64,000 nt of DNA from Mytilus galloprovincialis (Eukaryota > Mollusca > Bivalvia > Mytilida > Mytilidae). Location: positions 58,436,439 through 58,500,438 of the forward strand of contig NC_134847.1 of assembly GCF_965363235.1 (NCBI RefSeq), given 5' to 3'. The notes beneath the pieces were generated by a model that ran no database searches, was not told where the DNA came from, and saw only the letters and a program-made list of their open reading frames with translations. Below, piece by piece: positions 1-64,000 of the stretch. Numbering within the stretch: position 1 is the stretch's first letter; the number at the start of each line of letters is the position of its first letter. Made by a program: the position numbers and the translations under genes.

Positions 1-61
1 TAGCAGCAAGTGCGTATCTGTGCATTTAGTCCTGTTGACGATAGCTGATTGCTTGATTTTT

Positions 62-1088
62 ATACGCCCGTCAAAATTTTGACGGGACGTATTATGGTAT
101 ATAAATGTCCGGTGTCCGTCCGTCTGTCCGTCTGTCTGTCTGTCTGTCTGTCCGTCTGTCCGTCTGTTCGTCTGTCTGGCGTAAACATGTCGCACCGTAA
201 CTTGAGAACGACTAATCCAAATTTCATGAAACTTAATAAAGTTGTTTCTTATGATGGTCAAATGATCTGTATAATTCTTGGTGAAAATAAGATTTAAACT
301 TTTTGAGTTACGGCACTTTATAACCAAAACAGGGGTGTGTCGCACTGTATCTCAAAAACGATTCTTGATTATGACTTAAAACTTTAAACACTTCTTAGTT
401 ATATTAATCTCAATATCTGTATACTTTTTGGTGATGATTCAAAATTTCATTTTTGAGTTATTGAGTATTTTGTAAAAAAGGGGGAGGTTTTTTTTACATG
501 TCGCGCCATATCTCAAAAAACTATTTATGATTATTGCTTAAAACTTTACACATATCTTTGTTATATTAATCTCAATATCTGTATACTTTTTGGTGATGAT
601 TCAAAATTTCATTTTTGAGTTATTAGTATTTTGTAAAAAAGGGGGAGGGTTTTTTTACATGTTGTGCCGTATCTCAAAAACGATTTATGATTATTGCTTA
701 AAACTTTACACACTTTTTTGTTCATTTATCTAAAGATCTGTATCCTTTTTGGTGATTATTCAAAATTTTATTTTTGAGTTATTGAGTATTTTGTAAAACA
801 GGGGAGGGTTTTTTACGTGTCGCGCCTTATCTCAAAAATAAGTTATGATTATTGCTTAAAACTTTACACACTTCTTTGATATATTAATCTCAAGATCTGT
901 ATACTTTTTGGTTTTGATTCAAAATTTTATTTTGGTAATATTTAGTTTTTGTAAAAAAAAAACAGGGTGGGGGGGGGTTTCAAATGTCCCGCCGTGTCTC
1001 TAAAACAATATATGGTTATTGCTTAAAACTTTCTCATAAACTATTTATGATTATTGCATAAGACTTCCACATAAGACGTCGGGCGTAT
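62..1088. mobile_element. TIR element with internal array of about 160-bp repeats
   Basis: The left end ATACGCCCG (62-70) is matched in inverse by CGGGCGTAT (1080-1088). The left end holds the 20-bp perfect palindrome CCCGTCAAAATTTTGACGGG at 67-86. Next comes a GTCT/GTCC microsatellite (about 117-178), then about six units of 150-165 bp. Each unit has a block like TGTCGCGCCNTATCTCAAAA at about 189, 339, 500, 661, 819 and 986. No transposase is visible. Its span may explain why no upstream exon of the cadherin-like gene is seen here. Confidence 0.6.
300..1050. repeat. Diverged tandem repeat, about 160-bp unit
   Basis: Units share the order: TCGCGCC-like box, ATCTCAAAAAC, TTATGATTATTGCTTAAAAC, TTTACACACTTC, TCTGTATACTTTTTGGTG, ATTCAAAATTT, TTTGTAAAA and a G-run. 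Spacing between boxes is 149-167 bp. No conserved reading frame is seen. Confidence 0.75.
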
Positions 1089-1626
1089 CATGCGCTCATG
1101 GCGCAGCTGTTTATTCTTGTTTCCTTAACTCCCAGTGGTAATTCTTTCAATAATAGTATGAACGAGAACTATTTAACAATCTATAAGTTCTCTAAGGTAG
1201 GGCGACCAGGTTAAAGGACGGAATATTTTGAATTCCAGTGGAAAAAACGGGTATATCAAATAAAAGTGAAATGTTTGTAATGCAATAGACCAACAACAAA
1301 CATGGCATGGAGCTGTTTTACGGGTAATTACACGTTTCATTAGTACTGACCTCTAAACGGAACATCGGATTTGTTATCCCCATTTCTACTGGAGTTGGCT
1401 GTGAATTTATAATTCCTGAACATCCAAATGGACGCTTCATATTGTAAAAGGGTTTTTTGCTGAACTGGATGAAGCGGAGGATGAAAAACATAACGTTGTG
1501 TTTAAGATGATAACGGTATAATATTTTTTATGTTTTTCACAAATTCTGATTTTTTTATGTAATCAATTATTCTAATGTTCTGCCGAATAAAAAAAAATCA
1601 TCTATTGTGTGTTTAATACATTACAG

Positions 1627-4600
1627 AAAACTCAGTACGACTCTCTCACTAGACGTTACAATAAAAGAAATTGTTCCTGTGCAAATAAACACGAATGGAA
1701 TTTCGCAATCAAGGTATGTCATGTCTTAGAATCACTTCATACTGATATAATCAAAATCGTCGTGATTTTCAACCAAGAAAACTTCAAGGTAACTGGAGGA
1801 TTTCTCAATTTGGTTTCTCTGGATATTAAATGAGACACTTCGTTTGGGAGTCCTTAAAAGTGCACAAGTACAATTGTGAATATGCAGTCGACATAAATAC
1901 ACACAAGCACTAGTTCAAATTCTAGAAACCGGTTGTTCTAAAGTAGATGAATGAATAAACTGTTGCAATTGAAAATCATTGTCAAACATAATAAGCACAT
2001 TCATCCATAAAAAATTTCAGTCTAGTTCAAATGAGTAAACAGATTTATTTATGTGTACAGCACATGTTTTTATTTCAACCAAAAGTCCGTTTATAAGATT
2101 TATCATAACGTTTTTCTCCACATTAATACAAGTTCAAGTAACGGCATGATATTGTTTTTATCAATGAAGTGATGAAACTTTCCTCTTTGATTTTTTTATT
2201 TAAATTGTAGATCTTTAATGGATATTTTTGCAAAGAATCAAACAGGGACTGTCTTACCGAGTGCCGAACTTCAAAGGTAGTATCACATTAGCCGTTAATT
2301 TTCATGAAATTTGTTCGAATGTGCTTGGCAGTCTGTTAAATCTTCTTAACTGATCATAAAGTTATACTGAATACATGTCACATATAGTTAAAGTTCATTC
2401 CTTCGTAAAACGTAAAAATAAAAAAATATTTGGTTTCTTTCCATTGAGACAACTCCCCACCAGACACTAAATGATGTGGAAAATAGCACCCTATGGCCTT
2501 CACCAATGGGGAAACCCGCACCGTATAGCAAGTTATAAAAGTCCCCTACATGATGAAAAGGTAAAACCATTCAAACAATAAAATCATGTAATCTTGTTAA
2601 TGTATTAATTGTTATGTGCCTTACGTCTAGTGGCAAATATTAGAAGAATATTAAGGACAAAAAAATAGATATTAATGAATCATATAAGTAGGTTATTCAA
2701 AGAGGGTCTATACAATTGAAGGGCTGGAATTTTCAGTGCAATAAAAACCAATGGTATATTGGAAAGAGACAGAAAGTGTGACTTGCTACAGTGCGCCTCC
2801 AGAATCCGGTTAGCCAGACAGTCGCCGAAAGATGTACTATAATTTATACCTAGTAAATCATTTGGCTTTGATCTGTATGTGTTTGAGTGATAGTATGTGT
2901 CTAATATTTTTTTGGCAGGAATCCGTTATTAATAGTTTTCTTAATGATTAATAATGCAGACCTTTTTTGTTTGTTTGTACCTACATGTGTATCATTTTAA
3001 AATATTTACGAGATTTGAACTTCATTTAACTACTTTTGTCTTTAATATATGATTTATCTTTATATATTGAAATCAAATCTTTCAATGGATTACTGCTACG
3101 ACATATTTTGTTGGATTGTAAGACAACACGAAATCATGTGTAGTAGCTAGTGTTTTACCAATGATGAAACTAGTAATTTGATATTGGAGTCTTCACCTGA
3201 CAAAAACTTATAAATTCTAAGGTATCATCCCGTTGTAACGTGTTTCTATTCTGATACTCTTTTATTTCATTTCTGCAGTCCGATGGGTGTAACTGTGTAT
3301 TACTTTAAATAGTTGATAATCTTCCAACAAATGATATGAAAAGCATCTGACTAAAAATACGTGTTCTAACTGTACATGTGCATTTAATGTTTGTTTTGCT
3401 CTAATAATACAATTATACGATCTTTCTATAATATCGTTTTAGGATTGTTTTACAGAATATGGAAGCTGTCCAAGCACTGTTTTTTCAACAAATTGAATCA
3501 ACTGTTGAATCAAAAACTTCTTCTCTCTCAGCATCACAGATCGCTTTGATCGTATTAGCTGCCATTATACTTATCGGAGGCATTCTTTTTATAATGTTTA
3601 TATTCAAGACAAGGAAGAGGTAATACTTTATTTTATCCAAATTAATTTTTTTGTTATTTTAAAAAGATTTGCAAACAAACAAAGTTAATACAACATTTGC
3701 ATATGGAGTGCATAGAGACAAAAAACTGTTAATTGTGAAAACATTTCTTAAACCAAAACCAACAACTGTTTGAAAGAAAAACAGTAATTGTATATCAACT
3801 TGTCTAATCTTAAAATTTACAAATAATTGTATGGTAGTTGCATGCATTATTTCCCTTGTATTCTATACCTTTTTCAGTAAATTTTGATACAAAAAAAAAA
3901 CACAAAACCTAACTTGTTTTTACAAATATTTGTTTTATTCATCATAAGTTTAAAAAAATATATATTTTATAAGTGTTTTGTATTTTGCCTAATACGCTGC
4001 ATTGTGAAGATAATTGACCGACATTTTATTATTCAGATTATCGGATGAAATATCAGTCAACTCTGTGGATGAGGAGAAGGTTCCTATAGACGAACAAAAA
4101 GGTCCTATAGCTGATCGTATTTCTACGCAGTCGATAGAAGTAACAGTTGAACTTGGAGAGGAACTAGAAAAAACATCAGACTATGATGGCTCACAAAATA
4201 GCAACGAGCAGGCAATTTCAGAATCAAATGCTTTAGGAACTATTAATCCAGCATTTCAAAACGATACCGAAACCCTCGACATGACTGAAATAAGCGCGAT
4301 TTCAACAACTGACGAGGCGGAACAACAGCTTAATCAGTTAAATGAATTGTTGAACATGGAAGAAAATAAAGCATCAATAACAGACTACCACATCGAAGAT
4401 ACAGTAACAGATAGCAAAGGTGGCAAGAACGTGGATGATGATAATGCCCCACATGTTTCCAATGACACCGGGTCAGATTTATATCCTCCAAAAGCAGATT
4501 ATACCAATATCAATAACCTAAGATCTGAAAATGAACAATTGAATGAAAACGAATATCTTGCCGTCAATGAAGATATTAAAGATGAATTGAATGAAAGTTC

Positions 4601-5048
4601 AGGCTTACCACAAGCTGACTATGAAAACAATGAAAATGAAACACAAATAGGGGGAAATAATGACCACGTGCTTGATCAAGAATCTGGCGAGTTTATAATG
4701 TCACCTGATAAAGTTGATGACCCAGACATAGACTACAACACATCAAAGGTCACGCATAGTGATGAAAATAGTGTTGACGTGCAAGACGAAGAACCAGATA
4801 TTGATTACAATGAAAAACAGGTACGTTTTTCTACTGTTGTTTTGGACAGTGAAGAGAACAAATTTGAGCCTTTAAAAACTGATGTTGACGATCAAAGTGA
4901 CGTCTTATCGAATGAAAACGAAACCCCGGATGATTCTGTAGACGGAGAAGAAGAAACGACTGAAAATGAAACAATCAATGATGAAACGGATATAAATGAA
5001 AGTGACAAGAGTTTACTTCTTGCCGAAGAAGAAACTACTGCTTTCTAA
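1627..5048 (+). CDS. Cadherin-like type I membrane protein, 3' part (last four exons; gene continues left of window)
   Basis: Four exons: 1627-1713, 2211-2276, 3443-3619, 4037-5048 (stop 5046-5048), joined in phase 2 throughout. The first three encode a membrane-proximal segment and one membrane helix (about 3550-3605, rich in I, L, A and G) followed by KTRKR, a stop-transfer sequence. The last exon encodes an acidic cytoplasmic tail of about 336 residues. No EC repeats lie inside the window. Identity rests on the complete neighbour at 14252-34816: matching exons there are 84, 66, 192 and 898 bp against 87, 66, 177 and 1012 bp here, with identical phases. IVLQNMEAVQALF aligns with MILEHMSEIQALF. 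The tail carries EEPDIDYNEKQVRFS, nearly identical to the neighbour, and a partial second copy DDPDIDYN. The acceptor at 3442 was chosen over one at 3454 because it keeps phase and the paralogue alignment. Likely role: cell adhesion or recognition (inference). Confidence 0.82.
2429..2582 (+). repeat. Interspersed repeat family A, diverged copy (intronic)
   Basis: Family A is defined by boxes TTGCCAATGAGACAACTCTC, AAATGACACAGAAATTA, GAGCAAAGCCCATACCGCAT and AGCTATAAAAGGCCCC. This copy keeps ATTGAGACAACTCCCCACCA and ATAGCAAGTTATAAAAGTCC in the same order. Short, non-coding and found on both strands across the window, so SINE- or MITE-like. Confidence 0.65.
4037..5048 (+). other. Terminal exon of first cadherin-like gene: acidic cytoplasmic tail
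   Basis: The single exon codes for the whole tail: highly acidic, rich in D, E, N and S, and low in hydrophobics, so probably disordered. Blocks shared with the second gene's tail are SDY-x-GS near the start, an NPAF/NPVY motif, a short leucine-rich stretch (QLNELLNMEE here), and EEPDIDYNEKQVRFS at about 4788-4832. The KQVRF core fits the RVxF-type docking consensus for protein phosphatase 1; that function is inference. The DDPDIDYN half-copy starts near 4714. Confidence 0.8.
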
Positions 5049-5408
5049 AGAATGGTTTCTAGCAAGTCCATACTTTCGAGAGAATTGTCACTTACATTTT
5101 TAACTTTCCGAAGAACAAATCCTGTATCATGATTGAATAAGTTTGATTAATATTTCGTATTTTATTGGGTGTTTGTTTTAAACAGATTTCATGTATTTCT
5201 TATCCAAATGATGCATAGTTTCTGTTGTACATGTTTATTTATTTAAGAAGATTTTTTTTAATTGTGTTATAATGTGACACGTGGTTTTGACTTTATCTAT
5301 TGCATGTATATACGTATAGACTAGTAGATTTTTAGGAATATATTTTTTTCTTGTATTAAGAGTTGATTGTAAAGAAACTAAAATATATGTTGACGACCAG
5401 CAGTATCA

Positions 5409-5414
5409 AATAAA
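5409..5414 (+). promoter_or_regulatory. Candidate polyadenylation signal AATAAA for first cadherin-like gene
   Basis: AATAAA lies about 360 bp after the stop codon and is followed by T-rich sequence. It would give an AT-rich 3' UTR of roughly 380 bases. It is the first canonical hexamer I see after the stop. Confidence 0.45.
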
Positions 5415-6687
5415 TTCCTTTTTTTCTTAGTTGGTGATTACACAAAAAGTAAGACATTGCTGAAGTTTACATTTATAAATTTTTATACAATTCATCAAAA
5501 AAATATTATTAAAAAACGGCAAAATAATTGCACGATTCCTCGTTATTCATATGTGATCTTCAAACAATGAATGTGTTTACATGCTTATATATATATATAT
5601 GTTCTGTATTAAGTTTGATAAAACATAAAAGAATGATAAACTTCTAGGTTACTGGCCTAAATTTAGTATATTGTTTTAATACTTCTGTTAAAAATAATCA
5701 TTTAAAGAGCATTATAACACACGATAAATGTCAAAGATTATCAATAATGAGTGCATACATTTTCCCTTATAGTGGGGAGACCAGAAATGTCAAACGAGAT
5801 AAAATAAACAAACTGAAATTAAGCTCCCCACACACAAGTGAAATTGAAACATAAAGAGATTTGTTTATATTATTTTAACAAACACCGATACAGTTTTGAG
5901 CGTAATTCTCCTATCAGAATTGTACGGTTGCCAACCAGTGGTCTCCTCAATAACGGCGAGATAAGGTGTGTATATTCAATGGAATGATAAACATCGAGGC
6001 ATAAATGATTTCCGTCATTATAACATTTCTATATGGAATAATTATGAAGGGACTTTATTTCGTCAGTAACTAAAAGGTATTTATTTGTAAAGGTTATTTA
6101 TTTGGTGATTAAAAAACAATCAGTTTATGTTTCCTTTGGTAAATCATGTTTTGTATGCATAATATTTAATCAGCATTATTTTTTTTTTTGGTTAAAAGTC
6201 ACTGTGTGAAATTATAACTAATAATTAAAATAAATCCAATGATTTTGTAATTTATCATCATAATGTACATTGTTTTATTGGATTGAAAACATAAAATATA
6301 AGTTCATGACGAGTGTTTCTAATATACACACAGACTATTTTTTTCTGACGTCTTTTTCCTATGAATTCAGAAATGTCAATATACAGCACAAACGGATTAC
6401 AAAACATTTAAAAAGGACGTAGTTTACAGTAGATTTACTCAGCCATTTCATTCTTGTGTTGTCTCAATCTGTTGCTTGAACAGTTTTGTAAAGAATGTCC
6501 GTGTAATTCGAAAATCTTGATTCACATTTTTTTGTGATGCAAGTTCTGTTCAATTATTAAAAGTTAAGACAATTTAGAACTTGACATGTTGTAAATATAT
6601 CTATCTTTTGTTGTCATTTGGTAATTTGTATTATTGGTTGTTTTCTTATTAACTCATATCTCATATTTTATTTGATTGAAAACCATC
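5415..6687. other. AT-rich intergenic stretch, no gene seen
   Basis: No reading frame with splice signals or recognisable protein is present. A short inverted pair, GTGGGGAG at 5773 and CTCCCCAC at 5824, and simple AT tracts (5587-5601) are the only structures noted. Confidence 0.5.
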
Positions 6688-7090
6688 ATGTATAGCAAAA
6701 TTTTATATATATATTTTGCTTGGTTAGTGGTTAGGGATTCATGGCCGTACATTTCCAAGTCTATGGGTATCCAGCATTTGTTTCCGGTTTAGCTTTTCTT
6801 TCTTTTTTAGTAAGTTGATGGAATTTAATATTATTCTGCAACTCCTCTCTCTGGTACTACTTAACACAATGACAACAAACATTCTGTTCATGTATAGCAA
6901 AATTTTATATATATATTTATATTGCTTGGTTAGTGGTTAGGGATTCATGGCCGTATATTTCCAAGTCTATGGGTGTCCAGCATCTGTTTCCGGTTTAGCT
7001 TTTCTTTCTTTTTTAGTAAGTTGATGGAATTTAATATTATTCTGCAACTCCTCTTTCTGGTACTACTTAACAGAATGACAATTAAACATA
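6688..7090. repeat. Direct duplication, about 201-bp unit, two copies
   Basis: The segment starting CATGTATAGCAAAATTTTAT at 6688 repeats at 6889 with only a few substitutions and a small AT insertion. Both copies run through TGGTTAGTGGTTAGGGATTC to GGTACTACTTAACA. High identity suggests a recent local duplication. Confidence 0.85.
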
Positions 7091-8159
7091 GTATGTAGCT
7101 TGGCAGTGATGATATGTCAAGTGTAACTCCTTTTTTGGTCGGTCAGATACCTTTCTGTTTACTTTCCGATAATTTGAATGACGATTGACAGTATGCTTAG
7201 CACAACAACAGTTGCAACTTTTGCGTTTTTATGCTACCTTTTGAAACTTTAATGCTGCCTGATACATACAACTGTCTCAACTATATTACATCTGGTGCAC
7301 AGTGTTACTGAAAGCTAGTTCAAAGCCATTATTAACTAACCAAAAAGTCCTTATATCTAAGACTAGTGAACGTAGTGTAAATATTGGACACTTTTCAGTC
7401 AAATGAATAGACCATTTAATAAAGCATTAACGTATTCATATTGCCTTCTTTTATGCATTAATAATTCGGCATGAAATCGCAGAGATGAAAAGGAGGACAT
7501 AACTATATATAACAAGGACCATGATTTGTTTTTTGAAATTGCAAGAATAGTACCATCCTCCAATTCCATAAAAATAATTCTAATTAACTATTGATACATG
7601 AATTCTGTTGATACATAAAAACAATACTATTAAGACCGGACAATTGCATGCAGGATTGTTCTTTATAACGTCTTGTTGCGTCATTAATATGTTTTTAATT
7701 GACATATTTGTCCACACATTGTCATTTGATATCGAGTGCTTGATAAAATAATGAGGAAGATATTGTCAACGGCGTGACCGAAATACCTCATTCGTTTTTA
7801 ATACAAATATCATATATGGTGGCATACTAGTTTTGGAAACACTGTTGCTCATTTTCTTATACTGCTCAAAACGCTACCAAACTTTTTTTCATATCAAAAA
7901 TATTATTAATACATGCACGGATTCTGACTTGTGGTGATCATCTTACGAATAGCATTTGATAGATTTATTTTACATTGTGATGGTCGATTTCATAGCAATG
8001 TCTTATTTTACCTTAGCTTTTATTATATTCTATACAAATGATTTGTAACTTCCAAATTGTACCAAAAGAAAGAATGACATCGGTTATAAAACGAAGGCGT
8101 TGACATTTTATTTATAAAATAAAGGCAAAACGGATACTTAAGGGACGTTCAAATATCAT

Positions 8160-8342
8160 AAGTCGGAGAGAAACCAATTGTTTTACATTGTCACTTCGCG
8201 GCCTTTATAGCGGAATATGCAGTATGAGCTTTGCTAATTGTTGATGTCCGTACGGTGACCAATATTTTTAATTTCTATGTCATTTGGTCTCTACTTGTTG
8301 AGAGTTGTCTCATAGGCAATCATACCACATCTTCTTTTTCTA
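8160..8342 (-). repeat. Interspersed repeat family A, reverse copy
   Basis: Read on the minus strand it begins AGAAGATGTGGTATGATTGC and continues through GAGACAACTCTC, AAATGACAT, CACCGTACGG and TATAAAGGCCGCGAAGTGAC, the standard family A order. Confidence 0.75.
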
Positions 8343-8920
8343 TAAAACATGTCAATGTACGAAAACGACGAAAAGACAAATAAAGGTCTACAAAACACTT
8401 CGTGCTTAAACAAAATTATGACTGATCAACGCGACCCTGTAAAAACCGGGGGTGATTTAAGGTGATCCAAAAGGATTAGGAGATTATAATATGTTTATAC
8501 GTTTTTTTTCTCTTTCTATATCAAGCTTGTCACGTCATAAAGCTTTATTTTAATCTTCACACTCGCCCGTCTAACAGTTACGTATCTAATTCGTTCGTAT
8601 GTAGTATATTTATATTAATTTGCATCAGACCTCATTATCAGTACAGGTTGACATCTGAATCATAATATTAATTAACATCTATACAATAAGGGTAGTTACT
8701 TAAAAAGTCAGGTCTCTGACCCGTCCAATACAAATATCATTATGCTTACAAAGCTATCATGTTTATTTATGATGTCGTAATCAATAAATGTCTGCATGGG
8801 TTCAAATGTCTACCAATGGCACTTTTTGGCAAAATCTGCAAGTTCTAAATGATAAGTGGAAGTTTGAGTCTACATTAAGTGGCCGATATCTTAGTGGAAA
8901 TTTCAGTCATACCCATAACT

Positions 8921-10944
8921 CGCGGGTGTCATTCGGTTTAACGAGAGAAAAGATCGTGAAAGAATATCTAACAGCGGTCAAGTATTGAGAGAAGATCGTG
9001 AAAGCTCTGGTACCGGATCGTGAAAGAATTTTAATGTAAATTCTAGTTCAGAATCTTTGAAAAAATCGCTTAATTTGCAAAACGCGGAACAAATCTGAAC
9101 AAAAAAACATGTCTGTCAAAATGGTTTAACTTCCTCAACATAACTGTGAAATAAGATAAAGAAAATATGCAGTACTTTATGAAAAAAACAAAAAAAGCGC
9201 AATGCATGTCTATGTAATTAATTACAAAAAACACGCTTTTTGAACCTATAATGGTCATATTTCAGTGTATCATGATAATTATATTTGAAATTTAATCTTT
9301 GGTGTATCTGATAGTACAGTAAAATTAAAGTATATTCTTCCCTTAAAAGTGTTAGTTTGCTTATGGAAACCTTGATTTTGTTGAATTTACATCAAACTTG
9401 ATCGTGAAAGATCAGTCAACGCATTATTTTGATCGTGAAAGATAATGCGTGACCAGACTTAATACTAGTAATCAGAAATCAGTATTTCTTTTACCATTTG
9501 AAAAACCTGCAACTGGTTGAAGCCTGTAACTATTTGATAAGGATGAACATTAAAGCTATTATAAGTTTTTCAATTCCACACTTTACCTCGAATGTTAAAA
9601 AAACAACAACTAAAACGTGTCGAAATAAGTGTGAAAGATTCAGCTCTGAGAATCGGTCTAGTGCTATTCAGGCAGACCGACACTATTTAGCCAATAATAT
9701 GGATATGCAACGTTTAAACAAAAATGTTATCCATCAAACAAAAAATTACAGCATCTTTCATGAATAATTTGAGATTGAACGATAACCAACATTTTGTGCA
9801 ACAGTACTTTCTTAAGTTCTTTATATACAACGCAGATATTGGTTGATTTAACTATATACTACAGACTATAAAATACCAGAGTGCAAATGCTGTAATGTCT
9901 CGTCTGCTTAACTTATGATAGTATATTTGTTGAACGTCTATAATATCAAGGGTTTTACTAGAAGTTTCAAATGCGCTTACGATTGTCAATGGTTTATAAA
10001 AAGAGGTCAACGTCAGATGAACCATGCCATACAGATCTCTACAAATATCCCGTTCATCAGATAAATGTGTTCCGATCCTTACAGTGCCTTAGAAACTGAC
10101 AAATGTAAAAGTTATGTTTGGCCAATTAATTCGGAACATAAGGTCAAAAGTATATGAACCCTGACCGACAGCCAGACATAGCTAGCGAACAATAAGCCAG
10201 CGAACAATAAGATGAATCAAGCTAGCGAACAATAAGCCAGCGAACAATAAAAAAAACGCATGCTCAGTAAACTGTTTATTTTAGACTTTTGATAGTTGGG
10301 ATAAATGTTTTACATTGTTTTAAATCAAATATGAGAATTTGAGTCAAATTGGTGACCATGAATTTGACAGCTAGTACCCCTTTAATAACAATTGGCAATA
10401 ATTATCATATAATTGAAGAATAATTTGAACGTCTTCATTCAAAAATGCGGTACGTGATCTTTCGCGATCCGAAAAATCAATTTTGTGTAAATAGTTCTTT
10501 ATTTACCAAGATTCATATTATATTTATATACAATAACTATGAGAACCATTTGATTCATTCAAATAGAATGCTCTTATTCGGATGAAAGTAGTTTATTTAG
10601 TCGAATTTGTAAAAAAAAACATGTTTGTTTACATTTTTTATGTCATTGAAATGTCGAGAAGCAATCTGCCTTTTGTTGTTTTGTAATAACTATGTACTTT
10701 TAAAACTGGATAGTCTCACATACTGATCATAATGTTGAATCATTTTGACAGACAGTTTTATTCTATCGTAAATTTGTCTGTGTAATTAATTAAATTAGAT
10801 TATTTACTGACCTTTCATATGTCTTCTCGATTAATTGTCATTCACGATCCTTTACCAGAGCTTTCACGATCGTCTCTCAATACTTGACCGCCGTTAGATA
10901 TTCTTTCACGATCATTTCTCTCGTTAAACCGTATGACACCCGTG
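8921..10944. mobile_element. 2.0-kb non-autonomous TIR DNA element with GATCGTGAAAG subterminal repeats
   Basis: The outer ends are long inverted repeats of about 105 bp (8921-9025 against 10840-10944) that agree at most positions. They start CGCGGGTGTCAT on the left and CACGGGTGTCAT on the right (reverse complement). A 5-bp direct repeat TAACT flanks both ends (8916-8920, 10945-10949) and fits a target-site duplication. GATCGTGAAAG recurs in plus orientation at 8952, 8994, 9016, 9400 and 9431, and inverted or near-inverted at 10459, 10841, 10861 and 10903. This is typical of transposase-binding subterminal repeats. The interior has no transposase-like frame; a frame at 9498-9767 resembles nothing I know. 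Superfamily unassigned. Confidence 0.8.
10181..10250. repeat. Two identical 30-bp direct repeats inside the TIR element
   Basis: GCTAGCGAACAATAAGCCAG plus ten further bases occurs at 10181-10210 and again at 10221-10250. Each unit itself contains AGCGAACAATAA twice. Confidence 0.85.
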
Positions 10945-10949
10945 TAACT

Positions 10950-11868
10950 GATAACGTTAAAATGTTATCTTCTAAATATAGAATATAGTGGTATTGTATC
11001 ATATATTTACACTGTATGTGTATACACAGAAGTATGGAATATTCACCCTACTGGTACTGAGTTGAAATGGGAAATCTAATATATTTGTGATCAACAAATG
11101 ACTATTTTAAAAAATATTTGAATCTTGTAACAAACTCTATATGCACGGCGATTGGTCAGTCCTATTGTAACTGTTAATGCATTTAACTGTGTTGTTTGTG
11201 ACATTTAGAGTAATGTCTCTTGCTTTATTTTTCATTCGTTTGAATAATGTGTAGGCGTGTTTGTTACTCGTCGCAAACACCCCCACCTTTTGTGGTGGTC
11301 GTGTTGGTCAGTTTTCAGTTTTCTATGTTGTGTGTTGTGTACTGTTGTTTGTCTTTTTTTTCATTTTTTAAACCATGGCTTATGCGTATGAATATCCTTT
11401 TGGTATTTTTCACCTCTCTTATATAACATATAGCTTGGGACTGGTTTTTGAGATTATCCTAGGACATATCGGATGACAAACTGTATGACTGTTACTCTAC
11501 TAGGATACGTTTAAGACTGTAAATCACAGCTTTCTAAAATAGACACAATCAGGATGGTCTCAGGAAAACTCAATTTACATTCGTGATATTTAAGAGCATA
11601 TGTTTTTCCTCCTCCTCCTTCTCCCCCTCCTCCTATATGTAATGATTCAGTTTTGGGTTGTGATTTGGAAAAAGTCTTTGTTAGAAGGGGACACAAATAA
11701 TACCTTGCAACGGACCTTTTTACCAGGGTTTCGTCAATTTACCCATTAAGAACCATAAAGTATAACATCCACATTGAACAAAAGAAAATGCATACTCATA
11801 CTCCTCGTACATGCATTGGTTTTGTTGCCATATGAAGAATTACTCTTCTGTCGACTGATATTTCTGGA
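10950..11868. other. Intergenic stretch, no gene seen
   Basis: AT-rich with a CT/CTCC-rich patch at about 11607-11634. No splice-supported frame or known repeat is recognised. Confidence 0.4.
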
Positions 11869-12023
11869 AATACCCCTCCTGAACATACCATATCTGTTCA
11901 ATACCCCTCCTGAACATACCATATCTGTTCAATACCCCTCCTGAACATACCATATCTGTTCAATACCCCTCCTGAACATACCATATCTGTTCAATACCCC
12001 TCCTGAACATACCATATCTGTTC
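11869..12023. repeat. 31-bp minisatellite, five units
   Basis: The unit AATACCCCTCCTGAACATAC plus CATATCTGTTC is repeated five times with essentially no divergence (155 bp). A recent array, likely variable between individuals. Confidence 0.92.
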
Positions 12024-12597
12024 ATTATCAAATATTTGATAATTCTTTGCAGGATTAAATACTACATTAAATTTTCGACATCCAAAACGAACTAAATGAA
12101 GTGATATTAAAGATGTATTTCTTCCGTTAAAAATTTCGTTTTAAGATAATTTTCATAAATCTCTTATTTCTTTTGACACTTGAAATAATATTTTGTAAAG
12201 TTGAGTTGTTCATTTACTTTACTTAATAAACGAAATGCTTGTACCTTGATAGTATTTCATAAAACTGCGAAATATAAGATAAAATATATTAAAAGTACGA
12301 AAATCTATTTAAAACATAAATATTTCGATATGTTTATTGCTTGAAATTCGTACAGACTAATTTAAAAGTACAATTTCATTAAAAGTTATGTACTTAAACA
12401 TTTCTCAATTACTTATACATATATTTTCAGACATTGATCGATATCAATTTTTATATTCGATCATTTGTTATTGTTATCAGAATGTTAATCTCTGATCATT
12501 GTCCTAATATTAGCTTTGTTTATAAAGCATTTAACCGAGATTTGTATAGTTATAGGCTATCTACCCTCTATAAAAAAAAATCCTTATTGAGTATAAA

Positions 12598-12780
12598 AAA
12601 GAAGATGTGGTATTATTGCCAATAAGACAACTCTCCATGAGACACCAAATGACACAGAAATTATCAACAATAGGTCACCATTGGTTTTAACTATGGGCTT
12701 TGCTTATTGTTAAATTTCACCATTCGGGCTTCAACAATGAGCAAAGCCCATAGTTAAAACCAAAAGGTTGTAATCATGTT
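12598..12780 (+). repeat. Interspersed repeat family A copy with internal hairpin
   Basis: It starts AAGATGTGGTATTATTGCCA and follows family A order. At 12681-12763 it forms an inverted repeat of about 31-bp arms (TTGGTTTTAACTATGGGCTT on the left, AAGCCCATAGTTAAAACCAA on the right) around a loop of about 20 bp. Other copies have only the right arm. Confidence 0.75.
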
Positions 12781-13285
12781 AAACGAATTGCAGAAAGCAC
12801 CTTTCAAAAGGCGTGTTTAATTTAATTTAATTGATCAGGGTTGTAAAAATCTTATTGTCATCCCGGAATCCTGTTACTAGGCAGGACACCTTCAAAAGTT
12901 AGTCATTACAAATGTGAAGTGGCGGATTTTCATTAATTTTCTCTTTTTTGATAACCTTATCAAAGATTACTACTGTGTGTCGAGATACTGTTTTCTTTTA
13001 TTTGAGCAGCAACCACTTGTTAACGGAAATATTTCGTGTAGATTTAAATACTATCATTAATTTAAAAGGTTGAATGTTAATGGGGCTGTACAATCCTTCT
13101 TGTAAATTTTACGTAAGCACGGGATCACCCTCAACTATAGTTATGAAATTATATGTAAATTATTTAGAATGTACTGAAGAAAAATAGTGTACACTACTGC
13201 GTGCTGTTGAGAACAACTTCGTCGCAAAAGATCCACATTTTTAAATGAACCAATCGTAAGTTTAACAAGAAAAAAAATTAAATAG

Positions 13286-13565
13286 GAATAAAATTGAGAA
13301 TGGAAATGAGGAATGTGTCAAAGAGACAACAACCCGACCAAAGAGCAAACAACAGCCGACGGCCATCAATCATTGGTCTTTAATACAGCGAGAAAATCCC
13401 TCGACCGGAGGCGTACTTCAGCTGGCACCTAAACAAAAATGTATACTAGTTCAGTGATAATGGACGTCATACTTAACTCCAAAATATACACAAAAAACTA
13501 AAATTTAAAATCATACTACAAGACTTACAAAGGCCAGAAACTCCTGACTTTGGACAGTAGTTTTT
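13286..13565 (+). repeat. Interspersed repeat family B copy
   Basis: Family B is defined by AAAATTGAGAATGGAAATG, GGAATGTGTCAAAGAGACAA, CAACCCGACC, AGAGCAAACAACAG, GAGGCGTACTTCAGCTGGC, AGTTCAGTGATAATGGACGT and GGCCAGAAACTCCTGACTT. All boxes are present here in order. Dispersed on both strands; SINE- or MITE-like. Confidence 0.78.
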
Positions 13566-13734
13566 ATAAAATGTTTAAGGTGTGGTTTTCCCCGTTTATT
13601 TATACTCAATGATTGATAAAGAAAACTTACTTATTTTCATGATTTAGATTGTTTATTTCATTATACTGTGATAGTTGACAATCTTATGACAAATGGGGCC
13701 GAGTCGTCTAAATGGTCGTACTACTGTATCACTG

Positions 13735-13925
13735 AAATTGAGAATAGAAATGGGGAATGTATCAAACAACCCGACCATGGAAAAAACAACAGCAGAAGGT
13801 CACCAACAGGTCTTCAATGTAACGAGAAATTCCCGCACCCGGAGGCGTCCTTCAGCTGGCCCCTAAACAAATATATACTAGTTCAGTGATAATGAACGCC
13901 ATACTAATTTCTAGTCTGTCAACAC
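13735..13925 (+). repeat. Interspersed repeat family B copy
   Basis: It has TTGAGAATAGAAATGGGGAA, CAACCCGACCATGG, GAGGCGTCCTTCAGCTGGC and AGTTCAGTGATAATGAACGC in family B order, about 450 bp after another copy in the same orientation. Confidence 0.75.
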
Positions 13926-14045
13926 CGAGGTTGTGAGTTCTAATACTACACGCGACAAGTGTACAAGACTCCAATCTTTAATTTACAAAGATTGTTAGTT
14001 TTCTTATCGAAGTTTGAGGGTTCTCCCAACTGCCATAATGTAGCA
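13905..14045. repeat. Possible interspersed repeat fragment
   Basis: Contains GTCAACACCGAGGTTGTGAG and TTTACAAAGATTGTTAGTTT, boxes I recall from an abundant mussel repeat. There is only one copy in this window, so the call depends on recall. Confidence 0.35.
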
Positions 14046-14251
14046 AAATAGTGCTGAGGATAGCTTTAAACACAAAACACCATCTAATCTATCAATCAAA
14101 ATATAGAAAAGGAAAAACTATATACATGCATAATTAACACATTATTTTGAGGAAAGGTAAATATGACGTAAAAATGTCATTTAAAATATTATAATAGCAT
14201 AGTATCTTACATTTCAGCCTATATACTAAGTATACACAATAAAATACAGTA

Positions 14252-17200
14252 ATGTTGTCTTGGTTCAGAGAAATATGTTTGTTGTTTCCATGCATCTTTA
14301 GTTTTATATGTGAGTATATCTAGAAATAAATTGAAGCAACTTAATATATTTTGATTGCATTTAGAATTTATATTTAGCATATCGGCAAAAGTCTATAACA
14401 AAAAAAAAATCCCATGATGAGATTGCAAAGGGGAAGGAGTTGAGTACTAAAATAATTGTGCCTATACCAATTCAAAAACCTGGGATCGGCAGTACCTGTC
14501 TGTAGTTATAAACAAGAGTTTTGTGTCCGTATGTTAATTTAGTATATATTTCAAAACTGTGTGTTGCTGTTTAATTTATTCAGGTTTTTTTAAAGTTCGG
14601 GACAATTAAGAAATTGTCTCCCTGAACACATCACACTTTCCTTTTTATTCACAGTGAAGACAATGTTAGCCATGAATCCTTCATTATGTTATCACATAGT
14701 ATGTAGATTTTTTTTTATATTTTTGTTTGTTTGTAGATGCTGATTGCCCGGATGAAGCTGCATTTACTAAACATACAGCTGCAATTGCTACTATCTACGA
14801 CAACCAGACAAAAGGTATAAAACTTCATCTTTATATCCATTTTATTTGTAACATTATCAATGCAAACATAATCAATTACTAGTATTGACACGTATCGATT
14901 TGGAGTATTGAGTTTGCATCCTTAGTTTGAAGTCAACCAGGAAATTATTGCTAATATATCTGAAATATTGCTTCCAACTGCTAATGTAAAAATAATGATA
15001 AAATACAAATATACGAAAATGATGTCTGTGCAATGTCCAATCGTGGTTAATGTTTGGCATACTCTAGTTGCCTTCGTTAATCAGTACTGTAAATTATTTT
15101 ATTTTCAGATGTTTTTCACTAGAAACTCAGATTATAATTGAGTTGTTGGTCGTTAATTCATTAATCTAATTATTTATGCATATGTCAGCATATTCAATCA
15201 TTTGAATTTAAACCGTTTATATTTTTCAAGGAGATCTAGTTTTTACGTATCCTAAAAGTTTGAATTCATCACTAACATTTAAGAGAAACTGTCCAGGTCT
15301 CATCATACAAGGAAACGAGATTCGTTTAGCTCTGACCAATGTTGATTTGAACGAGAAATGTGTAAGTGATTAATTGGATGATTTTACAGACTTTTTGCAT
15401 TGATAATAATTATATGTCATATATATTCTGAGTTGCAGATTCACTGGTTTAGATTTTAAATTATTGGAATTCTAAGCATCTTGTAACTTAGTCTAACCTT
15501 CATTTTTGAGCGGAAAAGCTTTGTTTCGTCATGTATAAATACCCGTTTATTGTCGGGTGAAAAATATGTTTGTTAACTTTTGGTCTCTGATGGAAAGTTG
15601 TCTGGATTCTCATACCACATTTTATTATTTTTATACTTGATATTTTTTTTATTCATAACACTGCAACTCATCTATTTCAGGATGAACCTTTTGGAGAATG
15701 CGAAATATATTGTGATAAAACAGTAAGTGAACAAAGTAAAACTATGTTTTTACATATTTTTCAGAATTTGAAAGAGTTGCAGTTCTAAATAATTGATATG
15801 TGTAGGTCTACCGTTACGATTTCATTCAGACGCCTTACAATACGATTTTTTAGCAGCCGCAAATGAAAAGTTTTAACTTTTTCGCTTACAATAGTTAAAT
15901 ATGCTCTAAGTGCAAAATGAATTATCGACATTGTCTTCAGTGATTATAAACACAGTACTACACATTGTAATTTAATAAGAAGAAAGTATTTAATTAACTC
16001 AGATCAGTCACGTTGCAAGTCATATATGTTGTTCTGCGTGTACCTTTATTTTAGGCATGTATTGTTGATTTTGTAGCTTAAAGAGTCCCTGTTTCCCAAA
16101 AGGATAAATTTAAATCAAAAGGGGCCAACATTTTCACAGAAAATATATACAGTTAACGTCACAGAGGTAGCTATATTTCCATACATATAAATATAAGAAT
16201 GTGAATTTTTTTACACCGCATTATTTTTATTTTACTTCAATAATTTGGTATTAAAAATGAAATATAAGACACAAATCTTTAAAACTCCAAACAAAATAGC
16301 ATCTCCAAAGTATTTAAAAGAAAGGAAATCAAAATCCCCTGGTTCATTTGATAATTCACACACAGGGATAAACCTATCTGGGATAGTTGTACCTTTTAGG
16401 GTATTTGTTAACAACCAATAGTGCAATAAACTGAATAATTATTAAAAAAAAAAAGAAAAAAAGAAAGGAAATGAAGAAGTGTGTATGTAGCCTCTGAGTT
16501 GTCTAACTGGTAATCAAACCACATGTTCTTTTTTTATATTCGAGTAATCAAATAAGTTTCTGAAACAACTGTTGACAATCATACAACAGAAAAGTGTAGA
16601 TTGAACAACTCCATCCCACCCAAAACCAGGGATAATTAAATACTTCGGATTGGTAACAGGTTTCTGCTGTACTTGTGTCAAACATTTTCAAAACCGTCGA
16701 CTGACATGTACTGTAAAAGAAAGACCTGTTTCAAATTCCGCGATTAAATAGTTTAGGACTTATAATATAAACTCTAATACAATGTATTTATAAAAATCGA
16801 AGGAAGAGATAATAATAATAATAAATTCTTTATTTAACGAAGATAACCAACACATATAAAAAAAATCTACTTTATTTCAGTATAACGTTCGGAAATAAAC
16901 GGTATTCATTTTCAAACAATGCGGAAGTATTTTCTACGGTTTTATGTATCTGTGAGATTTTTATTTTATATTTCAGAATAAGTTGAATGGTTCGGTCATA
17001 TTTAGTTTCAATAATGGAGACATAAAACGCCATGACTGCTATTATCCTGACGACAAAGTTTTCATTTTAAAGGTTAGATTAAACTTTTTGGATGTTCTAA
17101 TTTCATTTCAAGTTTGTTCATGATTGTCTTTATGAAATATGTTTATTTTCTGTGATACTCTACTGTCATTGCAACTCAAACCCAAAATATATATAAATTG

Positions 17201-20200
17201 ACACAAGTCTTCAAACAAAAAGAAGCTATAAAACCATACGAGAAAAAAATATCATATGGTCTGAAAAATAAAATTGAGAATGGAAATGGGGAATTTGTCA
17301 GATAGATGTAACAACCCGACCATAGAGCAGACAACAACCGAAGGCCACCAATAGGTCTTCAGCGCATCGAGAAACTGCCGCACCCGGAGGAGTCCTTCAG
17401 TTGGCCTCCAAACAAATAAGTACTTTCTTTCAGTGACAATGGACGTCATACCAAACTCCGAATTATACTCAAGAATTAAAATTAAAATTCATACAAGAGT
17501 AACAACGGTCAGAGGCTCCTGACTTGGGACATGCGCGAACATATAAGAGTAACTAACGATACATTTTAGACTTGTGATTATAATTTTATTTTTGCGAAAA
17601 GTACTTTGGACCTTGACAAAAATTAGTTAAGTCCTCTTAGCGGTAATATTTTCTTGTAAATTCAAGTTTTATGCTTAGCAAAATTAAACTACAATAAATC
17701 ATTCATGTAGGTCGTTTGCATGCAAGAATTACATAAATGTAATATGTGAACACTAATGACAACTTGTTTAGTGTTCATTCAATTAATATATATTTCTTTT
17801 GTTTTTTATTCTTTTTACTTTTTTCAGAATTCTGGGAAGCAAATATTTGGAATAACATATCCTGGAAAGATTTTTCTTACAAAACAATTGGATTATGAAG
17901 ATGGTGACAGGAATTTCGACTTGGATATAACACTTGATGTAAGGTCATCCATGTTATATTTTTTAATAAAATGTATTACATTATTTATCTAGTACAACAA
18001 AAGTTTGAAAAAAATATTATTTTTTAAAAAGCCTGAAAAATTTAAAATCTGGAACTGAAGTCATCGAAATGGTGGATTTTTTTAATTGACAAAAGCCCAT
18101 ACTTTTAGCAATCGAGTGACGAACAGCCAGGCAGATTGTTAATGAAATCATATGTGTGCCATCTGCTTGTTGACTTGTTCCTTTATTCTTATTAGACAAA
18201 ATTTCTAAAAAATAAAAAGAAGACTACACAAGCCTTACAGTTCACACATAAAAAAAGAAGATGTGGTTTGATTGCCAATGAGACAACTCTCCACAAGAGA
18301 CAAAAATGACGCAGAAACTTTAAAACAACTATAAGTCGCTGTACTTAAAATATGAGCAAAGCCTATACCGCATAGTCAGCTATAAAAGGCCCCGAAATGA
18401 CAATGTAAAAACAATTCAAACGAGAAAACAAACGGCCTAATTCATGTACAAAAAATGAACGAAAATCAAATATGTAACATATAAACAAATGACAACCACT
18501 GAACCACAGGCTCCTGACTTGAGACAGGCAAATACATATAGAATGTGGAGGAGTTAAACACATGCCGATATACAGATAAAGCCCATGTACTGAATAAACC
18601 CGTGTTTATCTTGGAGTTAATTTTAGACAAAGAGGATTGCCTGATAACTAAACTTAAAAAAAAAACACCGATGATTTCATTGTTTTCCAATTTTTAACTT
18701 TTTGTGTAGCTATATTCCCGCAGCACTGTTCCTTATGTATCTTTCCTACGATTATAAGCATAAACATCGTATTTTGTAGCCTATTACCTTGTTTTAATTA
18801 TGAAAATGTCAACATTGAATAAGATTCCTACAGTTTGAATAAATCTAAATATGTTTCTCTTTTTCAGAACAGAAACCGCACCACGAAAACCACAATTCGG
18901 GTTAATGTTATTGATGTGGACGATATGGATCCTGTGTTTGACCATGACGATTTCAAACTACAAATATCCGAAAATGTAATGTTAACAAGTATCTTATAGT
19001 GTGCATGATTGCAAACATGATAAAATGATAAATGTAAAGTAGGATTATAAATATATATCTGATTCTACCACTGCATCGAGTGTGATACCATATTTATAAA
19101 AAAAATTGCCTGCTTATTATTTGAAAATCATTCGAGAAACAGATTCCACCACCATATCTCGTGTAATACGATATATATCCGCCCGAGACAGTTAAATTTT
19201 CACATTTAAAACGCGAGGCTTTCCGAGCGTTTCAAATATTTAAAATGTAACTGTCGAGAGTGGATAAATATTGTATTACACGAGATTTGGTGGTGGAATC
19301 TGATTCTCTAATGATTTTCAAATAATAAGCAGGCAAAATTGTTCCTTCTTTTCGAGTGATCTGCAAACAAATGTGTTCTTTCTACGTGAAGTCATCAGGC
19401 CTGGTCGCCTTTTTTTCATGCCGTCACAATAGGAAATTCAGAGGAAAACATGAAAATTCGACGTCATAATCGGATTTTAACCAATGAAGAACTGAGATCA
19501 AACGAACCACACGTTGATTAAATTCTTTTTTATACAATGGGTGCAGTTAGGGATTAATTGTCGAAGAATTAGAGAAAAATGCATACACTATTGATGAGAT
19601 TTATATGAATTTAGATTGCAAATGACCATAACATTTTATACATTTTGTGGCTATTTTCTGGCCTTAACTTCTCAAGGAACGCTCCAACCCAAATATTTGA
19701 AAGCCAAGGATAGATAAATGTACACGATAGAAACGTTAAGAGCTATAGGACAAATAGAAAGGGACATCAAACTTATAGATTCAAACGTATTGAAATTTCA
19801 ATTTACTTGTGATTTGTCATTGTGTATTGTGCTATTTCAGGTTAGTTATAGCATGTCCTGGCAGAAAACAACGCCAGTAATATCGGCGCATGACCGAGAC
19901 AGTGGTACTGGGAAACAGGATATTGAGTTTGAAGTGTACGGTTAGTCTTTCAGTCAGTTAACTAACTTGAGATATAATTAGGAATTTGCATATGATCATT
20001 CTATTGTAAACATAACGGGTAACTTTACTATTTGTTTGATACGAGTATTTTGTTTTCACTAAACCGATTCAAGAGCACTTGAACGCAGAAAGGACAAAAC
20101 ACGACCTCTGTTTAAACAAGTGGGTGTAAATGTGGAAAGTGTAAAAAGTATCGTAAATAACAAAAAAGAAATAATATTATCACCTTAGTGATTATTATAA

Positions 20201-23200
20201 CATTATCATTTGAAGCTATATAAGCCTACATTTAAATTTCAGACAATAATGACAAAAGTGTGTTTGATATCAATAGAAAAACAGGAGAAGTAAAGCTTTT
20301 CAAGATATTTGACAGGGAACCTCAAAGCATATACAACTTTAAAATAAAGGTATACATGTACTCAGACATATTCATGTTTCCTTTCATTAGAATTATCTAA
20401 TGATCATCTTATGTTATTTAAAGTTGAGAGGTAAACACAAAACAAGCACCTCGTCATAACTATCAAGGGAAGTAACGAGCTTGTTTTATCCTGTAGTCAA
20501 GTCACAGCATTGAGAGGCTATATATTTGCCTAGGATTCAAGAAGACAAAGTATTCTCGACTCATTATAACATAAACAACACAATGAAGTTACTGAGACAA
20601 TTTAAACTTATTTTGAATACAAAAAACCAAATCGGTAAAAGGAATGACTCCAATAAATACCAAAAGTAAGACATAAACGTTCCAGGAGAAGGCCAGAACA
20701 GTTGTTATCTCAATTATAGAAAACAAAGGTTTCCATTAAATTGTAAACACATTTGGACATACAAACAAAATTATCAGTGATATAATAAAGAACTAATGAA
20801 TGATGATCCATGTACATTTATAAATGGGAATTGTTTTACATTCGTCATTTCGTGGTCTTTTATGCGGTATATGTTTGGTCATTTTTGAAAGCCGCACGGT
20901 GACTTATAAATGTAAACATATGTGTCATTTTGTTCCCTAGTGGATAGTTGTCTCATTTGCAATCACATCACATCTTCTTTTTATATGTATAGTATTAGCT
21001 GTGAAACTAGTTTATTAAGCTGACTAAAATAAAACCAACGCATTGTATTAATAAGCGTACACTGCTAACATATAGTATGTTCTCAAATGGTGCTTTTTTC
21101 ACACCTAGGTGCATATACGGATTTATTTTATTTAATAGTATTTGTGTTTTAGGTTTATCAGATAAATGATCATCGCAGAAGTGCTACAGCAAATCTTAAT
21201 ATAATCGTATCAGATACAAATGACAATAAACCAATATTTGACAAGTCAGAATACCGTGCTAATGTGGATGAACACAGCAGTAAAGGAACCCTAGTTCTAA
21301 GAGTCCATGCTTCGGATAAAGATAGTGTATGTATTGAACACAAAGACATATGAAAAAACGTTTATCGACTCCACTTATTATTTCTATAGAATAAGCCTTT
21401 TTTTCTATTTTGTAAATAATGTTAGGTAAATCAGAGTGATATTTATAGATTATCGTTGATTATCTCAACGAGATTGATTTTCTCGCTTGAGCCGGGAAAA
21501 ATTGCAATGATAAACTTCTATGTTTGTATACAAAATGAAGTTGTAATCAACCACACACATATTATAATCCTGCAAATATATCACAGGAGTATGACAATTA
21601 GGTAACTACTATGGTTCAACCCATGTGAATAAAAGGTCTTTGGGGGTATACGTCAATAAGAAAGCACCCGAAAGACTTAAATAACAAAAAGACTTCTACA
21701 TTTAAATTCAGCGTGTCTGAGTATTTGTACATCCCGTAAACCGAACTCTTCGACCCTTACAGAGTTTGTTCATATCTATATTGGAGATGTCCATATGACC
21801 ATAATTCTACCCATTAGTCGACTATAGCAGTTCTTCCGAAATTCGTAACTCAACGTTATTCTGTTAATGTAACCAATACCTACCTCATATAATTGAGAGC
21901 ATTGTGTTTTATCCATTAAATTTATGGGTAAATAATAAAAATGTGTTTGTTTTTCAAATTAAAGATTGCGCTTTACTTTTTCAGGGAAATAACGCAGTTG
22001 TGATATATTCAATAGAAACCATACAATCTGTGTTTCAAATAAATGAAAATTCTGGTGAAATACTAGTAGCTAACTCAGAAAAGTTAGACAGAGAAGTAAA
22101 CGAAACGTTTATTTTAAACGTAAGTGTAAAAACAATCAAATATCACAAGTGATGTCGCTTATTTGAAGACTTTATTGCAGAATTGGTCAAAGACCACTAT
22201 GTACAATAAGACATATAATAAAAGTTAAAAATAAAAAAATGCACCACCACACTCCTGCTTAATGCGATGTGAACTGTATAATTTAAAAACAAAAATGCTA
22301 TAACTCAAATCCAAATAGTCTGTTCAAATAGTTTTGTGTTCTGCTAACTGTTTGTTTTGGGTTTTTTTTTTTTTTTTTTAAAAACCCTCTGTGTTTGGTT
22401 TAGTGTTTGAATCTTATGTGGGTATGATTTGGATTCTGAAATCACAGATTTGTTATTTACAGATTAAAGCTACCGATTCGAAGAAAAATGATTTTTATGA
22501 CCAAGCAGTAGTTACAATTAAAGTTTTAGACAAGAATGATAATGGTCCAGTCTTTACTCACAATAGTTATCACTTTAACTCAACAGGCACGTACATTATT
22601 GTACAGGTAAATGAATAACTTTGATTTGTTATATTGAAAAATAATATATGTTAATGCAGTCTAACTGCAAAGGTGTTCGGTTGTCAAATATTGAAAAATA
22701 ATATTTTGCAAGTAATTGATTTATTTACATAGTAGTACATTGTTCACAATAGTTCATTTTGCTGAATTTTCTATTTACATTGCAAAATTGTAACAATCGT
22801 AACAATATACATTCATTATTGAAGTCGAAGATAAAACATGAAAAGAAATGTTACATTCTATTTTGCAACGTTTTTCATATCGATAATACAAATAAAGATA
22901 TATTTCTGGGTGTGGCTGTTAAATTACGAGTCAAGTTCAAAAATTTACGGTATCAATCAAGTCCAGTTACTTTTACAGTGACTAAAAAATCTAGAATTAT
23001 ACAAGTTAAATGATTGCAAGAATGGTTGCTAAACATTCAGTGGCAAATATTTCATGAATGTTACTGACGATTATTTTTTTAAAGAAAATATAAAGATGAT
23101 TTGTGGTGAGAAATAACCCCCTCTCATAGTGCGTCAGTGAAGGGTTAACATATTTTTGAAGTTAAGATAATCTTATTCCATGTATAATTATATCAGTTGC

Positions 23201-25010
23201 AAGTAATGTGTAAAATAATAAAAATACCGCACTCCAAGGAAAATTCTAAACGAAAGGTCCACAAACAAACGGCAAAATCAAAAACTGTAACACATCAAAC
23301 GAATGGATAACAATTGTCATTTTCCGGACTTGGTACAGGCATTTTCTTATGTAGAAAAAACTACATTAAACCTGGTTTTATAGCTAGCTAAACCTCTCAC
23401 TTTTATTGTAATATATTGTAAAATTATTTGCCTTTTACATTTGTAAGGTTAAAGCCAGCGATAGAGACAAAGAAGATAATGGTAAAGTTGTTTATACCTT
23501 GGAATCTGTACAACGTAATATCAAGTTAGATTCTAACACTGGAAGACTAACAATGATTGGTCAACTTCCAACTGATACTAGTATTAGGGTAAAAGCATGT
23601 GATTCTGTGAAGATCGTCAGTAGCAGGCAAGTAGTTCTTATGAATTAGACTGGTCTCAGTTGTTATATGCTGATAATTGTCATTAGTAGTTTCTATATTA
23701 AGAAAGGTGTTGCCATGAATTATAATTGATGTGGTCATAATTATAAATCAACTGTTGAATAATTCTGAAATACTAAGGCTTTTCTACCTCAGAAATAAAT
23801 TACCATATCAGTATTTGGCAAAACTTTAAGGAATTTTAAGTACTCAATGCTCTTCATTTGGCCTTTTTAACTTTTTTTATTTGAGCGTCACTGGTGCGTC
23901 TTTTGTAGACGATTCCTGACGCAAAAAGTAGATTTTAATCCTAGTATCTATCATAAGTTTATTTAGAGAAATTAAAAATATTAGTAAGTTTACATCCTAA
24001 TTGAATTTGTAGATTACACACTGCCTATTTTAAAGAATATGACTTAAATGTGTCATTAAGCATACACCAATGTTGCTTAATCTACTATGTATAATGCAAA
24101 CTTTCAACTTATTTAAATCTTTAAAAAAATATCTCAAAGTTTTTTTTTTATCACATTTGTAGAAGATGTACATTTGCACAAGTTTTCATTTATGCTGGAA
24201 TGGTACACGTGAATAGTTATAATTTGACGGCAACTGTTATGGAAAATGTATTGGTTGGATCGTATGTCAGTAATATTGAGGTATGTTTATCATAACATAC
24301 ATATTGTACTCTTTGGTCGGATTGTTGTCTCTTTGACATATTCCCCATTTCCATTCTCAATTTTATCTTAAAGTCGTGAAGAATTATGTAGCATCGTAAA
24401 AGTACCAGATCCTGGATATTTGTGTTTTCTGATCTGACGGTTAACTAGAAATATTTGTTTTAGTTTTTGTAACTTTAAATTAAAGACATATACTGTAGAA
24501 AAATAATATTAATTTTGTTTGATTTGATCTCAAAAAAAGAAACACTTTTTGAAACTTTATTCAATGTGACTAATTTAGGTAAACACTATATTTGTTAAAA
24601 TTATAAATTATACATTTGTACTTCTATCTTTTTTTATATTTCAGATTTCTGGTAATAGATACGAGATCATCAATAAAAATGTTCCTTTCACAATAGATAT
24701 TTCAAGGTATTTATACAACTTAAAGATTTTCTTTAAGGCAAATATATTGTCTTGTTTTTTCAATGTTATCGTAGATTCCTACCTATTTACTTAAGTAAGG
24801 TAGCTAAATTTAAAATAAAAACAGCAGATACAGAAAAATAAATTCCTTGTATCTGTAACGCTTTTCTGGATTCATCACTGATGTATATACATTTGGCCCG
24901 TATGCATAAAGCTATTTAAGTTGAGATGTTTTTCTAAAAGGACGGATTTATCTGCATGTCCAACAAATAATGAATACTACGATTCGATTTGTTAACTCCA
25001 TTGGTTTCAC

Positions 25011-25055
<45 letters not shown>

Positions 25056-28000
25056 TAGTTTTTTAAAGTGTCATATATTGATTGACATAAATATAAGCAA
25101 CATTATATAAAAATATACACATAAAACAATCAATATCCAGCCATAAAAACGACTTATGAGACACTAAAAAGCTTAAAATTCTATAAAAATTTCAAATATA
25201 TCCCGTAAAAAACATACAAGTCACAAAACATTCACCATTAAAATAAAAAATCACTATATTCAGTAAATATATATTGTTATATATCAGTATTTGTGGTTGG
25301 ATTATGTTTCTGTGTGTAAGAGAGAGTTGTTCCCCTTTTGCCAGGTTTTGTATTTATGTTTGTGACGTCATCTTTGTCTGATTAAAATGTAGAAATGGAA
25401 GCTGATGGGTTTTTATGTGTCCGTATGTAATCGCCTCCATCCATGCTACCAGAGCTATTCCACTAGTCTGTAATAATATATATAAAAAATGTCGAAATCT
25501 GACTTTCTTGATAAAATTTAAATAATAAAACTCTGAAGCTAGTAACAAATTCATAAAGAGCTGTAAACAATTGTTTTGGCAGAAAAATTTATATAAGAAT
25601 TTGCATAGGAAATATTGTATATCATAACAGTTTATAATTTCAATAAATTTATTATCTATATCGAGGCTGTGAAAATCTTGAATCAATTTTGAACATTCAT
25701 GAAAAAGGTTATATCGAATATCGTCATATATAGTGTGCATTCCATAAGAAAATGTTTTTCAGTCTCTACACTGCAACTTTCACAAAACAACAAAGTCTAT
25801 TTTCTACGGATGTAGGCGGCCTGGAGTATCTGTCAGTCTCGTGCGCTAGCGGTAGATCCCCGGAGTTAAACAGAGCCAAAACACGCCTTTCCTGTTTAGA
25901 TATGTTTAAAAACATATAAGGTTCTGTTTTCACACATTGTTTATAACATCTATAAGTGCGCAATTTGTTTCCGTTTTTTACATTACGACGGTCATCAAAA
26001 AGTTCTTCATACCATTCTGTGTTGTACAGCTCATATAGATTTTCACTTATCATATGCATAACTGATTTAGTCGATAATGTTAAGTCATACGTCGGATCCT
26101 TTAGTCTGATCCGATCAACAATCTTATGCACTTCAAATGACCAACCCTTTCTTCTTCTAGATGTCCATTTAAAAGTTTTGTAGGAAATTCTTTGTTGGTC
26201 AGTACGGATCAATTTGCACAAAAGTCTACAATAATTAATTCGTTGTTTGTTTATTGGTGAAGTCCATCCCATATCACCGCTTGAAGCTACGTTCGATGTG
26301 CGCTTTTGTACCGATACGAAATATTTACAGGCTCGGTTTTGTACTGCTGATATGGCACTAAACGATTTTGTGCCCCAGATACCACTACCATAAAGTAAAA
26401 TTGTTTCAACAACGGACGTATACAGTTTATTGTACACATTAAAAGTCATCCCTTCCATGGATTGAGTTTTGTAATTAAAGCACCCAAAGCACGGCTCGCT
26501 GCTTTGACCAGTTCTTTTGCATTTTTTACGAAAGTTAAAAGTTCGTCCATCCATATACAAAGGTATTTGTATGAATCAATGAAGTCAAACAATTTTCCAG
26601 AGCATCGGAACGAAACATATGAACGTAAAAATGACTGTTGACGGAAATGGACAATTTTAGTTTTACCAATATTTACGGATAACTTCCATTCAGCGCACCA
26701 TTCGGTTGCTACATTTAACATACGTTGTAGACTTTCTTTATCTGGAGCTATTAGCGCTATATCGTCCTCGTACAGCAATAAACTGAGACGGAAATCAACA
26801 ATATGCACTCCACATTCGAAAGAGTTTATACGATCTGCCAAAGTATTGATGGAAACCGAAAATAAAGTTGGCGTTAGGATACAGCCCTGCTTCACACCGG
26901 CATCTATACTAAACCAAGGGGTCTGGTCACTATTGATACGAACGGTACATTTTAGGTCATTATACAAGAACTGTCCACGGACACCAACACGCTGTAATCT
27001 AAACCACAGAAGATGGTGTTCAACGGTGACAAAAGCTGTCTTCGTGTCTATAAAGAATACATAAGTTGACTCTCTAGATATTCTTCTGTCGTTCAGAATA
27101 GAATGAAGCGTGTGAAAATCTTCTTCGCAACTACGGTTACGGCGGAACCCATTTTGCTCATCACACAGAATTTCGTTATTTTCCAGCCAAGAGTTAAGTC
27201 TAGTGTTTAAAATGTAACAATATATTTATATTTTACATGGCACGGAAACCAAAGTTGTTCCCCTGTAGTTCATGAGATTTCTGTCGTCTTCAGATCCCGG
27301 TTTTAAAATGGGATTGGTGATACCACTATTCCACTGATACGGAACTTTTCAAAGATTAAAGCAATCACTGATAATTTGATAAAGCAAGTCGTCTATTACC
27401 GCGTTATTCTTTCGTCGGAATTTCATCTATTCCCGTGGCCTTTCGTAATTTCGCGTTTATTACGGCATTAACGACCTCGTCTCTTGAAATTGGTTGATTT
27501 AGCGGTGTAACGTCTATTTCTATGTTGAAACTCGATGCATTAAGTTGGCTATCATCTCCACCATTGCGTTTAAAAAAAATTTGAAAGTCACTCTTCAATT
27601 TATTTAGAACGTCGTTTTTATTCGTTTTTACATTTTTATTTTCATGCATACGAGACCAGAAGCAGTTGAAGAACTGTATGACTAAAAATTACCTTAAAAT
27701 GGATAAATACAAAATAAAACGACCATTGTATTTTGAATGTAAATATTGTTGTATTAAAATGTTTCTTTTTTATACTTAAATATATTCAATAAACTGTCAA
27801 AAGACATCGTTCGAATTAAGAAAAAAATCGGATGGTACTTACTATGTCAGAATTTAATCGTTATTGTATCTGCATGAACTTTAAAATGTTTAATTTATAT
27901 GATAATCTTTGAGTGCTTCAAATTTAAAAGAACTAGCAACCCCAATCACGATGACATATTTCTGTATATGTCAATCGTACATCTAAACAGGTCTCTTTAC

Positions 28001-31000
28001 TAACTGATATTTTCCGAATTTACTCGTTGATGTTGAATGTGATATCAAGTCCACTCATTGAAATAAGCGGTTAGCTTAACTTAGATATTACAAATTGTTT
28101 CCAGTATTGTTTTTTATTTTTACAGTGGAATTGTCAGAACAGGATCATTATTGGACTATGACGAGGGAAAACAACATTTTGACTTAACAATTCGTGTATT
28201 TAATAAAGAGAAAAATGTGAGTTATAATAGAATCGTATACGACTGTTTGTGTGTAAATTTCTCTAAAAACGTCTCCTAACATTTGTGTCTAACCATGACT
28301 TTATTCCAAAGTGCTCTCAATATTTATAACATTTCCACTATGACAGCTTGGTGTGTGCATTTGAGGTTTTTAAAAACTGTTTCGCTATAATGGGATATAC
28401 TATAAAAATTGTAAGGCCTAAACATTGCACTGATGTTGATTTTTGCAAATTATTAGTTAATAATATAAACATTTGGTATATTTTAACTCAAATTATAAAA
28501 AAAAGTAACCATGTTTTGTCATTCAGATACTCATTTGACAATTGTTATTGGTCAATGATGTCTGATGAATATTTCTGCAAACACATGTCATGTTACTATT
28601 GTATAAAAATTGTATTAATCAACCATCTTTAACGATAAATAACATTACAAATGTATGGATATGAGAAGTCTTGATATACAATGTTTATAGTTATCATAGG
28701 TACTAGGATTATAATTTAGTACGCCAGACGCGCGTTTCGTTTACATCAGACTCATCAGTGACGCTCATATCAAAATATTTATAAAGCCAAACAAATATTA
28801 AACGTGTATGATACACGATCTTTAAAATATCGCATTCCTGTGGTTTTGAACAATTTTAAGATTATGACCATTTTATGTGTGATAAATTCACAAGAAATAA
28901 TCCAAATCCTCTTGTTGACCTACAATATCTACTTAAACTCGTTCACAAATCTTCAAAATGAAAATTAACTTGAAGTGATATATGTTTTGATAACTCCATT
29001 TTAGATGATTGCAACAATTCGATTGGCTATTGAAGTTCTGGATGCAAATGACAACTCTCCGGAGTTTTCACAGCATCTTTACACATTTGCCTTACCAGAA
29101 GATATAACAGCTGATACTGTTATTGGAGTTGTTAAGGTAGGTTTGCCATTTGATACAAGACTTTTTGGTTTGAATGCACTTGGAGTTCTGTATTTTTTGT
29201 TATTTTGCTTTTTAAATGATTTGACTGAGCACAGATGGTTGATATAAATCCTCATCGTTTTTATTTGTTTCATTATTTATTATTAGCTAAGTCAGCAGTT
29301 TGACGAGTTTAGGTATTTGCCTTTGTTTCAGATTTCATCATTTTCTATTGCTGCTTTACATATAGGTTATACTTTTAATAAGAGTACTTATTGTTGGTAA
29401 AGTATATCATAACTAGTTTAATCGGTTCAGATCATACTACTTTCACATGTAAATTATAATCGAGAAGGTTATCATACTATTTTTTTCTAATAGGCTACAG
29501 ATAAAGACACTGGAAATAATTCTGCAATTCAATATTCCTTGCAGAGCAGCATGTACGTACATATATTGTTTCAATGATTTCCTTTAAATTGTTTTAAATG
29601 ACACAACAAAGTAAATGAAATTGAAAATATAGCTTTGTTTGTGTTAAAATTATTGCTAATAAGAATCACAATAAAATTCAAAATGGAGCGGATTTCAGCA
29701 CCTATATGTCATCATAAGGTTTTCAACAATAAGGAAACCTCTAAATTTAGTCGCCTTAAACGTCTATGACGTGACATGATAATAAGCATATCACGTGTTA
29801 ACTATAATGCACAATGTTCTTCGCTGATTGTTGAAAGTGCAGATCGTGGTGCAAATTTCTGTTGTTGATTTGTTGCAACCGTCACAACATTCGTAGATTA
29901 TTATAAGAAATATAAGTATCAGATATATCAGTCGAGCCTAGTCGAATAATAGTCATTTAAGAAGAATTTGCATGAAGATTGACCATAGTTTTGATAATGT
30001 TTAAATGTTATTATTATATACTTCAATGATTCATCTAAATCACAAAAATACAAACAAAAGTGTGTTATAATTTGTACCATATAACCCACAAAAGAATAAA
30101 TCTGTCATGTCAACATTTATCAGTTAAAAGTGAAATATACGATCTATTTGTAGTGACTCGACAACATTTCTAGTCGGTTCAAACGGTAATATCAGAATGA
30201 AGGATTCACATAATGATATGAAAAGTCTGTATCAGATAACCGTGGTAGCATCTGATGGCGGTGCTCCTCAGTTAAGATCCTTCGCTCAGATATTGGTAAG
30301 TAATGTCATTTTATTGCTTTGTGCTGATACATAACATAGCTGATATATAACATATATAACAGTAATTAATTTTTGATGATTGATATTTTTTTTTTTGCTT
30401 TTTTGAAATCTGAGCCAACAAAATGGAAATAACAACGTTAATCAATGTAACAGCAACATAATCCCCCAACAAAAGAGTTACAAACTATATTTGATATTAA
30501 TGTTTCACAAATATTTATTTTTGAGATGCCTTAAATCCGTATATGTGTCTTTGTTTTTTAAACATATCAGACGTTATGCCTCCTTTTTGGTCGAATCGGT
30601 TTCTTCAATGCTAGTTGATGAATTTGTACAGTATTTCAAAGAAATTCAGATGTTTCCCTTATGATAAATTCGATATTGTATTGACTTCAATTAATCCAGA
30701 ATTTGTAATGAAATAATATTCATAAACCTGCAGATCATTTTATTTATTGACTAAACAGATTTATAAAATAAATAAAGTGTCTCATTAATAATTTTATCGT
30801 TTCTAAACTACTTTTTTTTTACTTTCAGATTACACGAGTTAGTATAGTCGAATCACAAGTAAAGTTTGGTACACCATTAGTGGAGAAAAAATTAAAAGAA
30901 AAGAAAGATGAACTTGAGAGGTTTGCAAAATAGTACAATATAATTTATGCTTAAACTTGTCGAAGCAAATGGTAATGTATATCAACGCTTTGGTATTACT

Positions 31001-34000
31001 AATCACATTTAGAAGTAGATTTTGAGACATTTAGAAATGAGATAGATCAAAGATATTAAGATTAATGCAGAATTAATTGAACATCAAGATTATATTTAGT
31101 TAAAAAGTGTTGTTCCAAAGACGGCTAAGTCCTAGGGTAGAAAAAACTAGGTGTTTTGAATAATTTGGCATTTTTTAATCAGATAATTTATAGAAAATGT
31201 ACATGTCAACTATTTTGCATTTCTACCCTCAAATACTGACTACTCGGCTGGTGGTGCCATCAGTGAAGATACATCCACCATGCAGCAGTGGTATCGATCT
31301 ACCTATTGGTAAATAATCACCAAAGGTATTTGTTAAGAATCATCAAAGGTATTTGTTGAGAATCACCAAATGTACCAAGCTAATATTTGATAAGGTAAAA
31401 GCGCTTTTTGAATATATAAGACTCGACAGTGAGATCAAATCAAAACAGAAGTTTAAATCAAATACGAATTTGTAGAGCTCCTACGTGATATTTGTATCGT
31501 CAGCGTCCTGATTTAATCAGCAACAATGTTCAGTGGGATTTTAATTTTTGTTTTTTTCCTAATTTACAGACAAATTGGTGCCATTCTGAAGATCAAAACT
31601 CATATAGAGGGCGTTAAGGGTGTAAAACTGAAGAATCAAAATCAACAAATAAGGTAGACATTTGTATAAATGTATAAACATTAGTACTGTAATTTTTTGT
31701 GCACCGCACTATCACCATGACATGAGTTACTATACATCGAAAAGTTTTGACGATATCAATAATGAATTTTAAAATACATATTTAAGTTAAACAACATTGT
31801 CTTTTTTTGATATTTTTAGTTGATAATTGATGATTGTTGTTTGTCTTAAGTCCAGTGGCAAATAGTCCAGACGAGAACAAATCAATATAACTTGAATATT
31901 ATGGAATGTTGAATAGGGATATCAATGTTGCCTTAAATGCTACCTAAGACTTCTACATAGAGTTGTTTTGTGGGATCTTCAACGAACAGCGTGTCCACAA
32001 TTTTGATCGGACGATGCTGGGAATTTATATTCTCGCACAATATACTGCCAGTCGAAAGAAAACCCGTATTTCGTTATCCAAGTTTATAACCAATGGTGAT
32101 ATTCTTTATGCAAAAATTTACTATGAACAAGTTGTATATCAAATGCGCCTAGAATAAATAGAGTATTGAATGACCTTTCCCTCATTCTGTTTACTAAGTT
32201 CCGGAGTAAATTCAGTTCAAAAATACAAATCCAACTTATTTTTAATCTTGCATTAATCAGACTGTTATTTCTGTTTTCAGAGTCACCAAATACACTACAC
32301 CGTGTTCTAATACACATACAGTTCTAAATTTCTTTATGCAATTATCTTCGAGTATTAAGATTATATATTTGACACTGATCTAGCAATCATTTTTTTGTCT
32401 AGGTCTTATATGTATATTTCTGGAAAATACAACAATGAAACGGTCATAACTGCCTCCACACTTAGAGTGTAAGTACGGAATACTATTAATTTGAAAAGCA
32501 TTTTTTATAACTTTTTTTTAAAAATGAAGTCTTAGACGAGGTTGAACACAGAAATATGGAAAGTGCGAATTCTTACCAAATATACATCTTTCCAATGGAA
32601 ATATTCTGGGTCGAATCGGCGCAAAAATCAGTATCGTAAAACTCAAGCCATTGTCACGATTGTGTTTAAAAACGTTTCGTATAGATTTTTTTTCTGAATT
32701 ACACGTTGAACGCAGTACAGTTAATTTTAAACGATTTACAAAATTCATTTTTATTTGTAATATAGAAAATTATATCTCTATATTACAGTATGATATTGGA
32801 ACACATGTCAGAAATCCAGGCTTTATTTGGAAACCAGAGGACAATATATCTACCTAGCCTTCATAGGGAGGGTATTCGTGCTGTAGAAATTGCTTTAATT
32901 GCTATTGGTGGTGTGATATTTATTGCCAGTATTATTCTCATCATCGTTATTCGAAAGCAATGGGGACTCTACACTATAAAGTAAGTAGTTACAATATTCA
33001 TGTATAAGAGTAGACAAATGCTCATATGAGGTTGCATAGGAGTATAGCAATTTGAGGTGTCCATCTTAGACAGACAATTATTGTGGAGATTTTTTTAAAT
33101 AAACAAACAAAGGAAATGGAAATTTCATGGGTTGTCTTCCCCAGGCACATGTTACCTTAGACGAATTTGGCACAACTGTTTGAAATGTTTAGTCCTCAAT
33201 GCTCTTCAATTTTTGTTTGGCTTTATTATTATTTGTATCTGAGCATGAGTTTTTGGTTGACGAACCGCGCGTCTTGCGTATTATATTATAAGCTTGGTAC
33301 CTTTGATAACTATCTACACCACTGGGTCGATACCACTGCTGCTGTATGTGTCATCGCCGAGGGTTTCACCAGCCCAGTATTCAGCACCTCGATGTTAACA
33401 TAATTATCAATTCTATGGTCATTTTTATGAATTAACTGTTTGCAAAAGCACCAATTATTCTAAATACTAAGGATTTTTGTACCCAAGGCATAGATTGCCT
33501 TATACGTATTTTGCACAATGTTTTGGAATTTTGGACCCTCAATCCTCTTCAACTTGATAATACTTGTTTGGCTATATTACTACTTTTATCTGAGCGTCAC
33601 TGATAAGTCTTTTGTTGACGAAACGCGGGTCTGGCGCAAATATAAACTTTCAATCCTGGTATTTAAGATGAGTTTATTTGCAACCTTTTTGAAATTTTCA
33701 CTTAAACTGTGAGTTTTGTTTTCTTTTAAATAAAAGATGTGGGGTGTTCGTCAATGAAACGATGATATAAAAAGACTTTTAGAGTGAATCGTACGGTCTT
33801 AAACTAAAGTTAAGTGTTTATCAAATATGTTAGGTGCGAAATCACTTAGTGTTAGTGACTTAATTGTACTATCTATAATATGTATATCTTCAATTATTTT
33901 TTTTTATCTTTATTTCAGACAACAGAAGTTTGATCGGCTTCATAGCAATTTGATTCGTAAAAGTTCGTTATATGAATCACAGGAAATAAAGGTTCGACTT

Positions 34001-34816
34001 GACGATGAAACATCTGACTATGCTGGCTCGCTAAATACACAGGAAGTGGAAATAAGTCAAAGCAGTAACGCAGCATCTCTTGATGCTACAGCTTTTTCTA
34101 ATCCTGTTTACGAAAGTATGCACGAAACTACAATGACAATATCGCCATCAACAGCTGCTGCCACCAACGAAGCACTGGAAAGTCTACAAGACTTGGCAGA
34201 GAGACTAAATATAGAAGATAAACCATCAAATGTAGATGGAACATTAGAAGAACATTCGGAACAAACTTTTGTTAAAAGTGCAGATGGTACCCAAATTGTA
34301 ACATCTGTAGAGACATACGATGATATTGATATGAGTGGATACAGTAACTTTGAAATTAATGAACAAGACAATATACCACGTATTGAATCCTCTAACTTAA
34401 TGAAATTCGAATCAGATCAGTCATTATTTGACCAAGATGCTGAAAATGGAGAACACAAATACGAAGATCAGGACAATGAACCAAACATCGACTATAATGA
34501 TAAACAAGTTCGGTTCTCTTCCATTGTTCTGGATACAGAAGACGACGTATTCCATCCACTGAAGGAGGAAACAATTACCCCTGCACATTTTGAGTATGAT
34601 AGTGATCGTGATGACAGGGAAAGTATGGGGAGCTCCTTTCCTGATCTCTCTAAACTCATGCACCACTACTCTGACGAAACAGATAGGGCAGATGAAGAAA
34701 TTCACTCACCAATGGACTTTTTAAAAGCTGATGAAATCCGACGAACTCCGACTGATAATGGAACATTTCACTTTGGATTTAGAGCATCTAAACAGGATGA
34801 AATAACAAAATTTTGA
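14252..34816 (+). CDS. Complete 24-exon cadherin-like type I membrane protein (about 1132 aa)
   Basis: Exons: 14252-14309, 14737-14814, 15231-15361, 15681-15722, 16977-17072, 17828-17938, 18868-18975, 19841-19940, 20243-20349, 21153-21326, 21985-22119, 22463-22606, 23448-23626, 24163-24280, 24645-24706, 28126-28216, 29005-29136, 29494-29552, 30154-30295, 30829-30920, 31570-31653, 32403-32468, 32789-32980, 33919-34816. They total 3399 nt with consistent phases and one stop. Order: signal peptide (1-21), a Cys-rich N-terminal part, about six EC repeats, a membrane-proximal non-EC domain, one helix (about 802-824) and an acidic tail of about 308 residues. EC calcium motifs seen: DVDDMDPVF, DTNDNKPIF, DKNDNGPVF, DANDNSPEF. 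The intron after 23626 uses a GC donor. Likely an adhesion or recognition receptor; I cannot assign a vertebrate orthologue. It sits 9.2 kb after a paralogue in the same orientation. Confidence 0.88.
17266..17545 (+). repeat. Interspersed repeat family B copy (intron 5)
   Basis: AATAAAATTGAGAATGGAAA, CAACCCGACCATAGAGCAGA, CACCCGGAGGAGTCCTTCAG, GTGACAATGGACGTCAT and AGAGGCTCCTGACTTGGGAC occur in order. Nearly full length and well conserved. Confidence 0.8.
18252..18545 (+). repeat. Interspersed repeat family A copy, near full length (intron 6)
   Basis: AGAAGATGTGGTTTGATTGC, GAGACAACTCTCCACAAGAG, GAGCAAAGCCTATACCGCAT, AGCTATAAAAGGCCCCGAAA and CAGGCTCCTGACTTGAGACA are present. This copy shows that family A ends in a CTCCTGACTT box like that of family B, so the two may share a tail. 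Confidence 0.8.
19104..19338. mobile_element. Foldback (hairpin) element with about 110-bp arms (intron 7)
   Basis: The left arm (from 19106: TTGCCTGCTTATTATTTGAA) and right arm (ending 19336: TTCAAATAATAAGCAGGCAA) are inverted copies. They continue inward through CAGATTCCACCACC, ATCTCGTGTAATAC and CGAGACAGTTA to a short centre near 19215. A few substitutions separate the arms. It has no coding capacity: a MITE-like foldback. Confidence 0.85.
19841..22606 (+). other. Exons 8-12 of cadherin-like gene: EC2 and EC3
   Basis: Typical EC signatures appear in order: AHDRDSGTGKQDIEFEVY, FDINRKTGEVKL, DTNDNKPIF, then HASDKDSGNNAVVIYSI, FQINENSGEILV and DKNDNGPVF. These give the DRD/DKD, beta-strand and DxNDNxPxF calcium-site elements of two complete repeats. 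Exon junction phases are 0/1, 1/0, 0/0, 0/0. Confidence 0.85.
20817..20982 (-). repeat. Interspersed repeat family A, reverse copy (intron 9)
   Basis: On the minus strand it reads AAGATGTGATGTGATTGCAA, ATGAGACAACTATCCACTAG, CACCGTGCGG and ACGAAATGACGAATGTAAAA in family A order. Confidence 0.75.
23205..23402 (+). repeat. Interspersed repeat family D copy (intron 12)
   Basis: Family D is defined by CACTCCAAGGAAAATTC, AACGAAAGGTCC, AAACGGCAAAATCAAAA, CACATCAAACGAATGGATAA, GGACTTGGTACAGGCATTTT and TAGCTAGCTAAACCTCTCAC. Matching copies lie at 57445-57610 and 60043-60245. The right end falls shortly before exon 13. Confidence 0.75.
23815..23965 (+). repeat. Interspersed repeat family F fragment (intron 13)
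   Basis: Family F is defined by CTCAATGCTCTTCAA, TTTGGCTTT, TGAGCGTCACTGATGAGTCT, TTTTGTAGACGAAACGCG and ATCCTGGTA. This copy has CTCAATGCTCTTCATTTGGC, TGAGCGTCACTGGTGCGTCT and TTTTGTAGACGATTCCTGAC. Confidence 0.72.
24303..24366 (-). repeat. Interspersed repeat family B, short reverse fragment (intron 14)
   Basis: Read on minus: AAAATTGAGAATGGAAATGG, GGAATATGTCAAAGAGACAA and CAATCCGACCAA, the 5' part of family B only. It starts 23 bases after exon 14. Confidence 0.75.
25013..27695 (-). mobile_element. 5'-truncated LINE (non-LTR retrotransposon) with GTAA microsatellite tail (intron 15)
   Basis: Minus-strand frames code the end of a LINE ORF2. The reverse transcriptase part has QNGFRRNRSCEEDFHTL, YVFFIDTKTAF, GVKQGCILTPTLFSV and YEDDIALIAPDKESLQRML, the last holding the catalytic DD. 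Downstream parts (TKIVHFR, LYGSGIWGTKSFSAI, then the C-terminal region to about 25354) are split by frame changes near 26450-26560 and 25740-25766. A (GTAA)n run at 25013-25055 on the plus strand forms the 3' tail, as in CR1/L2/RTE-type LINEs. The endonuclease part is missing. Clade not resolved. It accounts for most of the 3.4-kb intron between exons 15 and 16. Confidence 0.85.
28126..30920 (+). other. Exons 16-20 of cadherin-like gene: EC5 end, EC6 and linker
   Basis: LLDYDEGKQHFDLTIRV and DANDNSPEF close EC5. ALPEDITADTVIGVVKATD, KDTGNNSAIQYSL and ITVVASDGGAPQLRSFAQI form EC6. No DxNDN motif follows; exon 20 instead gives a Lys/Glu-rich linker (KKLKEKKDELE), which suggests the EC array ends here. 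Confidence 0.82.
28690..28790 (-). repeat. Interspersed repeat family F, reverse fragment (intron 16)
   Basis: Contains CTAGGATTATAATTTAGTAC, GCCAGACGCGCGTTTCGT and CTCATCAGTGACGCTCATAT, the reverse of the family F core. Confidence 0.75.
31220..31400 (-). repeat. Interspersed repeat family F, reverse fragment (intron 20)
   Basis: CTCGGCTGGTGGTGCCATCA, ATACATCCACCATGCAGCAG and TGGTATCGATCTACCTATTG are diverged reverse matches to the CACTGGGTCGATGCCACT part of family F. A short internal duplication of the CACCAAAGGTATTTG box follows. Confidence 0.6.
31570..32980 (+). other. Exons 21-23 of cadherin-like gene: membrane-proximal domain and transmembrane helix
   Basis: About 70 residues with alternating strand-helix pattern precede the helix. 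VKGVKLKNQNQ, SYMYISGKYNNETV and MILEHMSEIQALFG align with the 1627-3619 exons of the first gene. It does not resemble an EC repeat. It recalls the ferredoxin-like SEA or membrane-adjacent domains of some cadherins, but this is inference. The helix is VEIALIAIGGVIFIASIIL and a few more residues, followed by RKQ. Confidence 0.72.
31845..31935 (+). repeat. Short interspersed repeat, CAGTGGCAAATA family (intron 21)
   Basis: CTTAAGTCCAGTGGCAAATA followed by GACGAGAACAAATC. Related boxes occur at about 2618-2660 (TACGTCTAGTGGCAAATATT) and 23035-23070 (CATTCAGTGGCAAATATTTC). Confidence 0.5.
33105..33700 (+). repeat. Interspersed repeat family F, two tandem copies (intron 23)
   Basis: The first copy has TAGTCCTCAATGCTCTTCAA, ACCACTGGGTCGATACCACT and TTTCACCAGCCCAGTATTCA. 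The second restarts at TTGGAATTTTGGACCCTCAA (33522) with TGAGCGTCACTGATAAGTCT and GACGAAACGCGGGTCTGGCG. This pair fixes the order of the family: after the CAGCCCAG part the unit joins back to its own start. Confidence 0.8.
33919..34816 (+). other. Terminal exon of cadherin-like gene: cytoplasmic tail
   Basis: Acidic, Ser-rich tail in a single exon like that of the paralogue. It carries SDYAGS, SNPVY, LQDLAERLNIED and NEPNIDYNDKQVRFS, then IVLDTEDDVFHPL. An upstream in-frame ATG at 33827 and hydrophobic codons before 33919 are intronic: the acceptor TTTATTTCAG ends at 33918 and the preceding exon needs phase 2. Confidence 0.85.
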
Positions 34817-34832
34817 TTTGATCTTTAATTCA

Positions 34833-34838
34833 ATTAAA
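34833..34838 (+). promoter_or_regulatory. Weak candidate polyadenylation signal ATTAAA
   Basis: ATTAAA lies 17 bases after the stop of the second cadherin-like gene. It is the only near-canonical hexamer I noted close by, and it is unusually near the stop, so the real site may be elsewhere. Confidence 0.2.
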
Positions 34839-34839
34839 A

Positions 34840-35488
34840 AATTTGAATATATCAACTTTTAGTTATAGTATTGTATTACATACATGTATCTATACATTAG
34901 CCGCTCCATCATATATCAGGTACTGTTAAAAATCCTAAACGAAGCATACGCAAAAAAGCATCACTTGAATAACGAAAAATATTTTAGTATCTATGTCTAT
35001 TTATCCAAGCAAACTAGGAAACTAGACAACCAATTCAGACTTCAAATCTTTTCAGACTTTAAATGTAGGATTACAAAGGTACCAAACATTTCCAGTTATA
35101 AATTATTAGCTTGAATTTCAATTTTGAGAGTATATACATGTTCATATATAAATGTATACTTTTGAAACACATATCTGAATTCGCACATGGGGTACAACAA
35201 CGTATAAATGAATTTAATTTAAAAAAAACATACAAGACTAACAAAGGACAGGCTCAAAAATGCGATGGGGTTATACCTCTAGACAATATAAACTAAAGAA
35301 ACACATAGCAATACGCACAGTAAAAATCAGTTTAAAAAAAAGTCTGAGTCTGATGTCAGAATTGGTAAGAAAAAAAAACTCAGCAAAATGACAATGATGC
35401 AAAAATTAACAAAGGACTACTAACAGTTAATGACATGTAAGCTACAGACCTCAATTAAAATGCTTGAAAGATTATTTAAGAATTGAAA
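34840..35488. other. Intergenic stretch after second cadherin-like gene
   Basis: AT-rich, no gene seen. Frames at 34884-35296 lack splice context or recognisable content. Probably includes the 3' UTR of the upstream gene. Confidence 0.4.
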
Positions 35489-36105
35489 GCTTCTTTGTGT
35501 AACTTCATTGGGGTGTAAAACCGTTGACCGAAGTACATTTTGTATGAAGCGCGGAAGCGCTTCATTCTAAAAATGTGCGCACGGTCAACGCTTTTACACC
35601 CCTATGAAGTTACAAAAAGAAGCATTTAATACTTATGATTACATTTCTTATCTAGGATCATGAAAACACGAATACAATCATTTTTTTTAATTTAAATCAA
35701 CTGTGCACTTTATTGTCGGACCTCGTGTTATCATGAATGATAAGTTTTATTGTGTAATGCAGTTGCTTAAGGAATAACACGTGATGTGCAGTTGGTCAAT
35801 CAGAATAACGTATTATAATGAAACTCGGAAGCGCTTCATTCTAAAAATGTGCGCACGGTCAACGCTTTTACACCCCCTATATGAGGTTACAAAAAGAAAC
35901 ATTTAATACTTATAATTACATTTCTTAACTAGGATCATGAAAACACAAATACAATCAATTTTTTTATTTAATTCACCTTTGCACTTTATTGTCGGACCTC
36001 GTGTTATCATGAATGATAAGTTTTATTGTGTAATGCAATTGCTTAAGGAATAACACGTGATGTGCAGTTGGCCAATCAGAATCACGTATTATAATTGAAC
36101 ATAGT
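35489..36105. repeat. Foldback end plus 274-bp direct duplication
   Basis: 35489-35623 is an inverted repeat with arms of about 60 bp (GTAACTTCATTGGGGTGTAA type on the left, TTACACCCCTATGAAGTTAC on the right) centred on GAAGCGCGGAAGCGCTTC. From 35552 the sequence runs to about 35824, then restarts at 35826 with CGGAAGCGCTTCATTCTAAA and repeats with few changes to about 36100. Shared internal boxes are GGACCTCGTGTTATCATGAA and TAACACGTGATGTGCAGTTG. Confidence 0.85.
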
Positions 36106-36399
36106 ACATCTAATGTAATTATTTCTACATCATATGAAAATCAAGCACAATCCCTTCCGTTAGGGTTTAGTATCATACCATCATAAAATAAATGAGAAGC
36201 ACAAAACCCGAATAATGCCAACAACTGTGCTTTTTTAATAAATGTGTTAATATTTTGTAAAAAGGCCCTATGAGTGATTAATATTAATACCAACATATGC
36301 AATTCTTAATGACTTTACAACAGTATCGTAACAATATCCCTTCGGAATATGTCTATTTTAAAGGTTGGGTTAGTTTTTAGGTGAATGCTAACATTGTTG

Positions 36400-37200
36400 T
36401 GATTTATAAAGAATATTTTCAGAAAATATCGAAAGTGAAATAACTGAACGTTAAGAGATATATGCATGTTGATTTATATTTACGAATGATGTCCTTGTAC
36501 CGATGATAAAATTTAGTAAATGTTTTGACTAGTTTTTGATATCGAAAACCCTGGTGTAAAATGTTTTCAGTAATACAGCGATTGCTTTCGTTAAAATCAA
36601 ATACGTTGTTATATACACGAGCGATTGGAATAAGTAAAGATATATGAAAATACCATAAGGTGGTGACAAGGGAACGTAACAATCTAGAGCAATTAACAAT
36701 TGGAAATGAAAAATCATCTCTTTTATCATACATTTTGGTATAAAAGCTTCCCGTTAAAGATATAGATATCAAGATACAGGAAAGGGCAGTGTTCATTGTT
36801 AGCATTAGCTTTATTTAAAGTCAGTTGGGCAGGACAAATGTCTTTACTGTACATACTGAGGACGTCATTATTGAGAGCAAATATATCATCCAAATATCTA
36901 AAAGTGTTATCAATTGAATCAGCAGTAGTTTCAATGGGTCTTTGCTGATTTTAGTCATAAATTATAACTCATAACAATACAGAAACAGGTCCGTCCATGG
37001 AAAGTCCGATAATTTGGCGATATACGGAATCTCTTAAGCGTACAAAAATGTTATCTAGTAAAAGTTCAAGGGCATTGATAGTTTTCGAGGAGGCCCATTT
37101 GACATACTCAATGATGCCGGTATAATGATTATTAAAACACGTGTTTATTTGAAAAACAGTTATAGATAAAACTGTAATTAAGAACACTCGCTGTTCCTGA
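36400..37200 (-). mobile_element. Degraded reverse-transcriptase retroelement fragment (fossil)
   Basis: Minus-strand frames carry RT-like strings such as LLDNIFVRLRDSVYRQIIGL and MYDKRDDFSFPIVN, then QGFRYQKLVKTFTKFYHRYK. These belong to a retroelement family common in invertebrates whose RT reads like IPMGTNCAP at the equivalent site; Penelope-like is my best guess. It is broken in several places and long inactive. Confidence 0.65.
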
Positions 37201-37307
37201 AAGAAAACGGAAAAGTTAACAGAAGTTGTGTTTGTCTCATTTTAGGAGCCTGTAATTCAGGAAACCTCTCTACGATCAGAGACATGTATTATATGTCTCT
37301 GCTCCGA

Positions 37308-38050
37308 TGTAAAAGAGGGATGAAAGATACCAAAGGGACAGTCAAACCCATTAATCTAAAACAAACTGACAACGCCATGGCTAAAAATGAAAAAGACAAA
37401 CAAACAACTACACACATGACACAACATAGAAAACTAAAGAATAAACAACAGGAACCCCACCAAAAAACTAGGGATGATCTCAGGTGCTCCGGAAGGGTAA
37501 GCAGATCCTGCTCCACATGTGACACCCGTCGTGTTGCTTATGTGATAACAAATCCGGTAAATAGTCTAATTCGGTAGGTCACATTCATGAAAGGGAAGGG
37601 GATTGTAGTTACGACGTAAGGAACATATCCGATATCATTTGTGAGACGGTTATTCCATAACGGTCAACCAATCTCGTGATGGCGTCCGTAAAATTTACGA
37701 AGGGATGATTTCAACTTCACCATTTGGAATTATTGGTTTAATAGCTTACTTGTGAGCAGCAACCCTCTATCAAGAAAATCATGATAGGAAGTGCAAGCAC
37801 GGGAATATCGTATCAATTGGGAGATATATACCCTGTATGCAGGTGCTGCTGGAATGTTGCTACCTAGAAATGGAAAGTTCACAATGAGAAAGCTGAAATC
37901 ATCTCTTTTGTCGTAAAGTTGTGTTTTCAACCGACCCTCATTGTCAATTTCTAGATGTAAGTCAAGATATGAGGCCGACTTAACTGTATCTGTAGTATCC
38001 TTTATCTCTAGCTCGATGGGATATATGCGTTCCACATAGTCACTAAATTT
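37308..38050 (-). mobile_element. Repeat family C: 3' end of the same RT retroelement family (fossil)
   Basis: The minus strand codes a 101-residue RT C-terminal piece with SASYLDLHLEIDNEGRLKTQ, YDKRDDFSF and PAYRVYISQLIRYSRA. Plus-strand boxes AAAGGGACAGTCAAACCCAT, ACAACGCCATGG, ACAACATAGAAAACTAAA, GATGATCTCAGGTGCTCCGG and GTAAGCAGATCCTGCTCC mark the 3' UTR and recur at 54588, 58540 and 61540. A truncated, broken copy. Confidence 0.7.
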
Positions 38051-39108
38051 TGAATTAACTTGTATACGGCTGATTTTTTAGTTTATTTTACAGATGTTAA
38101 GTCGGAGAAAATTTCTATAATTACTTCAATTGAAGTAGGAAAAATTGTATATCATTCGATTTTATTCGTAGAATACATCTATATCACATGACGATGACAA
38201 ATAATTATGGAGATTTAAGAACAGTTTTCTGAATTTCGAATAATGATAAGAAAAAGTATCTATTTTTCAGATAATTGAAGGATAAATTTAAAAAGTAATT
38301 GCTCTTCGACTTACTAGTATATAATTTATATTTACTTAGTATTATCGAAAACGTTGACAGAGTTGATTTACCTGTGCAATAAATTGCATTTTAATATTTG
38401 TAATATAATCATCCAGGAAAAGATAACTGCGTATTAGAAAAGAATATGGTAAATCAATCAATAGTGTCTATTATATGATTTGAATACGACAAGCTGTTAC
38501 CAAAAATGTCTTTTTATTGACGAACTGATAACATAAGCGACACGCATACAGAAATGAGAACAGTTTTTACATCATTTCTTAAATTAATTACACATTTTTA
38601 AAACAGTCTTGATGTTGCAAGACGAATAATGGATAAAACTTTTATATCCTGGACTAAGAAAATGACGGATTATCCCTTTTAAGTTAAAAGTGAACATTTT
38701 GTGAATCAACTGTACAGGTGAGTCATTTTGTGTTGATTAATGTAGTAAAGTGGAAATTATGCGTTGAAGGTAAAAACGATATATGAAAATTGGTCATGAA
38801 TAATTATGTCAGCCTTAGTTAACCGAAATTCAAATATCATTAATCTGTTAAGAAGGTGAAGGAAACAAACAAAACTGAGTGAAATCTTCAAAAAAAAAAG
38901 CGCAATTGGATGTGTTTTTATGGTAAATTATAATATAAATCATCCCCTAAAGTAAACTGGAGATTAATTTAAAGAAAAAGATACATCAACATATTACAGA
39001 CACACCAACTCTGGTCGCAGAAACTGTTTATCATGTATTGTTTCTTTTTGTTTGTTCTGTATACACTGATCGAAAGGATGGGGTGGATTGGTGTAATCCT
39101 TTCTGTAA
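38051..39108. other. Intergenic stretch, nothing recognised
   Basis: AT-rich; no frame with splice support, no match to the repeat families defined here. Confidence 0.4.
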
Positions 39109-39292
39109 CTTCTAAAAAAGAAGATGTGGTATGATTGCCAATGAGATAACTGTCCACAAGAGACCAAAATGACACAGACATTAACAATTATAGGTCACCG
39201 TACTGCCTTCAACAATGAGCAAAGCCCATACCGCATAGTCAGCTATAAAAGGCCCCGATAAGGCAATGTAAAACAATTCAAACGAGAAAACT
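39109..39292 (+). repeat. Interspersed repeat family A copy, well conserved
   Basis: AAAAGAAGATGTGGTATGAT, CCACAAGAGACCAAAATGAC, ATTATAGGTCACCGTACTGC, CAACAATGAGCAAAGCCCAT and GGCCCCGATAAGGCAATGTA. The best-preserved copy in the window. Confidence 0.85.
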
Positions 39293-39692
39293 AACTTATC
39301 TGTTTTTATAATCAAATAATTGAATTACTTTGTTATTCAATCAATTGAATAACTTTCTTATTCAATAATAGAATTCATTTTTAACACCGAGTACCGAAAC
39401 CATAAAAGATTGTTGATAACGTTATTACATAAACGTGATCCGGCAACCTTAAATATTTCTCTTTCGATAAAAATGCAAGCGTCTTTAAGAGGGCAAGTTT
39501 AAAAAAAAATAAATACCGTTATCCTTTGAAGGACAAGTCAGTTAAATCAAATGATAACAGAGGGACACCAGGATGTGTTGTATACATATTTTTTAGGAAA
39601 ATATCCATAAGTATCATAACAGAAACAATCTTTTATGCATTTATGTCTAGTAATGGACTTATGATTATACCCATTGATGAAGTAAGATATGT

Positions 39693-39850
39693 TTAAAATT
39701 GAGAATGGAAAAATAGGGCGTGTCAAAAAGACCACAACCCGTCAAAAGAGCAGAAAACAGTTAAAGGCCATCAAAGGGTCTCCAATACAGTGAGAAAATC
39801 CAGCACGCGGTAGCGAGCTTCAACTTGCCCCTTAAAAATGTGTTCTACTT
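39693..39850 (+). repeat. Interspersed repeat family B copy
   Basis: AAAATTGAGAATGGAAAAAT, GTGTCAAAAAGACCACAACC, AAGGCCATCAAAGGGTCTCC and GCACGCGGTAGCGAGCTTCA, the 5' half of family B. Confidence 0.75.
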
Positions 39851-41037
39851 CAATGTAAATGTACGTCACAGCACAGCAGATTGTTCCACGTTATTTGTAT
39901 CAATGAATTCATATGTATATTTACAGAATGTGTTTATAAAACTAATTCGATATATTAAGTTAAAATCAATTAACCATTGCTATATACTAACAATCATTTG
40001 GCTTATTTTTTACACTTATAAAACTATGAGTCTTTTTCTTCCGGGTTCGTATCAAATGTGAGCAAAATAGATATATAAAATCATATTAAAATGTCATATT
40101 TCAAACAACTTCTAAATTGTTATGCTTTACATGCTAAGTATCCGGGTAGGGGATATGCATCATTACGGAATATAAGTCAAAACTTATCAAATATATTTAT
40201 ATATAAATTTACCTTATACTTCGAAAATTCATTTTATAAAGTAACTCGTTTGTAAATTAAAACATCTCCTTTAAATATTACTTTCTTCCGGAATACGAAT
40301 AAAGCCAATATAAATTATCATTTTTATTTCAACGAATCTGGAATAATAATTTGACAAGGTGAATTATATTCTAAACTTGATAAATTATACAATAATTATA
40401 ATTCCATTATAGACGAAGTATCTTAATAAACCTAAATTCTCGTGACTAAAAATAATTCCCGATAATCTGTACATTATCGCCTAGATATGTATTCCTTTTC
40501 TTTAGTTAATTAAAACACCTATTGAAAGACATCAAAATGTGCATTATTGGTAACAGTTTTGATGTGCAAACCATAAATATCACATTCAAGTATTTCATAT
40601 CAAAAGTACATGGCTAGTTCATTTACCTTTAGGCTAGGAATTTACAAAAAAAACAAACATTTTCGTATGAAACGCCTTAACACAGGGAAATGTTTTACGT
40701 GTGGTAATATAGATTATTATTAACCGCTAAATAAAATGTGCACTACAATAATTCAATATAGATATAAAACATACTATTTATATTGGATAATTAAACAGTA
40801 AGGTCAACATCAATAGTATTTAACTCATATAATATCGAATAAAAAAAAAACTAACTTGTAACTCAATTCGATCTAAAAACACAAATAATAAATTAATGAT
40901 TTTGGTACGATCAAAGAAAAAAATCATCAGGTACATGCGATACATAACATTTGATGACAAGGATATATTGATAATTGAGGAACTACAATATATGTCCAAA
41001 TGGGCCTTATAAAATAGCCAAACACTATCTAAGTATA
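39851..41037. other. Very AT-rich intergenic stretch, no gene seen
   Basis: No conserved frame, repeat or structure was recognised; long runs of A and T dominate. Confidence 0.4.
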
Positions 41038-41158
41038 AAAAAAGAAGATGTGGTATGATTTCTAATGAGACAACTCTACACAAGAGACCAAAATGACACA
41101 GAAATTAACAACTATAGGTCACCGTACGGCCTTCAACAATGAGCAAAGCCCGCTTTGC
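41038..41158 (+). repeat. Interspersed repeat family A copy, 3'-truncated
   Basis: AAAAGAAGATGTGGTATGAT, GAGACAACTCTACACAAGAG, AACTATAGGTCACCGTACGG and CAACAATGAGCAAAGCCCGC; stops before the TATAAAAGGCCCC box. Confidence 0.82.
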
Positions 41159-41289
41159 AAGAAAATTGGAACCTTAGTTTCTGTATTCTGACTGTTGTTA
41201 TCCGTTCGTTTGAAGTGTTTAGGCTTTTGATTTTGCAACTTTCCTTTTTGAATTTTCCTCAGAGTTCAGTATTTTTGTGATTTTACTTT

Positions 41290-41450
41290 TTTTCTCATAG
41301 CATCTCAGAATTATTGGTCCTCAATGCTGTTCAACTTCGTTCTTTATTTGGCCTTTTCATATTTTTTTTAATTAAGCACCTTTTGATGAGTCTTTTGTAG
41401 AATTTAGCGCGTCTAGCATACACAAATTTAATCTATGATGAATATAGACA
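41290..41450 (+). repeat. Interspersed repeat family F fragment
   Basis: GGTCCTCAATGCTGTTCAAC, TTTATTTGGCC, TTTTGATGAGTCTTTTGTAG and TAGCGCGTCTAGCATA in family F order. Confidence 0.7.
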
Positions 41451-41660
41451 TGAAGATGTGGTAACCAACTCTCCATCAAAGTCACAATGTATAAAACGTT
41501 ATTTATAGGTCAAAGTATGGCCTTCAACACGGAGCTTTGGCTCACACTAAATAGTAAGATATAAAGGGCCCCCAAATGACTAGTATAAAACCATCCAAAC
41601 GGAAAAACCAACGGTCTAATATACATGTATATATAAAAGAGAAACGCCCATGACCACACA
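41449..41660 (+). repeat. Interspersed repeat family A, diverged copy
   Basis: GAAGATGTGGTAACCAACTC (internal deletion), TTATAGGTCAAAGTATGGCC, TTCAACACGGAGC and AAGATATAAAGGGCCCCCAA, then AAACCATCCAAACGGAAAAA. Confidence 0.65.
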
Positions 41661-41809
41661 AACTAACGACAATGATTTATTTTATTCTTATAATTCAATC
41701 GATTAGGGATTAGATAACTTGATGATTATGTAAAACAATAAACATTATTGAAGTAAGAAAGACAGCTGTAAACTTTTAATATTGCAAGGAAAAATTAAAA
41801 CAACCCTTT

Positions 41810-41875
41810 CCTTTGATCTCTTGTGAAGAGTTGTTTCATTGGCAATTAAACCACATCTTTTTTCATACTTTATAC
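41810..41875 (-). repeat. Interspersed repeat family A, reverse fragment
   Basis: Minus reading: AAAAGATGTGGTTTAATTGC, CAATGAAACAACTCTTCACA, AGAGATCAAAGG. Only the first 65 bp of the family remain. Confidence 0.7.
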
Positions 41876-42739
41876 ATTTCCTGCGTCCGAATTCTGGATT
41901 TACCTTCAAACCCGAATATTTAAAAGCCAAGGCTGTATAAGAACTGAAACAGTTAAAAATGAAAAAGGACCTACATTAATAGCAAAAACTAAAAAAGGTC
42001 AATATTGCCTGATGGAGTCGAATTCTAAAAGTTTATTGATAATTTCAAAATTTATAACCTGTCGAAGACGATCTGTTAACATTTTAGTCATGATAAACAT
42101 ATATTCAGAACTATAGTGTTATTTTGAAAATTTAAACAAGCGAAAAACGCATAATTTGTATGACGTTAATTATTTTTTTCTTGGGTATATAAAGTAGGTC
42201 TTTTTATTCTTGCAAACATGGACAATGATGGATGTGAACATATTGACTTTTCTTTTATTGTATATTCTTGTTGGCTAATTGAAGTTTATTTTAGCTATTG
42301 CAATCTCTCTGTTTGTTAACAGTTTCTGAAATATGTACAAGACGCTATCTTTACTGAAACAGCCAAACAAGTGTATCAATACATATATGATCCCTTTTTA
42401 TGTAGCCAATATTTTGATATTTACTTGAGTAAATTGATAATTGATAATACGGGCTTAAGTTGTTACAATAACTTTTTAATCATATTTACCTTTCATATAC
42501 CCCGTTAAGGTAGCTCGGGTGTCTTCCCCTTCATGTACATTGTAAATTAGCAGACAGCAATTGGCCTAGATACATTGTATTTAATAAATGTGCAAATTTT
42601 CCTCTTCCTCCAAGTAAGGAACTTAATATGTATGATCCCACGAAAACTTTGCACAGTGTAAGGCTAGCCTTCTCAAAGCTATTTACATTTAAAACATTCC
42701 TCAATTTTCATTTTAAGACTATATACAGGCTTTGCTGTT
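41876..42739. other. Intergenic stretch, nothing recognised
   Basis: No gene-like frame or clear repeat was found. Confidence 0.35.
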
Positions 42740-43010
42740 AAAATCATTTAAGAGGATTCTTTCAGAACAGTTCTCAATCCCTCTGTCGTGTCGACCGAGG
42801 GATGTTTTAGATGGAAGTTGATTCCAATACCTGATGGTCTTTTAGTTTGGAAATAATGACTGTCTATAGGTGTCAGTGTTTGTTCTGACTTGCTCAAAGT
42901 GTCCTTTGACTTTGCTCCTGCTGTCGTTGGAGATTAAATATTGTTGTCTGTCTATATCTATAAGCCCATTCTAGATTTTAATAGCATACATAGTCTGTTG
43001 TTTTTTCTAA
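42740..43010 (-). mobile_element. LINE 3' fragment (end of ORF2)
   Basis: Minus-strand translation gives RQQYLISNDSRSKVKGHFEQ and VRTNTDTYRQSLFP. A shifted frame then gives an IGINFHL-type piece and HPSVDT. This is the order seen at the C-terminus of many LINE ORF2 proteins (ending RTxRDWNxLP...PSVxxF). A short, frame-shifted remnant of a different LINE from the one in the cadherin intron. Confidence 0.5.
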
Positions 43011-44094
43011 TTTCTACGTTAAATTTTGACAGAAGAATGTACAATTAGGAAAATGGTGTGTTTTGTCATACTAATTCCACCTTCTTTTTTTTTAAATATA
43101 GATTTCATCTTCGTCATACTAAGGAAGACAACTCAGACAATATATTTTTTATATTAGAATGTGTAATGAGTTTACCTTTTTTTATTTTGTATCAGAAAAC
43201 AAGTCACGTTTTTGTATGCGCAATAAAAGAGCTGTTTCCTCATATTTTATCTTAAAGTTCCATGGTTAAGTTTTCCTTCTATCACACAAAAAGTGATTTC
43301 CATGGAAAGTCTATAATACACAATTCTAAAATTTTGCACAACCTGTAGCGTGTAGCCTCGTGGTCCATACTTTTATTATATATTTGAAAAAGCTCTGGGG
43401 TAAACTCCTTTTTTGGTAAATCATTTAAAAAATCGATGAATTTTAATTTATATCCCCTTCTACATAAAACAAAAATGTACCTTTACCCCTCTTAATGAGA
43501 AAAAGTAAAAAATATGAAACAAATAGTGACAATTGACATGTATAATGAAAAAACTGATTATAGGCACAACAACCATGTCGACTAGGTTTAACCAACAAAA
43601 CATGCAAACAGTTTTAAATTTAATTTACAGACACAATGACGTAATATGTACATGATTATATTGTTTGTAATATTTATTTTCTAATTTCATGACAGTAGAG
43701 TTTTTCTAAATTCATACACCCGTCTGTCTGTCTAGGTGATAATGGCCATCCTTATGGTATGTCGTTGACACTAAAACCAGGCTCTTCTTTAAAAAAGAAA
43801 AAGAAAGGCAATGTTTTCGAATTGTTACTCAAATGTAACCATGATCAGCACGTTTGAATACGACTGCATACACTAAATATTAATGGAACAACAACATTGT
43901 ACTTCGATCGTCAGATAAAGTCTTTCATAGTTAATAAGACCAGCAACGCATCCCATTCTTTTGTGTAAACTTTTGAATATATTCTATGCTTTATTTTGGG
44001 CTTAACAGAGCGCAAACAAAATATTTAAGTTTTATCCTATTGGTTAAATAATATAATGTTCATCAAACTAAAGGGGTCTGTTATAGCTGACCAT
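43011..44094. other. Intergenic stretch upstream of MANSC-like gene
   Basis: No gene seen. It should hold the promoter or a non-coding first exon of the MANSC-like gene, since an acceptor site precedes its first coding exon, but I cannot place either. Confidence 0.35.
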
Positions 44095-44215
44095 GCGGTT
44101 TAAGTTTTACCCGTTAAAGAAGACCGTTCATTGACCTATAATTGTTAATTATTTGTCATTTTGGTCTCTTGTGGATAATTGTTTCCATGGCACTTATACC
44201 ACATCTTCTTATTTT
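44095..44215 (-). repeat. Interspersed repeat family A, reverse copy
   Basis: Minus reading: AGAAGATGTGGTATAAGTGC, CACAAGAGACCAAAATGACA, AATTATAGGTCAATGAACGG. It lies just upstream of the MANSC-like gene. Confidence 0.75.
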
Positions 44216-44384
44216 TTATATGACAAGCCTTTCCGTTGTAACAGTTAAACCCAGATTTTATATATGCCAAACAGTTTCTTACGAGCCTTTACTTAATTCT
44301 TACACAATTCAGAACCATAAGTTATTTTGACTAGTTTGTAGTAAACTTTTTTTTTTCTATCCTTTATCTTACAGGAACCTGTTG

Positions 44385-47300
44385 AAACAAGAACAAGGCG
44401 TACCATGTTCATCCTTCTGCTTTATTCTGTTGTTAATTTTCATTTGATTCAATCCATTACCCATTGTGGACCAGAAACACATTTTGATGCTCCTTTGGTG
44501 GACAAGATGTTCTCATTCACTAACCCAAGTGCCGAAGAGTTGTCCTACCTTAATGAGAATTCACGTGAATCCTGTTTAGAGCAATGTTGTAATACAGGTA
44601 GAATACTAACAGCTGCGTCATTTATTCTCTGGTCGATGGTTGTCTTATTTGCAATCATACCACATATCCTAATCTTATGATAGAAAAAACTTCAAACGGT
44701 GCGAAGGTTCTACCATTTTATATCTCGAGAGTTTAATTATTTATCACATCGTGTAGTCATACATGTACCTCAAATTTGAAATTTGTTAATCTAAATACAG
44801 TAAATAAAGGCAACAGTAGTATACCGCTGTTCAAACTCATAAATCCATGGACAAAAAACAAAATCGGGCTAACAAACTAAAACTGAGGGAAACGCATTAA
44901 ATATAAGAGGAGAACAACGACACAACACTACAATGTAACACACACAGAGTAAAAATGTATATTTCAAACCTGACTCAAATGAAAGAAATAAAGGGAAATT
45001 TAAATTTCAACAAATGCTGTAGCAACACTTTCGAAAACCGTCTCACATTTTCCTCTTTTAATTTTGTTACAACTCATTTACAAACTGGAAACAGTCAAAG
45101 ACTTTTGGAAGTAAATGACGTATAAAGAAGTCGACACGCAAATGGTATTCCGGTCTTTGGTGGGGTTTTGTCCCTTTGACACATTTCCAATTCTATTCCC
45201 AATTTTAGATATTACTTCCCCAAATTGCTATGGTAAAAACATCGATAAAGGATTATGCACATTAATAGGTAAAAAAGAGAAATGTTCACTTAATAACCTT
45301 AACATGATGGAGCTAAGACATTAAGGATAAAATAAAGAAAATTGAATCAAATTTGAGTCTTCAGTTATTTATAAAGTCGGTTAAAAAAATAGTTTTAAAC
45401 CCTCATCAGTTAACTTATTTTATCACACATCTGCAATGTGTGTGAAGAATTCGCACTTTAATATGCAAAACACATGCGCCATCTTTTCGATATAGAATAG
45501 TTAATGTCTTTTATGTTATTGTTATTGGAATAAACACTTTACGAAACTCTTTTTTTCCTATCTGTTGATTGAAATACATAAAAAATATTATGTTTTATAA
45601 TTTAATTTCTTGTATTAATTTCAGACAAATGTAACATTGCCTCTTTCAATCAAAGTCTGGCTGCTGTAACCGGTGATAATTGTTTCCTATACAAATGTTT
45701 ACCTTTGGAGAATTGTCAATTTCAAGACTCAGGTTCCATTATAAGTTATGTTTTAAAAAGAGATGAAGATGATACCACCACTATACAAAATGAAATTGAC
45801 ACAACGAATCCACCCCCAAAAGATCAGGAATTTATAGGAGAAAAAGTTTTAGAAGTTATCAATGATACTGACGTTGATTCAGATTTGTTGAAACAGGATC
45901 GAAATACAAAGAACACCAACATTCCTCTGTCGTCATCATCCTCTTTATCCACAAACACGAACAATCTCACAACGAAAGGTACCACTTCCGTGTCATTGGC
46001 AACGCACTCAGCGACGTCAACGAATACCAACAGTTCACCTTTGACGTCAACGAAAACCAGCAGTTCACCTTCAACGTCAACGAAAACCAGCAGTTCACTT
46101 TCAACGTCAACGAATACAAACAGCTCACCTTCAACGTCAGCGAATACAAACAGTTCACCTTCAAGTAATAATCCATTAACAACATCAAACACAAGTAAAA
46201 CTAATAGTCCTGTTTCACTGACATCATCTGCTAGTTCTGCAACTAAAAATATATCGTCAACCACTGAGGTAAAACAAACTAATGGAAGTAGTACAGTAAC
46301 TAATCAAATGGTATTAGCTACAAACCAGCATTCAACTAAAGCCTCATTGAAACCATCAGTTGTGGTCTCAAACGAACAAGGTAATAATGACTCAAGTAGT
46401 GTTCATCCTCCAACGACTGTAAACAGTACCACAAATACAATAACTAAAACAGTATTATCTAACGCAACAAAATTAACTTCCGAGCCAATCATGGCGAATT
46501 TGACAGAACTGGAAACCACACTTAATCATGCAATGACAGAACAACATAATGTTACATCACCACACAAGATAACTACAACAAACACAATAATAAATACGTT
46601 GACAAAAGCTTTAAATATTACAAACACAGTGAATAAAACAACAACATCACCAACAACACCAACAACTACTACTACAACTTCTATGATGACAACGGAAGTA
46701 ACAACAAGGGAAACAACCGAGAATTTGAGCACAGTAGTAACAACGACAACAAAGGACATGACAACATCAGACAATGATACACAACCGATAGTCACAAACC
46801 AATCAACAACAGAAGCCACCAGCATGTCGGAATCTACAGTAAAACCAATAACAGCAGGTACGTGTATGATTTAATAAATACTATGGAAGATTCAAAGTCG
46901 TTCGGTTTACTTCTTTGATTTCAAGGTACTATATTTAGGTTATAAATGTGATTTGTTATAAACATTACAGATATGACTTACCTAGACTTGAACTTGCTTG
47001 AATATTGGTTTTCCAAACAATCTTCGCAAAAACAAAATTCTAGACCATTGAACCTGATTAAATTGTCTTGCGCCCATCCGAGGTCAAAGGGAAATTGTGT
47101 TTACCCAATATCCGTCCGTTCTCTACAGAGAGAAAAACATTGTTCAACGACTTCATCAATTTTCGAGGCAGTGTTTATTATGTATCTTACTGTTTTGAGG
47201 TTGTAAGTACATGTATCCTAATATTTGTTCAAACTATCATGATCGCTGGGGTTTTTTTTTAACTATTTTTGAAAACGACTGATTATTTAGTAAATTAAGT

Positions 47301-50131
47301 AAAATTTGGAACTAACTGCGCACTGTTTTTTTCCGTCAAATATAAAGGAGATTAGGTATGACAAATTTACCGACATTTGTTTAAGCTAGAGTTATTTTAT
47401 TTTTTAAAGTACAGAGCGCATATTGTTGAACGGTTTTTAAGTGAGTAATACTAACAAAATATGATTAGTTTAATTCAGTCAATCTTATTTACAAACGTTC
47501 AAGTTTTGTCGTATGTATTCTTGAGATGAACTATCTAATGTGTGCTACAACTTTTGTGAACTAGATGGATATCCCACATCTTTTGTTTTATACTGAACAG
47601 ATAATAATCGGTATAAAAATCTGCACATAAACAGGAAACAAAATACGTATTTCTTGATGCATTCAATAGTTTTATGTATTAATTTCAGGAATGAAAAATT
47701 TCTCTGATATCATACTATCAATTAAAACTCTAAACCAAACAGTGTCTGCGGATGTAAATTTCAGCTCTGAAATAGTACAAGATTTAATAAATGTTACACC
47801 AGCGTCAGCAACTGCTGATATAGTAAAATCTACAGTTTGGAATGAGTCAGCAGCTACCATTCAGCCAAATAACCAAACTCTTATGAGTAATACAGCTTCA
47901 GTTGTAATACCTGATAACGAAATATCGGAAACGGCATTTAATGATGAAATTACGATTCAAAATAACACAATTTTCTTCGGTAACTATTATCACTCAAAAA
48001 CCGGTCTGTGTTAATGGTTGTGTTGTAGTTAACTTAGTTTCTAGTAGATACAATGGCATTTATTCTTGTCCAAATTTACATTTTAAAAGTAAATAAATAT
48101 AAAGTAACTGTTATCAATTTCAATAGTCTTTTTTTTGGGGGGGAGGGGGGGTAGGGGTAGGGAGTTAATAGAAAGTGTTGTCCTACTATTTGAAATGGAT
48201 TTGTTTTATCGTTCATCGTTTCTTTTTAAACTGTTTACAATTAGTTAAGAGAGTAGCAATTATAGTAGATAGGATCCGCTTGATGCAAAGAGAATAATAC
48301 ATGGCAAAACCGTATCACATTCTGTATCAACCCGATTAATAACCAATATCAACCAAGGGGCCGATGGCAGCAAGAAAGTTGATTAACTATAGGGTATGCG
48401 ATACAGTTCTGGAGAATCCATCTTTATCAAATATTCAAAATCGGAGTCATAAGTACTAAATATATGACAGACTGAAACAATGTGAAGGTTCTTGCCATTG
48501 GATTGCGAAATATGAGGCCTCTTCATTTCCATATTTCGTTGAGCCTTTTCTTCCTACTGCTGTTTCATATAAAGATGTTTATCGGTACAAAATTAGAAGA
48601 AGAAAAAAAATAATTTGACACTTAAAGTGCACTTTAAGCGTCGAGTGAATGCGTTATTTCCATTTTTATGCACATGTTCAAATCTCGCTTTTTAGAATAT
48701 TTTGCACTATTTGAGACAAGAATTTTTGCTTGTGTATAAAAAAATAGTTAGTTTTAGGCTTGGGTAGACTATATCTTTTGTGGAATATATATTTTCTATA
48801 TCAACACCAATTTCATTATAAGAGTTGTATCAATTATGCCTATATCATTTAAGACATTTGTGAAGTGTGTTGTATCGATTAAATATATTTTAAGTTCCCG
48901 TCATATATATAGTGATTCACCTTAGCTCAACATTTATTCCTACATGTATGCATGCATGGGCTGCGGGTTTTTCATATTCACTTTGATAAATACATTATGT
49001 TGTGCATCACATCTTATTTACAGCAGTCCTTGTCATTTTTACTTTATAACTTTTTTATTTATATTTGTTGATCATAATAGTCTTTGTTTTTGTTATATAA
49101 TTTGTTGATTAAACTTAGTTAAGTTACTTAAGTGAATTGCCTACTACATGCAATTGAAGTGATGTTCCTGTTTTCCATGCGCAACTACATGTACGCCATT
49201 CGCTTTCTTAAATATACGCGAAAAATTGTTAAAATAATCAACATGTTATTCATTACAGATTAAATAAAAAAGACTTCATCAAATAAATTGAATGGATGTT
49301 TTACCATTTTTAAAATTGACATTATTCAATTCAAACCTAAATTTCTTTTGTTCTTTGTAGTTTATAGATCGGACATGCCGACAAGACGGCGTACTGTCGA
49401 GAACTGACTGTGAATTTCAAAAATCGATTTTAATCATTACATAGAGAATAAAACTTTTTTTTATTTATGAACGTGTGTTTTTTATGCTTAAAGAACAAAA
49501 TATCATTTTTTTTTATTATTTTTTTTTTGGCGGAGTTTCCTTTCAACATTGCCAATTTCCATGTTGACATTTATCCCTTCCAATGCCAATTTGAAACACA
49601 GAATTGTCAACTTGAACTTAAAAATGTCAATTTTGAAAGAAAACAAATAACAACAGATTGTCCCTACCAGTCTTTCATTTGTCATATTTTATACAAGTTT
49701 TGAATTTACATGTAGTTTTGAATTAACTGTCTATAATGCTTGACATGGGCTTATTTTGGTAATTTAGAATCATGATCTTATTATGCGTTTGTCGTTCCAA
49801 TGAATAAGATACTAACTATCAAACCGATTTGAAAACTTTCTTTAAATTTACATAAATCCTCCTGATAATATATTATAAAAGCATAATATTGTTATGTATT
49901 CATATTTATTCCATTTCAGGAGATCTGAACATAACTTTTGCTGATACTAACCAGATGAAGGAAGAAAAGGAGGAGTCCAATGTGCTATCCGCCGCCCTCA
50001 TAGCAGCACTGTCGTTTGGAATCTTATTCTTCTTTGCTGTCCTTGTTTTAATAGGAAAACGATGTTTTGATAGCTGGCAAAAACGACATTACTCTAGAAT
50101 TGACTATCTGGTTAATGGAATGTACAATTGA
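44385..50131 (+). CDS. MANSC-domain transmembrane mucin-like protein (about 642 aa)
   Basis: Coding exons: 44405-44597, 45625-46857, 47689-47979, 49920-50131, all joined in phase 1 (1929 nt, one stop). The first coding exon opens at an acceptor ending 44384, so an untranslated exon lies upstream. Residues 1 to about 20 are a signal peptide (MFILLLYSVVNFHLIQS). The next about 80 residues hold eight cysteines in the pattern SC-LEQCC, KCNIASF, NCFLYKC, ENC, matching the MANSC domain of MANSC1, LRP11 and SPINT1. About 450 Ser/Thr/Asn-rich residues follow, including a 10-residue repeat, and suit dense O-glycosylation. One helix (about 594-617) precedes a short tail ending RHYSRIDYLVNGMYN; a similar DYLxNGMY ending is, to my recollection, typical of vertebrate MANSC proteins. 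Likely a cell-surface glycoprotein; function unknown. Confidence 0.85.
44625..44680 (-). repeat. Interspersed repeat family A, short reverse fragment (intron 1)
   Basis: Minus reading: AGGATATGTGGTATGATTGC, AAATAAGACAACCATCGACC. It starts about 30 bp after the exon's donor site. Confidence 0.6.
44805..44960. repeat. Possible interspersed repeat family E (intron 1)
   Basis: AAAGGCAACAGTAGTATACC, GCTGTTCAAACTCATAAATC, GAGGGAAACGCATTAAATAT and GAGGAGAACAACGACACAAC form a unit I recall as abundant in mussels. There is a single copy here. Confidence 0.45.
45150..45210 (-). repeat. Interspersed repeat family B, short reverse fragment (intron 1)
   Basis: Minus reading: AAAATTGGGAATAGAATTGG, AAATGTGTCAAAGGGACAAA. 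Only the 5' part of family B. Confidence 0.65.
46017..46166 (+). repeat. 30-bp coding minisatellite, five units, in the mucin stalk
   Basis: Five 30-bp units code the 10-residue repeats STNTNSSPLT, STKTSSSPST, STKTSSSLST, STNTNSSPST and SANTNSSPSS. Units differ at a few bases, and all changes keep the frame and the Ser/Thr content. Confidence 0.9.
46971..47202 (+). other. Exon-like open segment in intron 2 of the MANSC-like gene (uncertain)
   Basis: Acceptor AACATTACAG ends at 46970 and donor GTAAGT starts at 47203. In the phase left by exon 2 the segment is open from DMTYLDLNLLEYW to a stop just past the donor. Its length (232) is not a multiple of three, so inclusion would end the protein early, without the membrane helix. 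It could be an alternative exon or chance. Confidence 0.25.
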
Positions 50132-50303
50132 TAGTTTAAAAAACTGAAGGTCTACTTATTCATTTCTCATTTTTGTGTTTTTATTCTTATGCAAAGGAAG
50201 GAAAAATTAAGTCAATGCATAACAAACAAAGCATTGCTTTATCTTGAAAAAAAACGTCATTAACGTATGGCCATGATGGCAAATTTCATATGTACAAGAC
50301 TGA

Positions 50304-50309
50304 AATAAA
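50304..50309 (+). promoter_or_regulatory. Candidate polyadenylation signal AATAAA for the MANSC-like gene
   Basis: AATAAA lies 173 bp after the stop codon and is followed by T-rich sequence (ATTTCAATATTTTATT). Confidence 0.5.
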
Positions 50310-51280
50310 TGATCATTTCAATATTTTATTACATATATGCAGCGTAGTATGTCGCCATTCGCTGTCAAGGATTGATTGTTTCTTCTGTTTATAACTAAGA
50401 AAAGTGACTGTCAATGATATTGATGTATAAGACTTGGTAAGGACTCAAGTAGTCTAGTGGTATAAGTGGTTTCATTTTTTCATTGGCCTACTTATGAATA
50501 TTTCCAAGGATGATCACCTTTACGATGTTGATGGCATCACATTATATAAAACGTTGATAGGTGTGAATATAATTTCAGATCGCTCTGAATACGTTACAAA
50601 AGTTCAACAAACAGCAATCAATCTTTTGATTTAGAGTGTGGTTTTCATTCTTTCTGTTTGGCAGTTTTAAAAATTGACAAACACAAAGTTTGTACACAGA
50701 AAATTAATTTCGTCGTGCAAATATTCATACTTTGGTCTCCGAGCGAACATTTAAGACAGAAAAGTTCCGAACGCATGTTATTCGATGTCTTTGAATTGAG
50801 CATTGTCATCCATATGAAATTCGGGTATACCCATATTTTCTTTTCTGTTGTCTTTAAAACGTTTAAAAGAAATATGATCCTTTCATTAAAGTATGTCATA
50901 AGAAACATAACAACCTTTAAATCGATCATTGAATGAAACATGAAGCTTGTGGCATATGTAGTATTAAGTTACTAGTAGCCATCTGTACACGTCATTCATA
51001 CATAAGATATTTCAATTCACCAATAATGTGTTTGGTCTGGATTAGAAATAATTGTATATACATTCAAAATAATAAAACGGATCAATGTTTATGAAGTTGT
51101 AATTCTGTGCATGTTCGTATTAATCTACTTGTTTAGTAAGTTATGGAAAAAAAAAAAGATTGCATTGTTGTTAACTTCTGTGTCAATTTAATTTTTACAC
51201 TGTATTGTTTAATTCCGTTGAAATTGTGCAGTCTAAAATGTTTCGGTCTTATTAACGACCGCTCTCTAATTACGCCTCCA
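50310..51280. other. Intergenic stretch, no gene seen
   Basis: Overlapping frames on both strands at 50645-50941 have no recognisable content or splice context. Otherwise featureless AT-rich DNA. Confidence 0.4.
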
Positions 51281-51447
51281 CAGGGGCGGATGCAGGAATT
51301 TTCGAAAGGGGGGTGCTAACCCAGGGAACCCAGGGCAAAGGGGGGGTGCAAAACATATGTCCCGATACAAATGCATTGATCGGCAAAAATAAAGGGGGGT
51401 GCGCACCCCCGGAACCCCCCCACCCCCCCCCCCTGGATCCGCCACTG
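51281..51447. mobile_element. Short TIR element (MITE), GGCGGATCCAGG type
   Basis: The left end CAGGGGCGGATGCAGG and right end CCTGGATCCGCCACTG are inverted repeats (two mismatches). CTCCA flanks both sides (51276-51280 and 51448-51452), a probable 5-bp target duplication. The interior is rich in G-runs then C-runs, so the whole unit can fold back. Confidence 0.78.
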
Positions 51448-51932
51448 CTCCATAAACACTTTGATACTAAATATTTGCAACTGGACGATAAGCAGATATC
51501 TATAACAGCAAAACAGTATATCTAACTTTGGTACAATAACAAAAAGTTCACTAGACACAAACATTATATTATGAATCACAAGAAGCATCATGAGAAAAAA
51601 GTCCTTTACAAATAAAAAAGTGTCTATAGCATTTTCAAAGATTCTGATATTGCAATCAAAGTGTTGAAGTCATTTAACAGCAATCTTATTAAAATATTGA
51701 TATACTATATTTGAGTCATATGTAGTAAAACGAAATCAGATATCAATATTTTAATGAGATTGATTTAACAGAAATATTAAATTGCGCATCACAACATAAA
51801 TAATGAAATAATTAATAACATTTATTTTTTTCTTAATAGTGGTATTCACTATCATAAACTATTGTTCAGAATAATGCTTCAACTGAAATTCCTAAGTTCT
51901 GAACTAGAGTGGTGTACCATCTTAATATGAAT

Positions 51933-51980
51933 GTTTCGATTCGAGGGTCATTGGCAGTGTTTCGATTCGAGGGTCATTGG
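51933..51980. repeat. Short direct duplication next to the hAT element
   Basis: GTTTCGATTCGAGGGTCATT plus GGCA occurs twice in a row (about 51933-51957 and 51958-51982), with the hAT element starting in the second unit. Confidence 0.8.
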
Positions 51981-53327
51981 CAGGCCTGGGACCATTGCAT
52001 TGCAATGTAATGCATTACATTACAACTACTTTGTGATTCTTCCATTACAATTACAATTACATTTTTTCTCACATGTAATGTATTACATTACAATTGCCCG
52101 TGTAATGCATTACATTACACATTACTTTTTCAATATAAAAACTAAAAACATTTCAAAAACAGATTTTTAAAAGAAATTATTACCAGGGTATATGTACATA
52201 TATATATACAGTGTAAGTGACATAGACTTCAAATACTGGTTAATTAACATGTCCATTGCACTTTATTATCATAAGTGTTTCAAACATACTGTTATTAAGA
52301 GAACAGTGATCAGATAGGTCTGTAAACCTTTCCGGCAATACCAAAAAGCCTTTCAACAGGAGCTGATGTGGAGGAAATGGCTATATACTTGATAGCTGTA
52401 TTAGCAAAAGAAAGGTGCACTGAATTTGACTTCAAGTATTCCAGTGGATTGATTGACATTTCTTTACATGGCTCAGACGAGTAAATCATGTACTGCACCA
52501 AACCTGTGTCTACTCTTTGATGGAGTAGTAGGAGGCATGGAACTGAAAAAGTCACTTTTAAGTTTCTTCGGAGGTGAACAATAAATAAATTATCATACAG
52601 TTTTGTTTCTATCATTGATCACTTAATCAATAGGACAGCATTAAGGGATTTCAAAGGGATATAATAAATGTGTCATTAAAGGATTATCTTGTTAAATGCC
52701 TGAGGGCTCTGTGAGGACAAACATAAGTTGAGAAGATTTGATTGCAATAAAAACATTTTGATATTAATCAGGTGAAATAACAACACAGACAGGACCCAAA
52801 CCCCAGTTTGGTGCAAAAATGTTGATCGACATATTCAATCTTTCATTGAAATACATGTAAGGTGTGTATAAATTTATGAAAGTTTCATTTTCATATTTTT
52901 TCCATTCATCTATATAGTTTTGTTTAATTTTTTGTAGAAGATTTTTTATAGATCACCAAACAACAAAATATTACCAATAACTTTTTATACAAATATCAGA
53001 AATGATTTTCACAATTTCATATTTCTTACATTAATATGTGTTTTAAAGTTTGATGCAATTTATTTTTACAGTAATTAACTGTGACAATAATTGTATTCAA
53101 TACCTTTTTTAGTTTTTGTTTATATTATTTTTACAAAATTCTTCAATTTCTTGTATTTTACAGATTTGTAATGAAAAGTAATGTACAGTAATGGAGACAT
53201 TACATTGATTTTTAACTTAAGTAATTATTAAGTAAAAATGTGTATTACAAATGACTTTGCATTACATAGAAAAAAAATGTAATATTACAATGCATTACAA
53301 GTACAAATTACCATTACCCCAGGCCTG
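51981..53327 (-). mobile_element. Internally deleted hAT-superfamily DNA transposon
   Basis: The ends are CAGGCCTGGG and its inverse CCCAGGCCTG; 8-bp flanks GTCATTGG (51973-51980) and GTCACCGG (53328-53335) agree at six positions, fitting the hAT target duplication. Subterminal regions are packed with TGTAATGCATTACATTACA-type palindromes. The minus-strand frame 52310-52615 codes the hAT C-terminal dimerisation region: NPLEYLKSNSVHLSF, TAIKYIAISSTSAPVERLFG, IAGKVYRP. No catalytic core, so non-autonomous. Confidence 0.88.
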
Positions 53328-53794
53328 GTCACCGGTGAGTCTTGAGTATACGATCCGTGCGTATTAAGTATACACTTATAAGTCTGGTATCTTTGATCAA
53401 TTTGTTTTTCAGGAAATAAAATTTACCCACATCACTACACTAGTATGAGAATTTCATTTTGTTTCATATTTACCAAAATTAATACATAATAAGAATAGTG
53501 TATTTACTACATAGCGCGTTAAATGTATAGAAAGTACGCTATTAATTCTATTCAGGATGTAGAAACTATCCTAAACATCGAACCTTCTCATTTGATATCT
53601 TAATTCAATATTAAATAATGATTCGTAAGAGTGATAATCTATTAAATGGAGAAAAAAAACACATAAGTTTAAATATATCTTTCCTTATAAACTGAAGCAA
53701 TTTTATACAGGGGGTAAAATCATTTTTGACGAATTATTTATATATAATACTTGAAATTTTGTATTGGTATTATTTCAAAAATGGTTGTTTTAGT
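53328..53794. other. Short intergenic gap, 3' side of the PHYHIP-family gene
   Basis: A possible family F fragment sits at 53333-53400 (GGTGAGTCTTGAGTATACGA and a GTCTGGTATCTTTGATCAA box). The remainder is AT-rich and may include the 3' UTR of the minus-strand gene; no clear AATAAA on that strand. Confidence 0.4.
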
Positions 53795-56700
53795 TTAATC
53801 ATGAGCTATTGTTGACATATTTTGTCTCTTTTCCTTTTTACTAGGAGAAATTCGGTTTAGATTGCATATTTCGCACGTTGATTTCTTTGGAATGCCAGAA
53901 GATGGAGCAAAACCACGACCCTTTGTTGGTGTTCTTTCCATGTAGCCACGACCAGATTCCAAAATGTCGAAACCTTTACAGTTTCTGTGTAAAATACTTC
54001 TACAATTATATCCATGTTTGCTAGAACACAAGACGATCCATTAGGAAAGCGAAATAAACGAAGATATGGATTATTGTATATGTCTAACTGAAGAAGGTAT
54101 TTCTGGCATAGCACATTACAAGGAGATGATTTAGGCATTAATACCACTGTCAGATGATGCCTTACGTTATGACAATAAAAATCTGCGAAGTAAAGATTGC
54201 AATGGGTGTTACACATAAACTGAGCTTCCACGTACAAACGCACAGGTCCGTAATGTGAAAATGAATGTGGTCTGTTCGTAGTTTTGTCAACTAAGGTACT
54301 GAAAAATAGGCCTTTAACTCTACCGTTTAAGACGGAACCCTGCTCAGCCCCATTATTCTTCAGATATGGTCGCATTTCTCCATTAGTATGAAGTCTTATT
54401 ATTGTATAATATTCTTCTGTTTTATTTCTATACAAATAACGAATCGGGTGTAAACCTGAATTTTCAATTTGTTGTCCAAAGGATAACGCCAAGTGGTACA
54501 GTGTATAGACATCTCCTTTTGTCAAAACTGAAACAAACAAAGAGTAAGTTAAGTTTGTATAATGTAAAAAGACGAGTTAAAGAATAATTCAGAGAGGCGA
54601 AAGATACCACATGAACATAAAAACTCATCAGTCGAATTTAAACCGATAACGCCATGTCAAACAAGAAGAAGAATGAACAAAACACAACATAGAAAACTTA
54701 AGACTGAGCACCGTAAACCAAATTTTAAAATTGAGTGGTCTCAAGACATGTAAGTTTAGCCCGATGATAAATGTAATTTGGTAGCTCACATTCGGGGAAA
54801 AGGTGGACGGGATCGTATTTACGACGATGGGTTACACATAGAAATGAAAATACGGTATGCCCTAAAACTTTATTATGTATTTGATATGCTTTGTCTTAGA
54901 ATTCACAAACGGATGTATATTTTTAACTATTAAAAATATCCTCGTGTGGTTCTAGTGAAGAGCACATGAAATCATTTATATTCCAATGTTATGCTTCACC
55001 ATCACCAGTAGGTTGGTCAGTTGAATACCTTAGTTAATTATTTTACTTGCCGTATGTATCTGGATATATTATTTGCGATTTCGTATTGCTCCTTGCTTTA
55101 ATACTTAATCGTGGAATGGAATCTGGAATGGTAGACAATTAATGTGGGCATGTAATGCGATCTCAAATGTATGTTTTATGATGAAAAACTGGAATTGATC
55201 GCAGGGTTAAAGGTGAATAGTTTTGATAGTCTTTTTTCGACAGACATTTATGAGACAAAATAATTCCATATGTTTGTAAGAAAAATTGAATTTAAAATCC
55301 TTATATACAATTTAAAATGGGATGATAAACAAGAAAAAAAATAAAACGAGCGATATCAAGCAAGAAACTACTGATAGAGGTTTTAATATGACAGATATAG
55401 AAAATTATATAACTGTTGACATCTGTCCTAAGTCAGGAACATTATGTTCAGTAAAAGTCGTTTGTTGATGTAGTCTATAAATGTTTCTCGTTTCTCGTTT
55501 TTTTTTATATATAAATTAGACTGTTGTTTTTCAAGTTTGAACGTTTTAAAACTAGTCATTTTGTGGGGCCCTTTATAACTTATTGTTCGGTGCTAGCCAA
55601 GGCTCATTTGAAGACCGTACTTTGACCTAAAATGAGTAACTTTTGCAAATTGTGACTTGTATGTAGAGTGTAATTGGCACTCATACTACATCTTCAATTG
55701 TTTATTGTATATATATGATTATCATCTTATTCATATATGTTATATGCTATATTTTATACAGCAAGTATATGTGGCTTACCCTTAATTGATCTTTAAATCA
55801 CGTTTTGTGGTATTCACTTTAACAGTAATAGTGAAAAAAATGATTTTAGAAGAGAGAAAAAAGGCTTTTGAAAAATGAAAAGTGTTTCAGTTATTTTCAA
55901 CATAAAAACTATTTAACACAGAATGTTTTCTTTGCCAATGTAATTTGATACATCACTTAAATATTGGACTTAGTTGGACAGTTAACTGCGTGTGGATTCG
56001 CATGGTGAATGATACATGCATAGCACGAGACACTTACATTTAACCTCAGATGCAACTGGGTTTTTTTTCTTTAGAATTCCTTCCTGTAATTACCTAAGGT
56101 TTGAGTTTTGTGTCTACTTCATCAATCTATGAGATTAAATCATCGGTTAACTTCTGTTGTCTAAATTTTGAGTTAGTTAATATACATATTCTCTCGAACT
56201 TATATCTTAACTAGTTGACATGCTTACATGTTTTGAAGTCAATTATTTTACTGGGTGCAGTGGTTTTTGATGTAACATACTTTCCCTCTTCAATTGATTT
56301 CCTGCATGTTGCTAATACTCTACATTTAACTGTGGTTGCTGATGGCAGATCGATCGGGAGTTCATATTCGAGGTTTCTTTTGTATAAGTTGAAAACATAT
56401 ACTTCGTTGCTATGTTTAACAAAGACTAGGAACTCTACTGGTTCGATGTACACACACTCCGTTTCTAAGACATATCTATTTGGAAGATGTCGGTGAATCA
56501 CAGCAGGCAATGTCCCCTAAATCATTTAAAGAATAGTAATTGAAATTTGTTAAATTCATATGATTCTTCATTTTAAAAAAAGTTGAATATGTTTTATATA
56601 CTTGAATGGCTAAGTTTTGCTTACAAACTTAGAATATTGTAATGTTCTCAAGACTCAAAAGTATCTTGATTGTTTTTTTTTTTTTCAACAAGTTGTTTCA

Positions 56701-59420
56701 TTGTCTGTGAAATGTATCATTAATAGGGACCCCTTTGTAGAATTTCATTTAAATATTAGCTTTAGTGATGTAATGACTAAGTTTGGGAAATTCAATTAAT
56801 TATGTTTAAGACTTTAGCTCACACAACAGTACAATGCAATGGTAGACATTTGCGTTATTGAGAGTATGAGTATAAACTCCGTTATAGTTTTATGAGGAAT
56901 ATCTTTTTGTTTGTTTACGGTGCTATTTCCTAAACTCAAAATCAGAGTTACAACTGAATTGCTTTCTGACTTATTTCAATTTGTGTATGTACAGTTAGAA
57001 AAAAAAATAATCGTTTATTCATTTTTTCTAAATTAATGTTCAAATGTATTTGAGATCATGTTTTCTGCAATTTAAATTATCTTGCCGTATGAAATGTATT
57101 CCGACGTAACATTATAGATATAACCGTTTTTGAAAGCCATCGGATTCAGTACTTTGAGTTAAGAAAGAAAGAGGAAAAAGGCTCAGAAACTAAGCGTAGA
57201 ACTTCTTGAGAGGAGATGCAACTTAAACATAATGTTTCAACTTTCATAAAGAAACGAAATATATAATTACCTGATAACCTAAATCACCAAGCAGATTTAC
57301 ATCTCCGTCGGCATTCAAGAAAACAGTGACATCTATTTGGTTTTCATTTGCAAACACTGAATGAGAAAATTGGTTTTAAATAATAAATTGTTCCATTTTA
57401 ATACACGCCATCCCTCCTTTCAGTTACTGTGCATAAAAAGTAAACCAAATAACTCTTAAAACAGAAATTTGAAACAAAATGTCAAAAGCCCAAATACATT
57501 ATACGAATGAAATACAACTGTTATATTCCTGACTTGGTGCATGCATTTCCATATGTAGAAAACTTGGTTTAACAGCTAACCAAACCTCACTTTATGAAAG
57601 TTACATATAAAATAATATTGACAACAATGTGTTCACAAACAAACAGACATACAATGTTAAAAACAGGAGAACAACAGTCAACATTGTAACAATATTGTAG
57701 TAATCATATACTTTTTAATTTGAAAACTTGCAATTTTGATTTCGATCAATTTTTTCTGAAATAATAATATAAAAAATTATTATCACATGTGGAAAAGGAT
57801 CTTCTGACCCTTTTTAAACAGCTGAAAACACCATCGGTTTTGGTCATCATTCGTTGAAAAGGCGTTGCCAGATTCTAAGTTTGCATAAACCTGTGGTATC
57901 GTTCGCCTCTCTTTTATTTATCAATATACTATTATAAATGATTTATCTTCATAATTTCTGATGAATGTGTAGTCGTACTTATTATTTCATTGGGTATGTG
58001 TGATTTTATGTAAATTATTTTCTTTTAATAACTGAAATAAAGTGACGTATTTGCCTGCATCAACCTTTATAGATGTTACTATAATTTTACATTACCTTTT
58101 ACTATACTTTCGCCGTAGCATACAACAGTATCGTATTCATGTCTGTTAACAACAATATTTCTTAATCCATATAGTTCAATCTTGTACTCCGTTTGTCTAA
58201 ACAAATCTTTAACTGGTATTTTCAGTTTTGACTGTGAATATTTTGCAAATATATTTGTAGATGATTTTTCAGAAAAGTCAGATATATGTAAGAAAATAAT
58301 ATCAAAAGTAAGATCACTTGAATGAAAAACATGAATAGTCAAAGTGAAATTGTCGCCTTGTGTAATGATGCAAGAGAAATCCTTGGTGGTCTACAAAAGA
58401 AGAATATTCCTATTTACGGCAAAATTTCGAGCTACATGTTTAAAATATAAAAATTGCATAAAAACTCTTTCAATTAGTAAACAAAAAGGTATATCAAATG
58501 GACATTCATCCTATTTTTTTAAAAATAAACCATTATCGCTACGGCTAAACAAAAGAAAAAAGACAAACAAAAATAAAAGTATACAAAACACACCATAGAG
58601 AAAAAAAATACTAAGTAGCACGAACCCAGTCAAATAATGGGGGTGATCTCAGGTTACCAGGAATGGTAAGCAGATCCTGCTGCTCCAAATCTGGCACCTT
58701 TTGTGTTAATACAATGCAAATTCAAATCTGAAGCAAGTTTAATTCGGTTGATCATCTGGGAAGAGGGGAGGGTTTGTAGAAACGACAATTTGATCCGCTA
58801 TCATATACGAAACAACTATATCATAACGTTCAACTAACAAAGATTACCGAAGGAATGATGTCAACTTCACGTCTGAAAGTCTTGATTTAATAGCTTTTTT
58901 GTTAGCAGCAACCTTCCTTCGAACAACTCATGATAGAAAAACAAATTCTTGAATATCATATTAATGTGGAGACATATACTCCGTATTCAGGCGTTGATTT
59001 TGCAACATAGATATGGTAAGATCACAATTTAGAAGCTGGTATGATCTGTTTTGTCGTAAAGTTTTGTCTCAACCGACCCATATGTACGTCAATGTGTGTA
59101 ACAACCAAACTAATCGAAAGTCCATTAATTACATTGTGTATCAATAATACACCCCAAAAAAATACAGTTGACACCGTGCGATCTCTTTTACTGTAAACTG
59201 TCGGCATCGTGGTCCAATATATCATTATCTTTGTCATCTTCCTTTTAGGAGTTAGGTGTGTTAAATGACGACCAACCCTTAGTAACTTTTAAATCACTGA
59301 TGCGAAGATAAGAGCTTATCAATGGGTTTTATAGTGGTAAAGTGTGGCCTACACAGCGGTAAAAGTGAAATAAGTAAAATAAAAATCACTTACCGGTTTC
59401 ATCGTGGTAGACATTTTCAT
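53795..59420 (-). CDS. PHYHIP: PHYHIP-family protein (phytanoyl-CoA hydroxylase-interacting protein-like), frame break near 3' end
   Basis: Minus-strand exons in transcript order: 59420-59394, 58390-58096, 57356-57271, 56516-56228, 54527-53795, all with GT-AG junctions and agreeing phases. Exon 1 codes MKMSTTMKP. Exons 2-4 code beta-rich sequence where vertebrate PHYHIP has a fibronectin type III domain. The last exon carries the family's C-terminal domain: EEYYTIIRLHTNGEMRPYLK, GRVKGLFFSTLVDKT, NLYFADFYC, DIIVEVFYTETV and CEICNLNR, aligning with EYF...QPYLKDN, GVFFS, NLYFADFYC, DLILEIIYTEPV and CKTCNI as I recall human PHYHIP. The frame breaks at the A-run at 53977-53975; one extra A would join ETV to KGFDILESGRG and reach the stop at 53795. 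Expected length about 476 residues, longer than the roughly 330-376 in vertebrates. Biochemical role in invertebrates unknown. Convergent with the MANSC-like gene. Confidence 0.85.
54588..54850. repeat. Repeat family C fragment (PHYHIP-family gene intron 4)
   Basis: GAGGCGAAAGATACCACATG, GATAACGCCATGTCAAACAA, AACACAACATAGAAAACTTA and GTAGCTCACATTCGGGGAAA in family C order; the 3' UTR part of the RT retroelement family, diverged. Confidence 0.65.
55560..55700 (-). repeat. Interspersed repeat family A, diverged reverse copy (intron 4)
   Basis: Minus reading: GAAGATGTAGTATGAGTGCC, GTCAAAGTACGGTCTTCAAA, AACAATAAGTTATAAAGGGC and CCCACAAAATGAC. Confidence 0.6.
57445..57610 (+). repeat. Interspersed repeat family D copy (intron 2)
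   Basis: GAAACAAAATGTCAAAAGCC, TACGAATGAAATACAACTGT, CCTGACTTGGTGCATGCATT and TTAACAGCTAACCAAACCTC match the family D order seen at 23205. Confidence 0.65.
58540..59115 (-). mobile_element. Repeat family C copy with RT-end remnant (fossil, PHYHIP-family gene intron 1)
   Basis: GGTGATCTCAGGTTACCAGG, GTAAGCAGATCCTGCTGCTC, TTTAATTCGGTTGATCATCT, AAGGAATGATGTCAACTTCA and TAGCTTTTTTGTTAGCAGCA align in order with 37440-37760. The minus strand near 59020-59100 keeps a worn remnant of the RT C-terminal piece. Broken, old copy. Confidence 0.68.
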
Positions 59421-59754
59421 AATTTACTAAAACCAGATTAATTTCGAACAGGTCTTTTTAAACTTCTTTAATCAAACAATATCAATTATAAATAGTATCG
59501 GATAACACCGTAAACACGTGTGAGTCGTTAAATGTATTCGTGACAACCAATTTATACAAAATCCTATTGTTGATTTGTTGTCTTTTGCATGATATCATAA
59601 TCACTTGTTAAGCGTAAAATTCAATAGTGTCAACCAATTAAAAAAACCCATACAATTGTCAAGTCTTTAGCATGACATTGAACATGTTGAAATGATTATT
59701 TAAACTGACTTTTAAGATGTATCAACAACATATTTTATCAATGATTTTTTTTTT
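59421..59754. other. Upstream region of the PHYHIP-family gene
   Basis: Would contain the promoter and 5' UTR of the minus-strand gene. No TATA-like or other element could be placed with confidence in this AT-rich DNA. Confidence 0.3.
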
Positions 59755-59803
59755 AAATCGACTTCTCTTTAAAATATTAGATATTTAAAAGAGAAGTCGA
59801 TTT
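59755..59803. repeat. Short near-perfect hairpin, 23-bp arms
   Basis: AAATCGACTTCTCTTTAAAA and its inverse TTTAAAAGAGAAGTCGATTT flank a 3-5 bp loop; about 22 of 23 pairs match, and T-runs extend the stem. Confidence 0.85.
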
Positions 59804-60042
59804 TTTTTTAATTTTTTTTTTGGATATTGCATAACCGTTGATTCCTGAAATATCTCATTTCATTGTTAATCAATACAAACTATATAATTTAAATATTTGC
59901 ATTTGTTAGTCAGATGAACGAGATAAATTAATGAACCATACACCAGCTAAACTGCAAAATAGTTGTGTCTAAAAAACATAATAAAATATAAAGTTTAAAA
60001 TAAAAGTATTACAATTTATGTATTTCCATGATAAAAAAAAGT

Positions 60043-60245
60043 GATATCACAAAAGTACCAAACTCCGAGGAAAAGTCAAAACGAAAAGTCCCTAATCAAA
60101 CTGCAGATCTAAAAAAAAAAAACCTCTCACGCATCAAACAATGGATCACAACTGTCATACTCCCGACATGGTACAATCAATTTTTTTATTTAGAAAATGA
60201 TCGATTAAACCCGGTTGTATACTAGTTAAACCGCTCACTTACATG
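60043..60245 (+). repeat. Interspersed repeat family D copy
   Basis: CAAAAGTACCAAACTCCGAG, GAAAAGTCAAAACGAAAAGT, CGCATCAAACAATGGATCAC, CCCGACATGGTACAATCAAT and CTAGTTAAACCGCTCACTTA in family D order. Confidence 0.75.
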
Positions 60246-60334
60246 ACTAAACAAAGGACGAGACAAACGCCTTCATGAAGTCGGTATTGCATTTCTGAAT
60301 ACCTTGTATATACCAAACTGTGTTTAAAAAAAAA

Positions 60335-60415
60335 GCCTTCCTGATGAGTCTTTTGTAGACGAAACGGGCATTTTGCGTAGAATATGTTAATCCCAGTATC
60401 TATGATATAATTATT
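60335..60415 (+). repeat. Interspersed repeat family F fragment
   Basis: CCTGATGAGTCTTTTGTAGA, CGAAACGGGCATTTTGCGTA and AATCCCAGTATCTATGAT. Confidence 0.7.
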
Positions 60416-60889
60416 TTTAAGTGATTAAAATCTTGCGTTTTTCATAATTTTATAGTACTATAAATAGACAACTTTTATATCATTACATTTGGTGCAATGT
60501 AGAAAATGTGCTGGACAGTAGTTGGATTTAACCACCGTCATTTGACATCAAGTATTTGTGTTTCCATAGTTTAAAAGCTTAAATGTGTCCGTTGCAAGAT
60601 TTTTAATATGTTCCTGATATTAGCTAATTCATACTGAGTTTATCTTTCACAATCTTTTTAACTAATAGTCAGACAATTATTCCGGTATCTAAAGATCTTA
60701 GACATCTTAAACATGCAGCTTGTCCATTGAGTCCCTAATAGTATCGGTCGATCATTTGGAATAGTATCTGGCAAACTTATATAGTGTCGAGTTTAATATT
60801 TCTTCATCATAACTTTATTGGAGAACTTTATGTGTAATGAGCACAACCCTAAACAAAACGTCATTATATTGTTAACATTACAAACGCAT

Positions 60890-61060
60890 CATGGATACCA
60901 GACGTGCAATTATTTACTTCAGACGCACGTTTTGTCTACACAAAAGATTTATCATTGACACCCGAATAAAACAAGTAAAAAAAAACTAAAAAAAAACGTA
61001 TGTAGTTGAAGAGCATTGAAGACCTAAAATTCCGAAAGGTTTTAAAAAAAAAAAACTTAG
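60890..61060 (-). repeat. Interspersed repeat family F, reverse diverged copy
   Basis: ACCAGACGTGCAATT, CAGACGCACGTTTTGTCTAC, AAAAGATTTATCATTGACAC and TTGAAGAGCATTGAAGACCT, the reverse of the family F core. Confidence 0.65.
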
Positions 61061-61539
61061 GTTATCTATAATTAGAGTAAACTATTTAGTATTTTATATG
61101 TCATATGATGGAACAAAAACAAGTTTTGTGACAACTTAAAAGTTAAGTAGACTGTTATCTAATGACTAACGTGATAAAAGGTTACTGTAACATAACTTGA
61201 TTTTCTGAAAACTATCAGTAACTATAGATTGCTAGAGTGAAGCATGAATGGGATTAAATATAAAGAAAAAGCTTAATGTTGATTCTGAGATAAGCAGTCA
61301 GACGATACGTAATAAACTCATGGAGAAGGTAAGTTTTGTATCTACGCATTGTTTTACCCTATTTACCAAAATAGTGTTAAGATTCAACAACTTGTTTTAT
61401 TTCTCATTGTTGAAGATTGTATACTTATAGAATTTTCGTGGCTAATGGGACTTTTGTTTCGTTAATGTTTTCCTGAAACTTTCTATTGTTCATATATCAA
61501 TGTATTAAAAAAGAAGTGGAAGTTTCTAATGAAGAAAAA
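61061..61539. other. Intergenic stretch, no gene seen
   Basis: AT-rich. A frame at 61248-61430 starts MGLNIKKKLNVDSEISSQ and contains a GT donor-like site, but nothing supports it as a gene. Confidence 0.35.
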
Positions 61540-61760
61540 AAACTAAGATATAAAGTGACAACGCCATGGCAATTTAAAAAGTGGACGAAAAGACAAACAA
61601 TCAAAACAGTGTAACTTGGAATACTATTGACTGGTATACACAAACCCTACCATAATGTGGATGTGATCCCAGGCGCTCTATAAGGTTAAGCATATCCTTT
61701 TTTACCTGTCCCATTTGTCATGAATGTATTTAAAATACGTTGATAAATCATATCTAGGAC
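61540..61760 (+). repeat. Repeat family C fragment
   Basis: AAGTGACAACGCCATGGCAA, GACGAAAAGACAAACAATCA, GTGATCCCAGGCGCTCTATA and GGTTAAGCATATCCTTTTTT match the family C order. No RT remnant. Confidence 0.65.
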
Positions 61761-61934
61761 TAAGGGACGATGCAATTGTGACTTGTGGATGGGTTTTTAA
61801 AGAGGGGTCTTACAGAGAGGTGCAACTTGTATAGGTAACTTTTTTTAGAAATATAAAATATTTCAATAGGGTTTAATTTGACGTAGGCAATACTTCAATA
61901 GGTAGACATTTATATGCCAATGGTTCGTTTTCTG

Positions 61935-62276
61935 TTTAAAAGACTGTAAAATAGTTTGGCGTATTAAATTATAATCATGGTACCTTTGATAACTATTTAC
62001 GCCACTGGGTCGATGCCACTACTCGTGGACGTTTCGTCTCAGAGGGTATCACCAGCCCAGTAGTCAGCACTTCGGTGTTGATATGAATATCAATTATATG
62101 GTCATATTTATATTTCCTGTTTTCAAAACTATGAATTTTTCGAAAAGCTAAGGATTTTCTTATCAAATTATGACCTTTGATAATAGAGTTCATGTGATTC
62201 CGTTTTTCTTTACTCTCATAACTGGGACAGTTCGAGAACACATTATCCTTATTTTATATTGATCCGTCAACTTAAT
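61935..62276 (+). repeat. Interspersed repeat family F, long 3' copy
   Basis: AATCATGGTACCTTTGATAA, CGCCACTGGGTCGATGCCAC, GTGGACGTTTCGTCTCAGAG, GGTATCACCAGCCCAGTAGT and TCGAAAAGCTAAGGATTTTC. Conserved relative to the intron 23 copies. Confidence 0.8.
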
Positions 62277-62772
62277 TGCATATTGTAATGGTAATGTGGC
62301 GTTCTTAACTAGCTTTTATTAATTGTAAATGGTTTTCGTCTAAAACAGCTGGGATGTAAAATAGTTATCCCACTCGAACTTGGTGTGTCAGTGTTTAATC
62401 ACCCTCTGGCCTCCGGCCATCGGAGTGATTTTACACTGACACACCAAGTCCGAGTGGGATAACTATTAAGGACAGTTTAACTTACTGAGATAAACTCGTG
62501 TATTTCTACTTTGTTACAGTTGTCAAATTCATCTGATTTTTTGTCATTTTGCTCCGGCTGATCAAATTGACATTGATACCAATTTTGTTATGTTTGTGAT
62601 CTTAACATTAACTTCAGTGTAAAACGTAGAAATGGTGTGATGAGTGACGTTTATAAAGAAGAGGTGTATAGGTACACTATATATTAGAGATGTTATTCCG
62701 TTTTTCTTTACTCTCATAACTGGGACAGTTCGAGAACACATTATCCTTGTTTTATATTGATCCGTCAACTTA
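62197..62772. repeat. 78-bp near-identical direct duplication, 498 bp apart
   Basis: 62197-62274 (ATTCCGTTTTTCTTTACTCT to CCGTCAACTTAA) recurs at 62695-62772 with a single visible difference. The hairpin element lies between the copies. Confidence 0.88.
62360..62467. mobile_element. 108-bp foldback element (hairpin MITE)
   Basis: AATAGTTATCCCACTCGAAC, then TTGGTGTGTCAGTGT, is inverted at the right as ACACTGACACACCAA and GTCCGAGTGGGATAACTATT. The inner part (AATCACCCTCTGGCC against GGCCATCGGAGTGATT) pairs too, so almost the whole unit is one hairpin. Confidence 0.88.
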
Positions 62773-64000
62773 AGGCGAAGTGTACGTAATTGCACGCCTC
62801 TAGCGGAATACGGGATTAAAAACGTTCGTCGTTAGTTACGCAAGTTATCTCCCTTACTCCAAGAAAGGACACACGAAAAAGAAACTACTTTCTGCGGTCT
62901 ATAATGAATCCAACAAGCACGCCTGTGCTGTCTTAAACCTCATAGAAATTATCTAAATAACTCCAACTAGAAATCACAGCATTCTGTACGTTGTTCAGTG
63001 TGCAGTCTGACTTAAAAACACTGTTTTCTTTTTTTGGTTTTAGACGCGTAGGAGAAGGCATTTCGTGTTTATGATATCATCAGAAAGAAAAAACGCCTCA
63101 CAACAAAATTATAAACAAATAAACAAATAAACATGTAACATTTTTTCTTCTATTGATATCAAATTAATTAAAATAAACCTGAATTGACCCAACAATATCG
63201 ATTTAAAAAGCCGTAGTCTTGAACGAAAAACACACTTACTCAACGTAAAGTTTTAAAATAGGTTACAAATAATTAATGAAAGACGTGTGAATTTTTAAAA
63301 TTGTTTAATTAAAAAGACGTTGAAATGTTCGTATTTTGTGCAATTGAAAATTTAAGGACATGATTTATATTTATATAAGATATCAGACGATACCAAGAGT
63401 TCATATAATTTACATTCAACGTTTTTATCGAATATTTCAAGGCTTTTTGACTATCAATGTTGACCCCCTTCCAATTGATTAGATAAAATGAATGGATTGC
63501 CGCCCCTGTTTCAAACTCAGGTCCTATAAACTGACTGGTATTCGAATTTGTTAAAAGAAATAATTGGTATCTCTGACTCATATTGATTCAATACCGTAAT
63601 GCGAAAAACAATCATTTGTTTCCGCGAATTCCGAACAGTTAGAAATATATTCCCGAGTTTCAATTTGAGTAACTCGAATAATTCAAGCCCTTTCCTTGTC
63701 CGATTTTCTCCTACATGAGAAATGCAGCATTCGTACATCAGCTGAATAATACGACTGAATTATTCGGGTTACAATTTGTGTAAATCCCGAATGCACATAA
63801 AAGTAAAGGTCCAGGCCGACTTTCGGGAAAGGACTGTTGTAGATTTCAGATTGATTTCCAGAAATAAAAATCATAGAAAAATGTTTCACGTAAATATTCG
63901 TCTTCAGACGTGTAAAGTTATACAACGGTTACTAGCCGGTCTGGGTTGTGATAAAAAGAAGATCATGCAATGCATAAAATATATAATGTCGTGGCTCAGG
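62773..64000. other. Intergenic stretch at the right edge, somewhat richer in CpG at 62773-63060
   Basis: No gene is supported. 62773-62900 has more CpG than its surroundings (GCACGCCTCTAGCGGAATAC, ACGTTCGTCGTTAGTTACGC) and could be a promoter or 5' UTR, but no start or splice evidence was found. A weak inverted pair, AACTCGAATAATTCAA (63671) and CTGAATTATTCGGGTT (63754), is noted. Confidence 0.35.

Follow-up and report, generated by a model that had tools for sequence, protein, structure and literature searches.

The window, a 64,000-nt stretch of Mytilus galloprovincialis DNA (C10:58436439-58500438 of a 1.38-Gb assembly), was analyzed together with 60 kb of flanking sequence on the left and 40 kb on the right. 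It contains all of one cadherin-like receptor gene and the end of another in the same orientation. The gene 1 model, which is near full length, starts 30.7 kb to the left of this stretch, at C10:58405694, and ends at window position 5048; gene 2 extends from about 14252 to 34816. The distance between the gene 1 stop codon and the first putative exon of gene 2 is 9.2 kb, as the initial annotation of this DNA had reported.

Gene models and neighboring features

Both gene models (Table 1) rest on splice signals, on codon usage and on the homology of the genes to each other. The gene 2 model has 25 exons and encodes 1159 residues, the tentative signal peptide included, which replaces the 1132-residue product first proposed; the gene 1 model has 24 exons and encodes 1194 residues without a signal peptide. 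Only two weak candidates for a signal-peptide exon were found in gene 2, of which 14252-14309 was used, and none could be fixed in gene 1; the signal peptide previously assigned to gene 2 is not secured.

Table 1. Exons and candidate motifs of the two cadherin-like receptor genes (window coordinates unless marked).
Feature	Position	Strand	Remarks
Gene 1 exons 1-20	relative -30744 to -329 (C10:58405694-58436109)		upstream of window
Gene 1 exon 21 of 24, membrane-proximal domain	1627..1713	+	87 bp; phase 2 to 2; AG/GT bounds
Gene 1 exon 22, membrane-proximal domain	2211..2276	+	66 bp; phase 2 to 2
Gene 1 exon 23, membrane-proximal domain end and transmembrane helix	3443..3619	+	177 bp
Gene 1 last exon, acidic cytoplasmic tail	4037..5048	+	1012 bp including stop
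Gene 1 RVxF-like motif KQVRF	4815..4829	+	regex; within block PDIDYNEKQVRFSTVVLD, common to gene 2
Gene 2 exon 1, tentative signal peptide MLSWFREICLLFPCIFSFI	14252..14309	+	one of two candidates; no gene 1 homologue fixed
Gene 2 exon 2, Cys-rich N-terminal domain	14737..14814	+	
Gene 2 exon 3, Cys-rich N-terminal domain	15231..15361	+	
Gene 2 exon 4, Cys-rich N-terminal domain	15681..15722	+	ECEIYC
Gene 2 exon 5, N-terminal domain end and EC1 start	16077..16166	+	
Gene 2 exon 6, EC1	16977..17072	+	
Gene 2 exon 7, EC1	17828..17938	+	LDYE
Gene 2 exon 8, EC1/EC2 linker	18868..18975	+	DVDDMDP, same in gene 1
Gene 2 exon 9, EC2	19841..19940	+	
Gene 2 exon 10, EC2	20243..20349	+	
Gene 2 exon 11, EC2/EC3 linker	21162..21326	+	DTNDN
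Gene 2 exon 12, EC3	21985..22119	+	
Gene 2 exon 13, EC3/EC4 linker	22463..22606	+	DKNDN
Gene 2 exon 14, EC4	23448..23626	+	
Gene 2 exon 15, EC4/EC5 junction	24163..24280	+	no calcium-linker motif
Gene 2 exon 16, EC5	24645..24706	+	
Gene 2 exon 17, EC5	28126..28216	+	
Gene 2 exon 18, EC5/EC6 linker	29005..29136	+	DANDN
Gene 2 exon 19, EC6	29494..29552	+	
Gene 2 exon 20, EC6	30154..30295	+	
Gene 2 exon 21, membrane-proximal domain start	30829..30920	+	
Gene 2 exon 22, membrane-proximal domain	31570..31653	+	84 bp
Gene 2 exon 23, membrane-proximal domain	32403..32468	+	66 bp
Gene 2 exon 24, membrane-proximal domain end and transmembrane helix	32789..32980	+	192 bp
Gene 2 last exon, acidic cytoplasmic tail	33919..34816	+	898 bp; NPVY and C-terminal ITKF
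Gene 2 RVxF-like motif KQVRF	34502..34516	+	regex; within block PNIDYNDKQVRFSSIVLD

The last four exons measure 87/66/177/1012 bp in gene 1 and 84/66/192/898 bp in gene 2, and all are open, are entered in phase 2 and follow AG acceptors; these sizes and phases reproduce the initial annotation exactly. Leftward extension added twenty gene 1 exons upstream of the window, from which it follows that gene 1 also contains the N-terminal domain and six extracellular cadherin (EC) repeats. Their EC motifs are in register with those of gene 2 (DVDDMDP at relative position -19090 and at 18913; DVNDN at -5134 and DANDN at 29041). All 24 consecutive exons compared have identical entry and exit phases in the two genes and differ in length only by multiples of 3, an agreement that is partly built in and not fully independent because the final exon bounds were chosen partly by homology. 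Every gene 1 exon is open and bounded by AG and GT. Acceptors are AG throughout both genes and, with the signal-peptide exon excluded, donors are GT in 23/23 cases in gene 1 and 22/23 in gene 2 (the other being GC); a few splice sites have poor scores.

A splice predictor was also applied to the genes one at a time, with the stop codon supplied. Its loosest setting returned 23 of 24 exons exactly for gene 2 and 20 of 24 for gene 1, the middle setting 18/24 and 19/24, and the strictest only 8/24 and 12/24. The loosest setting called 28 exons in gene 2 and 46 in gene 1 in total, and thus over-predicts; the strict prediction skipped many short exons and was dropped as a gene model. An additional membrane-proximal exon (gene 1 ∼1136-1196; gene 2 ∼31187-31309) was considered and rejected, since exon 21 in gene 2 numbering splices in phase directly to the next exon in both genes.

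Several other features were recorded. Two overlapping LINE-like ORFs lie on the minus strand at 25766-27225, inside the 3.4-kb intron between exons 16 and 17 of gene 2; RVT_1 matches 26446-27225 (E 3.9e-28), and 25766-26575 is without a match. An apparent gene for a Ser/Thr-rich single-pass membrane protein occupies 44345-50131 on the plus strand, where the ORF at 49856-50131 matches DUF5585 (E 1.6e-7) and the earlier ORFs have a cysteine pattern that we take to be MANSC-like, without a Pfam match. On the minus strand, 53857-54576 matches PHYHIP_C (E 1.2e-33), and ORFs at 56211-56516 and 58079-58390, which have no Pfam match, could represent exons farther upstream in that gene; 52310-52618 carries a weak remnant of a hAT transposase dimerization domain (E 3.5e-4; 20.8 bits, just under the cut-off of 21.4). 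Large C1q expansions are a hallmark of bivalves, and the C1q-domain repertoire of this assembly is very large (1055 candidates), with at least 150 passing the cut-off (150 of the 150 scored), all on contigs C1 to C14; a set of 14 chromosomes fits mussels. A search of the assembly for COX1 found no match.

Ectodomain architecture and relation to named cadherins

Both genes encode predicted single-pass proteins with a Cys-rich N-terminal domain, six EC repeats, a non-EC membrane-proximal sequence of ∼100 residues, one transmembrane helix and an acidic tail. That the two form a receptor pair with this common architecture is almost certain, and Pfam and the alignment of the two proteins support the initial annotation in each of these elements. 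The Cadherin profile (PF00028) matches six stretches of gene 2 (E 2.7e-53) and five of gene 1 (E 2.2e-41). The domain profile search that the initial annotation had proposed returned nothing but cadherin repeats over the cut-off, namely Cadherin and Cadherin_FAT4_N, the latter best on EC5 of both proteins; Cadherin_pro on EC6 of gene 2 fell just under it (21.9 versus 23 bits).

EC starts and linker motifs are in register between the two proteins. Calcium motifs, called by eye from the alignment, persist at EC1-2 (as DVDDMDP in both proteins), EC2-3, EC3-4 and EC5-6. By the same inspection, both copies are without the DxNDN motif at EC4-5, without a DRE in EC4 and without a DxD in EC5, and a calcium-free hinge is therefore predicted at this position. 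Seven cysteine columns align between the ectodomains: the N-terminal domain contributes four, EC4 two and EC1 one. Each N-terminal domain has five cysteines, the fifth pair being offset in the alignment, and gene 1 has two additional unmatched cysteines in EC3 and EC6. Calcium would stiffen four of the five EC linkers, the EC4-5 junction would serve as the hinge, and the Cys-rich domain would cap or make up the binding tip. An ectodomain of this type implies a calcium-dependent contact receptor; judged from sequence, calcium-dependent adhesion is very probable.

Tandem EC repeats, calcium-linker motifs and a single transmembrane helix place both proteins in the cadherin superfamily. The catenin-binding cytoplasmic domain of classical cadherins is absent from the Pfam matches of both at E up to 1. 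Delta-type protocadherins encode their EC repeats in one large exon; EC1-EC6 of gene 2 touch 16 exons, with the same pattern in gene 1, which speaks against an ordinary protocadherin. Long single-frame EC stretches do occur elsewhere in the same genome. The delta1-protocadherins, which we take to comprise PCDH1, 7, 9 and 11, are also worth comparing. Their EC repeats number seven, close to the six seen here, and their tail contains CM3, a putative motif for PP1 docking (PMC7339444). The mussel proteins differ from them in the division of the EC repeats among 16 exons, in the absence of a protocadherin tail from their Pfam matches, and in their additional N-terminal and membrane-proximal domains.

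Members of the FAT, Dachsous and CELSR families carry very long EC arrays, far above six repeats, with EGF and laminin-G domains in FAT and CELSR and seven transmembrane segments in CELSR. The mussel pair resembles them in its EC repeats and in the Cadherin_FAT4_N matches on EC5, but neither protein has a Pfam match to EGF, laminin-G or seven-transmembrane domains. Calsyntenins combine two EC repeats with a laminin-G-like domain, and none of their markers is among the Pfam matches. PCDH15_12th (PF23206, MAD12) was found neither among the matches of either protein nor in the genome. Matches to the PDB are generic: 162 distinct sequences were found at E up to 1e-10, and the best 60 are headed by CELSR1, protocadherins and PCDH15 and include CDH23. 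The initial annotation did not recognize the product as a classical, proto-, FAT or PCDH15 cadherin, and this holds where Pfam, exon layout or EC number allow it to be tested, the defining features of these groups being absent.

A chain of EC repeats, a non-EC domain at the membrane and one transmembrane helix are also found in PCDH24/CDHR2, PCDH15 and CDH23 (PMC8691648, PMC6092121). These proteins have 9, 11 and 27 EC repeats, respectively (the last number read from the domain name MAD28 in PMC8691648), whereas the mussel proteins have six, so all three are excluded as such. The pair further differs in its extra Cys-rich N-terminal domain and in a membrane-proximal domain that alone finds no sequence match.

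These comparisons bear on the alternative that survives best, in which the genes are bivalve orthologues of a named invertebrate cadherin (e.g., CDH88C or a different cadherin of the insect type that has a membrane-proximal domain) that were locally duplicated and shortened and are ordinary members of their family. Like the pair, CDH88C-type protostome cadherins are invertebrate cadherins outside the mouse set: an echinoderm cadherin survey (PMC10734073) finds orthologues of CDH88C in every bilaterian it covers apart from three deuterostomes, mouse among them, and therefore by implication in oyster, and the profile libraries searched name no such family. The plan of EC chain, non-EC domain and transmembrane helix is, moreover, common to PCDH24 and, by their domain names, to CDH23 and PCDH15 (PMC8691648). 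Against this, no link to one named family emerged, the PDB matches being generic among the best 60 of 162, and the difference in EC number and the absence of PCDH15_12th from the genome argue in the same direction. We regard this alternative as possible, with the odds leaning against it.

Somewhat less probable, and on balance unlikely, is a second alternative in which the proteins are shortened relatives of the tip-link and brush-border cadherins (CDH23, PCDH15, PCDH24) whose membrane-adjacent domain (MAD) is truly ferredoxin-like and dimerizes at the membrane. By eye, the order of strands and helices in the membrane-proximal domain resembles that described for the PCDH15 MAD (PMC6092121), and the position next to the transmembrane helix also fits. 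When a profile of EC6, the domain and the transmembrane helix was compared with the PDB, stretches of two PCDH15 chains, 6c13 and 6eet, were the only ones among the best 60 of 140 chains to pass position 121, both reaching 140. With a shorter EC6 lead-in, however, the best stretches of both chains reverted to EC sequence, and a third PCDH15 chain, 6c14, reached position 59 but with an E of 0.92. The domain searched as a single sequence with 12 EC6 residues matched no MAD in the PDB, and as a two-row profile it had no PDB match at all. PMC10734073 also restricts CDH23 to deuterostomes and finds PCDH15 apparently missing in oyster. MAD homology is kept as a lead and not claimed, because the signal shrank as EC6 was trimmed; PDB searches with the domain alone recovered no MAD.

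Age of the duplication and copy number

The two ectodomains align with a score of 859, compared with 54 ± 8 (maximum 78) in 200 shuffles, and the tails with a score of 215, compared with 74 ± 11 (maximum 104). These values, far above the shuffles, confirm the tandem duplication and the conserved tail blocks reported initially. Local-alignment identity is 243 of 743 aligned residues for the ectodomains and 82 of 232 for the tails. Between the genes dN is 0.76 and dS 1.88 (1084 codons). Codon pairs for identical residues use the same codon in 164 of 347 cases, close to the 151 ± 9 expected from codon usage alone, which indicates that synonymous sites are near saturation; together with dN < dS, this points to an old, constrained tandem duplication. 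The pair as a whole looks constrained, dN/dS being a joint value for both copies. Identity by domain ranges from 23/94 in the N-terminal domain, the lowest, to 43/106 in EC2, with 88/260 in the tail and 31/101 in the membrane-proximal domain.

Searches of the 1.38-Gb assembly with each tail (E up to 0.01 and 0.05) yielded no locus beyond the two genes, and the 37-residue conserved block (E up to 10) found the same two loci only; only the best candidates were scored, and the copy counts are lower bounds. The N-terminal part with EC1-EC2 gave 88 matches at E up to 1: exons of gene 2 itself, a single gene 1 exon (that of the EC1/EC2 linker; 43%, E 0.65) and, beyond roughly query residue 89, generic cadherins with identities of 22-40%. 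The N-terminal domain proper, and likewise the membrane-proximal domain with the transmembrane helix, found gene 2 itself as the sole match in the genome; because these searches missed the gene 1 counterparts, they would miss other equally diverged copies. Any copy that had retained the block should have turned up in the tail searches. Locally, the further tandem copies that the initial annotation had thought worth seeking did not appear, no match outside both genes in 164 kb being better than E 0.29.

The initial annotation had suggested a lineage-specific recognition family, which as an explanation would mean receptors diversified for self/non-self or microbial recognition. The divergence of the ectodomains to about one third identity and the N-terminal domain as their least conserved part are in keeping with it, but the tail or its conserved block was found at two loci only, and the failure of the tail searches to find a third copy argues against an expanded family. 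Moreover, the tail and the membrane-proximal domain are about as diverged as most EC repeats. Outside the N-terminal domain, the tip therefore shows few signs of having been selectively diversified, and over the whole sequence dN is lower than dS. We consider this explanation improbable; the two genes look like old, well-preserved, near-complete tandem copies of one cadherin receptor and not like a large recognition family. Decay of one copy into a pseudogene, for which the lack of a fixed signal-peptide exon in gene 1 and the few poor splice scores could be cited, is highly improbable with 24/24 gene 1 exons open and bounded by AG and GT and a coding sequence that looks constrained.

Cytoplasmic tails and proposed function

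The tails are ∼300-340 residues long and acidic, one containing 68 D+E and 26 K+R in 299 residues and the other 94 and 18 in 337. They carry NPVY in gene 2 and NPAF in gene 1, a DIDYN-type block with KQVRFS, and a C-terminal ITKF or TTAF, respectively; NPx[Y/F] would be an adaptor site, and a C-terminal T-x-F a PDZ ligand. KQVRF is the sole regex match in each tail of the loose form of the PP1-docking RVxF motif, [KR]-x(0-1)-[VI]-x-[FW], and sits in the single stretch by which the tails match each other genome-wide (44 residues, 52%; 43 residues, 53%). The loose form also occurs in 936 of 5000 shuffled gene 2 tails and 259 of 5000 shuffled gene 1 tails, and the two KQVRF copies are not independent of each other. 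KQVRF does not conform to the four-residue RVxF consensus quoted in PMC3554735, because the residue before V is Q. In the gene 1 tail (4014-5048, plus strand) the PDIDYN block occurs twice, as PDIDYNTSKVTHS and PDIDYNEKQVRFS, the first copy lacking the RVxF-like phenylalanine.

The conserved tail block is the strongest clue to signaling in the sequence. The tail would convert contact to signaling by docking protein phosphatase 1 (PP1) at the KQVRFS block, with NPx[Y/F] as a candidate adaptor site and the C-terminal T-x-F as a candidate PDZ site. Among adhesion proteins, the delta1-protocadherins with their putative PP1 site CM3 are a precedent for PP1 on a cadherin tail (PMC7339444), and the TMEM132 proteins have an RVxF motif as well (PMC6030884). 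The tail may dock PP1, and it may also dock a PDZ scaffold; PP1 docking through this candidate motif is a tentative proposal, and PDZ docking an equally tentative one.

Taken together, the best explanation of the locus as a whole, to which we assign a probability of roughly 0.6, is an old tandem-duplicate pair of cadherin receptors, unassigned to a named family, that would act as calcium-dependent contact receptors and signal from their tails through candidate PP1 and PDZ sites. Ligands or expression may differ in part between the copies. A bolder version, which we think unlikely, would see in them an undescribed molluscan cadherin subfamily: a six-EC ectodomain, hinged and capped by disulfides, would control a PP1-carrying tail, and the two anciently duplicated partners may bind each other across cells, by analogy with CDH23 and PCDH15. 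Among the papers listed on cadherins of molluscs (bivalves and Mytilus included), lophotrochozoans and protostomes, on membrane-adjacent domains and on cadherin-PP1/RVxF interactions, the pair appears in no title or abstract opening, which is weak evidence of novelty as sequence is unsearchable as text.

Mollusc adhesion receptors outside the vertebrate families seem, from the literature listings, to be poorly catalogued. Should the pair prove to be a known protostome cadherin, its value would lie mainly in annotation, and it does supply annotators with a gene model. The discovery is modest; in an old two-copy cadherin with a conserved candidate phosphatase-docking site, the possible coupling of a contact receptor to PP1 could be tested on a small scale.
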